Counted from the first letter of the stretch, positions 1-64,000 are shown. The stretch: DNA of 64,000 bases from Antedon mediterranea (GCF_964355755.1 NC_092672.1:4836001-4900000); one strand, 5' to 3'. Program-made: numbers and translations. Notes: generated by a model not told the origin, from the sequence alone.

Positions 1-126
1 TGAACAATTAAACAGTTTTGCCTACGTTGTTTTCTTGGTTTTGGTAAAGGTTCTAGATTTATTAACTAGGCCTAACCTGGTATTATACTAGTAATCCCGG
101 GTTAACATTGACATGGACCATGACTT

Positions 127-285
127 AGGCCGTGTTTCCGCAGCAAAAATGAACCGATAATTAACTGATAAAACTTCCTGTGGAAACGGGGTTTAACCGA
201 TTCTGCTTGAGAAAAATTAACCGATAATTATCTCATTCAAATCAGATAATTTTCGGTTAATTAAACACAACCTTACAATTGTAGA
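127..285. mobile_element. MITE, GGCCGTGTTTCC family, right end degraded
   Basis: The left end reads GGCCGTGTTTCCGCAGC followed by AACCGATAATTA words. The interior carries the mirror-image words TTAACCGATAATTATC and CGGTTAATT. A second copy at 20,705-20,863 keeps the opposite terminus, GGCTGTGGAAACACGGCC, so together they show a terminal-inverted-repeat element. No coding capacity. This copy has lost its right terminal repeat. The remaining sequence to 499 is the AT-rich 3' flank of the receptor at 500. Confidence 0.6.
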
Positions 286-499
286 TAAAATAGGCCTATA
301 CGGTATGTTGCCTACCAATTTCATTTACTATGTCAACATAGCCAGCTGTGGTATAATAGCATAGCACATTACCTTAAATTAATGTTAATCTATTATTTTA
401 TGGTAACCATTATACAATTATATTCGCAGCGAGTGAATTAGGTATACGATAGTACAAAAAAAAGAGACATGCGCACATGTCTCTATACTGAAAACAAGT

Positions 500-1441
500 C
501 TAGTTTGTTGTTTTAGATGTGGTACAGTACGTTTTGTTAAAAAGACGGCGTAGAGCACATGAAAATGTCCGCAGACGACAAAAATATATGAAAGGATTCA
601 CCGCAGAGTTCATATTAATAAGAACTTCTGCAATCAGATAATACCAATATACGTCTGACCTTTGGTACCCGAATGCAAAATATACGATCGGTCTCAGAGC
701 ATGAGGCAAATATGTAATACCGAAAGCACCGACGATCAAAGCACTTGTTTTAGCCGCTTTCAATCTTTTATGGACAGCCTTACGTGCAATTATCGAAGTA
801 AGTGCTTTGTTCTTCTCGTGTTTCCTTGCCTTTAAAACAATTCTGAAATACATTACAATCAGCAAGATTGTACCAATCGACACCATAACTAAACTTATAA
901 AACTTTGAGCCATACGGGCGCGTTGATCCAACTCATAGCAGAAGAAACGGTCCTCGATTTTGTTCATTTCCCCAAAGAGTAGTATCATGCCGTACAAACA
1001 ACCTAGAATCCATGCCAAAACAACAGAAGAGTAGATTCTACGGAGAGTTATAAGTCGATGATATTGTAGTGGGTTCACTATAGAAACGTAGCGATCCACG
1101 GTGATTAACAGAAGGTGACAAAAGGAAACGGCGATAAAAACAGTTGAAGGAATGTACTGCAAGTAACATTGACTGGGTAAGTAGAGAGATCTCCGTTCTA
1201 TTGAACCCCACATAAACATGGGTACTGCGATCATTCCTGTGAGTAGGTCCACAAACGCTAAGCTTCCTATTAAAATAAACTGTGGTTGGTAAAAACTTCG
1301 AGTTTGTCGAATTACAAAAAGAACAAGTGCGTTCCCTGCAATAATAAATAACGCCAATGGTATATACACTGATAGAGAAACAATTAAATTATCTCTTATT
1401 TCGTCAGTTGTGACATTTCTGCTCATATACATTTCATCCAT
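500..1441 (-). CDS. Class A 7TM receptor, intronless (block A, gene 1)
   Basis: A 313-residue single-exon rhodopsin-class receptor. Visible landmarks: N-glycosylation sequon NVT at 9-11, Asn37 in the TM1 GN pair, Asp65 in LAFVD of TM2, Cys92 before TM3, DRY 116-118, Trp144 in TM4, Cys168 in the second extracellular loop (likely disulphide with Cys92), a basic third intracellular loop around 205-228, Pro246 in TM6 and NPFIY 282-286. Helix 8 carries FSCALRRLF, whose Cys could be palmitoylated. The residue 18 before the DRY arginine is Ser99, so the amine-binding Asp is absent. TM6 reads TYLP instead of CWxP. The ATG lies just inside a family-wide conserved leader. The block B copy at 21,092-23,913 is destroyed. 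Ligand unknown; G-protein coupling is inferred from DRY and NPxxY. Confidence 0.9.
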   Translation of the reverse strand: MDEMYMSRNVTTDEIRDNLIVSLSVYIPLALFIIAGNALVLFVIRQTRSFYQPQFILIGSLAFVDLLTGMIAVPMFMWGSIERRSLYLPSQCYLQYIPSTVFIAVSFCHLLLITVDRYVSIVNPLQYHRLITLRRIYSSVVLAWILGCLYGMILLFGEMNKIEDRFFCYELDQRARMAQSFISLVMVSIGTILLIVMYFRIVLKARKHEKNKALTSIIARKAVHKRLKAAKTSALIVGAFGITYLPHALRPIVYFAFGYQRSDVYWYYLIAEVLINMNSAVNPFIYFCRLRTFSCALRRLFNKTYCTTSKTTN

Positions 1442-1545
1442 TGTGTACAGAATACAGTAATATTATAAATAAAAATTATATTGAATCAACTTGTTATATA
1501 ACGTTGAACCAACCATTTCCTGTAACAAACATCCAATCAACAATA
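1442..1545 (-). promoter_or_regulatory. Conserved proximal 5' module upstream of gene 1
   Basis: Sequence next to the ATG recurs before nearly all receptor genes in the window: a TGTGTACAGAATAC-type leader, then an AT stretch with TTGAATCAACTTG and TATATAAC, then an AGGAAA word (plus-strand tttcct at 1516-1521), then an inverted CCAAT box (plus-strand ccaatca at 1533-1539). The order and spacing suggest a core promoter with an NF-Y-type box about 95 bp upstream of the ATG. The function is inferred from conservation and motif type only. Confidence 0.45.
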
Positions 1546-2279
1546 TACCACGGATTTCTGATTCCATGTATCAAACAATTGAACTCATTATAAAAACAAA
1601 CCGTAATATCAGAAATAAAATGTGTAATTTTCCTTAGAATCTATTATTCATAAAACCACAACCTCCTCTAACTAACAACCAATTTGTAGGGACCTACAAT
1701 GCGTGCACGTAATGCTAATGATTCCATGAATTTATTGTTAGAAATAACTCAACATTTCTATCTCAACCGTATGACCAAAACTCGCGTCGTTTGAGATAGT
1801 ACACCTTTTAATTCTTCTTTAGCCATTTTGCTATCTTAGGACGACATCCTTTTGAAAAAATACCGAATTGTGTAATTCTCTTCTTTTTATATCTATAGGC
1901 CTATTAATGCTACTAAATTGGTCGCGTAATGTCACGTATTTCCACCGAAACTGCTGAATGGTACGTGCTCACATTTGGCACACTAATGTTTCTTGATGGG
2001 CCGCACACAATATGCTATCTCACTTTCCTGAATTTTATGGATAAATACTTTAAAAAAGGCAAAAAAAAACCAGTAATCTGACGTCCCAGCGGTTATGTTT
2101 TACGAGTTGTTACGTCACGTATCAACTACGCAATCTTCTATGTTGTGTACCGCAATGGCCGGATCTAAATACCATGTCGGGCCACCAAATTAAAATAATG
2201 TTTAGTCTCGGCAGCCGGCCAACCGTATCGACTGATTGAATCGTTGGAGTTTTAATTAATTACATCTGGAACATAATGT
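1546..2279. other. Non-coding spacer duplicated in block B
   Basis: No gene seen. This stretch is nearly identical to about 24,000-24,745. A 103-codon plus-strand frame open in the block B copy is broken here by a one-base change in an A-tract, and it shows no codon conservation, so I do not call a gene. It contains a family-type upstream flank at the left and an unclassified repeat-like segment at 1920-2245. Confidence 0.5.
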
Positions 2280-2282
2280 ATT

Positions 2283-2485
2283 TATGTTAAGAAATGAATA
2301 CATTAAGAAATGAATATGTTAAGAAATGAATATACATTAAGAACTGAATATATGAAGAAATGAATATGTTATGGAATGAAAACATTAAGAATTGAATATG
2401 TTAAGAAATAAATATGTTAAATAATAAATGTGTCATGAAATGAATATGTTACTAAATGATTATGTTATAAAATGTCATTAAGAAA
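2283..2485. repeat. Minisatellite, about 16-bp unit (TTAAGAAATGAATATG)
   Basis: Tandem degenerate units alternate between TTAAGAAATGAATATG and ATTAAGAAATGAATAC types. The block B copy (24,750-25,078) is about 130 bp longer, so the array changed length after the block duplication. Confidence 0.85.
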
Positions 2486-2538
2486 AGAACATTATATTTT
2501 AGTCAAAAAAGAAAAAATAATAATGTATTTCGTAATTC

Positions 2539-2615
2539 ACGGTTATCTCAGTGAGTAAAACGTGGCCATTGATATCAATGCTAAGCACAGTCGAGTTCGA
2601 ATCCGCAAAACTGTT
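2539..2615 (+). repeat. tRNA-like / SINE-head sequence
   Basis: An A-box-like TATCTCAGTGAGT is followed about 45 bases later by a near-perfect B box, GAGTTCGAATCC, as in tRNA-derived SINE heads. A clean acceptor stem and anticodon arm cannot be drawn with confidence, so this is a tRNA-derived repeat or pseudo-tRNA and not a called tRNA. An essentially identical copy sits at 25,131-25,206 in block B. Confidence 0.5.
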
Positions 2616-2639
2616 ACTTATTTAAAAAGTGTGAGGTCG

Positions 2640-2936
2640 TTTTTTTTATTGGGTTTCCGCAGCCAGAAATTCTCCAGCCCATTTGATACAATTTCTGATT
2701 TAAAAAAATGTAATCGCAGTCGCTTTTAAAAACGCCACCTATTTTCAATACTTGTGATCACATGATATGATGGCATTTTTGTGAAAAAGCTTGGATCCCC
2801 TTGATTTAGGATATTTCGACCTCCCGTTGATTACGAAATTCGGCCATCTAAGCCTTTAATTTGCATAATTAAAAATGGCGGCCACTTTTTAATAACTACT
2901 CTATATCTTGAAAACCACTAGTCACAGATAATTATT
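2640..2936. other. Unclassified repeat-like spacer
   Basis: Contains AAAATGGCGGCCAC and TCGACCTCCC words resembling sequence around the long inverted-repeat element at 51,243. It is copied at 25,240-25,535. No open frame of interest. Confidence 0.35.
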
Positions 2937-3005
2937 CAGTGGATATACTGTACCACACAGTTAATGCATCAACAACAATCAACAATTCATTTTATTTCCT
3001 TATAA

Positions 3006-3056
3006 AACAAACAATTAAATTATCTCTTATTTCGTCAGTCGTAATATTTCTGCATT
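3006..3056 (-). pseudogene. Receptor N-terminal relic
   Basis: Reading on the minus strand gives the family N terminus NITTDEIRDNLIV and then runs straight into receptor 5'-flank sequence. It is bracketed by two direct copies of a receptor upstream segment (2937-3006 and 3137-3209, CAGTGGATATACTGTACC type). It looks like the collapsed remains of a receptor gene. Block B has a single copy of the flanking repeat (about 25,528-25,600) and lacks the relic. Confidence 0.6.
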
Positions 3057-3209
3057 TTATCCTTTATGTCCAGAATATATAATTACTGTAAACAAGATGA
3101 TATTAAACCAATCTTTTCCTCCAACTAAAAACAACCAATCAGTGGGTATACTGTACCACACAGTTCATGCATCAACAACAATCAACAATTCATTTTATTT
3201 CCTTATAAA

Positions 3210-4417
3210 ACTATTAAATAATAATACTGTAAACAATATAAAAACAACAATTTGCAAATTTCCTTATACTCTTTAATTATTCATACAAAGCACAGCATAA
3301 TTTTCAATTAGTTTCAGTATAAAATGTTATCTTATAAAAACACGAAATTTATTGAGATTTTTCTAAAACATATAAATAATATAATTTATTGACAAAAACA
3401 AAACAAATTCCTAAAACAATGAATTCAGATATTTTATCAATTTTAAAGCATTAAAGATGTGGAAAATGACTGTATGTTGTCAACTACATTTGATAAACTG
3501 GAAATTCTCGTTACTTTATCTAATTAATCGTTTAGACCTACACTCTAAAAGTATGTTTTTAAACTCTAAACACTTTTTAAACACTTCCTTGCTAACATGT
3601 TTAATGTGTAATGTTTACATAATTTAAACATGGTGTTCAGACATCTGACCTTTAGATAATTCCAATTTAGTGTTTAGATATATCTATTGCTCAGTCCAAA
3701 ATAATGAAAACAAATGTTAGGATCTTTTTTAATTGCTGCGTATTGTATTCAATCGATCGCAAGTATAAACAAAAACTGCTACGGAATATGATAATTTGGT
3801 CCCATCTTTGCAACAACCCAGACATTATTAAAAATAATGAAACACAGTTGAATACTGTACATAGGCTTACTTAAAATTACAAAATATAAACATTTTGGCA
3901 ACAATTGTGTTTTAAGGTTTAAGAACATTTAACTGTGTCCTATCAACATCTAGCACATATTGAACTGAATGAGGAATTAATTCCAATTTAAACAATACTG
4001 CTACGGTATGCCTCATAACGAGGTAAATAAACATGATAATTAAAAAGTTGCGTTTAAATCCAATATTCCTATTTGTCAGTGTCAATTTACTTTTAAAATT
4101 TCTTGCATTTATGCAAAATGACTACAAGCAAATGACGTAATGGTCTCAATTCTTGTTTTCTGAACAATCGTGTACAAAAAATCAACAAAAATACTGAAAC
4201 TCCTGACCTTGGGTAATATGAACTATGATGAACAAATTACCCGAACTAACTACAAACGTCGTTAATACAGAACAGTAAGCAAGTTTATCTTAAAGATGAA
4301 AATATACAGTAGTAGATAAAGCACAACAAAATCTTGACAACAACTCCGTGATACTTTGCAGTGACATACTGTTACGAGTGTGCGAATTGACGTCGGTAGG
4401 CATATTAGAGAAAAACC
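3210..4417. other. AT-rich intergenic spacer, 3' flank of gene 2
   Basis: No gene seen. The terminal part (about 4270-4417) belongs to the conserved receptor 3' flank, with AGCAAGTTTATCTTAAAGAT and a GATAAAGCACAACAAAATC word recurring downstream of many paralogues. Colinear with 25,600-26,808. Confidence 0.5.
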
Positions 4418-5335
4418 TCAAGCTCTAGTAAAACAGTTGTTTAAAAGACGACGCAGAGCACATGAAAATAGCTGTACACGCCAAACGTATATGAACGGAT
4501 TCACCGCAGAGTTCATGTAAAGAAGAGCGTCTTCAATCAGATCATACCAATGCAAGCGTGACTCTCCGTATTCCGGTACTAAATATACGACCGGTTTCAG
4601 AGCATAAGGCAAAAACGCAATAGCGAATGCAACGATGATCAGGGCACTTGTTTTAGCTGCTTTGTATCTTTTACGAATAAGATTACGTGTGCTCACCGTA
4701 CCGACTCTCATTTTCTCATATTTCCTTGCTACAAAAACAATTCTGGAATACATTACGATCATTAAGATTGTACCAATCGACACCACGCATGAAATAGTGT
4801 ACCTTTGACCTGCAAGAGCACGTTGATCCACCTGGTAGCAAAAGGAAATTCCTTCAATCTTTTTTAGATTTCCGAACACTAATACCATGGTGCCGTAAAA
4901 ACAACATATAATCCATGAAATCGCAATGGCAAAGTAGATTTTACGGAGTTGCATAAATTGACGATGCTGTAGCGGGCTCACAATAGAAACGTAGCGATCT
5001 ACGGTGATTAACAGAAGGTGGAAAAAGGAGACGGAGACAAAAATCACTGAAGGAATGTACTGCAAGTGGCAGTTAATCCGTACGAAGAGAGACTTCTGTA
5101 AGATAGCAGACCACATATGCATAGGTACGGCGATAATTCCTGTGAGTAGGTCCACAAACGCTAAGCTTCTTAGTAAAACAAACTGTGGTTTGTCATAACT
5201 TTTAGTTTGTCGAATCAAAAAAAGAACAAGTGCGTTCCCAGCAATAATTAATAACGCCAATGGTGTATACACGGATAGAACAAAGATTAAATTATCTCTC
5301 ATTTCGTCTGTGGTTGCATTGTTGCTTCCAGTCAT
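4418..5335 (-). CDS. Class A 7TM receptor, intronless (block A, gene 2)
   Basis: 305 residues, of the short-tailed subclade that begins MTGSNN or MAGSSN. N-glycosylation sequon NAT at 6-8, Asp62 in TM2, Cys89, DRY 113-115, Cys166 in ECL2, KAAKTSAL at the base of TM6, Pro243 (FLP) and NPFIY 279-283. The tail is only LLNNCFTRA after helix 8, unlike the longer tails of genes 12169 and 13772. The residue matching 3.32 is Ser96. ECL3 contains an unusual PEYGESRLHW segment where paralogues have YQPSDLYW, a candidate ligand-specificity difference. The block B orthologue at 26,809 is also open. Confidence 0.9.
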   Translation of the reverse strand: MTGSNNATTDEMRDNLIFVLSVYTPLALLIIAGNALVLFLIRQTKSYDKPQFVLLRSLAFVDLLTGIIAVPMHMWSAILQKSLFVRINCHLQYIPSVIFVSVSFFHLLLITVDRYVSIVSPLQHRQFMQLRKIYFAIAISWIICCFYGTMVLVFGNLKKIEGISFCYQVDQRALAGQRYTISCVVSIGTILMIVMYSRIVFVARKYEKMRVGTVSTRNLIRKRYKAAKTSALIIVAFAIAFLPYALKPVVYLVPEYGESRLHWYDLIEDALLYMNSAVNPFIYVWRVQLFSCALRRLLNNCFTRA

Positions 5336-5538
5336 TGTGTTCAGAATACACAGTGAGATTATTATAAATAAAAATGTATTGAATCAACTTGTTACATAAC
5401 AAAACCAACCTTTTCATTTAACATCTAACGAGTAAATAATGTCACGCAATTCCTGATACAATTTATCAAACAAATTTCCTGAAACAAATGCAGTAACATA
5501 AAAAAATAAATAGTAACTTAATAAACTCCAACCAATCA
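5336..5538 (-). promoter_or_regulatory. 5' flank of gene 2 with CCAAT box
   Basis: The leader TGTGTTCAGAATACAC is adjacent to the ATG. A family-conserved AT segment with TTGAATCAACTTG follows, and an inverted CCAAT box (plus-strand ccaatca 5532-5538) lies about 200 bp upstream. The flank of the gene at 26,809 is nearly identical over this interval. Confidence 0.35.
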
Positions 5539-5913
5539 GTATAGGCCTAAACAAAAACTGCTACAGAATATGGTAATTTGATCCTATCTTCGCAACAACC
5601 CAGACAAGATATAAAACAAATAATGAAACACAGTTGATTACTGTACATACGCTTACTTAAAATTACAAAATATAAACATTTTTGGCAACAACAGTGTTTT
5701 AAGGTTTTATTCAGGACATTTAACTGTAGGCCTATCAACATCTGCGCATATTGAACTGAATGAGGAAATAATTACAGTTTGAACCACACTTCTTGCTTCA
5801 TAAGGTAAATAAACATGATAATTAAAAAGTTGCATTTAAATCCAATCTTCCTATTAGTCAGTGTCAACTTACTTTAAATATTTAAATTTTTTTTAAACGA
5901 TTTAGTTTATGAA
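5539..5913. other. AT-rich spacer
   Basis: No gene seen. A 64-codon minus-strand frame at 5547-5741 is low-complexity and is not maintained in the block B copy near 27,940. Confidence 0.4.
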
Positions 5914-6044
5914 TGCTCTGTCTACACTATTACATTTTATGTGACAAATAATTGTGATGCACCCATACTATATGGACACGATGATGTCATACCACTACCA
6001 TATTTGGGCACATCAAAATTGTTTGATAGTATAGACAGAGCTTT
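5914..6044. mobile_element. MITE, GCTCTGTCTACACTAT family
   Basis: Terminal inverted repeats: GCTCTGTCTACACTAT at the left and ATAGTATAGACAGAGC at the right. The interior, TGTGACAAA...GTGATGCACC, is shared with 28,350-28,480 and, more diverged, with 56,461-56,600. The 75-codon plus-strand frame starting at 5941 lies in this element and is not a gene. It has the same position relative to gene 3 in both blocks, so it inserted before the block duplication. Confidence 0.8.
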
Positions 6045-6314
6045 ATGCTTGTTTACCAAACAATCGCATTTAAAAATCATTAACAACACTGACCTAGTAA
6101 TGTACTATAACAAATTACCTAAGCTAAATACAAACGTTAATACAGAACAGCAAGCAAGTTTATCTTAAAGATGAAAATATTGTAGGCCTAGATAAAGCAA
6201 AACAAAATCTTGATAACAAATCCTTGTACACTTTACAGCGCGCGACATACTGGTACGATTGTGTCTGAAATGACGTCGGTAGCCATATTAGAGACAAACC
6301 TCGGTCGTTAATTT

Positions 6315-7226
6315 TCAAGCTCTAGTAGAACAGTTGTTTAAAAGACGACGCAGAGCACATGAAAATTGTTGTAGACGGCAAACATATATAAACGGATTCA
6401 CCGCAGAGTTCATATAAACAAGAACGTCTGCAATCAGATCATACCAATACAATAAGTCTGACGGTTGATATATCAAATATAGGACCGGTTTCAGAGTACA
6501 AGGCAAAAACGCAATAGCGAATGCAACGATGATAAGGGCACTTGTTTTAGCTGCTTTGTATCTTTTACGAATAAGATTACGTGTACTCATCGTACCGACT
6601 CTCATTTTCTCATATTTCCTTGCTACAAAAACAATTCTGGAATACATTACGATCATTAAGATTGTACCAATCGACACAAGACATAAAGCAATGTACCTTT
6701 GAGCTGTATCAGCACGTTGATCCACCTGGTAGCAAAAGAAAATTCCTTCAATCTTTTTTAGTTTTCCAAAATATGCTACCATGCCATAAAAACAACTTAT
6801 AATCCATGAAATAGCAATGGCAGAGTAGATTTTACGGAGTTCCATAAATTTACGATGCTGTAGCGGGCTCACAATAGAAACGTACCGATCCGCAGTGATT
6901 AACAGAAGGTGAAAAAAGGAGACTGAGACAAAAATGTTTGAAGGAACGTACTGCAAGTGGCAGTAATTCCGTACGAAGAGAGACTTCTGTAAGATAGCAG
7001 TCCACATAAACATTGGTACGGCGATAATTCCTGTGAGTAGGTCCACAAACGCTAAGCTTCCTAGTAAAACATATTGAGGTTTGTCATAACTTTTAGTTTG
7101 TCGAATCAAAAAAAGAACAAGTGCGTTCCCAGCAATAATAAATAACGCTAGTGGTATATACATGGATAGAACAAACATTAAATTATCTCTCATTTCGTCT
7201 GTGGTTGCATTGCTGCTTCCAGCCAT
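6315..7226 (-). CDS. Class A 7TM receptor, intronless (block A, gene 3)
   Basis: 303 residues from the family-consistent start MAGSSNATTDEM. The frame is open for 35 more codons upstream, but that extension is the conserved 5' flank and lacks family support. Sequon NAT 6-8, Cys89, DRY 113-115 preceded by Ala (ITADRY, where paralogues have ITVDRY), ECL2 Cys165, Pro242 in AFLP, NPFIY 277-281, tail LLNNCSTRA. TM6 ends PCTLKPVLY where relatives have PYALKP. The block B copy at 28,750-29,660 has lost one base in TM1, so this is the only working copy of the pair. Confidence 0.9.
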   Translation of the reverse strand: MAGSSNATTDEMRDNLMFVLSMYIPLALFIIAGNALVLFLIRQTKSYDKPQYVLLGSLAFVDLLTGIIAVPMFMWTAILQKSLFVRNYCHLQYVPSNIFVSVSFFHLLLITADRYVSIVSPLQHRKFMELRKIYSAIAISWIISCFYGMVAYFGKLKKIEGIFFCYQVDQRADTAQRYIALCLVSIGTILMIVMYSRIVFVARKYEKMRVGTMSTRNLIRKRYKAAKTSALIIVAFAIAFLPCTLKPVLYLIYQPSDLLYWYDLIADVLVYMNSAVNPFIYVCRLQQFSCALRRLLNNCSTRA

Positions 7227-7570
7227 TGTGTTCAGAAACACAGTGAGATTATTATAAATAAGAAGGTATTGAATCAACTTGTTATATAACGAAAACCAAC
7301 CCTCTCCTTTAACCGCTAACGAGTATATCATGCTACGTAATTACCTGATACTATTTATCAAACAAATTCCCAGAAACAAAAACAGTATTATCAAAAATAA
7401 AATGTAATAACTTAATAAACCACAACCAATTTCCTGTAACTCTAACATCCAATACGAGGGGCCACAGTGCGTGCACATAATTCCGTAATTTCATGAATGA
7501 ACTAGAAGTAACTCAAAATAAAACAAGGCCAACAGCCATTAAGTCGCGTGCTACAATGCATAGTGATACC

Positions 7571-7640
7571 GGACCGACAGACAGACCGACAGACCGACAG
7601 ACAGACCGACAGACAGACAGACAGAGAGACCGACCGACCA
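7571..7640. repeat. Simple repeat (GACAGACC / GACA)n
   Basis: Interleaved CCGACAGACAGA units. A related array lies at 8216-8271, and a shorter one at about 30,003-30,022 in block B. All are flanked by GCATAGTGATACC on the left and a GTGAACTATA word on the right. Confidence 0.9.
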
Positions 7641-8215
7641 ACATAGTGAACTATACTGACCGAAATTACTGAACATGTTTAAAAATGTTGAAATGTTTAA
7701 AAACATTTATTTTTTTTTAATTTACACGTGCGTAGCCTGTCACTTTCGACGTGCTCGTATAACGTAATTTCAAGTTGAAAAGTAAGTCAAGAAAACAGAA
7801 ATCGGGCAAAAAGAGTGCGCAATAACATTTAACGCGCAGTGCGCGCGCAAAAATATGCGCACTCATGGCAATTTTTTAAACGCTTATTTCATCGAAAATA
7901 AATTTTGAAAATGTTAAGCGCGCGTACGCATGCGTTACATGCGCTACGCACGTAATTGTATTGCCATATGATGATTTATGCCCTGAAATTTATTATTACC
8001 AAATTTTATTTAATTGTGATTCATGGTTGTGAAGATATGATTACAAACGTGATTTCGTTAAATCGTGCGTAGACCGCGTAATTTTTTATTGCGCACCGTG
8101 AAAACATAACCACATTGATTCCTGGCCATAAGGAATATACTGTGAAAAATTGACCTAGCTAGATTAAACTGATATCAAGATAAGGTCAGAAAGCGATAAA
8201 ACGCATAGTGATACC
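7641..8215. other. Block-A-only CpG-rich segment between two simple repeats
   Basis: About 570 bp absent from the equivalent place in block B. It contains runs of alternating GCGC (7830-7870, 7917-7955, 8060-8100) that stand out against the AT-rich surroundings. It is bracketed by direct copies of GCATAGTGATACCGGACCGA (7558 and 8203). No open frame of note. Confidence 0.5.
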
Positions 8216-8271
8216 GGACCGACAGACAGACAGACAGACCGACAGACCGACAGACAGACCGACCGACCGAC
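8216..8271. repeat. Simple repeat (GACAGACC)n, second array
   Basis: Same units and same flanking words as the array at 7571. It is followed at about 8285-8303 by a short palindrome of the AGTCGC..CGCGACT type, perfect in the block B counterpart (30,037-30,054). Confidence 0.85.
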
Positions 8272-8301
8272 ATAGTGAACTATAGAGTCGCTTCCACGCG
8301 A

Positions 8302-8518
8302 CTAAAAAGTAACGCAAGATACAAGCCCACATATATGTATGGGTACGGCGATAATTCCTGTGAGTAGGTCTACAAACGCTAAGCTTCCTAGTAAAATGAA
8401 TTTGTCAAAACGTAGAGTTTGTCGAATAAACAAAACAAGTGCATTCCCAGAAACAATAACTAATGCCAATGGTATATATACTGATTTCGTCAGTCGTAAT
8501 ATTTCTGCTTATAGGCAT
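8302..8518 (-). pseudogene. Receptor relic, N terminus to TM2
   Basis: The minus strand begins MPISRNITTDE and then, in another frame, gives VSGNALVLF, FILLGSLAFVDLLTG and IIAVPIHI, ending before TM3. Codons between DE and TM1 are missing, so the frame breaks. The remainder of the receptor is absent. A shorter copy at the same place in block B (30,060-30,249) carries a further deletion in TM2. Confidence 0.8.
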
Positions 8519-8707
8519 TTCAACTATTATGTCAAGAATATGTAATTACTGTTTTGAAAAACAAGATGATATTGAACCAATCTTTTCCTCCAACTAAACA
8601 CCCATATCAGTGGGTATACTGTACCACCCAGTTCATGCATCAACAATTCATTTCCTTATAAAACTATTTTCTAAAATTTGACAATTTCCTTAATACGCAA
8701 ACAATGT

Positions 8708-8882
8708 CTTGGTTCCCACTAGAACGTAACGCAAGGACGTAAACGCAACGCAAGCGTTTTAACCAATGACAAGCGAAGTTATAGACAGTTAGCAATCACA
8801 AGCGAATAAGCCATCGCTTGTGATTGGTCAATTCACTTGCGTTGCGTTACGTCCTTGCGTTGCGTCACTAGTGGGAACCAAG
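8708..8882. mobile_element. MITE with CTTGGTTCCCACTAG ends
   Basis: 175 bp with terminal inverted repeats: CTTGGTTCCCACTAG at the left and CTAGTGGGAACCAAG at the right. These are followed inward by inverted ACGCAAGGACGTAA / TTACGTCCTTGCGT and by GCAACGCAAG / CTTGCGTTGC. No coding capacity. It is absent from the equivalent block B position. A copy of TTTCCTTAATACGCAAACAA lies on each side (about 8689 and 8906). Confidence 0.85.
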
Positions 8883-10031
8883 CTTTAGAGACTATGTAGA
8901 AAATTTCCTTAATACGCAAACAATGTCACTAAGGGTTCATCATGAATTGTATAATTCTCCTTCCTTTTATATAATATATTCATACAAATGTCACATCTTT
9001 TCTTCTTTTGTTGCGGTATTACTTGATACATTGTAATCACAAATGACATGTATTCTTACGCATAAACAAGGTTTAAAGAGGACATATAAATACATGAGAA
9101 GCATTGACAGCAAGACAAGTTCCCAAAACTCTGAACTTGTCTATCAAACAGCTATTTTTAATTTCAGATCATGTTATTCAACATCATGTATTATAGGCTA
9201 CTGGTGTCAACTGTGACAACAGGGATATTTTCAAAAACTATCTTAAGAAAAGTAGATGTGACACCTGAAAAAGTTGAATGCTGCATAGAATACCCAATCA
9301 GTGGATATACTGTAGCACACAGTTCACGCATCAACAATTCATTTCCTTATAAAACTATTTTCTAAAATTTGGAAATTTCCTTAATATTTTTTTATTATTC
9401 ATACAAAGTAGGCCTATTACATATTCAGTTTGTTTCATTATTACATGATATCTTGTAAAAACAATCAAACAACTGTCTAAACCCGAAATTAATTGAGATT
9501 TTATATTTCATTATATGTATGTATATAAGATATAATATATTGACAAAACAAAACAAATTCCCCAAAAAATTGAATTCAGATATTTTTATTTTATAAATGT
9601 TAACGCATGTGGAAAAATTACTGTATGTTGTCAACTGCATGTGGAAAACTGGAAATTCCCATTTATTTTTCTAAATATATGGACACTCTAGGCCCTAAAC
9701 ACATTTTTTGCTACCATTTTATAAACACTGCGATGTTTAGATATCCAATGCAAAAACGTAAGCATGTCTCTACTGAAAATAAGTCTCGCTTGTTGTTTGT
9801 TTAGCTGCCGTACGTTTTTTTTTTTGCAAGGCTAGCCTATCCCGTTCGAAAACGTTATTACAGAACAGGTTTTCTTTTACCTGTGTAATCCTGTATAAAG
9901 ATTTTGTTAAATAACAAGTTTATTTGTAAGTATAAAAGTAGATAAAGCAAAACAAAATGGAGACATACATTACCTATGTACACCTGCCATCGATGTGTAT
10001 GTCAGTTGTAATTGGAAAAGTACATTTCCCT
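8883..10031. other. Spacer containing a duplicated receptor upstream flank and the 3' flank of gene 5
   Basis: 9290-9400 repeats the upstream segment seen at 8600-8690 (TATACTGTA...CAACAATTCATTTCC). About 9420-10,031 is colinear with 30,430-31,069. No gene recognised; short frames here are not preserved between blocks in a meaningful way. Confidence 0.4.
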
Positions 10032-10994
10032 TTAAAGACAAGTCTCGGTTGTTGATAGTGTAGCCGTAATAGGCGATTTGTTAACAAGGCGGCGCAGAGC
10101 ACGTGAAAATGGCTGTAGACGCCAAACATAAATAAACGGATTCACCGCAGAGCTCAAATTGACAAGAAGTTCTGCAATGAGAACATACCAATACATGTCT
10201 GACTGTTGGTGTACAAGTAAATATACGACCGGTTGAAGAGCATGGGGAAAAAACGTAATACCGAATGCACAGATGACCAACGCACTTGTTTTAGCTGCTT
10301 TGGATCTCTTACGAACAATTTTACGTGTGCTGACGGGAATACAGATTATGTTTTTTTCATGTTTTCTTGCTTCTACAACAATTCTGAAATACAATATCAT
10401 CAACAGGATTGTACCAATCGCCACCAAGACTAAAGTTACGTAACGTTGAACTTCAATAGCGCGTCGACTAATCTGGTAGCAGAAGAAAATGCCCTCAATC
10501 TTGTCCACTTTCCAGAACACTTCCATGGTTCCGTAAAAAATACCCATTATCCATGACAAAGCAATAGAGAAATAGATTCTATGGAGAGTTATATGTTTAT
10601 AATAGTGTAGTGGTTTTATTATAGAAACGTAGCGATCCATTGTGATTAACAAAAGGTGGAACCAAGACACTGCAATAAAGACCTTTGTAGGAATGTACTG
10701 CAAGTGACAATTATTCTGTAGGTAGAGAGATCTGCGTGAGATACAAGCCCACATAAACATTGGTACGGCGATAATTCCTGTGAGTAGGTCCACAAACGCT
10801 AAGCTTCCAAGTAAAACAAACTGTGGTTCTTCAAAACTTCTACTAGTCTGTCGAATTACAAAAAGAACAAGTGCGTTTCCAACAATAATAACTAAATCCA
10901 ATGGTATATACACTGTTAGAACAAAAATTAAATTATCTCTCATTTCGTCTGTCGTGATATTTCTGCGTATTGGCATTTCATCCATTGTGTTCAT
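10032..10994 (-). CDS. Class A 7TM receptor, intronless (block A, gene 5)
   Basis: 320 residues from the first ATG; a start at Met4 (10,985, MDEMPIRRN) matches the usual family start equally well. Sequon NIT 12-14, Asp69 in TM2, Cys96, DRY 120-122, Cys172 in FFCYQ, Pro250 in TFFP, NPFIY 285-289. Helix 8 reads FSRALRRLV, so the usual FSCAL cysteine (possible palmitoylation site) is Arg here. The long Ser/Thr tail ends TETCL, which fits a class I PDZ-ligand pattern. Residue 3.32 is Thr103. An extra residue in ICL1 (TSRSFEEPQ) distinguishes this subclade. The block B copy has a stop codon and a frameshift. Confidence 0.9.
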   Translation of the reverse strand: MNTMDEMPIRRNITTDEMRDNLIFVLTVYIPLDLVIIVGNALVLFVIRQTSRSFEEPQFVLLGSLAFVDLLTGIIAVPMFMWACISRRSLYLQNNCHLQYIPTKVFIAVSWFHLLLITMDRYVSIIKPLHYYKHITLHRIYFSIALSWIMGIFYGTMEVFWKVDKIEGIFFCYQISRRAIEVQRYVTLVLVAIGTILLMILYFRIVVEARKHEKNIICIPVSTRKIVRKRSKAAKTSALVICAFGITFFPHALQPVVYLLVHQQSDMYWYVLIAELLVNLSSAVNPFIYVWRLQPFSRALRRLVNKSPITATLSTTETCL

Positions 10995-11447
10995 GGGATC
11001 CAGGATATGAAATTACTTAATGGTATTGAATCAACTTGGTATATAGTCAAACCAACCTTTTCCTCTACTCCAATTAAAACACCCAACCAGCGGATACTGC
11101 ATCAACTCTTTTACTGTATGCATCAACAATTTATTTCCGTAATATAAAATAATACTGTAAACAAGCACTGATATCTGTAAGCTTTAATTTAATTATTCAT
11201 ACGAAGTATTGCATTTCAGCTTGTTTCGGTTATTGTCTAAATCCGAATAAAGTTGAGAACACGAAACCAATTTTCCTACGCACAAAATATCTATGTTTGT
11301 GATATATAACATATTGACAAAAACAAAACAAATTTCCAAAACACTGAATTCAGATATTTTTATTTTACCAACCATAACGCATTATATATAAGCCTAAAGA
11401 AAGTTACTGCATGTTGTCCGACTACAGTCAAGTATACCTAAAAGAGG
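10995..11447. other. 5' flank of gene 5
   Basis: Contains a TTGAATCAACTTGG word and CCAACCTTTTCC, the family's conserved upstream words. No gene seen. Confidence 0.4.
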
Positions 11448-11600
11448 AAGATAAATCGAGGCCCGGCCTGTCTCAGAGAAATGGAGAAGAACTCTAGTGA
11501 AAAGGTTGGAAGGAAGAGGACTTTTGACACAGCCCCTCGAACTGCAGCAGACATAGCTAAATGGAGAACATACGTTTCTTCATGTTGTAACTACATGTTG
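11448..11600 (+). mobile_element. Retroposon ORF2 C-terminal relic
   Basis: Across two plus-strand frames the sequence gives EARPVSEKWRRTLVKRLEGR and then TFDTAPRTAADIAKWRTYV. This resembles the conserved C-terminal tail of many non-LTR retrotransposon proteins (R..KRW..D...RGLT...A..LA.DR.KWR). The frames are broken. A copy lies at 32,488-32,640 in block B. Confidence 0.4.
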
Positions 11601-12168
11601 AAATGCCCTCGTGCACACTAGATTGAACTGAATGAGGAATTCATTCAAAACAAAATACTTGTATGACAATTAAAAGCTTGTGTTTAAATCCAATATTTCA
11701 TTATATTTACCATGTCAAATTAATTTCTTTTTTGAATTAACTATTTAGTTTACATAATTATGTGCAATTCTAATTCTAAACTCCTCATTCGCGCTTTTTT
11801 TTCTCAAAATAGTCACGTGCAATAACAAATCAATAAAAGTGAACGACTGGCCTCAGTAATATGAACTGATCATACGACAAATTATTGAGCTGCAAATTAA
11901 GTACAGATCAGTAAACAAGTTTATGATTAAAATGGTAGAAAAAGCAAACAATTTTTTTTTACAATAAATACGCGTACACTAATAATAAAAATTGAAAGTT
12001 AAACAATAATGTCAGTTGTACTGCATTATTACATTAATATTAAGTGCAATGCATTGTAAATGAACATTTTTACTGGTGAAGAAATAAAAGTGGTTTTAAA
12101 CAAGACAAAACAAAAATAAATACGCATACACTTTGCAGCGACATGCAGATTGTGTCTAAAAAGAAGTC
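11601..12168. other. AT-rich spacer, 3' flank of gene 6
   Basis: No gene seen. It is nearly identical to 32,640-33,205, consistent with the very recent duplication of gene 6. Confidence 0.45.
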
Positions 12169-13122
12169 TTAGAGACAGACTTCGGTTGTTGATTTTGAAG
12201 CTTTAGTAGTAAACTTGTTTAGAAGACGACGCAGAGCACATGAAAATTGCTGTAGACGACAAACATATATAAACGGATTCACCGCCGAGCTCATATAAAC
12301 AAGAACGTCTGCAATCAAATCATACCAATACAAGTCTGACGGTTGATATACCAAATATAGGACTGGTTTCATAGCGTAAGGCAAAAACGTAATACCGAAT
12401 GCTCCGATGACAAGGGCACTTGTTTTAGCTGCTTTGAATCTTTTACGAACAATCCTACGTGTGCTGACTGGAATACTGACAATTCTTTTTTCATGTTTTC
12501 TTGCTTCTAAAAAGATTCTGAAATATAATATGATCAATAAAATTGTATCAGTCAAAATCATCCATAAAGTAATGTAACGTTGAACATCAATAGCACGTTG
12601 GTCCATCTGGTAACAGAAGAAAATTCCCTCAATCTTTTCCATTGCCCAGAACAACTCCACGGTGCCATAAACACAACCTATAACCCATGACAAAGCAATA
12701 GAGAAGTATATTCTATTAAGATTTACAAGTTTATGATACTGTAGCGGTTTCATTATAGAAACGTAGCGATCTACGGTGATGCACAGAAGATGGCACACAG
12801 ATACTGAAATACAGATATTTGAAGGAATGTACTGTATCTGACATAAGTCAATGTTTTGTAGGTAGAGAGATCTCTGTAAGATACAAGCCCACATAAACAT
12901 TGGTACGGCGATAATTCCGGTGAGTAGGTCCACAAACGCTAAGCTTCCTAGTAAAACAAACTGTGGTTCGTCATAACTTCGAGTTTGTCGAATCAAAAAA
13001 AGAACAAGCGCGTTTCCAGAAATAATAACAAAATCCAATGGTATATACACTGTTAAAACAAAAATTAAATTATCTCTCATTTCTTCTGTCGTGATATTTC
13101 TGAGTGTAAAAAGTTCGTCCAT
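12169..13122 (-). CDS. Class A 7TM receptor, intronless (block A, gene 6)
   Basis: 317 residues. Sequon NIT 9-11, Cys94 inside IDLCQIQYIP, DRY 118-120, Cys170, Pro248 in TFLP, NPFIY 282-286. TM5 is unusual in having an acidic residue (TDTILLIILY, Asp192). TM3 is cysteine-rich (ICISVSVCHLLC). The tail after helix 8 is Lys/Ser/Thr-rich and ends TEVCL. Its block B partner at 33,206 differs by one residue as far as I can align by eye (Arg45 here, Gln there), making this the least diverged pair in the array. Confidence 0.92.
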   Translation of the reverse strand: MDELFTLRNITTEEMRDNLIFVLTVYIPLDFVIISGNALVLFLIRQTRSYDEPQFVLLGSLAFVDLLTGIIAVPMFMWACILQRSLYLQNIDLCQIQYIPSNICISVSVCHLLCITVDRYVSIMKPLQYHKLVNLNRIYFSIALSWVIGCVYGTVELFWAMEKIEGIFFCYQMDQRAIDVQRYITLWMILTDTILLIILYFRIFLEARKHEKRIVSIPVSTRRIVRKRFKAAKTSALVIGAFGITFLPYAMKPVLYLVYQPSDLYWYDLIADVLVYMSSAVNPFIYVCRLQQFSCALRRLLNKFTTKASKSTTEVCL

Positions 13123-13771
13123 TGTGTACAGGATGAAGAGTAATATTAATTAAAAATGATGGTATGAAATAATCAAATCATTTCCAGCAACAGGTATCAG
13201 TATTAAGTTACATTTATAGGTCATATCAATAATTCACTTCCTTATGGATCTACCAGATACAATATCTCAAGAAGGCTACAGTAGTTATCTAACCAACACC
13301 AAAGATTAATTTCTTCAACTTGTTTATCTTTTGTATCTTCAAGGAAGAGTTAAATTAATGTAACTCTTCCCTGGTATCTTGTATACTTTTTAGACTTGTT
13401 AGCATAATTGTCATCAACATATATCTCTTTTCCAGTGCAAGTAATTCTCTGTTGTTATAGGATGAATAATGTTGAATCTTTGAAAACCCAATGTAGCTAT
13501 AACACCACCGAACCGGTATTCAATGTTAGGTTACTAGCAGAGAAGATAATCCGGTAGATTTTGAAACAACATTGCTTTTTAGTGGTCTTGATGATGACAA
13601 ACTACACAGGTTTTAACTCTAGTAAAATATGACTGGCAGTGGTAGGCCTACAGCGAGTGACTTTTTAGAACTGAAACGAATTAAATAGGCAGTTTGGATT
13701 ATTCTTTGATGTTGTCGATGATACAAATCCTTCTTTCATTCGTCCATGATAGGGCTTGAAAAAAGGTATGT
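13123..13771. other. Spacer between genes 6 and 7
   Basis: Upstream flank of gene 6, including TTCACTTCCTTATGG in place of the usual TTCATTTCCTTATAA word. It also holds an imperfect inverted pair, GGAAGAGTTA / TAACTCTTCC, at 13,342-13,372. No gene seen. Confidence 0.4.
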
Positions 13772-14728
13772 CTACAGACAAATCTCGTTTTCTGGATTTT
13801 TAGCTGTGGCAGACGCTTTGTTAAAAAGACGACGCAGAGCAGATGAAAATTTCCGGAGACGACAAACATATATGAAAGGATTGACAGCTGAACTCATAGT
13901 GATTAGAACTTCAGCACTCAAAACATACAAGTACACGTCTGAGCGTTGGTATCCGAACGAGTATACGACTGGTCTCAGGGCATAGGGCAAGTACACAATA
14001 ATGAATGCTCCGATGACGATTGCACTCGTTTTTGCTGCTCTGTATCTTTTCCGAAAAACTCTCCGTGTACTGGCTGGAATACTGACTATGTTTTTCTCAT
14101 GTTTCCTTGCTTTTAAAACAATTCTGAAATACATTGTGCACAGTAAGATTATACCAATTGACCCCATAGCTAAGGTTATGTAACGTTGAACTTCAATAGC
14201 GAATCGATTCATCTGGTAGCAGAAGAAAATTCCATCAATTTTTTCCATTTCCCCGAACAATTGTATCACGCCGTAAAAACAACTTATAATCCATGAGATA
14301 GAAATACAGAAATAGATTCTACGGAGAGTTACAAGTTTATGATATTGTAGCGGTTTTATTATAGAAACGTAGCGATCCACGGTGATAAATATAAGGTGGA
14401 ACCAAGAGACAGAAGCACAGATCTTTGAAGGAATATACTGTAACTCGCATACATCAATGTCCTGTAGATAGAGAGATCTCCGTAAGATACAACCCCACGT
14501 ATATATTGGTACGGCGATAATTCCCGTGAGTAGATCCACAAACGCTAAGCTTCCAAATAAAATGAATTGCGGTTCGTCATAACTTCGAGTTTGCCGAATT
14601 ACAACAATAATAAGCGCGTTTCCAAAAATAACAACTATATCCAATGGTATATACACTGATAGAAAGAAAATCAAATTATCTCTCATTTCTTCTGTCGTAA
14701 TATTTCTGAGTGTAACAATTTCATCCAT
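13772..14728 (-). CDS. Class A 7TM receptor, intronless (block A, gene 7)
   Basis: 318 residues. Sequon NIT 9-11, Cys94 (DVCELQY), DRY 118-120, Cys170, Pro248 in VYLP, NPFIY 283-287. Helix 8 is FSSALRRLF, with Ser in place of the usual Cys. The tail NKASATAKNPENEICL is shared almost verbatim with 34,803 and, in part, with 56,868. ECL3 has the GYQRSDVYLY type, also used by genes 500, 15938 and 56868. ICL3 carries STRRVFRKRYRAAKTS. The block B copy at 34,803 is open but noticeably diverged, unlike the gene 6 pair. Confidence 0.92.
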   Translation of the reverse strand: MDEIVTLRNITTEEMRDNLIFFLSVYIPLDIVVIFGNALIIVVIRQTRSYDEPQFILFGSLAFVDLLTGIIAVPIYTWGCILRRSLYLQDIDVCELQYIPSKICASVSWFHLIFITVDRYVSIIKPLQYHKLVTLRRIYFCISISWIISCFYGVIQLFGEMEKIDGIFFCYQMNRFAIEVQRYITLAMGSIGIILLCTMYFRIVLKARKHEKNIVSIPASTRRVFRKRYRAAKTSAIVIGAFIIVYLPYALRPVVYSFGYQRSDVYLYVLSAEVLITMSSAVNPFIYVCRLRKFSSALRRLFNKASATAKNPENEICL

Positions 14729-15285
14729 TATGTACAGAATTTAGAGTAATATTAATTAAAATTGATGGTATAAAGAGAGTCATTGCAATTCTAGGCCGTG
14801 TAATAATAATAATTCATTTCCTTACCAATACAGTAAACAAACACAAATATCAGAAGCTATAATCTGTATGTTTCATATTACAAAGTACCGTACTGTATCA
14901 GAATATTATATTGTTGACCAGCAGAAAAAAAATTAAGACAGGTTATCAACTAAACATTATCCGAAAGTTTACTGCAATTTGTACGATAGGAAGAAATGAG
15001 AGATCAACAGTTATATTATATTCCCCAACTTGTTTATATTTTTTATCTTGTACATTTCAACATAATTGTCATTATCATAATCTTTTCCAATGCGAGTAAT
15101 TATCTGTTGTTATAGGATGAATAAATGAATATTTGAAAAACCCATAAGGCCGTTAAACCGAACCGGTAATTGATGTCACTAGCAGAGAAGAAGATAAAGA
15201 CGAAAATACTCTTAGAAGATATATGGCAAACATCACGGGTTTCAATTCTAGTAAATATGTTAAACCCGGTATAGGATATGGTAGT
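14729..15285. other. 5' flank of gene 7 and spacer
   Basis: AT-rich. Contains the family word TTCATTTCCTTACC near 14,815 and the segment TGTTGTTATAGGATGAATAAA that recurs in several spacers (17,070, 37,350, 43,620, 46,120). No gene seen. Confidence 0.4.
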
Positions 15286-15441
15286 CTAGTACAGTGCCTG
15301 ACTCGTTAGTATTGCTACACCATCATTTCCTGAAACATATATAAACGGATTTACTCATATTGCTCATATTGATTAGAAGAAACCAACAAAACACCAATGT
15401 TTGTCAGTCGTAATATTTTTGCTTGTAAAATGTTCATCCAT
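15286..15441 (-). pseudogene. Collapsed receptor with N terminus plus TM7 scrap
   Basis: The minus strand starts MDEHFTSKNITTDKHWCF and stops after 21 codons. Downstream, out of frame, are bases matching the TM7 codons for VNPFIYV. This shows that the 38-codon stubs at 17,254, 43,801 and 46,303 probably arose by internal deletion of a normal receptor, with this copy keeping a remnant of the deleted interior. Confidence 0.65.
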
Positions 15442-15499
15442 TGAATGTAAAGTAATATATAAGATGGTATTGAGAGAACAACCCGTTTCCTGAAATATC

Positions 15500-15937
15500 A
15501 ATATCCCATCAGTAGAAGCCTAATACCAACTGAATGGATTTTTTTTCTACAGATTTTACTAAGAATTTACAATTACAGTAAAATACATCACAACCAAGTC
15601 GTCTGATTTCCGGCAAGTCTTCCAAGAAAATGTGGACAAACTTACATTTGTAGAGGATATAAGCTGAATGAGTACAAAGATTAATAAAATTATCAAAATG
15701 CATGTTGGATTTCTGTCCACAAAGTGTAGTAACCATCTGTAGGAGTATGCCTGGTGAAATGGCGGTTTCGTTCTTGGTATCCATTTTACGGTATAACCAG
15801 TTAATTCGCAAAAAGCCTGTTTGATTGACAGCAGTGATTTAGCATAGGTTAACATATTGGATTGTTCTTTAATGTTATCGCCAATACAAGCCGTTCTCTC
15901 ATTCATCCATGGTGGGGCCTGATACAAACTTACATGC
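15500..15937. repeat. Duplicated receptor 3'-flank module
   Basis: Lies immediately downstream of the receptor at 15,938 and is copied at 49,640-50,012 downstream of the receptor pseudogene at 50,013, with a deletion in the second copy. Partly open minus-strand frames (containing APPWMNERTACIGDN) overlap each other in different frames and change length between copies, so I treat them as 3' flank and not genes. A more diverged piece lies at 56,700-56,850 before the receptor at 56,868. Confidence 0.5.
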
Positions 15938-16894
15938 CTATACTGACAAATATCGCTTACTGGATTTTTGGCTGTGGCAGACGTTTTGATAAAAAGACGA
16001 CGCAGAGTACATAGAAATTGTTGTAAACGACAAACATATGAACGGATTCACCGCAGAGCTCATATTGACTAGAATATCTCCAATCAGAACATACCAATAC
16101 ACGTCTGACCTTTGGTATCCTAAGGAGTGTACCACTGGTCTCAGTGTATATGGCAAGTACACAATAATGAATGCTCCGATGATGATAGCACTCGTTTTAG
16201 CTGCTCTGTATCTTTTACGAACAACCTTTCGTGTTCTTACTGGAATACTAAATATGCATTTCTCATGTTTCCTTGCTCCTAAAACAATTCTGAAATACAT
16301 TATCATCAATAAGATTGTACCAGTAGGCATCATTACTAAAGCTATATAACGTTGAACTTCAATAGCGCGTCGATCCATTTGATAGCAGAAGAAAATTCCA
16401 TCAATCCTTTTCATTTCCCCGAACAATTGTACCATGCCGTAAAAACAACCTATAATCCATGAGAATACAATGGAAAAGTAGATTCTACGGAGAGTTACAA
16501 GATTATAATATTGTAGCGGTTTCATTATAGAAACGTAGCGATCCACGGTGATTAATAGAAGATGCCAAGCAGAGATTGTGATAAACATTGTTGAAGGAAT
16601 ATACTGTAATTCACACTCGTAAAAATTCTGTAAAAAGAGCGATCTGCGTGAGATACAAGCAAACATAAACATTGGTACGGCAATAATTCCTGTGAGTAGG
16701 TCCACAAACGCTAAGCTTCCTAGTAAAACAAACTGTGGTTCGTCATAACTTCGAGTTTGTCGTATTACAAAAAGAACAAGTGCGTTTCCAACAACAATAA
16801 CTAAACCCAATGGTATGTACACTGCTAGAACAAACATCAAATTATTTCTCATTTCGTCAGTCGTGACATTTCTGCTTGTAAAAACTTCATCCAT
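15938..16894 (-). CDS. Class A 7TM receptor with frameshifted TM7 end
   Basis: 318 codons, but the last 32 are out of family frame. Residues 1-286 are normal: sequon NVT 9-11, Cys94, DRY 118-120, Cys170, VYLP 246-248, SAVNPFI. At 16,030-16,040 the plus strand reads ACAAACATATGAACGG where paralogues (50,100; 56,960) read ACAAACATATAT(A/G)AACGG, a loss of two bases. NPFIY becomes NPFIC and helix 8 is replaced by an unrelated Ser-rich tail ending KRYLSV. The reading stays open, so a protein may still be made, but without the NPxxY tyrosine and helix 8 coupling is doubtful. A recent pseudogene, a sequencing error or an assembly error in an AT dinucleotide run are all possible. Confidence 0.8.
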   Translation of the reverse strand: MDEVFTSRNVTTDEMRNNLMFVLAVYIPLGLVIVVGNALVLFVIRQTRSYDEPQFVLLGSLAFVDLLTGIIAVPMFMFACISRRSLFLQNFYECELQYIPSTMFITISAWHLLLITVDRYVSIMKPLQYYNLVTLRRIYFSIVFSWIIGCFYGMVQLFGEMKRIDGIFFCYQMDRRAIEVQRYIALVMMPTGTILLMIMYFRIVLGARKHEKCIFSIPVRTRKVVRKRYRAAKTSAIIIGAFIIVYLPYTLRPVVHSLGYQRSDVYWYVLIGDILVNMSSAVNPFICLSFTTISMYSASSFYQNVCHSQKSSKRYLSV

Positions 16895-17253
16895 TGTGTA
16901 TAGAATGTGAAGTACTTTAGTATTAATTAAATATTAAGAATGATAACATTAATTGGCTTCCTATTGCACCAACCGTTTCCTGTAGATAATTGATAAATTC
17001 AAAACGTACAATCTTTTGTATCTTGTACATTTTAACATATTTTAATTATCTTTTCCAATGCGAGTAATTCTCTGTTGTTATAGGATGAATAAATGAATAT
17101 TTGAAAAAAAAATAAGGCCGTTAAACCGAACCGGTAATTAATGTTACTAGCAGAGAAGAAGATAAAGAAGAAAATACACTCAGAAGATTGAGACAAACTG
17201 CACGGGTTTCAATTCTAGTAAAATATGTTAAACTCGGTATAGGATATGGTAGT
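16895..17253. other. 5' flank and spacer
   Basis: Nearly identical to 43,442-43,800 and 45,944-46,302, showing one ancestral flank used by three receptors. It includes CCAACCGTTTCCTGTAG, the family AGGAAA word on the minus strand. No gene seen. Confidence 0.45.
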
Positions 17254-17370
17254 CTAGTACAGTGCCTGACTCGTTGGTATTCCTACACCACCATTTTCTG
17301 AAACTGGAAAACCAAGAAAACACCAATGTTTGTCAGTCGTAATATTTTTGCTTGTAAAATATTCATCCAT
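17254..17370 (-). pseudogene. 38-codon receptor stub (copy 1)
   Basis: ATG and the first 13 codons match a receptor N terminus (MDEYFTSKNITTD, with sequon). The frame then reads KHWCFLGFPVSENGG and ends SQALY before a stop. It retains the receptor-type 5' flank. Two further copies (43,801; 46,303) keep the same 38-codon frame, and the copy at 15,286 shows it is a deletion derivative. There is no signal peptide or membrane segment. Most likely a pseudogene, but the open frame recurs. Confidence 0.5.
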
Positions 17371-17532
17371 TGTGTATAGAATGTAAAGTAATATATTTTT
17401 TTCAAGATGGTATTGAGAGAACAATCCCTTTCCTGAAATATTAATATCCAATCAGTAGAAGCCTATACCAACTGAATGGATTTTTTTTCTACAGATTTTA
17501 CTAAGAATTTACAATTACAGTAAAATACATCA

Positions 17533-18670
17533 TATTAGAACAAAACATTTGGGGAAATAAATTTATAAGTTATAACAGCCTATCACTACTGTATAGAAAC
17601 TGGATAAGATCCGGTATTAGAAAAATAAAAGATATTGTTTTTGGTAATAGATTCATTAATTCGAATATGTTACTTGAAATTCTAATTTCAAAATCAAATT
17701 GGATAGCAGAATTTCACACATTACTACAAGCCATTCCACAAGAATGGAAAGACGTTATTAAGTCAAAAAATGAAAATACAATACAGGACAAAATTCAGTC
17801 TGCTACTAAATTATGTAAAATAACAAGTAAGCAAATGTATAACTGTTTTATTAGAACAAAAGGTATAGAACCAAAATGTCAAATAAAATGGCAGTTGTAT
17901 TTTAATACTACAATTGATTGGAAATTAACCTGGGAGCGTAAAATATAATTAATTAAGGAAAACAAGCTCAAACAAATTAACTTTAAGTTACTACATAGAA
18001 TTATGCCAACTAGAAAGAGGTTATGTATATGGAAAAATGTAAACATAAACAAATGTCCACAATGCGACTGTGTTGAAGATGATGCACATTTATTTTTTTA
18101 ATGTGCAGAGGCAAATCATTTGTGGCTTTACATAAATGAGCATACAATAACTAAATTCAATATCGAGGCAAATTTCAAAAATATAATACTTGGCACTGGA
18201 AATACATAATTATGTAGATCATGTGTTTTTAATTGGTTTGCTAAGCATATACAAAGCTAATGTATTAAAACAACTAAATAAATGGAAATATGCCTCACTT
18301 CATCATCTCTTTATAAATGAAAAAAATATAAGAATATACATATTATCAATGCTATAAACAACAATTATGTATGAAAATAATTAAACGTATTACTTACCTG
18401 AAAAATTGTATAAATAAAAAAATGAATGTTTTTTTGAAACAATATTCATAAGGTATAATATTATAAAGTTTACTTTAATGTATGTGCAATATTTATATAC
18501 AGTACTATAAAAAGATTATTTGTGTGCTGTCTTATATTAACAACTTCTTCTATGATATTATTTTATTATATTATATAATAATGAATTTTGTATATACATT
18601 ATTGAATGAATAAAGATTGAATGAATAAAGATGAGAGAGACCCATAAAAGATAAAAAAAAAAAAAAAAAA
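17533..18670 (+). mobile_element. 5'-truncated non-LTR retroposon (copy 1)
   Basis: Open on the plus strand from 17,535 to about 17,948, with a C-terminal retrotransposon-protein region. After one stop it continues as FKLLHRIMPTRKRLCIWK and CPQCDCVEDDAHLFF, the Cys-rich zinc-finger-like tail (zf-RVT type) of many non-LTR reverse transcriptases. The 3' end has TTGAATGAATAAAGA units and then a poly-A run. It is flanked by a 29-bp direct repeat (17,504-17,532 and 18,671-18,699, AGAATTTACAATTACAG...ACATCA), a target-site duplication. Internal stops make it dead. The same insertion at 46,581 shows it predates that duplication. Confidence 0.85.
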
Positions 18671-18699
18671 AGAATTTACAATTACAGTAAAATACATCA

Positions 18700-19515
18700 A
18701 AACCATATCGTCTGGTTTGCAGCAAGTCTTCCGAGAAAATGTGTACATAAAATTAATTACATTTGTAGAAGATAGAAGCTTAATGAGCCAAGAATACAAA
18801 CAAAGATTAATAAAGTTATAAAAATGCATGTTGGACTTCTGTTCACAAAGTGTAGTTAACATATATTAAACAGTAATATTATTATAAATCAAGATGGTAT
18901 TGAATCAACTTGTTATTATCTATAGTAAAACCAATCTTTTCCTCTAATTTAATACCATCCAATCATCAATGGCCTATTTTGACACGCAATCTGATTCCAT
19001 GTAGTATCAAACAATTCATTTCCTTAATATTATAAACACACCAACATTTTATTTGTACGGAATTTTCAGCTTTGTGGTGCATGACTTAACGTTTTCAAAA
19101 GATTAAGACATTTTGTTGGTTCACTTAAAATGGAAAATCATTTTGCTTTGGCATAATTAAGGCAATAAAACTACAGAAAAACATATCAAATTGCAAAAAT
19201 GATAGGTCAATGTTAAAATATTGTTAATAGACAGATGTTCGCCGAAGTTTGTCAACTGGTCTACACTAGTAACTTTGGCAAATTGTAATTACCAGAGTTT
19301 TCTCAAGTTTGCATATCATTAACTCCTGTCCTTAGCCTAATAATGGAACTTACTAGAATAGGCATGACAATTACCGAGCAGGCTACACATTATCCTAAAA
19401 CATTAATTACAGAACAGCGTAAGATTATCAACTTTTAAGCATGAAAATAAATAAAGAAAAATCTTGACACAAAAATGTCCAGCAATATGACCAGCATCGG
19501 TTTTTCGCTTTGAAA
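18700..19515. other. Spacer, 3' flank of the receptor at 19,516
   Basis: Contains a receptor upstream-type flank (TTGAATCAACTTGTT near 18,900; ccaatca near 18,958) with no receptor attached. A segment at 19,245-19,325 (GAAGTTTGTCAACTGGTCTA...CCAGAGTTT) recurs at 38,265, 38,480, 42,245, 44,780 and 48,345 and looks like a short dispersed repeat. No gene seen. Confidence 0.4.
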
Positions 19516-20439
19516 CTATAGTAGAAAATTAGTTAAAATACGACGCAGAGCACATGAAAATTGCTGTAGACGCCAAACATATATAAACGGATTTACTGCA
19601 GAGCTCATATTGACTAGAAGTTCTACAATCAGATCATACCAAAACAAGTCTGACGGTTGGTATACCAAATATAAGACCGGTTTCAGAGCACTAGGCAAAA
19701 ACGCAATAACGAATGCTCCGATGATGATAGCACTCGTTTTAGCTGCTTTGTATCTTTTCCGAACAATCTTACGTGTGCGGACTGGAATACTGACTATGTT
19801 TTTCTCATGTTTCCTTGCTTCTAAAACAATTCTGAAATACATTATCATCAATATCATTGTACCAGTAGACATCATTACTAAAGCTATATAACGTTGAACT
19901 TCAAAAGCGCGTCCATTCATCTCATAGCAGAAGAGAATGCCATCAATCTTCTTAATTCCTCCAAACAAGTTTACTATGCCGTAAAAACAACCCATAATCC
20001 ATGAGATAGCAATAGATAAATAGATTCTACGGAGAGTTATAATTTTATGATATTGTAGCGGTTTTATGATAAAAACGTAGCGATCCACGGTGATTAACAA
20101 AAGGTGGAACCAAGACACTGCAATAAAGGTTATTGTAGGAATATACTGCAACTCACATATACTGTCTGGGTAGTGAGATCCTTTTAATATACAAGCCCAC
20201 ATATACATTGGTACTGCGATAATTCCTGTGAGTAAATCCACAAACGCTAAGCTTCCCAGTAAAACAAACTGTGGTTCGTCATAACTTCGAGTTTGTCGAA
20301 ATACAAACAAAACAAGACTATTCCCAACAATAATAACTAAATCCAATGGTATGTACACTGATAGAACAAATATTAAATTATCTCTCATTTCGTCAGTCGT
20401 GACGTTTCTGTTTGTGAAAGTTTTGTCCATTGTGTACAA
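19516..20439 (-). CDS. Class A 7TM receptor, intronless (19,516 clade)
   Basis: 307 residues from the first ATG; Met4 (20,430, MDKTFTNRN) is the more typical start. Sequon NVT 12-14, TM1 has GNSLVLF where most relatives have GNALVLF, Cys95 (SICELQY), DRY 119-121 followed by VFI where relatives have VSI, ECL2 cysteine in LFCYEM, Pro in AFLP, NPFIY present. ECL1 is distinct (KGSHYPDS) and lacks the RRSLYLQ of most relatives. The tail is very short (RRILTNFLL) with no Ser/Thr phosphorylation cluster. Its paralogue at 48,635 follows an identical stub-plus-retroposon spacer. Confidence 0.9.
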   Translation of the reverse strand: MYTMDKTFTNRNVTTDEMRDNLIFVLSVYIPLDLVIIVGNSLVLFVFRQTRSYDEPQFVLLGSLAFVDLLTGIIAVPMYMWACILKGSHYPDSICELQYIPTITFIAVSWFHLLLITVDRYVFIIKPLQYHKIITLRRIYLSIAISWIMGCFYGIVNLFGGIKKIDGILFCYEMNGRAFEVQRYIALVMMSTGTMILMIMYFRIVLEARKHEKNIVSIPVRTRKIVRKRYKAAKTSAIIIGAFVIAFLPSALKPVLYLVYQPSDLFWYDLIVELLVNMSSAVNPFIYVWRLQQFSCALRRILTNFLL

Positions 20440-20540
20440 AACGTGAAAGTAGGCCTAGTAACAATAATTAAAAGTGATAGTATGAAGTATGAAATATAAA
20501 ACGAACCATTTCCTGCAACAGGTATAATAATATCCAATCA
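20440..20540 (-). promoter_or_regulatory. Conserved proximal 5' module
   Basis: Same order as upstream of gene 500: a TGTGTACAAAACGTG leader, an AT segment, AGGAAA (plus-strand tttcct about 20,510) and an inverted CCAAT box (plus-strand ccaatca 20,534-20,540), again about 95-100 bp from the ATG. Farther up, ATTTCCTTATAGATC is at about 20,588. Confidence 0.45.
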
Positions 20541-20704
20541 CTATAAGGGCAATGTACTACATTTCCGGGGCCGTATTAACAAATCATTTCCTTATAGATC
20601 TACAAAATATACAATAAAGTACACTAAACAAAAATACTGTATCTTTTTTTTTCTAGAAGTTACAATTGTTATATTGCATTGTTATCTTACAAAACAATCC
20701 CTGC

Positions 20705-20863
20705 ATTGTTAAAGTTAACCGATAAAAGTTTCTGTGGAAACGGGGTTTAACTGATTCCGCTCGAGAAAAATTAACCGATAATTATCTCATTCAAATCAGA
20801 TAATTATCGGTTAATTTGTATCGGTTAATTATCGGTTAATTTTTGGCTGTGGAAACACGGCCT
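20705..20863. mobile_element. MITE, GGCCGTGTTTCC family, left end degraded
   Basis: Keeps the right terminus GGCTGTGGAAACACGGCC and several inverted TTAACCGATAAT / ATTATCGGTTAA units. The left terminus is lost. It sits at the left edge of block B exactly as the copy at 127-285 sits at the left edge of block A. Confidence 0.6.
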
Positions 20864-21091
20864 TACAATGTAGATATATAATAGGCCAATACGGTACTAT
20901 GTTGCCTACCAATTTTATTTCATATCTACTATAGCACAGTATAATAGTATAGCACATTACCTTAAAATGTTAATCCTATTCTTTTATCGTAAGCATTACT
21001 ATTACATCTTTGCAATTATATTCGCAGAGAGTGCATTAGGTAGACGATAGTGCAATAAAAAGAGATCTGCGCATGTCTCTTGAAAACACTT

Positions 21092-23913
21092 CTAGTTTGT
21101 TGTTTTAGATGTGGTACAGTACGTTTTGTTCAAAAGACGGCGTAGAGCACATGAAAATGTTCGCAGACGACAAAAATATATGAAAGGATTCACCGCAGAG
21201 TTCATATTAATAAGAACTTCTGCAATCAGATAATACCAATATACGTCTGACCTTTGGTACCCGAATGCAAAATATACGATCGGTCTCAGAGCATGAGGCA
21301 AATATGTAATACCGAAAGCACCGACGATCAAAGCACTTGTTTTAGCCGCTTTCAATCTTTTATGGACAGCCTTACGTGCAGATATCGAAGTAAGTGCTTT
21401 GTTCCTCTCGTGTTTCCTTGCCTTTAAAACAATTCTGAAATACATTACAATCAGCAAGATTGTACCAATCGACACCATAACTAAACTTATAAAACTTTGA
21501 GCCATACGGGCGCGTTGATCCAACTCATAGCAGAAGAAACGCGTCCTCGATTTTGTTCATTTCCCCAAAGAGTAGTATCATGCCGTACAAACAACCTAGA
21601 ATCCATGCCAAAACAACAGAAGAGTAGATTCTACGGAGAGTTATAAGTCGATGATATTGTAGGGTTCACTATAGAAACGTAGCGATCCACGGTGATTAAC
21701 AGAAGGTGCCAAAAGGACATAAACATGGGTACTGCGATCATTCCTCACACTCGATTCACCAGGGACAAAAAGTAGTGAGCCCTCTATCGGCAGCCAATCG
21801 TTTTTGCACACGAGACAGCGTGGACAATTACCACCCGGAAGCAACTTTGTTTTGAAAAGTAATTCTTAGTTTTTTGCAAACTGGCCAATTGGAACTTTTG
21901 GTTTTATTTACTAATGAATAATTCATGAAAACCTTCGACAAGGCATCTACGAAGCACGTGATATTGTTTTTTAATCGACGAACCCATTATATTTGTGCGA
22001 AACAAGGGTGAATTACACCGATGTTTTTTAAACAATTTTAGGCTATTCGAATGTTAAAATTTCGTCTAATTTAGCCTATAATAGTGGGGTAGTGCGTGCA
22101 TTATTGGCGCGTGTTCATTGTCGGGCGCGCGTTGTTTATAGGCCTAAGAAAATAAGTAAAATATACAAATATAATTAAATAATGATTATTATTAATTGAA
22201 TGTTGTTTTTTTTTACAGACCACAGAGGATTGTTCTACATACTTCAATACAAATAGCATTAAATCAACAACAATTTCTTATGAGTCATATTAATTTACCT
22301 CTGGCATATAATGTGAAAAAGCACTATTAATACTGTAATAATGGATATCTATAGATATGTATTGCCAAAAAGACATTTTATTTTTTAAAAACTTTAACTT
22401 ATCCTAATTTACTTATTTAAAGGTTCAAGTGGCGGTTGGTTGTTGTGCAGTAGTTTAATAAAGTTTAAATGTACATTTCAAATCGGCAAATAAATAATGG
22501 TAATAGGCCTACTACAGTAAAGAAAATCTTTTGAAGATTAGGCTTAGTACAAAAGATGTTAGCTAAGTTGATGTAGAAAACTTGTTGTCTGATTTTTAAG
22601 GTGAAATTTGTGATAATATTAAAAGTTAAAATGTTAATTGGTGTGTATTTGTATTTAATTTATTGCTCCATTATTATAATAAAAAGCAGGGAACCATGGA
22701 ATTTCATTTTATTTAGCTCCGATAAAAAGTAAACATTTTCAGCATATACTGTACTTAAATCAATCATATGTTAGTGACAGGTGACATTAACAGATTTATT
22801 ATGAGATTACTAGTAAGCCTACTAGTAGGTTTAGCTCTATTCATAAAAATAATGACATTATATACTGTACATTAATTAATTAGCCTAGCTAGGCCTAACT
22901 AATTTACTGATTTTTCAGTATTTTACCAAGTCAACCGTTCAGGCATGCAGACAGTCCTCACTTCACACTAATCTTCATAATTTTAAGAAAAATGAAAGTT
23001 CAGCACTTTATTTTAAAATTTATAAGCCCATATTATAAGATTCTGCATCATCCACTGAACAAGAACTAAAATCGAGAGCCCAATGATAGAGCGCATCTTC
23101 CGACGTTCTCGTCGCCTAAGGAAACGAGTATTCCAGCCCTGCCGCGTCTTCCTAGGCCTACGCGCACCGCACTTTCGCTCAAAATACACTTCAACTCCTT
23201 ATAGAATTTGTTTGAAAAATAACCCCAAGCTTATATTTGGAAATCTTTGAAAATGAATATAATACTATAGTATTATAGCGTTTTCAGAATTTCATTTAAA
23301 AATTGCAAATTAATGTTTTATTTTAACAGATTAGTTAGTTTTCACTTTTTTGTTTTCGCCGTATGACTCGCTTTGTTTACGTTTACACTTGGCTTAGACG
23401 TTTATCTTAGTTAGAATTCGAATCAATTAATCCATAATCAACTAAAATTACTATTGTTGTGGTTTTTGTTTAATATAAATGTTCTTAATAAACAGAAATA
23501 AATCAAACAACAATATAATTTAATATAAATCCGTTAAAAGGGAAATTTAGACAGCCTATAAAACACGGAAGTCAGAACTCGCGTCGCTCGAAATGCTCGG
23601 GAACTTTCTATTTATAGCCAATCGAAAAAGGCTCCGGCTAACTTAAACAATGAAAACGGCTCTCGGAACACTTAATGTCCCATTTTCGCTGTTTGACGTG
23701 GATGTGTCCTGTGAGTAGGTCCACAAACGCTAAGCTTCCTATTAAAATAAACTGTGGTTGGTAAAAACTTCGAGTTTGTCGAATTACAAAAAGAACAAGT
23801 GCGTTCCCTGCAATAATAAATAACGCCAATGATATATACACTGATAGAGAAACAATTAAATTATCTCTTATTTCGTCAGTTGTGACATTTCTGCTCATAT
23901 ACATTTCATCCAT
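21092..23913 (-). pseudogene. Receptor pseudogene split by an insertion (block B copy of gene 1)
   Basis: Codons for the N terminus through TM2 lie at about 23,711-23,913, and TM5 to the C terminus at 21,092-21,523, both almost identical to gene 500. Lesions: one inserted base near 21,540 (aaacgcgtcc versus aaacggtcc), two bases missing near 21,662 (gtagggttc versus gtagtgggttc), about 100 bp of TM2-TM3 sequence deleted, and a 1.96-kb insert between 21,746 and 23,706. Not expressible as a receptor. Confidence 0.9.
21746..23706. mobile_element. 1.96-kb foreign insert in a receptor pseudogene
   Basis: Bounded by a 4-bp direct repeat, TCCT (21,742-21,745 and 23,707-23,710), that occurs once in the intact gene. 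Both termini read CACA inward, but no longer inverted repeat is visible. The left edge holds about 45 minus-strand codons with an exon-like composition (LLPGGNCPRCLVCKNDW...), running right up to the junction. The right third (23,090-23,180) is CpG-richer. No transposase recognised. It may be a DNA-transposon derivative or a transposed gene fragment. Confidence 0.5.
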
Positions 23914-24749
23914 TGTGTACAGAATACAGTAATAATATTAATAAAAATTATATTGAATCAACTTGTTATATAACGTTGAACCAACCTTTTCCTGTAACAA
24001 ACATCCAATCAACAATATACCACAGATTTCTGATTCCATGTATCAAACAATTGAAATCCTTATAAAAACAAACCGTAATATCAGAAATAAAATGTGTAAT
24101 TTTCCTTAGAATCTATTATTCATAAAACCACAACCTCTTCTAACTAACAACCAATCTGTATGGACCTACAATGCGTGCACGTAATGCTAATGATTCCATG
24201 AATTTATTATTAGAAATAACTCAACATTTCTATCTCAACCGTATGACCAAAACTCGCGTCGTTTGAGATAGTACACCTTTTAATTCTTCTTTAGCCATTT
24301 GGCTATCTTAGGACGACATCCTTTTGAAAAAATACCGAATTGTGTAATTCTCTTCTTTTTATATCTATATTAATGCTACTAAATTGGTCGCGTAATGTCA
24401 CGTATTTCCACCGAAACTGCTGAATGGTACGTGCTCACATTTGGCACACTAATGTTTCCTGATGGGCCGCACACAATATGCTATCTCACTTTCCTGAATT
24501 TTATGGATAAATACTTTAAAAAAGGCAAAAAAAAAACCAGTAATCTGACGTCCCAGCGGTTATGTTTTACGAGTTGTTACGTCACGTATCAACTACGCAA
24601 TCTTCTATGTTGTGTACCGCAATGGCCGGATCTAAATACCATGTCGGGCCACCAAATTAAAATAATGTTTAGTCTCGGCAGCCGGCCAACCGTATCGACT
24701 GATTGAATCGGTGGAGTTTTAATTAATTACATCTGGAACATAATGTATT
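23914..24749. other. Spacer, block B copy of 1442-2282
   Basis: Receptor 5' flank (ccaatca about 24,003) followed by the unclassified repeat block. A 103-codon plus-strand frame at 24,395-24,706 is not conserved in block A and is not called. Confidence 0.45.
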
Positions 24750-25078
24750 TATGTTAAGAAATGAATACATTAAGAAATGAATATGTTAAGAAATGAATAC
24801 ATTAAGAACTGAATATGTGAAGAAATGAATATGTTAAGAAATTAATACATTAAGAAATGAATATGTTAAGAAATGAATATATTAAGAAATGAATATGTTA
24901 AGAAATAAATATGTTAAGAAATGAATACATTAAGAAATTAATATGTAAAGAAATGAATATGTTATGGAATGAAAACATTAAGAATTGAATATGTTAAGAA
25001 ATAAATATGTTAAATAATAAATATGTCATGAAATGAATATGTTACTAAATGATTATGTTATAAAATGTCATTAAGAAA
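24750..25078. repeat. Minisatellite, about 16-bp unit, expanded copy
   Basis: Same TTAAGAAATGAATATG-type units as 2283-2485 but about 130 bp longer. Confidence 0.85.
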
Positions 25079-25130
25079 AGAACATTATATTTTAGTAAAA
25101 AAAGAAAAAATAATAATGTCGTAATTTCAC

Positions 25131-25206
25131 GGTTATCTCAGTGAGTAAAACGTGGCCATTGATATCAATGCTAAGCACAGTCGAGTTCGAATCCGCAAAA
25201 CTGTTA
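25131..25206 (+). repeat. tRNA-like / SINE-head sequence (block B copy)
   Basis: Same A-box-like and B-box sequence (GAGTTCGAATCC at 25,193-25,204) as 2539-2615. Confidence 0.5.
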
Positions 25207-26808
25207 CTTATTTAAAAAGTGTGAGGTCGTTTTTTTTATAGGGTTTCCGCAGCCAGAAATTCTCCAGCCCATTTGATACAATTTCTGATAAAAAAAAATG
25301 TAATCGCAGTCGCTTTTAAAAATACCACCTATTTTCAATACTTGTGATCACATGATATGATGGCATTTTTGGGAAAAAGCTTGGATCCCCTTGATTTAGG
25401 ATATTTCGACCTCCCGTTGATTACGAAATTCGGCCATCTAAGCCTTTAATTTGCATAATTAAAAATGGCGGCCACTTTTTAATAACTACTCTATATCTTG
25501 AAAACCACTAGTCACAGATAATTATTCAGTGGATATACTGTACCACACAGTTCATGCATCAACAACAATCAACAATTCATTTTATTTCCTTAAAAAACTA
25601 TTAAATAATAATACTGTAAACAATATAAAAACAACAATTTTCAAATTTCCTTATACTCTTTAATTATTCATACAAAGCACAGCATAATATTCAGTTAGTT
25701 TCAGTATAATGTTATCTTATAAAAACACGAAATTTATTGAGGTTTTTCTAAAACATATATTATAATATATTGAAAAACAAAAAAACAAAAACAATGAATT
25801 CAGATATTTTTATTTTATCAATTTTAAAGCATTAACGATGTGGAAAAATCACTGTATGTTGTCAACTACATTGTGATAAGCTGGAAATTCTCGTTACTTT
25901 ATCTAATTAATCTAAAAGTATGTGTTTAAACTCTAAACAGTTCCTTGCTAACAAGTTTAATGTGTGATGCTTACATATTTTAAACATGGTGCTCAGACAT
26001 CTGGTGTTTAGATATTTCCAATTTAGTGTATAGATCTATCTATTGTAAACTGTACCTTTTTTTTTCTATTGATAAGTCCGAAATAATGACAAATAAATAA
26101 ATGAAAATAAATGTTAGGATCTTTTTAATTGCTGCGTATTGTTTTCAAACGATCGGAAGTATAAACAAAAACTGCTACGGAATATGTTAATTTGGTCCCA
26201 TCTTCGCAACAACCCAGACAAGATATTAAACAAAAATAATGAAACACAGTTGAATACTATACATAGGCTAACTTAAGATTACAAAATATAAACATTTTGG
26301 GAACAATTGTGTTTTAAGGTTTAACAATATTTAACTGTGTCCAATCAACATCTAGCACATATTGAACTGAATGGGGAATTAATTCCAATTTGAACAACAC
26401 TGCTACAGTATGCCTCATAAGGAGGTAAATAAACAAAACTTAAAGTTGCGTTTAAATCCAATATTCCTATTTGTCAGTGTCAATTTACTTTAAATATTTC
26501 TTGCATTTATTGGAAAAAAACTTTTTAATGTATGGATGTTCAATTTTCAAAATGACTACATGCAAATGACGTAACGGTCCTGTTTTCCAAACAATCGTGT
26601 ACAAAAAATCAATATGAACTATGACAAATTACCTGAGCTAACTACAAGCGTTATTACAGAACAGTAAGCAAGTTTATCTTAAAGATGAAAATATACAGTA
26701 GTAGATAAAGCACAACAAAATCTTGACAACAAATCCGTGACACTTTGCAGTGACATACTGTTACGAGTGTGCCTGAAATGACGTCGGTAGGCATATTAGA
26801 GACAAACC
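25207..26808. other. Spacer, block B copy of 2616-4417
   Basis: Colinear with block A but with only one copy of the receptor upstream segment (about 25,528-25,600), no N-terminal relic, and several small indels. No gene seen. Confidence 0.45.
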
Positions 26809-27717
26809 TCAAGCTCTAATAGAACAGTTGTTTAAAAGACGACGCAGAGCATATGAAAATTGCTGTAGACGGCAAACATATATGAACGGATTTACTGCAG
26901 AGTTCAAGTAAACAAAAACGTCTTCAATCAAATCATACCAATACAAGTATGACGGTTGGTATATCAAATATAGGACCGGTTTCAGAGCATAAGGCAAAAA
27001 CGCAATAGCGAATGCAACGATGATCAGGGCACTTGTTTTAGCTGCTTTGTATCTTTTACGAATAAGATTACGTGTGCTTACCGTACCGACTTTCTTTTTC
27101 TCATATTTCCTTGCTACTACAACAATTCTGGAATACATTACGATAAATAAGATTGTACCAATCGACACAAGACATAAAGCAATGTACCTTTGAGCTGTAT
27201 GAGCACGTTGATCCACCTGGTAGCAAAAGAAAATTCCTTCAATCTTTTTTAGTTTTCCGAAATATGCTACCATGCCATAAAAACAACTTATAATCCATGA
27301 AATAGCAATGGCAGAGTAGATTTTACGGAGTTGCATAAATTGACGATGCTGTAGCGGGCTCACAATAGAAATGTAGCGATCTACGGTGATTAACAGAAGG
27401 TGGAAAAAAGAGACTGGGACAAAAATCACTGAAGGAATGTACTGCAAGTGGCAGTAATTCCGTACGAAGAGAGACTTCTGTAAGATAGCAGTCCACATAT
27501 GCATAGGTACGGCGATAATTCCTGTGAGTAGGTCCACAAACGCTAAGCTTCTTAGTAAAACATATTGAGGTTTGTCATAACTTTTAGTTTGTCGAATCAA
27601 AAAAAGAACAAGTGCGTTCCCAGCAATAATAAATAACGCCAATGGTGTATACACGGATAGAACAAAGATTAAATTATCTCTCATTTCGTCTGTGGTTGCA
27701 TTGTTGCTTCCAGTCAT
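26809..27717 (-). CDS. Class A 7TM receptor, intronless (block B, gene 2)
   Basis: 302 residues, orthologous by position to 4,418. Sequon NAT 6-8, Cys89 (NYCHLQY), DRY followed by ISIV where most have VSIV, FFCYQV in ECL2, AFLPYAL in TM6, NPFIY present, tail LLNNCSIRA. Compared with 4,418, ECL3 reads YQPSYLYW where the other has PEYGESRLHW. The TM4-ECL2 segment (FYGMVAYFGKLKKIEGIFF) matches gene 3 and not gene 2, which suggests gene conversion between neighbours. Confidence 0.9.
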   Translation of the reverse strand: MTGSNNATTDEMRDNLIFVLSVYTPLALFIIAGNALVLFLIRQTKSYDKPQYVLLRSLAFVDLLTGIIAVPMHMWTAILQKSLFVRNYCHLQYIPSVIFVPVSFFHLLLITVDRYISIVSPLQHRQFMQLRKIYSAIAISWIISCFYGMVAYFGKLKKIEGIFFCYQVDQRAHTAQRYIALCLVSIGTILFIVMYSRIVVVARKYEKKKVGTVSTRNLIRKRYKAAKTSALIIVAFAIAFLPYALKPVLYLIYQPSYLYWYDLIEDVFVYLNSAVNPFIYVCRLQQFSYALRRLLNNCSIRA

Positions 27718-28349
27718 TGTGTTCAGAATACACAGTGAGATTATTATAAATAAAAATGTATTGAATCAACTTGTTACATAACAAAACCAACCTTTTCATT
27801 TAACATCTAACGAGTAAATAATGTCACGCAATTCCTGATACACTTTATCAAACAAATTTCCTGAAACAAATGTACATGTAGTAATATAAAAAAATAAATA
27901 GTAACTTAATAAACTCCAACCAATCAGTATAGGCCTAAACAAAAACTGCTACAGAATATGGTAATTTGATCCTATCTTCGCAACAAACCCAGACAAGATA
28001 TAAAACAAATAATGAAACACAGTTGATTACTGTACATACGCTTACTTAAAATTACAAAATATAAACATTTTTGGCAACAACAGTGTTTTAAGGTTTTATT
28101 CAGGACATTTAACTGTAGGCCTATCAACATCTGCGCATATTGAACTGAATGAGGAAATAATTACAGTTTGAACCACACTTCTTGCTTCATAAGGTAAATA
28201 AACATGATAATTAAAAAGTTGCATTTAAATCCAATCTTCCTATTAGTCAGTGTCAACTTACTTTAAATATTTAAATTTTTTTTAACGATTTAGTTTATGG
28301 ATGCTAAATGTTCAGAATAAAAAAAAAATGACGTAATGGTCTCAACTCA
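27718..28349. other. 5' flank of gene 26,809 and spacer
   Basis: Near-identical to 5336-5913, including the CCAAT box (about 27,920). No gene seen. Confidence 0.4.
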
Positions 28350-28480
28350 GCTCTGTCTACACTATTAAATTTTATGTGACAAAAAATTGTGATGCACCTA
28401 TACTATATGGATACGATGATGTCATACCACTACCATATTTGGGCACATCAAAATTGTTTGATAGTATAGACAGAGCTTTA
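28350..28480. mobile_element. MITE, GCTCTGTCTACACTAT family (block B copy)
   Basis: Same position and sequence as 5914-6044. The overlapping 75-codon plus-strand frame is element sequence. Confidence 0.8.
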
Positions 28481-28749
28481 TGCTTGTTTACCAAACAATC
28501 GCATTTAAAAATCATTAACAACACTGACCTAGTAATGTACTATAACAAATTACCTAAGCTAAATACAAACGTTAATACAGAACAGCAAGCAAGTTTATCT
28601 TAAAGATGAAAATATTGTAGGCCTAGATAAAGCAAAACAAAATCTTGATAACAAATCCTTGTACACTTTACAGCGCGCGACATACTGGTACGATTGTGTC
28701 TGAAATGACGTCGGTAGGCATATTAGAGACAAACCTCGGTCGTTAATTT

Positions 28750-29660
28750 TCAAGCTCTAGTAGAACAGTTGTTTAAAAGACGACGCAGAGCACATGAAAA
28801 TTGTTGTAGACGGCAAACATATATAAACGGATTCACCGCAGAGTTCATATAAACAAGAACGTCTGCAATCAGATCATACCAATACAATAAGTCTGACGGT
28901 TGATATATGAAATATAGGACCGGTTTCAGAGCATAAGGCAAAAACGCAATAGCGAATGCAACGATGATCAGGGCACTTGTTTTAGCTGCTTTGTATCGTT
29001 TACGAATAAGATTACGTGTGCTTACCGTACCGACTTTCTTTTTCTTACATTTCCTTGCTACTAAAACAATTCTGGAATACATTACGATCAATAAGATTGT
29101 ACCAGTCGACACCATGCATAAAGGAATGTACCTTTGAACTGCAAGAGCACGTTGATCCATCTGGTAGCAAATGGAAATGTCTTCATTCTTTTTTAGTTTT
29201 CCGAAACATGTTACCATGCCGTAAAAACAACACATAATCCATGAAATAGCAATAGCAGAGTAGATTTTACAGAGTTTCATAAATTGACGATGCTGTAGCT
29301 GGCTCACAATAGAAACGTAGCGATCTACGGTGATTAGCAGAAGGTGCCAAAAGGAAACTGAGATAAAAATCTTTGAAGGAATGTACTGCAAGTGGCAGCT
29401 ATTCCGTACGAAGAGAGACCTATGTAAGATAGAAGTCCACATATGCATAGGTACGGCGATAATTCCTGTGAGTAGGTCCACAAACGCTAAGCTTCCAAGT
29501 AAAACATATTGAGGTTTGTCATAACTTTTAGTTTGTCGAATCAAAAAAAGAACAAGTGCGTTCCCAGCAATAATAAATAACGCCAATGGTATATATACTG
29601 ATAGAACAAAATTAAATTATCTCTCATTTCGTCTGTGGTTACATTGCTGCTTCCAGCCAT
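28750..29660 (-). pseudogene. Receptor pseudogene (block B, gene 3), 1-bp deletion in TM1
   Basis: ATG at 29,660 with MAGSSNVTTDEMRDNLI, then a lost base (plus-strand gaacaaaattaaatt where the intact genes have gaacaaaSattaaatt-like spacing with one more base) shifts the frame before PLALFIIAG. From there to the stop the receptor frame is open for about 278 codons with DRY, FLP and NPFIY intact, but no ATG begins it (the frame opens at a TTG). ECL2 has FSICYQM-type changes and ICL2 reads SQLQH where relatives have SPLQH. Only one lesion is visible, so the loss is recent. Confidence 0.85.
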
Positions 29661-30059
29661 TTTGTTCAGAATGCACAGTCAGATTATTAGAAATAAAAAG
29701 GTATTTGAATCAACTTGTTATATAACGAAAACCAACCCTTTCCTTTAACATCTAACGAGTATATCATGCTACGTAATTACCTGATACTATTTATCAAACA
29801 AATTTCCTGAAACAAATACAGTATTATCAAAAATAAAATGTAATAACTTAATAAACCACAACCAATTTCCTCTAACTCTAACATCCATCAGAGGGGCCTA
29901 CAGTGCGTGCACATAATTCCGTGATTCCATGAATGAACTAGAAGTAACTCAAAATAAAACAAGGCCAACAGCCATAAGTCGCGTGCTAAGCATAGTGATA
30001 CCAGACCGACCGACCGACCGACAAAGTGAACTATAGAGTCGCGTCCACGCGACTAAAAA
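29661..30059. other. 5' flank and short simple repeat
   Basis: Receptor flank followed by GACC repeats (about 30,003-30,022) and the palindrome AGTCGCGTCCACGCGACT (30,037-30,054), the counterpart of the longer block A segment at 7571-8300. Confidence 0.5.
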
Positions 30060-30249
30060 AGTAACGCAAGATAATTCCTGTGAGTAGGTCCACAAACGCT
30101 AAGCTTTCTAGTAAAATGAATTTGTCAAAACGTAGAGTTTGTCGAAAAAACAAAACAAGTGCGTTCCCATAAACAATAACTAATGTCAATGATATACTGA
30201 TTTCGTCAGTCGTAATATTTCTGCTTATAGGCCTAGGCATTTCAACCAT
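30060..30249 (-). pseudogene. Receptor relic, N terminus to TM2 (block B copy)
   Basis: The minus strand begins MVEMPRPISRNITTDEIS and reads GNALVLF, FILLESLAFVDLLTGII, then breaks off. Part of TM1 and everything after TM2 is missing. Confidence 0.8.
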
Positions 30250-31069
30250 TATGTCAAGAATATGTAATTACTGTTTTGAAAAACAAGATGATATTGAACC
30301 AATCTTTTCCTCCAACTAAAAACACCCAATCAGTTGATATACTGTACCACCCAGTTCATGCATCAACAATTCATTTCCTTATAAAACTATTTTCTAAATT
30401 TGGAAATGTCCTTAATATTTTTTTATTATTCATACAAAGTAGGCCTATTACATATTTAGTTTGTTTCATTATTACATGATATCTTGTAAAAGCAATCAAA
30501 CAACTGTCTAAACTCGAAATTAATTGAGATTTTTCTAAAACATAAAACATGTATGTATATAAGATATAATATATTGACAAAACAAAACAAATTCCCCCAA
30601 AAAACTGAATTAAGATATTTTTATTTTATAAATGTTAACGCATGTGGAAAAATTACTGTATGTTGTCAACTGCATGTGGAAAACTGGAAATTCCCATTTA
30701 TTTTTCTAAATATATGAACACTCTAGGCCCTAAACACATTTTTTGCTACCATTTTATAAACACTGCGATGTTTAGATATCCAGTGCAAAAACGTAAGCAT
30801 GTCTCTACTGAAAATAAGTCTCGCTTCTTGTTTGTTTAGCTGCCTTACGTTTTTGTTTTTTTTGCAAGGCTAGCCTATCCCGTTCGAAAACGTTAATACA
30901 GAACAGGTTTTCTTTTACCTGTGTAATCCTGTATAAAGATTTTGTTAAATAACAAGTTTATTTGTAAGTATAAAAGTAGATAAAGCAAAACAAAATGGAG
31001 ACATACAAAGCCTATGTACACCTGCCATCGATGTGTATGTCAGTTGTAATTGGAAAAGTACATTTCCCT
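30250..31069. other. Spacer, 3' flank of pseudogene 31,070
   Basis: Colinear with about 9290-10,031. It lacks the MITE and the CpG-rich segment found in block A. No gene seen. Confidence 0.4.
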
Positions 31070-32024
31070 TTACAGACAAGTCTCGGTTGTTGATAGTGTA
31101 GCCGTAATAGGCGATTTGTTAACAAGGCGGCGCAGAGCACGTGAAAATGGCTGTAGACGCCAAACATAAATAAACGGATTCACCGCAGAGCTCAAATTGA
31201 CTAGAAGTTCTGCAATGAGAACATACCAATACACGTCTGACTGTTGGTGTACAAGTAAATATACGACCGGTTGAAGAGCATGGGGAAAAAACGTAATACC
31301 GAATGCACAGATGACCAACGCACTTGTTTTAGCTGCTTTGGATCTCTTACGAACAATTTTACGTGTGCTGACGGGAATACAGATTATGTTTTTTTTCATG
31401 TTTTCTTGCTTCTACAACAATTCTGAAATACAATATCATCAACAGGATTGTACCAATCGCCACCAAGACTAAAGTTACGTAACGTTGAACTTCAATAGCG
31501 CGTCAACTAATCTGGTAGCAGAAGAAAATGCCCTCAATCTTGTCCACTTTCCAGAACACTTCCATGGTTCCGTAAAAAATACCCATTATCCATGACAAAG
31601 CAATAGAGAAATAGATTCTATGGAGAGTTATATGTTTATGATAGTGTAGTGGTTTTATTATAGAAACGTAGCGATCCATTGTGATTAACAAAAGGTGAAA
31701 CCAAGACACTGCAATAAAGACCTTTGTAGGAATGTACTGCAAGTGACAATTATTCTGTAGGTAGAGCGATCTGCGTGAGATACAAGCAAACATAAACATT
31801 GGTACGGCGATAATTCCTGTGAGTAGGTCCACAAACGCTAAGCTTCCCAGTAAAACAAACTGTGGTTCTTCAAAACTTCTACTAGTCTGTCGAATTACAA
31901 AAAGAACAAGTGCGTTTCCAACAATAATAACTAAATCCAATGGTATATACACTGTTAGAACAAAAATTAAGTTATCTCTCATTTCGTCAGTCGTGATATT
32001 TTTGCGTATTGGCATTTCATCCAT
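31070..32024 (-). pseudogene. Receptor pseudogene (block B, gene 5), nonsense plus frameshift
   Basis: Begins MDEMPIRKNITTDEM (ATG 32,024; an upstream in-frame ATG at 32,033 adds three codons). The Arg codon after FFCYQIS is TGA (plus-strand tca where gene 10,032 has tcg). About 100 bp further on, a T-run near 31,388 has one extra base, shifting the frame in ICL3. The rest (31,070-31,399) matches gene 10,032 to its TETCL end. Two independent lesions make it clearly non-functional. Confidence 0.92.
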
Positions 32025-32487
32025 TGTATCCATCCATGGGATCCAGGATATGAAATTACTTAATGGTATTGAATCAACTTGGTATAAAGTGAAACCAACC
32101 TTTTCCTCTACTCCAATTAAAACACCCAATCAGTGGATAGTGCATCAACTCCTTGAATGTATGCAACAACAATTTATTTCCGTAATATAAAATAATACTG
32201 TAAACAAGCACTGACATCTGTAAGTTTTAATTAAATTATTCATACGAAGTATTGCATTTCACCTTGTTTCAGTTATTGTCTAAATCCGGATATAGTTGAG
32301 AACACAAAACCAATTTTCCTACGCACAAAATATCTATGTTTGTGATATATAACATATTGACAAAAACAAAACAAATTTCCAAAACACTGAATTCAGATAT
32401 TTTTATTTTACCAACCATAACGCATTATATATAAGCCTAAAGAAAGTTACTGCATGTTGTCCGACTACAGTCAAGTATACCTAAAAG
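32025..32487. other. 5' flank of pseudogene 31,070
   Basis: Carries the inverted CCAAT word (plus-strand cccaatcagtgg about 32,126) and CCAACCTTTTCC. No gene seen. Confidence 0.4.
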
Positions 32488-32640
32488 AGGAAGATAAATC
32501 GAGGCCCGGCCTGTCTCAGAGAAATGGAGAAGAACTCTAGTGAAAGAGTTGGAAGGAAGAGGACTTTTGACACAGCCCCTCGACCTGCAGCAGACATAGC
32601 TAAATAGAGAACATACTTTTCTTCATGTTGTAACTACATG
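32488..32640 (+). mobile_element. Retroposon ORF2 C-terminal relic (block B copy)
   Basis: Near-identical to 11,448-11,600, with the same broken frames. Confidence 0.4.
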
Positions 32641-33205
32641 TTGAAATGCCCTCGTGCACACTAGATTGAACTGAATGAGGAATTCATTCAAAACAAAATA
32701 CTTGACAATTAAAAGCTTGTGTTTAAATCCAATATTTCATTATATTTACCATGTCAAATTAATTTCTTTTTTGAATAAACTATTTAGTTTACATAATTAT
32801 GTGCAATTCTAATTCTAAACTCCTCATTCGCGCTTTTTTTTCTCAAAATAGTCACGTGCAATAACAAATCAATAAAAGTGAACGACTGGCCTCAGTAATA
32901 TGAACTGATCATACGACAAATTATTGAGCTGCAAATTAAGTACAGATCAGTAAACAAGTTTATGATTAAAATGGTAGAAAAACAAACAATTTTTTTTACA
33001 ATAAATACGCGTACACTAATAATAAAAATTGAAAGTTAAACAATAATGTCAGTTGTATTGCATTATTACATTAATATTAAGTGCAATGCATTGTAAATGA
33101 ACATTTTTACTGGTGAAGAAATAAAAGTGGTTTTAAACAAGACAAAACAAAAATAAATACGCATACACTTTGCAGCGACATGCAGATTGTGTCTAAAAAG
33201 AAGTC

Positions 33206-34159
33206 TTAGAGACAGACTTCGGTTGTTGATTTTGAAGCTTTAGTAGTAAACTTGTTTAGAAGACGACGCAGAGCACATGAAAATTGCTGTAGACGACAAA
33301 CATATATAAACGGATTCACCGCCGAGCTCATATAAACAAGAACGTCTGCAATCAAATCATACCAATACAAATCTGACGGTTGATATACCAAATATAGGAC
33401 TGGTTTCATAGCATAAGGCAAAAACGTAATACCGAATGCTCCGATGACCAGGGCACTTGTTTTAGCTGCTTTGAATCTTTTACGAACAATCCTACGTGTG
33501 CTGACTGGAATACTGACAATTCTTTTTTCATGTTTTCTTGCTTCTAAAAAGATTCTGAAATATAATATGATCAATAAAATTGTATCAGTCAAAATCATCC
33601 ATAAAGTAATGTAACGTTGAACATCAATAGCACGTTGGTCCATCTGGTAACAGAAGAAAATTCCCTCAATCTTTTCCATTGCCCAGAACAACTCCACGGT
33701 GCCATAAACACAACCTATAACCCATGACAAAGCAATAGAGAAGTATATTCTATTAAGATTTACAAGTTTATGATACTGTAGCGGTTTCATTATAGAAACG
33801 TAGCGATCTACGGTGATGCACAGAAGATGGCACACAGATACTGAAATACAGATATTTGAAGGAATGTACTGTATCTGACATAAGTCAATGTTTTGTAGGT
33901 AGAGAGATCTCTGTAAGATACAAGCCCACATAAACATTGGTACGGCGATAATTCCTGTGAGTAGGTCCACAAACGCTAAGCTTCCTAGTAAAACAAACTG
34001 TGGTTCGTCATAACTTCGAGTTTGTTGAATCAAAAAAAGAACAAGCGCGTTTCCAGAAATAATAACAAAATCCAATGGTATATACACTGTTAGAACAAAA
34101 ATTAAATTATCTCTCATTTCTTCTGTCGTGATATTTCTGAGTGTAAAAAGTTCGTCCAT
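33206..34159 (-). CDS. Class A 7TM receptor, intronless (block B, gene 6)
   Basis: 317 residues. The protein matches 12,169 at every position I compared except residue 45 (Gln for Arg in the first intracellular loop, LIQQ versus LIRQ). All class A landmarks are retained (Cys94, DRY 118-120, Cys170, NPFIY 282-286, tail ending TEVCL). The flanks are also nearly identical. Basic residues in ICL1 often contact G proteins, so the single change could matter, but that is speculative. Confidence 0.92.
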   Translation of the reverse strand: MDELFTLRNITTEEMRDNLIFVLTVYIPLDFVIISGNALVLFLIQQTRSYDEPQFVLLGSLAFVDLLTGIIAVPMFMWACILQRSLYLQNIDLCQIQYIPSNICISVSVCHLLCITVDRYVSIMKPLQYHKLVNLNRIYFSIALSWVIGCVYGTVELFWAMEKIEGIFFCYQMDQRAIDVQRYITLWMILTDTILLIILYFRIFLEARKHEKRIVSIPVSTRRIVRKRFKAAKTSALVIGAFGITFLPYAMKPVLYLVYQPSDLYWYDLIADVLVYMSSAVNPFIYVCRLQQFSCALRRLLNKFTTKASKSTTEVCL

Positions 34160-34802
34160 TGTGTACAGGATGAAGAGTAATATTAATTAAAAATGATGGT
34201 ATGAAATAATCAAATCATTTCCAGCAACAGGTATCAGTATTAAGTTACATTTATAGGTCATATCAATAATTCACTTCCTTATGGATCTACCAGTTACAAT
34301 ATCTCAAGAAGGCTACAGTAGTTATCTAACCAACACAAAAGATTAATTTCCTCAACTTGTTTATCTTTTGTATCTTCAAGGAAGAGTTAAATTAATGTAA
34401 CTCTTCCCTGGTATCTTGTATACTTTTTAGACTTCATCATGTCATCAACATATATCTCTTTTCCAGTGCAAGTAATTCTCTGTTGTTATAGGATGAATAA
34501 TGTTGAATCTTTGAAAATCCAATGTAGCTATAACACCACCGAACCGGTATTCAGTGTTAAGTTACTAGCAGAGAAGATAATCCGGTAGATTATGAAACAA
34601 CAGTGCTTTTTAGTGGTCTTGATGATGACAAACTACACAGGTTTTAACTCTAGTAAAATATGACTGGCAGTGGTAGGCCTACAGCGAGTGACTTTTTAGA
34701 ACTGAAACGAATTAAATAGGCAGTTTGGATTATTCTTTGATGTTGTCGATGATACAAATCCTTCTTTCATTCGTCCATGGTAGGGCTTGGAAAAAGGTAT
34801 GT
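34160..34802. other. Spacer between block B genes 6 and 7
   Basis: Near-identical to 13,123-13,771 with small indels. No gene seen. Confidence 0.4.
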
Positions 34803-35762
34803 CTACAGACAAATCTCGTTTTCTGGATTTTTAGCTGTGGCAGACGCTTTGTTAAAAAGACGACGCAGAGCAGATGAAAATTTCCGGAGACGACAAACAT
34901 ATATGAAAGGATTGACAGCTGAACTCATAGTGATTAGAACTTCAGCACTCAAAACATACAAGTACACGTCTGAGCGTTGGTATCCGAACGAGTATACGAC
35001 CGGTCTCAGGGCATATGGCAAGTACACAATAATGAATGCTCCGATGATGATAGCACTCGTTTTAGCTGCTCTGTATCTTTTACGAACAATCTTACGTGTG
35101 CTTACTGGAATACTGACTATGTTTTTCTCATGTTTCCTTGCTTCTAAAACAATTCTGAAATACATTGTGCTCAGTAAGATTATACCAATTGATCCCATGG
35201 CTAAGGTTATGTAACGTTGAACTTCAATAGCGAGTCGATTCATCTGGTAGCAGAAGAAAATTCCATCAATTTTTTCCATTTCTCCGAACAATTGTATCAT
35301 GCCGTAAAAACAACTTATAATCCATGACAAAGCAATAGAAAAGTAAATTCGACGGAGAGTTATAATTTTATGATAGTGTAGTGGTTTTATGATAGAAACG
35401 TAGCGATCCACTGTGATAAACAGAAAGTGGAACCAAGAGACAGAGGCACAGATCTTTGAAGGAATATACTGTAACTCGCATACATCAATGTCCTGTAGAT
35501 AGAGAGATCTCCGTAATATACAACCCCACACATATATTGGTACGGCGATAATTCCTGTGAGTAGGTCCACAAACGCTAAGCTTCCTAATAAAATAAATTG
35601 TACTTCGTCATAACTTCGAGTTTGTCGCAGTACAACGAGGATAAGCGCGTTTCCAACAATAACAACTGTATCCAACGGTATATACACTGATAGAAAGAAA
35701 ATCAAATTATCTCTCATTTCATCTGTCGTAATATTTCTGTTGAGTGTAACAACTTCATCCAT
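34803..35762 (-). CDS. Class A 7TM receptor, intronless (block B, gene 7)
   Basis: 319 residues, one more than 13,772 because of an inserted Asn in MDEVVTLNRNITTDEM (sequon now 10-12). DRY 119-121, VYLPYAL in TM6, NPFIY, tail NEICL. Its ICL3 (STRKIVRKRYRAAKTSAII) resembles other subclades more than its block A partner (STRRVFRKRYRAAKTSAIV). The start of TM4 (YFSIALSW) matches genes 5 and 6 where the partner has YFCISISW. This patchwork is what gene conversion among neighbours would produce. Confidence 0.92.
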   Translation of the reverse strand: MDEVVTLNRNITTDEMRDNLIFFLSVYIPLDTVVIVGNALILVVLRQTRSYDEVQFILLGSLAFVDLLTGIIAVPIYVWGCILRRSLYLQDIDVCELQYIPSKICASVSWFHFLFITVDRYVSIIKPLHYHKIITLRRIYFSIALSWIISCFYGMIQLFGEMEKIDGIFFCYQMNRLAIEVQRYITLAMGSIGIILLSTMYFRIVLEARKHEKNIVSIPVSTRKIVRKRYRAAKTSAIIIGAFIIVYLPYALRPVVYSFGYQRSDVYLYVLSAEVLITMSSAVNPFIYVCRLRKFSSALRRLFNKASATAKNPENEICL

Positions 35763-36120
35763 TATGTACAGAATTTAGAGTAATATTAATTAAAAATGAT
35801 GGTATAAAAAAGGCGAGTTGTTTCCTGTAACAGGTATAATCCTATCAATACTGTATTGCAATTCTAGGCCGTGTAATAATAATTCATTCCCAGTAAACAA
35901 ACATAAATATCAGAAGCTATAATCTGTATGTTTCATATTACAAAGTACTGTATCAGAAAATGATATTGTTGACCAGCAGAAAAAAACTAAGACAGGTTAT
36001 CAACTAAAAATGATACGAAAGATTACTGTAATCTGTACGATAGAAAGAAATGAAAAGAGTAGTTATATTATAATCCCCAATTTGGTTATCCTTTATATGT
36101 TGTACCTTTTATCATAATTG
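35763..36120. other. 5' flank of gene 34,803
   Basis: AT-rich and colinear with 14,729-15,070, interrupted at 36,121 by a retroposon. No gene seen. Confidence 0.4.
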
Positions 36121-37299
36121 TGGTAATTCACTGGACTCCCATGACAACCAGTTTGCCTTCAAATCTGGTCACTCAACCGAATTGTGTTTATTTGCTCTTA
36201 AACAGATTATCAAGCATTACAACAATCATGGAAGCCCAGTTTATTGCTGTTTCTTGGACGCTAGCAAAGCCATTGATAAAGTGAACCACTGGACACTTTT
36301 CAAGACCTTAATTGACAGGGGTACCCCTTCACCTATAGTCAATATATTGAGGTCATGGTATAAGAATCAGGAATTTGTTGTCAGATGGGGTAGTTCCGTT
36401 TCCGATTCTTTCAAAGTTCGTAATGGGATTCGCCAAGGAGGCGTTATGTCCCCTTTACTTTACAATGTGTACACTGATCCGTTAACTGTTGAATTACTAA
36501 ATCAAAAGAAGGTTGTGAAATTAACAGTCTTAAACTGAATTGCCTAAGCTTTGCCGATGACTTGGTCCTGTTGGCTCCGTCAGTGGCTGGCTTACAAAGC
36601 CTAATTGGACTCTGTGAAGGTTTTGCTAGTGACCATGATATTACTTTTAATGAAACCAAATCCAAATGCTTGCTCAAAGGTGTTCCACATATTACCTTAA
36701 ATGGGGCACCTCTAAACGTTGATAATTCAATAACCTATCTTGGTCATGTGATCAGTAATAATCTGAGTGATGAAAGTGACATCAAACGTCAATATCGATC
36801 TATTTGCATTAGGGCCAACTCCCTTAATAGAAAGTTTGGAAAATGTTCTACTACGACTAAATATTAAGAGTTACTTTGTCAGCATGTACTGTTCAACCTT
36901 ATGGTGTAGGTATAATAAGAGCACTCTGAGATCACTGAAAGTATGTTATAACAATGCCTTACGTTTGCTGCTGAAGCAGCCTAAAAATTGTAGTGCAAGC
37001 ATGATGTTTGTCTTAAATGACGTCCCATCCTTTGATGAGTTCATTAGAAAATCTGTTTTTAGTTTTAAAAATCGTGTGAACGCAAGTAGTAATTCTTTGA
37101 TCATGGCCATTAATCGCCACGTTCTTAATGTGTCAAGAATGCACATACAATGGAATGCCTTGTTGCATTGACTTTATATATTTATATATTTTTGTTTTTG
37201 TTCTATGAGCTCTTAGATTAAGATTTTTTTTTCTCTCTTTTGCTATGGATATATTATGTCACCATGGTATTCCAAAATAAAAAGATGAATAAATGAATG
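36121..37299 (+). mobile_element. 5'-truncated non-LTR retroposon with RT domain
   Basis: Reverse-transcriptase motifs in order on the plus strand: DNQFAFKSGHST, FLDASKAIDKVNH (motif A, usually SKAFD), GIRQGGVMSPLLYNVY, then after a frame change LSFADDLVLLAPS (catalytic YADD-type box as FADD). Further on come NETKSKCLLKG, YLGHVI and, in a third frame, a C-terminal part ending HIQWNALLH. The 3' end has AATAAAAAGATGAATAAATG. Truncated just upstream of the RT fingers and with at least two frameshifts: a dead copy. It inserted only in block B; the uninterrupted site is at about 15,060-15,075. Confidence 0.88.
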
Positions 37300-38619
37300 A
37301 ATTGTCATTATCATATGTTAATTATTTTTTCCAATGCGAGTAATTCTCTGTTGTTATAGGATGAATAAATGAATATTTGAAAAAACAATAAGGCCGTTAA
37401 ACCGAACCAGTAATTAATGTTACCAGCAGAAAAGAAGATAAAGAAGAAAATACTCTCAGAAGATTATGACAAACTGCACAGGGTTTCAATTCTAGTAAAA
37501 TATGTTAAACTCGGTATAGGATATGTTAGTATAGTACAGTGCCTGACTCGTTAGTATTCGCACACCACCATTTTCTGAAACCGGAAAACCAAGAAAACAC
37601 CAAGAAAAGGTTTTAGTTTATAAATAGTATGTTTCAGGCTTCAAATAAAATACTTAAAAAATACAAACTTTCACAGTTGACAAGACATTAAAATACTTAA
37701 AGATGAATTGCCCCCCCCCCCCTCCACCCTCCATCCCCCTCAACAAAATAATTTTTAATTTTTTGTAATATGCCATTTTAATATTACATAATATTTATCC
37801 ATTTTCACAAACAATTGGATATAAAAAATGTATTTACCTGAAGAAACTGTAATTTAAAAAAAAAAAAATAGTTAAATTGGCTGCTAGCCAGTTAATTTTT
37901 TGGTTGAATTTAACCATTTATTTTGTCATTTTATAAGTGAACATTGTTTATCTACGAAAGTGATTAACTTTATTAAATTTATAAAATAACCTATCTAAAG
38001 TCTGATTTAATTAATCTTTATTCTTCATGTAAACAATGTATGTAGATAATACATCTTAAAGTTTTTTTACAGTTTATTGCGTGATGTTGAATAACATAAT
38101 CTAAAATTAGAAATAGTTAAGTCGTTTTAATACAGAAACAATAAATAACGCCAATTGATAGTAAATTGATCGCTGTTTCAAACGCAGTAGCCAAGCACTA
38201 AACAGTACTCATATCAGGACGTATACAATCCTTTATGATACATGACCCAACTTCTACAAAATAGTTTTCTGAAGTTTGCCAAAAGTTTTTCAACTGATTT
38301 ACCTTTGGCAAATTGTAACTACCAGAGTTTGTAAACTGGAGTTTGCCAGTGAGACTAGACTTAAGTCGGGATTTAGTTTATAAATATGTTTCAGGCTTCA
38401 CATAGAGTTTGTTTTAAATACTTTAAAAATACATATCTAGACGTATACATTAATTCCCTATGATAGATGACCCAACTTCTGCAAACTAGTTTTCTGAAAT
38501 TTGCAGAAGTTTGTCAATTGGTCTACACTAGTAATTTTATCAAATGGTAATTACCAGAGTTTGTAAACTGGAGTTTGCTGGTAAATGGGGTTTAGTTTAA
38601 TTTATTATTTTAATTAATT
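37300..38619. other. Spacer with stub remnant, C-tract and dispersed repeats
   Basis: 37,500-37,610 is the 3' half of the receptor-stub unit, cut off where the N-terminal codons should start. A polypyrimidine C-run is at about 37,710-37,740. Two copies of the GAAGTTTG...CCAGAGTTTGTAAACTGG dispersed repeat lie at about 38,262-38,352 and 38,478-38,580, the same repeat that normally lies 3' of receptors, so a receptor may once have stood here. No gene seen. Confidence 0.4.
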
Positions 38620-41600
38620 TACTCTAGTAGCTAGATCAACTTTCGTATGCACTTTGAGGTCCAGAGAATTTGACTTCAGAAATTGGTTTAGGGTGGTCAA
38701 ACAATCATTTTTGGCTTGGTTACACATTTTGAAAATGTGGCGAAAGGTCAAAAGGTCAGGGTCAAAGGTTATAAGATCAAACACCATTATGTCCTTAAAT
38801 CTCAACAACCACTGGTCACAGCGAGGTAATTTTGGTCTCAAATTGATCAGAAGGTATACATTCATATTCAGTATAATGAAACATTTTAGTCGAAAATGAC
38901 CGGAAATGCCATTTCTGACCTTTGACCAATAAACCAGGGCATATCTGTATCTCCGTAACTATTGGCCGTAGAGACTTGAATTTGGGCTCAAATTGTTCGA
39001 AATATACATTTAGTTATTTGTTACACATTTTGAACAATGTTACAAAAGGTCAAAAGGTCAAGGCCAGGGGTTATATGAATAAACACAAATAGGTATTTGT
39101 ATCTCGGCAACCACTGGTCACAGCGAGTAAATTTTGGTCTCAAAATGTTCAGAAGGTATACATTCATATTCAGTCTAATGAAACATTTTAGTAAAAAATG
39201 ACCGGAAATGACATTTCTGACCTTTGACATACATACCAGGGCATCTTCTTATCTCTGTAAGTACAGGTCGTATAAACTTAAATTTAGTATCAAATTGTTA
39301 GAAATACACATATTTACATTCATTCTAACAGAAAATTTGGATAAAAAATGATCAGAAATACTATTAATTACTAATCTTTTAAATGAAAAACATATCTACC
39401 CAACTTATCATTAGACAGTAATGTTATGCAATAATTGATGCTTAATGATTTCATTATACTGTAGGAATTAAAACAAATCCTTTACTGTTTGTAATAATTG
39501 TACTTTTGCTTATAATAATGCTAGAAAGTGTTGTTGACCCCCGAACGTTCAAACATTTTTGAGAATGCTAGAAGTAATTTACTGTAGTTACCCGAATAAA
39601 AGCCTCGGGCATTTATTTATTCAGGGAAGGCGTTTATTTTGTTGGGTGTAATAATGGTAACATGTATAATCAAATAAATACACCCCAGATATATATATAA
39701 ATAAAGATATATATATATATAATAAGAATAATAACGGGATTAAACCTCATTCTATCCTGGTGGAAGTACAATCATGTAGGCCTAATAAAAGGTATCGGAG
39801 ACCACAATAATAGACCAAGTCATTGTCATTATTACGTAACACTGTTGCATAATAGTTTTGAATGTCAACGACAAAACTTATACATATACACGTCTGTTCC
39901 CAGTGTAGATAATAAAACAATATATATTTCTGGAGATTTATTATCAATACCACTAGAAACTTTGACATGTTTTAGGTACTGAATGCATTGACAATAAAAG
40001 CATCAGAAGTTTATCATGATAAAATCATACTACAACACTGTACTACAGTACACAAGGGTGTTTTCAGGAAAGCTGGACATATTGTACAATAGTAATGAAA
40101 CTATGTATTGGCATTTAAAACTATGCAAAAGATTGTTGTCAAATTGTAGTTACAAACAAATAGATGATAGAATGAAGATCCATTATGAGTGCAATCGTGT
40201 CAGGATAATGATGTGTCATTGTTTTATATCATTATACTGGCACCTGGAGGAGAAGATCCATTTAATGGAATCTATCACTTTTATTTTAAAAGACAGAAAG
40301 ATTTCGTTAAAAAGCATAAAGAGGAAAACGAATCATGTAAAGTACCTTTTATCAGTTGAGAAACGAAATACAATTATTAAAATTAGAGTATTCCTTCAAA
40401 TAAACGCCACCATTCCCTCCAATAGAACACCATGTGGAATAAACGCCCCGCCACATGCATTTACACAATAATTGTATCACGTCAACACATTTCATTAACT
40501 ACCATAAATCTACAATTTACCAAGCATTTTGACATAATTTTATCACTTTTTATATTAATTGTGCAGTATTTTTTTACATCTAGGTGGTATTTATTTGATT
40601 ATACATGTTACCATATTATACCCCAAATAAAGATGCCTTCTTTCCCCCTAAAAACCATTTTGAACAATGAATGCCTGGGGCGTTTAATCGGATACATATG
40701 GCAAGTTACTTCTAGCATTCTGAAAAGAACTGTTGAGCTTAACGTTTCTATCAAAATGTCCTCGGGGACAGCAATAACTAGTATTTGAAATTAAAACAAT
40801 TTAAAGTATCAGTTATTGCATAACATTACTGTCTAAGGATAAGTTGTGTAGATATGTTTTTTGTTTGAAACATTGGTAATAGTATTTCTGTTCATCTTTT
40901 AACCACATTTTCTATTACAATGAATGTAAATATATATATTTCGAACAATTTGATACCAAATTTAAGTTTCTACGACCTGTACTTACAGAGATATGAAGAT
41001 GCCCTGGTATGTGGGTCAAAGGTCAGAAATGGCATTTCTGATCATTTTTGACTAAAATGCCCCATTAGATGGAATATAAATGCATGCCTTCTAAACATTT
41101 TGAGACCAAAATTGACTTGCTGCGACCAGTGGTTGCCGAGATACAAGTACCTTCTTTTATTTGTTCAAATAACCCATGACCTTGACCCTTTGACCTTTTG
41201 TAACATTTTTCAAAATGTGTAACAAATAACAAAACATATATTTCGAACAATTTAAAACCAAATTCAAGTGTCTACGACCAGTAGTTACGGAGATACATAC
41301 ATGCCCTAGGTTGTGGGTCAAAGGTCATAAATGGCATTTCCGGTCATTTTTTAATAAAATGTCCCATTAGACTGAATATAAATGTATACCTTCTGATTAA
41401 TTTAAGACCAAAATTACCTCGTTGTGACCAGTGGTTGTTGAGATTTAAGGACATATTTATGTTTGGTCTTATGACTTTTCACCTTGACCTTTTGACCTTT
41501 CGCCACATTTTCAAAATGTGTAACCAAGCCAAATATGATTGTTTGACCACCCTAAACCAATTTCTGAAGTCAAATTCTCTGGACCTCAAAGTGCATACGA

Positions 41601-41623
41601 AAGTTGATCTAGCTACTAGAGTA
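38620..41623. mobile_element. 3.0-kb element with about 1-kb inverted arms (foldback type)
   Basis: The left arm (38,620-39,685) and right arm (40,583-41,623) are inverted copies, starting TACTCTAGTAGCTAGATCAAC and ending with its complement. Within the left arm a roughly 300-bp subunit (ACCACTGGTCACAGCGAG at 38,811 and 39,112) is itself repeated. The core (39,686-40,582) has plus-strand frames at 40,016-40,471 and 40,432-40,788 with no recognisable domain. AATAAACGCC words recur in core and arms. No transposase seen, so this is likely a non-autonomous foldback element. No clear target-site duplication beyond AT-rich bases. Confidence 0.75.
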
Positions 41624-41859
41624 ATTATATTAATTTAAATATTTAATATAAACACAATATGTAAGAAGGCTGTTGAAATATGTATGTATGTATTTTCCAG
41701 ACAGAAAGTCCAGACAGTTAACGGGTAAACAGTAACTGACTAAAACTCACGTTGCAGCTCCGTTGCATTTTATAGGCGAACACAGTTGTTATGCAAATTA
41801 TGTTCTACTTACATTGGCTAAGTACACCACGTGGTATAATACTACTTTACTGTAACAAC

Positions 41860-41937
41860 ATCTAATAATAGAGCAACAATTAAATTATTTATAATTTCGT
41901 CTGTAGTAAAATTCCTGCTTATATACATTTCATTCAT
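41860..41937 (-). pseudogene. Receptor N-terminal relic
   Basis: The minus strand reads MNEMYISRNFTTDEI...NNLIVAL, close to the N terminus of gene 500, then stops matching. It is followed upstream by ATT microsatellite and receptor 5'-flank sequence (TTGAATCTTG, ccaatca about 42,068). Confidence 0.6.
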
Positions 41938-42532
41938 TCATAATTATTATTATTATCATTAGTGTTAGTGTTATTGTTATTATTATTATTATACAGTAAG
42001 ATTATTATAAATCAAGATGGTATTGAATCTTGTTATCTACTAAAAACTTATATTTTCCTTTTATTAATATCCAATCATCAAGGGCCTATTTTGACACGCA
42101 TTTCATGTGGTATCAAACAATTCATTTCCTTAATATTATAAAAAACACCAGAAAACAATACAGCAAATATGAAATTTGTAATTTTTCACATATCAAATTG
42201 CAAAAATGATAGGTCAATGTTAAAATACTGTTAATAGACAGATGTTCGCCGAAGTTTGTCAACTGGTCTACACTAGTAAATTTGGCAAATTGTAATTACC
42301 AGAGTTTTCTTGAGTTCGCATTCATTAACTGCTGTCCTTAGTAATAATGAAACTTACTAAAATAGGCCTGACAATTACCGAGCTGGCTACAAATTATCTT
42401 AAAACATTAATCACAGAACAGCATAAGATTATCAACTTTTAAGCATGAAAATAGATAAAGAAAAATCTTGATAAAAAAAAGTCCAGCAATATGACCAGCA
42501 TCGGTTGTTCGCTTCGAAACTATAGTAAGAAA
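41938..42532. other. Spacer, 3' flank of receptor 42,533
   Basis: An ATT/GTT microsatellite at 41,942-41,994, an orphan receptor upstream flank, then the dispersed GAAGTTTGTCAACTGG repeat at about 42,250 and a conserved 3' flank. No gene seen. Confidence 0.4.
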
Positions 42533-43441
42533 TTAGTTTAAAAGACGTCGAAGAGCACATGAAAATTGCTGTAGACGCCAAACATATATAAACGGATTTA
42601 CTGCAGAGCTCATATAGAGAAGAAGTTTTGCAATCACATTATACCAATACAAGTCTGACGGTTGATATACCAAATATAGGACTGGTTTCATAGCATACGG
42701 TAAAAACGCAATAACGAATGCTCCGATGATCAAAGCACTCGTTTTAGCTGCTCTGTATCTTTTCCGAACAACCTTTCGTGTTTTTACTGGAATACTGACT
42801 ATGTTTTTCTCATGTTTCCTTGCTTCTAAAGCAATTCTGAAATACATTATCATCAACAGGATTGTACCGATCGGCACCAAGACTAAACTTACGTAACTTT
42901 GAACTTCAAAAGCACGTCGACTCATTTGATAGCAGAATAAAATGCCATCAATCTTCTTAATTTTTCCAAACAATCGTATCATGCCGTAAAAACAACCCAT
43001 GATCCATGACATAGCAATAGAGAAGTAGATTCTACGAATAGTTATAAGTTTATGATAATGTAGCGGTTTCATGATAGAAACGTAGCGATCCACGATTATT
43101 AAAAGGAGATGAAAAACGGAGATCGAAATAAATATTGTTGATGGAATATTCTGTAACTCACACTGATAAAAATTCTGTAAATAGAGAGATCTATGTAAGA
43201 TACAACCCGACAAATATATTGGTACTGCGATCATTCCTGTTAGTAGGTCCACAAACGCTAAGCTTCCCAGTAAAACAAACTGTGGTTCGTCATAACTTCG
43301 AGTGTGTCGTATTACAAAAAGAACAAGTGCGTTTCCAACAATAACAACTAAACCCAATGGTATGTACACTGCTAGAACAAATATCAAATTATCTCTCATT
43401 TCTTCAGTCGTGATATTTCTGCTTGTAAAAACTTCATCCAT
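42533..43441 (-). CDS. Class A 7TM receptor, intronless (42,533 clade)
   Basis: 302 residues. Sequon NIT 9-11, TM2-ECL1 AVPIYLSGCI (Ser where relatives have Trp), ECL1 cysteine in YQCELQN, DRY preceded by Ile (LLIIVDRY), ECL2 LFCYQM, AFLPYAM in TM6, NPFIY, and an abrupt end right after helix 8 (RRLLN) with no tail. ICL1 has RHTRS where relatives have RQTRS. Closest to 45,080, its neighbour 2.5 kb away; their flanks are also near-identical, indicating a local tandem duplication. Confidence 0.9.
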   Translation of the reverse strand: MDEVFTSRNITTEEMRDNLIFVLAVYIPLGLVVIVGNALVLFVIRHTRSYDEPQFVLLGSLAFVDLLTGMIAVPIYLSGCILHRSLYLQNFYQCELQNIPSTIFISISVFHLLLIIVDRYVSIMKPLHYHKLITIRRIYFSIAMSWIMGCFYGMIRLFGKIKKIDGILFCYQMSRRAFEVQSYVSLVLVPIGTILLMIMYFRIALEARKHEKNIVSIPVKTRKVVRKRYRAAKTSALIIGAFVIAFLPYAMKPVLYLVYQPSDLYWYNVIAKLLLYMSSAVNPFIYVWRLQQFSCALRRLLN

Positions 43442-43800
43442 TGTGTATAGAATGTAAAGTACTTTAGTATTAATTAAATATTAAGAATGATAACATTAAT
43501 TGGCTTCCTATTGCACCAACCGTTTCCTGTAGATAATTGATAAATTCAACACGTACAATCTTTTGTATCTTGTACATTTTAACATATTTTAATTATCTTT
43601 TCCAATGCGAGTAATTCTCTGTTGTTATAGGATGAATAAATGAATATTTGAAAAAAAAATAAGGCCGTTAAACCGAACCGGTAATTAATGTTACTAGCAG
43701 AGAAGAAGATAAAGAAGAAAATACTCTTAGAAGATTGTGACAAACTGCACGGGTTTCAATTCTAGTAAAATATCTTAAACCCGGTATAGGATATGGTAGT
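43442..43800. other. 5' flank of receptor 42,533
   Basis: Near-identical to 16,895-17,253. No gene seen. Confidence 0.4.
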
Positions 43801-43917
43801 CTAGTACAGTGCCTGACTCGTTGGTATTCCTACACCACCATTTTCTGAAACTGGAAAACCAAGAAAACACCAATGTTTGTCAGTCGTAATATTTCTGCTT
43901 GTAAAATGTTCATCCAT
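43801..43917 (-). pseudogene. 38-codon receptor stub (copy 2)
   Basis: MDEHFTSRNITTD followed by KHWCFLGFPVSENGG and ending SQALY. The same frame and length as 17,254 with a few substitutions. Confidence 0.5.
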
Positions 43918-45079
43918 TGTGTATAGAATGTAAAGTAATATTTTTTTTTCAAGATGGTATTGAGTGAACAATCCTTTCCTGAAATATCAATATCCAATCA
44001 GTAGAAGCCTATACCAACTGAATGGATATTTTTTCTACAGATTTTATTAAGAATTTACAATTACAGTAAAATACATCAAAATCAAATCGTCTGCTTTCAG
44101 GCAAGTCTTCCGAGAAAATGGGGACATAAAATTAATTACATTTGTAGAAGATAGAAGCTGAATGAGCCAAGAATACAAACAAAGATTAATAAAATTATAA
44201 AATGCAAAGTGTAGTTAACATATATTATACAGTAATATTATTATAAATCAAGATGGTAGGCCTATTGAATCAACTTGTTATCTATAGTAATCAATTATAT
44301 TATATCATATATTATAGCAATCTTTTCCTCTAATTTATGAACATCCAATCATCAGGGACCTATTTTGACACGCAATCTGATTCCATGTGGTATCAATTCA
44401 TTTCCTTAATATTATAAAAACACCAGAAAACAATACAGTAAACATGAAATTTGTAATTTTTCTTCCTTATAACATTTTATTACTTATAAAACATTTTATT
44501 TGTACGGCATTTTCAGCTTTGTGGTGCATGACTTAACTTTTTCAAAAAATTAAGATTCAAGACATTTTGTTGGTTCATTTAAAATAACAAATTATTTTGC
44601 TTTGGCATAATCAAGACATTTTGTTGGTTCACTAAAAATGGAAAATCATTTTGCTTTGGCATAATTAAGACAATAAAACTCGGGATAAAATTACAGAAAA
44701 ATATATAAAATTGCAAAAATGATAGGTCAATGTTAAAATACTGTTAATAGACAAATGTTGATACTTACAAACTAGTTCGCCAAAGTTTGTCAACTGGTCT
44801 ACACTAGTAACTTTGGCAAATTGTAACTACCAGAGTTTTCTCGAGTTTGCATACATTAACTCCTGTCCTTAGTAATAATTGAACTTACTAAAATAGGCCT
44901 GAAAATTACGGAGCTGGCTACAAATTATCTTAAAACAATTAATTACAGAACAGCATAAGATTATCAACTTTTAAGCATGAAAATAGATAAAGAAAAATCT
45001 TGACACAAAAATGTCCAACAATATGACCAGCATCGGTTGTTCGCTTTGACACTATAGTAAGAAATTAGTTTAAAAGACG
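43918..45079. other. Spacer, 3' flank of receptor 45,080
   Basis: Related to 18,700-19,515 without the retroposon. It includes an orphan upstream flank (TTGAATCAACTTG about 44,265; ccaatca about 44,346) and a local duplication of CAAGACATTTTGTTGGTTCA (about 44,560 and 44,610). No gene seen. Confidence 0.4.
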
Positions 45080-45943
45080 TCAAACATATATAAATGGATT
45101 TACTGCAGAGCTCATATAGAGAAGAAGTTCTGCAATCAGATCATACCAATACAAGTCTGACGGTTGGTATACCAAATATAGGACTGGTTTCATAGCAAAC
45201 GGTAAAAACGCAATAACGAATGCTCCGATGATAAAAACACTCGTTTTAGCTGCTCTGTATCTTTTCCGAACAACCTTTCGTGTTTTTACTGGAATACTGA
45301 CTATGTTTTTCTCATGTTTCCTTGCTTCTAAAACAATTCTGAAACACATTATCATCAACAGGATTGTACCAATCGGCACCAAGACTAAACTTACGTAATT
45401 TTTAACTTCAAAAGCGCGTCGACTAATCTGGTAGCAGAAGAAAATGCCATCAATCTTCTTAATTCCTCCAAACAATCGTATCATGCCGTAAAAACAACCC
45501 ATAATCCATGACATAGCAATAGAGAAGTAGATTCTACAGAGAGTTATAAGTTTATGATAATGTAGCGGTTTCATGATAGAAACGTAGCGATCCACGATTA
45601 TTAAAAGGAGATGCAAAACGGAGGTCGAAATAAATATTGATGATGGAATATACTGTAACTCACACTCATAAAAATTCGGTAAATAGAGAGATCTATGTAA
45701 GATCCAACCCCACATATACATTGGTACGGCGATAATTCCTGTGAGTAGGTCCACAAATGCTAAGCTTCCCAGTAAAACAAATTGTGGTTCGTCATAACTT
45801 CGAGTTTGTCGAATTACAAAAAGAACAAGCACGTTTCCAACAACAATAACTAAACCCAATGGTATGTACACTGCTAGAACAAATATCAAATTATCTCTCA
45901 TTTCGTCAGTCGTGATATTTCTGCTTGTAAAAACTTCATCCAT
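45080..45943 (-). CDS. Class A 7TM receptor truncated after TM7
   Basis: 287 residues with all core features (sequon NIT 9-11, CELQYIP, DRY, FFCYQI, AFLPFAM, NPFIYV), ending at a TGA directly after NPFIYV. Relative to 42,533, 30 bp coding for helix 8 (plus strand between two AGACG copies near 45,076) are missing, and the following Trp codon TGG has become TGA. Helix 8 and the C-terminal tail are therefore lost. Receptors without helix 8 usually traffic or couple poorly, so this may be a non-functional or decoy form, though the 7TM core is otherwise undamaged. Confidence 0.82.
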   Translation of the reverse strand: MDEVFTSRNITTDEMRDNLIFVLAVYIPLGLVIVVGNVLVLFVIRQTRSYDEPQFVLLGSLAFVDLLTGIIAVPMYMWGWILHRSLYLPNFYECELQYIPSSIFISTSVLHLLLIIVDRYVSIMKPLHYHKLITLCRIYFSIAMSWIMGCFYGMIRLFGGIKKIDGIFFCYQISRRAFEVKNYVSLVLVPIGTILLMIMCFRIVLEARKHEKNIVSIPVKTRKVVRKRYRAAKTSVFIIGAFVIAFLPFAMKPVLYLVYQPSDLYWYDLIAELLLYMSSAVNPFIYV

Positions 45944-46302
45944 TGTGTATAGAATGTAAAGTACTTTAGTATTAACTAAATATTAAGAATGATAACATTA
46001 ATTGGCTTCCTATTGCACCAACCCTTTCCTGTAGATAATTGATAAATTCAACACGTACAATCTTTTGTATCTTGGACATTTTAACATATTTTAATTATCT
46101 TTTCCAATGCGAGTAATTCTCTGTTGTTATAGGATGAATAAATGAATATTTGAAAAAAAAATAAGGCCGTTAAACCGAACCAGTAATTAATGTTACTAGC
46201 AGAGAAGAAGATAAAGAAGAAAATACACTCAGAAGATTGAGACAAACTGCACGGGTTTCAATTCTAGTAAAATATGTTAAACTCGGTATAGGATATGGTA
46301 GT
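45944..46302. other. 5' flank of receptor 45,080
   Basis: Third near-identical copy of the 16,895-17,253 flank. No gene seen. Confidence 0.4.
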
Positions 46303-46419
46303 CTAGTACAGTGCCTGACTGGTTGGTATTCCTGCACCACCATTTTCTGAAACTGGAAAACCAAGAAAACACCAATGTTTGTCAGTCGTAATATTTTTGC
46401 TTGTAAAATGTTCATCCAT
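46303..46419 (-). pseudogene. 38-codon receptor stub (copy 3)
   Basis: MDEHFTSKNITTD plus KHWCFLGFPVSENGG and ending SQALY: same frame and stop as copies 1 and 2. A longer overlapping minus frame (46,170-46,499) is in a different register and is not called. Confidence 0.5.
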
Positions 46420-46580
46420 TGTGTATAGAATGTAAAGTAATATTTTTTTTCAAGATGGTATTGAGAGAACAATCCGTTTCCTGAAATATCAATATCCAAT
46501 CAGTATAGGCCTATACCAACTGAATGGATATTTTTTCTACAGATTTTACTAAGAATTTACAATTACAGTAAAATACATCA

Positions 46581-47713
46581 TATTAGAACAAAACATTTGG
46601 GGAAATAAATTTATAAGTTATAACAGCCTATCTCTACTGTATAGAAACTGGATAAGATCCGGTATTAGAAAAATAAAAGATATTGTTTTTGGTAATAGAT
46701 TCATTAATTCGAATATGTTACTTGAAATTCTAATTTCAAAATCAAATTGGATAGCAGAATTTCACACATTACTACAAGCCATTCCACAAGAATGGAAAGA
46801 CGTTATTAAGTCAAAAAATGAAAATACAATACAGGACAAAATTCAGTCTGCTACTAAATTATGTAAAATAACAAGTAAGCAAATGTATAACTGTTTTATT
46901 AGAACAAAAGGTATAGAACCAAAATGTCAAATAAAATGGCAGTTGTATTTTAATACTACAATTGATTGGAAATTAACCTGGGAGCGTAAAATATAATTAA
47001 TTAAGGAAAACAAGCTCAAACAAATTAACTTTAAGTTACTACATAGGATTATGCCAACTAGAAAGAGGTTATGTATATGGAAAATTGTAAACATAAACAA
47101 ATGTCCACAATGCGACTGTGTTGAAGATGATGCACATTTATTTTTTTAATGTGCAGAGGCAAATCATTTGTGGCTTTACATAAATGAGCATACAATAACT
47201 AAATTCAATATCGAGGCAAATTTCAAAAATATAATACTTGGCACTGGAAATACATAATTATGTAGATCATGTGTTTTTAATTGGTTTGCTAAGCATATAC
47301 AAAGCTAATGTATTAAAACAACTAAATAAATGGAAATATGCCTCACTTCATCATCTCTTTATAAATGAAAAAAATATAAGAATATACATATTATCAATGC
47401 TATAAACAACAATTATGTATGAAAATAATGAAACGTATTACTTACCTGAAAAATTGTATAAATAAAAAAATGAATGTTTTTTTGAAACAATATTCATAAG
47501 GTATAATATTATAAAGTTTACTTTAATGTATGTGCAATATTTATATACAGTACTATAAAAAGATTATTTGTGTGCTGTCTTATATTAACAACTTCTTCTA
47601 TGATATTATTTTATTATATTATATAATAATGAATTTTGTATATACATTATTGAATGAATAAAGATTGAATGAATAAAGATGGGAGAGACCCATAAAAGAT
47701 AAAAAAAAAAAAA
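46581..47713 (+). mobile_element. 5'-truncated non-LTR retroposon (copy 2, by block duplication)
   Basis: Near-identical to 17,533-18,670, including the 93-codon frame (46,715-46,996), the Cys-rich zf-RVT-like tail and the poly-A end. The left target copy is 46,552-46,580. The right copy (47,714-47,737) has lost its first bases, probably through poly-A shortening. Same site as copy 1, so it was duplicated with the block and not inserted independently. Confidence 0.85.
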
Positions 47714-47737
47714 TTACAATTACAGTAAAATACATCA

Positions 47738-48634
47738 AAACCATATCGTCTGGTTTGCAGCAAGTCTTCCGAGAAAATGTGTACATAAAATTAATTACAT
47801 TTGTAGAAGATAGAAGCTGAATGAGCCAAGAATACAAACAAAGATTAATAAAGTTATAAAAATGCATGTTGGACTTCTGTTCACAAAGTGTAGTTAACAT
47901 ATATTATACAGTAATATTATTATAAATCAAGATGGTATTGAATCAACTTGTTATTATCTATAGTAAAACCAATCTTTTCCTCTAATTTAATACCATCCAA
48001 TCATCAATGGCCTATTTTGACACGCAATCTGATTCCATGTAGTATCAAACAATTCATTTCCTTAATATTATAAACACACCAGAAAACAATAATATAGTAA
48101 ACATGAAATTTGTAATTTTTCTTCCTTATAAAATGTTATTACTTATAAAACATTTTATTTGTACGGCATTTTCAGCTTTGTGGTGCATGACTTAACGTTT
48201 TCAAAAGATTAAGACATTTTGTTGGTTCACTTAAAATGGAAAATCATTTTGCTTTGGCATAATTAAGGCAATAAAACTACAGAAAAACATATCAAATTGC
48301 AAAAATGATAGGTCAATGTTAAAATATTGTTAATAGACAGATGTTCGCCGAAGTTTGTCAACTGGTCTACACTAGTAACTTTGGCAAATTGTAATTACCA
48401 GAGTTTTCTCAAGTTTGCATATCATTAACTCCTGTCCTTAGCCTAATAATGGAACTTACTAGAATAGGCATGACAATTACCGAGCAGGCTACACATTATC
48501 CTAAAACATTAATTACAGAACAGCGTAAGATTATCAACTTTTAAGCATGAAAATAAATAAAGAAAAATCTTGACACAAAAATGTCCAGCAATATGACCAG
48601 CATCGGTTGTTCGCTTTGAAACTATAGTAGGAAA
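47738..48634. other. Spacer, 3' flank of receptor 48,635
   Basis: Colinear with 18,700-19,515 but with an extra stretch around 48,090-48,180 that matches 44,440-44,525. No gene seen. Confidence 0.4.
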
Positions 48635-49537
48635 TTAGTTAAACATACGGCGCAGAACACATGAAAATTGCTGTAGACGCCAAACATATATAAACGGATT
48701 TACTGCAGAGCTCATATTGACTAGAAGTTCTACAATCAGATCATACCAATACCAGAAGTCTGACGGTTGGTATACCAAATATAGGACCGGTTTCAGTGTA
48801 CATGGGAAGTACACACTAATGAATGCTCCAATGATGATAGCACTCGTTTTAGCTGCTCTGTATCTTTTCCGAACAACCTTTCGTGTTTTTACTGGAATAC
48901 TGAATATGTTTTTCTCATGTTTCCTTGCTTCTAAAACAATTCTGAAATACATTACCATCAATATCATTGTACCAGTAGACATCATTACTAAAGCTATATA
49001 ACGTTGAACTTTAATAGCGCGTCCATTCATCCCATAGCAGAAGAAAATGCCCTCAATCTTCTTAATTCCTCCAAACAATGTTACCATGCCGTAAAAACAA
49101 CCTATAATCCATGAGATAGCAATAGAGAAGTATATTATACGGAGAGTTACAAGTTTATGATATTGTAGCGGTTTTATGATAGAAACGTAGCGATCCACGG
49201 TGATCAACAAAAGGTGGAACCAAGACACTGCAATAAAGATCTTTGTAGGAATGTACTGCAATTCACATTTAATGTCTGGGTAGTAATATCCATGTAATAT
49301 ACAAGCCCACATATACATTGGTATAGCGATCATTCCTATTAGTAGATCCACAAACGCTAAGCTTCCTAGTAAAACAAATTGAGGTTCGTCATAATTTCGA
49401 GTTTGTCGAAGTACAAACAAAACAAGACTATTCCCAACAATAATAACTAAATCCAATGGTATGTACACTGATAGAACAAATATTAAATTATCTCTCATTT
49501 CGTCAGTGATATTTGTGCTTGTAAAATATTTATCCAT
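48635..49537 (-). CDS. Class A 7TM receptor, intronless (48,635; paralogue of 19,516)
   Basis: 300 residues from MDKYFTSTN (49,537). An in-frame ATG 28 codons upstream lies in flank sequence and is not favoured. The N terminus has lost one Thr codon (NITDEM, where relatives have NITTDEM) but keeps a sequon. TM2 reads LIGMIAIPMYM, ECL1 has HGYYYPDIKC, DRY is intact, ECL2 is FFCYGM, TM6 is unusual (ISVYFPCTLKP), NPFIY is present, and the end is RRMFN. ECL1 and ECL2 differ from 19,516 more than the TM helices do. Confidence 0.9.
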   Translation of the reverse strand: MDKYFTSTNITDEMRDNLIFVLSVYIPLDLVIIVGNSLVLFVLRQTRNYDEPQFVLLGSLAFVDLLIGMIAIPMYMWACILHGYYYPDIKCELQYIPTKIFIAVSWFHLLLITVDRYVSIIKPLQYHKLVTLRIIYFSIAISWIIGCFYGMVTLFGGIKKIEGIFFCYGMNGRAIKVQRYIALVMMSTGTMILMVMYFRIVLEARKHEKNIFSIPVKTRKVVRKRYRAAKTSAIIIGAFISVYFPCTLKPVLYLVYQPSDFWYWYDLIVELLVNMSSAVNPFIYVWRLQQFSCVLRRMFN

Positions 49538-49639
49538 TTTGTATAGAATGTAAAGTAATATTTTTGTTTCAAGATGGTATTGTTGAGAGAACAATCCCTT
49601 TCCTGAAATATCAATATCCAATCAGTAGAAGCCTATACC

Positions 49640-50012
49640 AACTGAATGGATTTTTTTTCTACAGATTTTACTAAGAATTTACAATTACAGTAAAATCAAT
49701 CAAGTCGTCTGATTTCCGGAAAGTCTTATAAGCTGAATGAGTACAAACAAAGATTAATAAAATTATCAAAATGCATGTTGGATTTCTGTCCACAAAGTGT
49801 GTAGTAACCATCTGTAGGAGTATGCCTGGTGAAATGGCGGTTTCGTTCTTGGTATCCATTTTACGGTATAACCAGTTAATTCGCAAAAAGCCTGTTTGAT
49901 TGACAACAGTGATTTAGCATAGGTTAACATATTGGATTGTTCTTTAATGTTATCGCCAATACAAGTCGTTCTCTCATTCATCCATGGTGGGGCCGGATAC
50001 AAACTTACATGC
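49640..50012. repeat. Duplicated receptor 3'-flank module (copy 2)
   Basis: Matches 15,500-15,937 with a deletion around 49,725. It lies 3' of the pseudogene at 50,013. Minus-strand frames inside it are not preserved. Confidence 0.5.
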
Positions 50013-50997
50013 CTACTGACAAATATCGCTTACTGGATTTTTGGCTGTGGCAGACGTTTTGATAAAAAGACGACGCAGAGCACATGAAAATTGTTGTAAA
50101 CGACAAACATATATGAACGGATTCACCGCAGAGCTCATATTGACTAGAATATCTCCAATCAGAACATACCAATACACGTCTGACCTTTGGTATCCTAAGG
50201 AGTGTACCACTGGTCTCAGTGTTCGGGGAAATGAAAAGGATTGATGGAATTTTCTTCTGCTACCGAATGGATCTACGCGCTATTGAAGTTCAACGTTATA
50301 TAGCTTTAGTAATGATGCCCACTGGTCTCAGCGTATATGGCAAGTACACAATAAAATGCTCCGATGATGATAGCACTCGTTTTAGCTGCTCTGTATCTTT
50401 TACGAACAACCTTTCGTGTTCTTACTGGAATACTAAATATGCATTTCCCATGTTTCCTTGCTTCTAAAACAATTCTGAAATACATTATCAATAAGATTGT
50501 ACCAGTGGGCATCATTACTAAAGCTATATAACGTTGAACTTCAATAGCGCGTAGATCCATTCGGTAGCAGAAGAAAATTCCATCAATCCTTTTCATTTCC
50601 CCGAACAATTGTACCGCGTGCCGTAAAAACAACCTATAATCCATGAGAACTACAATGGAAAAGTAGATTCTACGGAGAGCAGAGATTGTGATAAACATTT
50701 TTGAAGGAATATACTGTAACTCACCGCACTCTGTAAATAGAGCGATCTGCGTGAGATACAACCCCACATATACATGGGTACTGCGATAATTCCTGTGAGT
50801 AGGTCCACAAACGCTAAGCTTCCTAGTAAAACAAACTGTGGTTCGTCATAACTTCGAGTTTGTCGTATTACAAAAAGAACAAGTGCGTTTCCAACAATTA
50901 TAACTAAACCCAATGGTATGTACACTGCTAGAACAAACATCAAATTATCTCTCATTTCGTCAGTCGTGACATTTCTGAGTGTAAGAAGTTCATCCAT
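50013..50997 (-). pseudogene. Receptor pseudogene with internal inverted duplication
   Basis: Starts MDELLTLRNVTTDEM and ends NPVSDICQ, paralogous to 15,938 and 56,868. Lesions: frameshifts around ECL1 (50,730), an 80-bp deletion near 50,679 removing the DRY region and ICL2, small indels in TM5-TM6, and insertion near 50,220 of an inverted 107-bp copy of its own ECL2-TM5 segment. It keeps an intact NPFIY, unlike 15,938. Confidence 0.93.
50220..50607. repeat. Perfect 107-bp inverted repeat inside a pseudogene
   Basis: 50,220-50,326 is the exact reverse complement of 50,501-50,607 by base-by-base reading, with a 174-bp loop. The left arm reads in plus-strand sense as FGEMKRIDGIFFCYRM... because it is a flipped copy of receptor codons. 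CACTGGTCTCAG occurs on both sides of the inserted arm. Confidence 0.95.
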
Positions 50998-51242
50998 TGT
51001 TTATAGGATGTAAAGTATTGATTAAAAACGAAGATAGATAACATTGAATTGGCTTCCTATTGCACCGGGCCAACCCTTTCCTGTAGATAATTCATTAACA
51101 TTGATTGAATTTCAGTTTGGATAGCGAGACCAAAGAGAATGTAACAATTCATATACAGTACCGTACTGTACTGGCTTATTTGAAACTACTGACATTTCCT
51201 GTTACAGATACTAACCAATACCGTTCTCAATTTACGTTTATT
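50998..51242. other. 5' flank of pseudogene 50,013
   Basis: Receptor-type flank (CCAACCCTTTCCTGTAG) up to the left end of the inverted-arm element. Resembles 57,825-58,080. No gene seen. Confidence 0.4.
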
Positions 51243-54200
51243 ATAAGCGGAGGTCCAAGTGCCAAAATGATGCTTTGTTAACATGTCCCATTGCCATGTT
51301 TCTACACACTCAGCACACCAACTTTTTTTGTCAGCTAATACCCTTAGACACAATAATCACGAGGTGTGCCGTTGCAAATTTACTGCGGCCACCTTGAAAT
51401 CCAAGATGGCGGAAAAAGTGGCCACCATTTTATAGTGATGCACTTTATTGTTCATAACTTAATAAATATTTGATGTATTTTGTTGACATTAATGTTGATT
51501 AATAGCTAATTACATTATCTATTCAATAAAATATTTTTATTTCAACTTTGTTGAAATTAAATTACTTTTTATAAGCAAAAATGCAGAATTTTAGCAAAAA
51601 AAATCAGCAATATCTGTGATATACGATATTTATTATGTTAATTAGGGCAAGAAGCCATAATTATTTTTTTTTCAGATATGCAAAAAACTGACCCAATATA
51701 TACTAGAAATAATGTGTAAACTACATGTGCTTGTGAAAAGGCAAACTAATGTTTAGTAAAATTGTGGAGTTGAGGGCGCTATTTAAGTAAGATACTCATT
51801 AAATATTTGATATGATGAAAATAGATTTATTTTATAGATAATTTTAATTAAATCTTCTTCCTTAATAATTATTATTAATATATGATGCAGTCGTATTTTG
51901 AAAATAAGGAGATCATGCATGTTGATCTCGGGAGTGGGGGAGAGGATTGAGTGTTTTTGAGTTTATAAAATAAGTTGAAGTTCAACCTAATTTGTTTATT
52001 CGTACTGTTTTATTATTTTGCTATGAGTTGCTGACCGAAAAAGTTGGGGGGTGGGTTACTATTTTCAGGGAAATAAACCTGGTGTTCTGAAACATATTTT
52101 AATAACTTTTGCCGGCCTAGCGCCTTTGTATATCAATCTAAATCTATCTAAATAATTAAGTTAGTACAGTATTAACAAATAAAGGGTTAGGGTTATGTAT
52201 AATAAAATGATAGAAATGAGGCATTATTATCTAATAATGTTTTTATTGATGTTTTTTCCAGTTTTTTATAGTTTTAAAATTCAAGTACCGTTTTTATAGC
52301 GTTATGTATCCTGTAAATGCTAACCTAAAAACGTTATCCGAATGTTTCTTTTTACGTTATAGAAATGTAATAAAATAACGGTTATTAGTGAACCTAAACA
52401 TTAACCAAACACTAACGTTAGAAAACCACCATGTGTTTGCTGGACTGCCACAATGGAACAATAGACCTAGGTATGTTAAACAAAGAAATCACGTCAAAGC
52501 AGGATGGAGGCGGAATTTTAAGACAGCGGCGTTTTCTATACAAATGCAAATCATTCATGTATACTTTTTAAATTTTTTTTAGTTTCTTTATTAAAAGATT
52601 TCGATATGCTGTTATATATAAATATTCTAATATATAGAATAGCAAAAGTATACCGTCGTGAGGTTAATTTCCCGATTGATCGTAATCAAAACGGTACTGG
52701 GTATGGTCTACTATTTTTCTGCTCCCAACCAGTACATCCATTCATAGAAGCTTTGATGAAGTAAGCCTACCTGGTGGTAACCATAGAACGGTTCCGAGAT
52801 AACGACTATACTTCGGCTTTAGTCGACAGAAGATTGAAAAAATTGTTAGAGATAGAGTATACGATGTTTGATTATGTGTAGATGTGTGATTTGTTCTTTT
52901 ATTCAAATGATGTTATTTATTTAATAAACTTTTTTATACCAATTAATTAAATTATCGTAGATTGTATATTATGCGATAAATATTATTTAATAATTTTTTG
53001 ATATATTATTATTGTTATTATTATTATTATATTAATATATTTGTTAGTATAAATTAAAAAATATAGATATAAGGAAGAAAAGCAAAGAGATTATGGAGCG
53101 GCTGTACCAGAATATACAACACTAAGTATTGTAAAGTTATAATACTAACAAATTTAGGCGATCTTGTCAAAGGTCAAGCGCCTTCAGCCTGCCACGTTTC
53201 GATATTCAATATTGAACTTCGTTCAATTGCACATGAAAGTAGCCATCTTCGACCAGTGCTCAAAAGCAATGCCTTAAAATATGTGTCAAAGGTTAAAACT
53301 GGTACTTCCGGTCATTTTTTTCAAAAATACTTTATTAGAGTACAGTAGTTAGAAATGTTTATGTTTTGAACATTTTGAGCTAAAAATCAACTCTCTGTGC
53401 CCAGTAGTTTCAGAGATATTGAGTGTTTAAGTGAAAATGTCCGCCATTTTAAATTATGCAAATTAAGTGACCCACGGGGTCATTTTGCTTGATGCCCATC
53501 AAAAATTGAATTCGTATAGGATGGGCAACCTGTATACCAAATTGGGTGTTTTTGGAAAAAACTGAACCAAAATATCCCTAACAGACTCCACTATGCTAGT
53601 TATATTTAGTTGTTTATTGTGCTAATTTAAGGCCAACAAAAGATATGTTAGTGTGTCACCATGGAGGTATTTTTTACCTCCATGGTGTCACGTCCTATTA
53701 GAGAAGCATGACTTAAAAAAAAAAAATTCTTTTTAAAATTTATTTATTGTTCATTCAATTTTCTATCAAACTCATCACGATCGATTGATTTAAACAAATA
53801 ATGCATTTTTCATATGTATTTATTATCTAACATGACTTTTAAATAATTAGTAAGGAAGAAGGTTTAATTATCTATAAAATAAATCTATTTTCATCATAAT
53901 CGATTAAGTATTTAATGAGTTACATCCGAAAATAGAGTACCTGTATCTTACTTAAATAGCGCCCTCAACTTCACAATTTCACTGAACATTATTAAATCCC
54001 TAACAAGTACCCAAACGTAATCGTTAATAACTTATGTTTGCCTTTTCACAAGCACATTGGGTCAGTTTTTTTGCATATCTAAAAAAAAAATAATTATGGC
54101 TTCTTGTCTTAATTAACATAATAAATATCGTATATCACAGATTTTGCTGATTTTTTTGCTAAAATTCTGCATTTTTGCTTATAAAAAGTAATTTAATTTC

Positions 54201-54468
54201 AATAAAGTTGAAATAAAAAAAATGTTATTAAATAGATAATGTAATTAGCTATTAATCAACATTAATTTTAACAAAATACATCAAATATTTATTAAGTTAT
54301 GAACAATAAAGTGCATCACTATTTCAAAGTGGCCGCAGTAAATTTGCAACGGCACACCTCGTGATTATTGTGTCTAAGGGTATTAGCTAACAAAAAAAGT
54401 TGGTTTGCTGAGTGTGTAGAAACATGGCAATGGGAGCTCTCTAAACAAGCTATTGGACCTCCGCTTAT
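51243..54468. mobile_element. 3.2-kb element with about 640-bp inverted arms
   Basis: Arms at 51,243-51,885 and 53,835-54,468. Both ends read ATAAGCGGAGGTCCAA inward, and CACGAGGTGTGCCGTTGCAA, ACTGACCCAAT and GAGGGCGCTATTTAAGTAAG are found inverted in each. The arms differ by small indels, so the element is not new. The core has no recognisable transposase; plus-strand 52,388-52,582 is a short frame without family signal. Flanking sequence before (ccgttctcaatttacgtt) and after (about 54,665) matches the uninterrupted site near 58,070-58,120. Confidence 0.75.
53657..53687. repeat. Short perfect hairpin
   Basis: CACCATGGAGGTA, five T, TACCTCCATGGTG: 13-bp perfect arms in the core of the 51,243 element. 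Confidence 0.9.
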
Positions 54469-54734
54469 TATTATTATTATTATTTATTGCCAAAAACCAG
54501 TTACAAACAAACAAAAACACAGAAACTAAGGGAGTAGGCAGGAACCTAAAAGTGAACCTAATCACTATAACAAGAGTTCAGGTTCCGTACTCCCAAAGTA
54601 ACAACAATGATATATAATAAACTATATAAAAATATTTAAATAACAAATAGACGAATCAACATCAACGTAAAATCATGATTTTCTAATAGTATTTAAACAA
54701 ATAACTGTGAAAACACAATAGTTTTAAATAGCGG
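54469..54734. other. ATT microsatellite and AT-rich segment
   Basis: An ATT run at 54,467-54,485 is followed by sequence containing AGGAACCT / AGGTTCC inverted words. It could be the tail of another retroposon. No gene seen. Confidence 0.35.
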
Positions 54735-54900
54735 ACTCAAAATGTTGAGTTTGTCGATTTACAAAAAGAACAAGTGCGTTTCCAGAAATACTAACTAAAC
54801 CCAATGATATGTACACTGATGATTTTTTTTTACAAAAATGAAATTATATCTAATTTCGTCAATCGTAATATTTCTGCTTGTAAAATCCATTGTATACAGA
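54735..54900 (-). pseudogene. Receptor relic, N terminus and TM1
   Basis: The minus strand starts MDFTSRNITIDEIRYNFIFV and, after frame changes, gives SGNALVLFVN in TM1, then ends. The 5' flank is receptor-like (ccaatca about 54,968). Confidence 0.75.
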
Positions 54901-55204
54901 ATGTAAAGTATATCTATTTTTAAAGATGGTATTGAGAAAACAATCCCTTTCCTGAAATATATCAATATCCAATCAGTAGAGGTCTATACCAACTGTGCAA
55001 CGGTTTCAGAATCTGTACATGAATATTTTGTCCTTCATAGATTTTACTCGGAATTTAGAATAACAGTATACTACACAAAACCGAACTGGTTTCCGAGAAG
55101 TAATACATATTTGTTTAAATATTTATTGATCTCAAGCAGTTTGAAAATGTGGAGAAAATTTACTTTTGTTTACATTTGTAGAGGGTAGGATGAGTAAAAC
55201 CAAG
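54901..55204. other. Receptor-type 5' flank and 3'-flank module
   Basis: A diverged copy of the 17,400-17,530 type flank followed by 3'-flank module sequence. No gene seen. Confidence 0.35.
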
Positions 55205-55660
55205 ATTAATCAAATGATCAAAATGCAGGATGGACTTCTTTTCACAAAGTGTAGTAACCATCTGGAGCAATCTGCATAATGATATGTTGTTTTGTTGCAC
55301 TGAAATGGCGGAACTCATTCAAATATCGATACAGTGGAGGTTTAAATGCACTGGTTTAAACTTTTGTCCAAGTCATATTCTTTTACAAACAAGGACATTT
55401 ATTATTGACAGGAAAAAATCCTAAATCAGTATTTAAATATGTCTATGTGTTGAATAAAAATATGATCAAGAGATACTCATGCCTCGATTTAATTTTATTT
55501 ATTTTTTTTTTAACATCAAAACAACATTTATTCAACATCAACAGATAGTTTACATAGTTTATGGTCAAGACACACAGAACTAAAAGTGGCTTGTCTTTGT
55601 AGTCCCTGAGCATAAAACATAAACAATAGACGTACGCATTAGAATAAAAAAAAAATGACC

Positions 55661-55691
<31 letters not shown>

Positions 55692-55871
55692 CTGTATATA
55701 CAAAGTGAGATCAAGCATAAGAAAAATATATCATAGAAATATAAAGCAAAGCAGGTAATGCAACATAGTTACAATTCCATGATGCAGTGTACCCCTCCAA
55801 TTTGGACCACCGTCGGGTTTCAGAGATCTCAAGTCTTTAAGTCCATCCTGCATTTTGATCATTTGATTAAT
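55205..55871. repeat. 33-bp perfect inverted repeat bracketing 600 bp
   Basis: 55,205-55,237 (ATTAATCAAATGATCAAAAT...) is exactly inverted at 55,839-55,871. The left copy is in its normal receptor 3'-flank context (compare 15,678 and 49,748). The right copy abuts the RT fragment. Between them lie A- and TA-rich low-complexity tracts (about 55,660-55,695). Confidence 0.85.
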
Positions 55872-56402
55872 TGGTAATTTGGATTTGGGAGGTAATTTAA
55901 GGGGTCTTTTTTTTGTCGTGGTCTAAAAATAATGTAGTTAGTCTTATCGAAATTTAAAATAAGGTTGTTTGTCATAAACCATGTATTAATTTTGTAAAGT
56001 TCAATATTTAATGCGTCTATAAGATTGTTTATATTATTATCACTCATGAAAACAGTGGTATCATCTGCAAAGGAAATCACGTTTATTTTATCACTTACTC
56101 TAATAATATCGTTGACATAGATAAGAAATAACAAGGGCCCAAGAATGGACCATTGCGGTACTCCACATTTAATATGTTGGAGTGATGATTTGGTTTGATT
56201 TATTTGTACAAATTGTTTTCGTTCTTGTAAATAGCTTTAAATCCATTTGTAACCAGTTCCTCAAATACCATAGTGATGCATCTTTTTAAGCAAAATATCA
56301 TGATTCATTACATCAAATGCCTTTGATAGGTCCATAAATATGCTAATTAAGTATTTCTTGTTCTCGAATGACGTGATTATTTGCCATGCCAACATATAGG
56401 TG
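55872..56402 (-). mobile_element. Non-LTR retroposon RT fragment
   Basis: Minus-strand reverse-transcriptase motifs: FENKKYLI, IFMDLSKAFDVMNHDILLKK (motif A), two stops, then CGVPQWSILGPLLFLIYVND (normally PQGS), and SFADDTTVFMSD (catalytic FADD), ending near PNPNYQLIK. It differs from the RT at 36,121 in motif spacing and sequence, so it is another family. Truncated at both ends and dead. Confidence 0.85.
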
Positions 56403-56460
56403 GCTGGTTATAACACATTATCTTAAATAGTGATAAAGTACAACATATAATTTTATCTTA

Positions 56461-56600
56461 AAGCTCTGTCTACACTATCAAACTAGTTTGACAAAAAGGT
56501 GTGATGTGACCAAATATGGTAGTGATATGACATCGTGTCCATATATATGGGCATATCACATGTTTTTGTCACATAAAGTTTGATAGTGTAGAAAGAGCTT
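56461..56600. mobile_element. MITE with TA target duplication
   Basis: 140 bp. The left end AAGCTCTGTCTACACTATC and right end GATAGTGTAGAAAGAGCTT are inverted, flanked by TA on both sides (56,459-56,460; 56,601-56,602), as for Tc1/mariner-type insertions. It shares the terminus and TGTGACAAA / ATGTCATACCAC-type interior (inverted) with 5914 and 28,350. Confidence 0.85.
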
Positions 56601-56867
56601 TAGAATAAAACCTTTTGTCAAATTTTCATAAAATAAAATACAATTGTTCATCAACATATTTTAATCCTCGAAAAATATGCGCTATACGATTTATACATGA
56701 GTAGGTTTCATTCTTGGTATCCATTTTACGGTATGACCAGTTAATTCGCAATTAACAACTGTGATTTAGCGTAGACTAACTAACAGATTGAATTTTAATG
56801 TTATCGCCAGCTGATACAAATCCTTCTCTGATTCATCCATGGCAGGGCCTTGTAAAATGTAAAATGT

Positions 56868-57824
56868 CTACTGACAAATATCGCTTACTTGAGTTTTAGC
56901 TGTGGCAGACGCTTTGTTAAAAAGACGACGCAGAGCACATGAAAATTGCCGAAGACGACAAACATATATAAACGGATTCACTGCAGAGCTCATATTGACT
57001 AGAATATCTCCAATCTGAACATACCAATACACGTCTGAGCGTTGATATCCAAAGAAGTATACGACCGGTCTCAGCGTATAAGGCAAGTACACAATAATGA
57101 ATGCTCCGATGATGATAGCACTTGTTTTAGCTGCTCTGTATCTTTTCCGAACAACCTTTCGTGTTCTTACAGGAATACTGACTATGTTTTTCTCATGTTT
57201 CCTTGCTTCTAAAACAATTCTGGAATACATTATCATCAATATAATTGTACCAGTAGGCATCATTACTAAAGCTATATAACGTTGAACTTCAATAGCGCGT
57301 CGATCCATTCGGTAGCAGAAGAAAATTCCATCAATCCTTTCCATTTCCCCGAACAATTGTATCATGCCGTAAAAACAACCTATAATCCATGACAAAACAA
57401 TGGAAAAGTAGATTCTACGGAGAGTTATAAGGTTATAATATTGTAGCGGTTTCATTATAGAAACGTAGCGATCCACGGTGATTAATAGAAGATGCCAGGC
57501 AGAGATTGTGATAAACATTGTTGAAGGAATATACTGTAATTCACACTCGTAAAAATTCTGTAAAAAGAGCGATCTGCGTGAGATACAAGCAAACATAAAC
57601 ATTGGTACGGCGATAATTCCTGTGAGTAGGTCCACAAACGCTAAGCTTCCCAGTAAAACAAACTGTGGTTCGTCATAACTTCGAGTTTGACGAAGTACAA
57701 AAAGAACAAGCACGTTTCCAACAATAACAACTACACCCAATGGTATGTACACTGATAGTACAAATATCAAATTATCTCTCATTTCTTCAGTCGTGACATT
57801 TCTGCTTGTAAAAACTTCATCCAT
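56868..57824 (-). CDS. Class A 7TM receptor, intronless (last gene of the array)
   Basis: 318 residues. Sequon NVT 9-11, GNVLVLFVLRQ in TM1, CELQYIP, DRY 118-120, FFCYRM in ECL2, VYLPYTLRP in TM6, NPFIY 283-287, helix 8 FSCALRRLF, tail NKASATAKTQVSDICQ. It is the intact member of the 15,938 / 50,013 / 56,868 group: 15,938 has lost the end and 50,013 is shattered. TM5 ends MYSRIV where its relatives have MYFRIV. The array stops here; nothing receptor-like is seen to the right. Confidence 0.92.
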   Translation of the reverse strand: MDEVFTSRNVTTEEMRDNLIFVLSVYIPLGVVVIVGNVLVLFVLRQTRSYDEPQFVLLGSLAFVDLLTGIIAVPMFMFACISRRSLFLQNFYECELQYIPSTMFITISAWHLLLITVDRYVSIMKPLQYYNLITLRRIYFSIVLSWIIGCFYGMIQLFGEMERIDGIFFCYRMDRRAIEVQRYIALVMMPTGTIILMIMYSRIVLEARKHEKNIVSIPVRTRKVVRKRYRAAKTSAIIIGAFIIVYLPYTLRPVVYFFGYQRSDVYWYVQIGDILVNMSSAVNPFIYVCRLRQFSCALRRLFNKASATAKTQVSDICQ

Positions 57825-59095
57825 TGTGTACAGAATTTACTTTATAGTATTAATTATTAATTAAGAACGATAACATTAATTGTTTTCCTGTAACAGATAT
57901 ATCCAATACGTACAATACATTGCATTGCATCTCAATCCGGAAAAAAAAGTGTATCAAACGAATCTTATGTTTATCTGGAAACCAAAGAATATATAACATT
58001 TTATATATACCGGCTTCTTATGTGAAACTACTCTAACATTTCCTGTTACAGATACTACTAGCCGATACAGTTCTCAATTTACGTTCATTACGTAAAATGA
58101 TTTCCTAATAGTATTTAAACAAACATCCTATTTCCTCATAATAGTTTTAAATAGCAGATAAATATTAATATTTAGAATTTTCAATATTATGAGGTAAAAA
58201 GTTATGTTAACTCATTTCCTACTGAAATTTAAAATGCCAGGAGAATTGGCATAGTGCTGTTCTTTATATACTGTATCTAAATCAAAAGAAGTTTATAGGT
58301 TCATGTGCCTAGTGAATTTGAAATCATTTGAAAACCGATTCTGTAGATAGTGAAACCAAATTTTTCTGGCCAATCTGACGCCAGTACGCCAGCTATACTC
58401 TTCTGTCCTTTAAGGCAACATTAACTAGACAAAAGTAATGCATATACCGACACTGTTTGTGGTTGCCATAAGTTCCATCAAGTGTTGTAAAAATGATTAT
58501 TAATATTATTTCAAAATTGTTTTAATGATTTTCATGCTGATAAGTATTTAAATAATAGCACATAACTATCTTCTCAATCAATCGGTTAAAAACAGCCTTG
58601 AGACCTCCAGCCAAATTTGTTTGGAACATATTGCAACCCCCACCCCACTCACGATAGATAGATGTCCATAGATCTGCTTGCAGCACTCAATTGCAATTTG
58701 CCAATTCTAATATCACATTTTAGTTCTGTAAAGAAAAATCTGTCTTTGTAGCAAGCAAATTCAATTGGTGTTGTAAGTCTGTTTAAAGAAGTTATTTTTT
58801 TTTAATGTTTTTTATCCTAGAGGCATCTAGGCTTAGCTACAAAATGCAAGTTGTTATAATTTGCAAATTCTAGTAATATCACATTTTAGTTCTGTAAAGA
58901 AAAATCTGTCTTTGTAGGAAGCCAATTCAATTGGTGTAGTATGTCTGTTAAAAGTATTTATTTTTGTATGTTTTTTATCCGTGTCTATTTTTAATTGTTA
59001 TTTTATATATTCACTCATAAGCCATAATTGGCTGGTCTTGTATTACACAAGAGTGTGATTAAATCAATAAATAAAATTAATACCATACTATTCCG
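57825..59095. other. Spacer between the receptor array and the TLDc gene
   Basis: The left part is a receptor-type 5' flank. A direct duplication of about 168 bp is seen at 58,692-58,820 and 58,859-58,985 (TTTTAGTTCTGTAAAGAAAA ... TTTTTTATCC). The segment GGCATCTAGGCT.AGCTACA at 58,823 recurs at 62,986, on the far side of the TLDc gene. The right part probably includes the 3' UTR of that gene. No gene seen. Confidence 0.45.
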
Positions 59096-62000
59096 TCATT
59101 TATAGCTTTCTGCATGGTTGATTTTGACTCCTCCCATCTGCAGTATGTATCTGTCGGGATTATCATCCCATCTTCCTGGTCTTTTTACCTGAAAAATTGT
59201 AACACATCATGTATGTGTACAAACAAGCTGCTTTTTTTCTAGAAGATTTAATTTTGCAAGCATCCAGATTCAGTCAGCTGCACCTTAACTAATATTACTC
59301 CTTAAAAAATTGACGCCTGAATGAGTTTAATGTACTCCTTGAAAGGAAACTTTTGGAAAATAAGAAACATTTCTAACTACAACCAGGATAAAAAATTATG
59401 GTACTAATTAAAATACACAACTTTTCGGGCCAGCACAATGGTTTACCGTGGTAGGAGAGTTGACTGTATCTGATTGGTCGATTTGCTACTGCCATATTCA
59501 TGAGAGACTGATGTTTCATCTTTACCTTTAGATTTCTTTCTGAATCTTTAAGCTCTCTCTCTTTTTGTTTCATCTGATCTGTTTTTGCAGCTTCTCCTCC
59601 ACAACCCCACACCTAAAAAATTCATTTTATTTCTAAATATATTATTTTTACAAATTTTATTACCAATATTAATAAGTAGGCCTAAATATAGGAGCACTAC
59701 ATCAAAAAATTGTCAGCAAAAAAACGAAAATCTAAGATCTAAGGATTTCATAATTAATATGAGACTTTTGAAGTATGGTGAGTTAAGAAAATGTTTTAAA
59801 AAATTGTGGAATATGATCAATTGGCGGTAATATGGTAATATTTAATATCATAAAATAATCATTTTTAATGTAATCTACACACCTCAATTCTTTTTAAAGT
59901 AAACTTCTCCATTTTATATGTAACCTCTTCCATTCCATGTTCAATGGAAACTACAGGATTCCTAGAATTTCGACCAATACTTATTCCTTTTGGAATGTTC
60001 CGAGAACGTATGTTGAAATTCACCATCCCACTTCCTTCTGAAATTAAAATAAATTCAATTTTGTAAACGGGGGGAAAATAAAAACAAAATATTGTAAAGC
60101 AGACAAAGGATGTCAGTGTTAAGGGAGGTGGCTGTACTAAGAGGGGTTTATTAGGTACCGTTTCTGGTATTGGCAGTAAAACTAAATAATTCTAGATTTG
60201 CGTAAACAAATGCAACAAACACTACTTCAATGGCTTACCTTCTATTATTTCATATTTGGATGTTAACGCAATACAAGCACAATTGACGCCACCAATGCGA
60301 TCAGTACTTTCTCTGAACAAAGTAAAATAGTATGAAAAAATCATGTTCCTATCTCATAAAAAAATAATTTGTTAATCTAAAGTACTAAAATTGGCAACTA
60401 ACTAAAAAAAAACTACTTGCTTTTTCATATTGCCATATTAATCCATAGTTCATATTGTTATTATCTACGAATAATGAATCTTTACCTCCACTCTGTATCA
60501 AGAGCAACAGCGACAACATGATCGTTGAACGCAATTAACGTAACTGTCGGACCTCGATACGCTAGAACATGATGTTGAAATCGGTTTATGCTCTGACCGT
60601 GCTCGCTACTGTTGTACAATGTCGTAAAAAATGAATGTCGAGTTTCCAGCTAAAATACAAAAATATTTGTACTAAAAACCAACTAATTTTACAAACTGAA
60701 GGAAATTCCATAATAACAAGTGATTTCAATCAACTTGATAAAATGATATTTGTTTTAAAATACTTACAGAATTGGATGCACTTTGGACACTGGTGTAAAG
60801 AGGTGGAAGACTAGACGTAAACAACCACCAAGATGCCATGTTAAGTAGTTGTCCTGCTGTCTCGCTAAGACCATCAACACAATCTACACTCTGTTTATGA
60901 TAACATTAAATCAAACTATTAAATCACATTTCTAACTTAAAACTAGAATTCTAATGCTTTCTCTTTGTTAGAATTTGTTTGTTTGTTTGTTTTATTGGTG
61001 TCACCACACATTTTAAAATAAAAGATAAAAATTACAAATTGCAAAAAGAAAATTACAATAAACAAGAAAAACAGAATTAGTGTCGATATATGTCTTTAGA
61101 GTAACTGGAAAACTGGACATTTATCAGTTTTGGCTGATCAAAAACTGGACATTTAGCAGTTTGGGCTGACCAAAAACTGGACATTTAGCAGTTTGGGCTG
61201 ACCAAAAACTGGACATTTAGCAGTTTGGGCTGACCAAAAACTGGACATTTAGCAGTTTGGGCTGACCAAAAACTGGACATTTAGCAGTTTGGGCTAACCA
61301 AAAATTGGACTTTGGACAGTTTAAACTGAAAGTCTTCGGAATGATTATCAGACAATTGAAATTTCCGGTTTGGGAAAGTTTTCCGGTTTTTAGAAATCCA
61401 GTGTTCAAATGAATTGACTGTATAATGAATCCTGACCTCTGACATTCCAGGTCGTGTAATCTGAGTTGCCAACCATCGATGCATGTCAGTTACAAGTCTA
61501 GGACAAGTTGTCTGAAGATAATTTTCATCGTTAGACGTCATAATACCTGCTACGACCGATTTCATAGTATTCCTGTCCGCTTCCGATATATTGTGATTAA
61601 TGTTGAGGATGGATAGAAACAAAATGAAACCAGTTTCAACAAATTCTTTAATATCTAAAAACATGGAGAAAACATAAAAAAAAACGATATTAAGTTTTGT
61701 CCCCCAAAAACATGAAAAATGAAGATTAATTAAATCAGACTTTGAATAGGTTATTAAGTTATTCACTTTCGTTGAAAAAAAAATCATGACTATTTTTTTG
61801 CTTTCAATTAAAGTTTTTTCAGGTAAATAAATTTTTGTTCGATCCAATTTTTGGTCAATATGTGACATTAAAATGGCATATTAAAAAAAAAATTGTATGA
61901 ATTATTTTTTAAGGGGGACAATATATCTTTAAGTGGCTTTACCTTTTTCTTCACGTTTCCCATCCTGAGATTCATATAAAGAAAGATAAAACTTGATTTT

Positions 62001-62679
62001 GTCTGCTAATGATTCAATATGCAAAATTTCTAAAAATAAGTTTTTCACATTTTCAAAGAAATCATTATGGTTTGAACTTTGAACCAACTTCCTGTAGATC
62101 CTTCCAGCAAGAGGATGTCCATCGGAGGGAAACGTATTCTATAAAATAAAAAACAAAACAAGTAGTTAATAAAAAAAATATTTATGTTGTGGTTTATTCC
62201 TGCTGCATAAAATACTATTTATAATTGTATACACTGCTAATTATTTTATTGGAAAAATCTTTGCTATACCAACGTCTTTACATCATATCCGAAGAACAGT
62301 AAAGCATCTTGCATAAGGATGCAAATACTGAAGCAATATGGTACAGACAGGATGTCTTTTACATGCTATTCTGAAATACCATCATCATAAGAAACTCACT
62401 TTAAAGTTTTCTTCGGTGACAGACTGACAATCATCTTTAAGTTTCTAAATAATGGAATTTGATAAAGAATATAATTATTGATTTATAACTCTAGGTAACG
62501 AAGGTAACATCAACTGACATGACCAAGATCTTCACAAATCTCAACACAAGGACACGACATCTTAACTGATATTATAAAATGCTACCTACATTCATAAATG
62601 GCTCCAATCTACTAGAAGCTGTCACCTTCTCCGATGTATTTTTTGGAGTCTCAGTTTCTTTGCTGGATTGGCCTCCCAT
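59096..62679 (-). CDS. TLDc-domain protein, MEAK7/TLDC1-like, ten exons
   Basis: Joining ten exons with GT-AG borders and consistent phases gives 414 codons plus stop. Exons (plus coordinates, 5' to 3' on the minus strand): 62,590-62,679; 62,400-62,444; 61,943-62,138; 61,437-61,654; 60,768-60,890; 60,486-60,649; 60,239-60,312; 59,883-60,037; 59,526-59,612; 59,096-59,188. The start MGGQSSKE fits an N-myristoylation signal. Residues about 190-362 form a TLDc domain: MASWWLFTSSLPPLY, LYNSSEHGQSINRF, YRGPTVTLI, DTEWRE, KFTLKRIEVWGCGG. A charged helix and DDNPDRYILQMGG follow. TLDc proteins act in V-ATPase regulation, oxidative-stress protection and, for MEAK7, lysosomal mTOR signalling. Human MEAK7 is about 456 residues. 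Subfamily assignment is tentative; the exon chain is read by eye, without transcript support. Confidence 0.82.
61109..61312. repeat. 31-bp minisatellite in an intron of the TLDc gene
   Basis: About 6.5 tandem copies of AAAACTGGACATTTAGCAG plus TTTGGGCTGACC, in the intron between exons 4 and 5. Apparent minus-strand frames here (VQFLVSPN repeats) are products of the repeat. Confidence 0.92.
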
Positions 62680-62898
62680 ATTTTCATAAATAGGGTAGGA
62701 CTACTAGATAGCCTGCATATGATACAGTCTTTTTTAAGATAAAAAATAAAAAACAAAATAAACATTTAAAAAAAAAATTATTTATAGGCCTAGGCCTATT
62801 TTTTGCTTAGCATAAACCATTTTGCGACCGAATTTAAAGAACCGCGACCGATATCGTTAAAAACCATTTTAGCCTAGTACTCACTAACTTAATAAGTA

Positions 62899-62924
62899 CT
62901 AGGCCTAGGCCTAGGCCTAGGCCT
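62899..62924. repeat. (CTAGGC)n tandem hexamer
   Basis: Four and a third copies of CTAGGC/AGGCCT, a self-complementary repeat. Isolated AGGCCTA words occur through the whole window. Confidence 0.9.
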
Positions 62925-63741
62925 GTCTATAGACTATAGTATAATATGATGCCTATTACTAATAAGAAGACTAACGCTAGCCTAAGGCATCTAGGCTGAG
63001 CTACACAATGCAAGTTATAATAAGACAAATCTAAAAGTTCACTGCTTACTTATACACCTATGGAATTTTATAATGTTTACAAGTTCATACTCGATATGTT
63101 TTGAAAAGAGCTAGGCCTAGGCCTACGATGGACACGTACAAAGGAGGAGAAGAGCGACGAGGAGGAGGCAGACGACGGCAGGGATCATTAAAAAAAAAAC
63201 GAAAATATTATGGCACGCCAAGGCGGACATAACTAATTTAGATTCAAATTAGATTTAAAAGGTTTTTAAAAAATTCTTGAATAACAATAATAATAATTAA
63301 GTCATACTCGTAAGCATTTGCATCTAATTATTAATTATATCATATAGGCCTGGTCTAGATCCATTTCATTTATTTCACTTTACTAGTAGTAGTACCGGTA
63401 GTAGGCCAAGGCGCGCCTATAGTTCTAGTTACTAATAGTAATACGTAGGCCTATATAAAGTGGAGGAGCCTAAAAAATGATTGAGCATAACTTGTAATAA
63501 TGACGTGAAAAGGCTCCTCAAAGAAAAAATATAAAATATAAATAATATAACAAAATTAGGAACTCCAAAAAAAAAACAATGTAGCCTATAAACGACATTC
63601 AACAATAAACTTTAGACAAAAACGTTTCATCCAGTCCATTTTATGTTTTAAAAAGAGATAATATTCTACATACAAATGTCCATTATAAATTCCTGTTTTT
63701 TTATCCTGGAATCAAAGTTACAAAAAATGAATGTTTTGCAA

Positions 63742-63749
63742 TGACGTCA
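63742..63749. promoter_or_regulatory. Perfect CRE palindrome TGACGTCA
   Basis: A consensus CREB/ATF site about 1.06 kb upstream of the TLDc ATG. Functional relevance is unproven; one such octamer is expected by chance roughly once per window of this size. Confidence 0.3.
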
Positions 63750-64000
63750 CTTATGTCCATGACAATAGTAACGACTCGCCAATTGTCAAAATATTCGTTA
63801 AAAAGTAAAATTTGTTTAGAAGTTTTAATCACTAGGATTGATTGAATCAACCATTTATTTATTCATTCATTCATTTTGTTACTTAATCAACAATTTCACC
63901 AGTTGTGACGTACGTACCACTATTCTGTATTGCCATTTTTAGATAGCACGGAACTAGTTCCTGGACAAATACTTTTTTTCTTAAATAACTTGTTGTACGA

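Follow-up and report, generated by a model that had tools for sequence, protein, structure and literature searches.

A minus-strand tandem array of single-exon class A receptors in the feather star Antedon mediterranea, a probable crinoid case of echinoderm chemosensory-like receptor expansion

Introduction

What kind of receptors crowd one strand of a short chromosomal region in the feather star Antedon mediterranea, and what might they detect? The region is a stretch of 64,000 nucleotides (C3:4836001-4900000, hereafter the window) in a 354-Mb genome whose 11 large chromosomes measure 22-41 Mb each. Crinoids branch as sister to all other living echinoderms and, to our knowledge, have no pedicellariae. 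The 'surreal' GPCRs of sea urchins and the OR-like receptors of starfish and sea cucumbers are mostly single-exon, tandem, lineage-specific expansions (PMC5442662, PMC7042368). Expression of tandem single-exon families in these other echinoderms has been described, in the same two papers, for tentacles, oral tissue, papillae, and further exposed tissues. The literature searched reports chemosensory-like expansions of GPCRs in sea urchin, starfish, and sea cucumber, and none in a crinoid. An initial annotation of the window reported an array of intronless receptors without the CWxP tryptophan or the aminergic aspartate, and named lineage-specific echinoderm expansions as the nearest precedent.

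Results

Organization of the array

An ORF scan combined with tblastn back onto the window revealed 13 intact single-exon class A receptors of 300-320 aa, all on the minus strand, as are the damaged copies and remnants of the window. Five carry the TM6 motif AFLP: 4418..5335 (305 aa, S3.32, D7.39), 6315..7226 (S3.32, D7.39; the ORF is open to 7331, with the inner ATG at 7226 the likelier start), 19516..20430 (304 aa, T3.32, E7.39), 26809..27717 (302 aa, S3.32, D7.39), and 42533..43441 (302 aa, S3.32), whose Lys7.39 is an exception. VYLP occurs in 13772..14728 (318 aa, S3.32, E7.39), in 34803..35762 (319 aa, S3.32, E7.39), which is 91.5% identical to 13772, and in 56868..57824 (318 aa, S3.32, D7.39). 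The remaining intact copies are 500..1441 (313 aa, S3.32, TYLP, E7.39), 10032..10994 (320 aa, T3.32, TFFP, E7.39), 48635..49537 (300 aa, T3.32, VYFP, E7.39), and 12169..13122 (317 aa, S3.32, TFLP, D7.39) together with 33206..34159 (317 aa), a pair that differs by one residue (99.7% identity).

At least ten pieces of damaged array material, comprising six copies with clear damage and four short remnants, are interspersed among them. A 2-base deletion past NPFI shifts the frame of the C-terminus in 15938..16894, and 28750..29706 suffers an early frameshift right behind the N-terminus, with the remainder open. The copy at 21092..23913 is a split version of gene 500, whose pieces are approximately 99% identical to it but are separated by a 1.96-kb insert (21746-23706), with 84 bp missing. 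A damaged duplicate of 10032 (31073..32033) contains a frameshift and a nonsense codon, a truncated receptor (45080..45943, 287 aa) ends directly at NPFIYV without helix 8, and a pseudogene at 50014..51000 has several frameshifts and a short inverted self-repeat matching on the plus strand (50072-50326). The remnants are an N-terminal part (8218..8536), an N-terminus of 23 residues (41869..41937), and two further pieces (30070..30258 and 54730..54884). The count of 13 full-length and six damaged receptors in the initial annotation is thus reproduced, with the four remnants added. The array extends leftward past the window, where four more ORFs of the same family reach as far as C3:4813495, so that it totals approximately 80 kb and about two dozen related receptors. 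A relative with 67% identity is found on C11, and C3:38.05 Mb holds a broken one. Mutual identity among array members is about 60-99.7%.

Two representative members match Pfam 7tm_1 with 131 and 138 bits (E 7e-38 and 5e-40; cut-off 30.5), and the secondary matches to 7tm_4 (40-42 bits) and Srsx are weak. These E values and the mutual identity of the members put the array well outside what chance would produce. With 7tm_1 above cut-off and D2.50, DRY, and NPxxY present, the array members belong to class A.

The crinoid origin of the genome is visible in a neuropeptide. The crinoid L-type SALMFamide ends in GLRFHKGAPF-NH2 (PMC9793003), and a back-translated pattern of this peptide has exactly one exact match in the genome, while the reversed control has none. 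The match encodes GLRFHKGAPFG-KR, and its frame reads ...TRGLRFHKGAPFGKRAYD..., with a proper amidation and cleavage site. The genome also contains muscarinic-like and other amine-like receptors, as judged from residues and sequence, and an adenosine receptor; an innexin search of it yielded two weak matches only, and a COX1 search of the assembly yielded no match. The receptors mark the genome as bilaterian, and taken with the innexin result they point away from cnidarians and most protostomes.

Residue signature

Residues were read by alignment, with receptors of the same genome as a control. Because all 15 aminergic receptors of this genome show D3.32, W6.48, and P5.50, the residue numbering is correctly placed; the array has none of the three. 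DRY and NPFIY are kept in all 13 intact copies. Position 3.32, for which Ser or Thr had initially been counted in four genes, has Ser in 10 of the 13 and Thr in the other 3. The TM6 variants TYLP, AFLP, TFFP, VYLP, and VYFP noted before, and TFLP in addition, place Phe or Tyr at 6.48, and Trp occurs there in 0/13. Two features go beyond that first description: position 5.50 is Gly or Asp and never Pro, and position 7.39 carries an acid, Glu or Asp, in 12 of the 13 intact copies, with Lys in the single case of 42533. The signalling residues D2.50, C3.25, S3.39, DRY, Y5.58, F6.44, N7.49, and Y7.53 are intact. In the pocket, Q3.28, Q5.39, P6.55, and Y6.58 are invariant, while 7.43 is occupied by Asn, Tyr, Thr, or Ile. 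Trp7.33 stands at the start of TM7 in most members, and Leu in 13772 and 34803. K3.33 is accompanied by E7.39 in 9/9 sequences, including the C7 relative L023, a count that represents only three independent pairs, too few to demonstrate covariation. An AlphaFold model computed from 14 window paralogs reached a pLDDT of 49, too poor for placing residue 7.39.

Position among the receptors of the genome

In an IQ-TREE tree of 102 GPCR sequences, all from this one genome, the 20 array-type sequences form one clade (support 100/99). The next branches are two sequences on C7, L023 (100/99) and then L027 (100/96), the latter retaining CWTP but reading DCY in place of DRY. Adding two small groups located on C8, C4, and C9 completes a 31-sequence clade with moderate support (90/87). 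Single-protein searches with L040 and L031 agree with the tree, in that array members are the top matches after the queries' own small groups. An acid at 7.39 is found in 30/31 sequences of this clade, versus 1/28 in its sister clade and 1/15 among the amine receptors. The sister clade consists of 28 sequences in C8 and C9 clusters and has W6.48 in 0/28. In the larger clade of 59 sequences (97/90), W6.48 is absent from 58, L027 being the sole keeper, and no vertebrate odorant receptor has CWxP either (PMC8244491). The initial annotation had presented the loss of Trp6.48 as part of a special combination, which was overstated; its choice of an echinoderm setting, with lineage-specific expansions as the nearest precedent, holds.

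The adenosine receptor L042, whose match to A2A has an E value of 2e-73, branches next (86/71), closer to the array than any other deorphanised receptor on the tree. AU tests reject a clade that unites array and aminergic receptors (p 5.6e-61) and one that adds L042 alone to the array (p 6.3e-5). The array therefore forms a single clade separate from both the amine and the adenosine receptors of this genome, and it nests in none of the deorphanised families tested, namely those in this genome.

Comparison with known receptor families

The best PDB matches of the array profile are TAAR9, TAAR13e, TAAR7f, and the beta-1 adrenergic receptor (E 4e-31 to 9e-29), a likeness to aminergic receptors that is not borne out by the residues: D3.32, W6.48, and P5.50 are missing. 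With Ser or Thr at 3.32 in 13/13 and a position outside the amine clade by the AU test, the array is not aminergic. Adenosine receptors are excluded in addition to the tree result by P6.55 in place of N6.55 and by Asn, Tyr, Thr, or Ile in place of H7.43, besides the missing W6.48 and P5.50; the same residues at 7.43, where Lys is absent, speak against opsins. Melanocortin receptors have no Cys3.25 and keep Trp6.48, and the array shows the reverse at both positions.

Vertebrate odorant receptors resemble the array in lacking the CWxP toggle Trp, in having a single exon and tandem arrays, and in reading KAxxT where TM6 starts. Their motifs, as given in PMC7042368, are MAxDRYxxxCxPLxY, KAxxTxxxH, and PxxNPxxY; at these sites, the array reads ITVDRYVSIMKPLQY, KAAKTSALI, and SSAVNPFIY. 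It thus lacks MAxDRYxxxC, the His of the second motif, and the first Pro of the third, and its 7tm_4 score of 40-42 bits contrasts with 131-138 for 7tm_1. An assignment to vertebrate odorant receptors is consequently rejected, since the diagnostic motifs are missing. The OR signature LxxPxYxxxxxLxxxDxxxxxxxxP does not discriminate, as the array matches 4.0/6 of it and the amine controls 4.2/6.

The echinoderm surreal and OR-like GPCRs, as portrayed in PMC5442662 and PMC7042368, share with the array the rhodopsin class, mostly single exons, tandem arrangement, lineage-specific expansion, and purifying selection. The array comes from a crinoid, a group outside those two studies, whose available sections make no mention of an acid at 7.39. 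The array shows the single-exon tandem organization and the lineage-specific expansion, its lineage specificity being judged within this genome only.

Duplication, selection, and alternative explanations

Duplication, both in tandem and of whole blocks, gave rise to the family, with gene conversion and the death of copies alongside. A segmental duplication pairs 161..15069 with 20715-36121 (a block of approximately 15 kb, whose aligned pieces are 89-96% identical), and another pairs 16013..20451 with 45060-49557 (approximately 94%). The offset of 20-21 kb between blocks might indicate haplotypes placed in tandem, so that copy number would partly be an assembly artefact. Stretches of 98-100% identity across approximately 4 kb fit this explanation, which we nevertheless regard as very unlikely: identity elsewhere in the same block is 89-93%, the pair 13772/34803 has a dS of 0.15, the lesions are not the same in both blocks, and most of the array remains after one block is removed. 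Within the gene pair 13772/34803 of the first block pair, identity falls from 98-100% to 91-93%, and half-gene trees conflict. L004 groups with 12169/33206 in the 5'-half tree (100/99) and with 15938/56868 in the 3'-half tree (94/87), in which 12169/33206 joins the 4418 group (98/95). Since the two trees disagree and identity drops inside a gene pair, paralogs were probably mixed by conversion or crossing-over within ORFs. A cluster that expands and decays neutrally, with most copies unexpressed, is an unlikely account as well. It would explain why at least ten damaged copies and remnants lie alongside 13 intact ones, and why dN/dS is relaxed, with a maximum of 0.94 in the young pair 4418/26809. 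The median pairwise dN/dS is 0.42, however, with no pair above 1; the core motifs survive in every intact copy, and 12169/33206 show one amino-acid change against a dS of 0.024. The array is maintained under relaxed purifying selection.

Another account, to which we assign a smallish chance, somewhat larger than that of neutral decay, holds that the receptors serve internal signalling, with a hormone, neuromodulator, or metabolite as ligand, and were multiplied by unequal crossing-over with an effect on dosage and not on ligand diversity. Near-identical copies such as 12169/33206, the four invariant pocket residues, as with one common ligand, and an adenosine receptor as the nearest deorphanised relative all favor it. 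Sensory families are a better match for the turnover, the pseudogenes, and the related C8 and C9 clusters, and pocket positions vary more than other TM positions (entropy 1.05 versus 0.66, p 7e-4) and than non-pocket positions of the outer half (p 0.011). The pN/pS of the pocket (0.51) nearly equals that of other TM positions (0.45), and ligand-driven diversification or positive selection on the pocket is therefore not demonstrated.

Discussion

The array is best read as a crinoid member of a known echinoderm kind, the 'surreal'-like and probably chemosensory receptor expansions. Judging from gene organization and phylogeny, we consider it fairly probable that it represents a lineage-specific single-exon rhodopsin-class expansion, most likely of chemosensory receptors on externally exposed cells; the chemosensory role is the likeliest because the tandem single-exon families of other echinoderms are expressed in exposed tissue. 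As far as the literature searched shows, the array is new for a crinoid, its kind is already known in echinoderms, and nothing in it points to a receptor of a wholly new category.

In such chemosensory receptors, a small polar or charged ligand would bind the usual pocket. In many class A receptors, position 7.39 forms part of the orthosteric pocket wall, and some chemokine receptors use an acid at this site to bind basic groups of their ligands; our literature search found nothing on acid 7.39 in chemokine receptors. By sequence, the near-invariant acid at 7.39 may serve as the ligand counter-ion and main charged anchor, instead of Asp3.32, a reading against which Lys7.39 in the intact copy 42533 counts. 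Being a single case, that Lys is too little to establish a charge swap. Phe or Tyr at 6.48, above F6.44, would relay the movement to TM6, and its presence is no argument against function, because vertebrate odorant receptors all lack CWxP (PMC8244491). G-protein coupling would then excite the sensory cell. R3.50, Y5.58, F6.44, N7.49, and Y7.53 are tied to G-protein coupling in class A receptors and are retained here, so that coupling is likely. Variation at 3.33, 4.60, 6.51, 7.35, and 7.43 may cause ligand preferences to differ among the copies.

A broader and rather doubtful extension is that the array and its dispersed relatives (approximately 35 genes) form one crinoid superfamily that senses charged small molecules via the acid at 7.39. 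If this were true, ligands such as amines or amino acids would be expected, and a cation pocket would have evolved separately, together with a Trp-less TM6 switch. The signature of the clade, namely an acid at 7.39 without W6.48 and P5.50, can be searched for in other echinoderms, and the array provides a concrete, testable set of receptors that feather stars may use to detect food and mates.

Conserved, repeated and inserted elements within the receptor array

In most gene copies of the array, a short conserved stretch, TACT...TTCTGTACACA, lies directly upstream of the ATG and is perhaps part of a 5′ UTR or promoter. One copy of gene 500, an intact array receptor, is interrupted by a 1.96-kb insert (21746–23706). 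This insert, which a 4-base target duplication possibly flanks, lacks clear terminal inverted repeats, and no further copy of it was found within the 64-kb window. The frameshifted receptor pseudogene at 50014–51000 contains a short inverted repeat (50072–50326) duplicating its own ECL2/TM5 portion, and this inverse orientation accounts for the receptor match on the plus strand at these positions.

The 16-bp tandem repeat TATGTTAAGAAATGAA occurs in both duplicated blocks, at 2283–2474 in the first and 24750–25060 in the second, with differing copy numbers. Two arrays, each comprising two copies of a 302-bp unit (38719–39311 and 40934–41524), lie within the receptor-free 36–42 kb interval and are apparently related to each other in opposite orientations. 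Fragments resembling reverse transcriptases of the non-LTR retrotransposon type, as judged from sequence, are interspersed with the receptor genes, at 36074–37171 (plus strand, reading FADDLVLLAPS) and 55859–56236 (minus strand, reading FADDTTVFM).

Other receptors elsewhere in the genome

L027, a relative of the array receptors at G000:C7:64746-65648, retains the toggle Trp (CWTP) but carries DCY in place of DRY. A further tandem array of 7tm_1 receptors, with more than 10 matches on the minus strand, is located at G000:C3:31557034-31654124, on the same chromosome as the window array; its member L063 has Lys at position 3.32.
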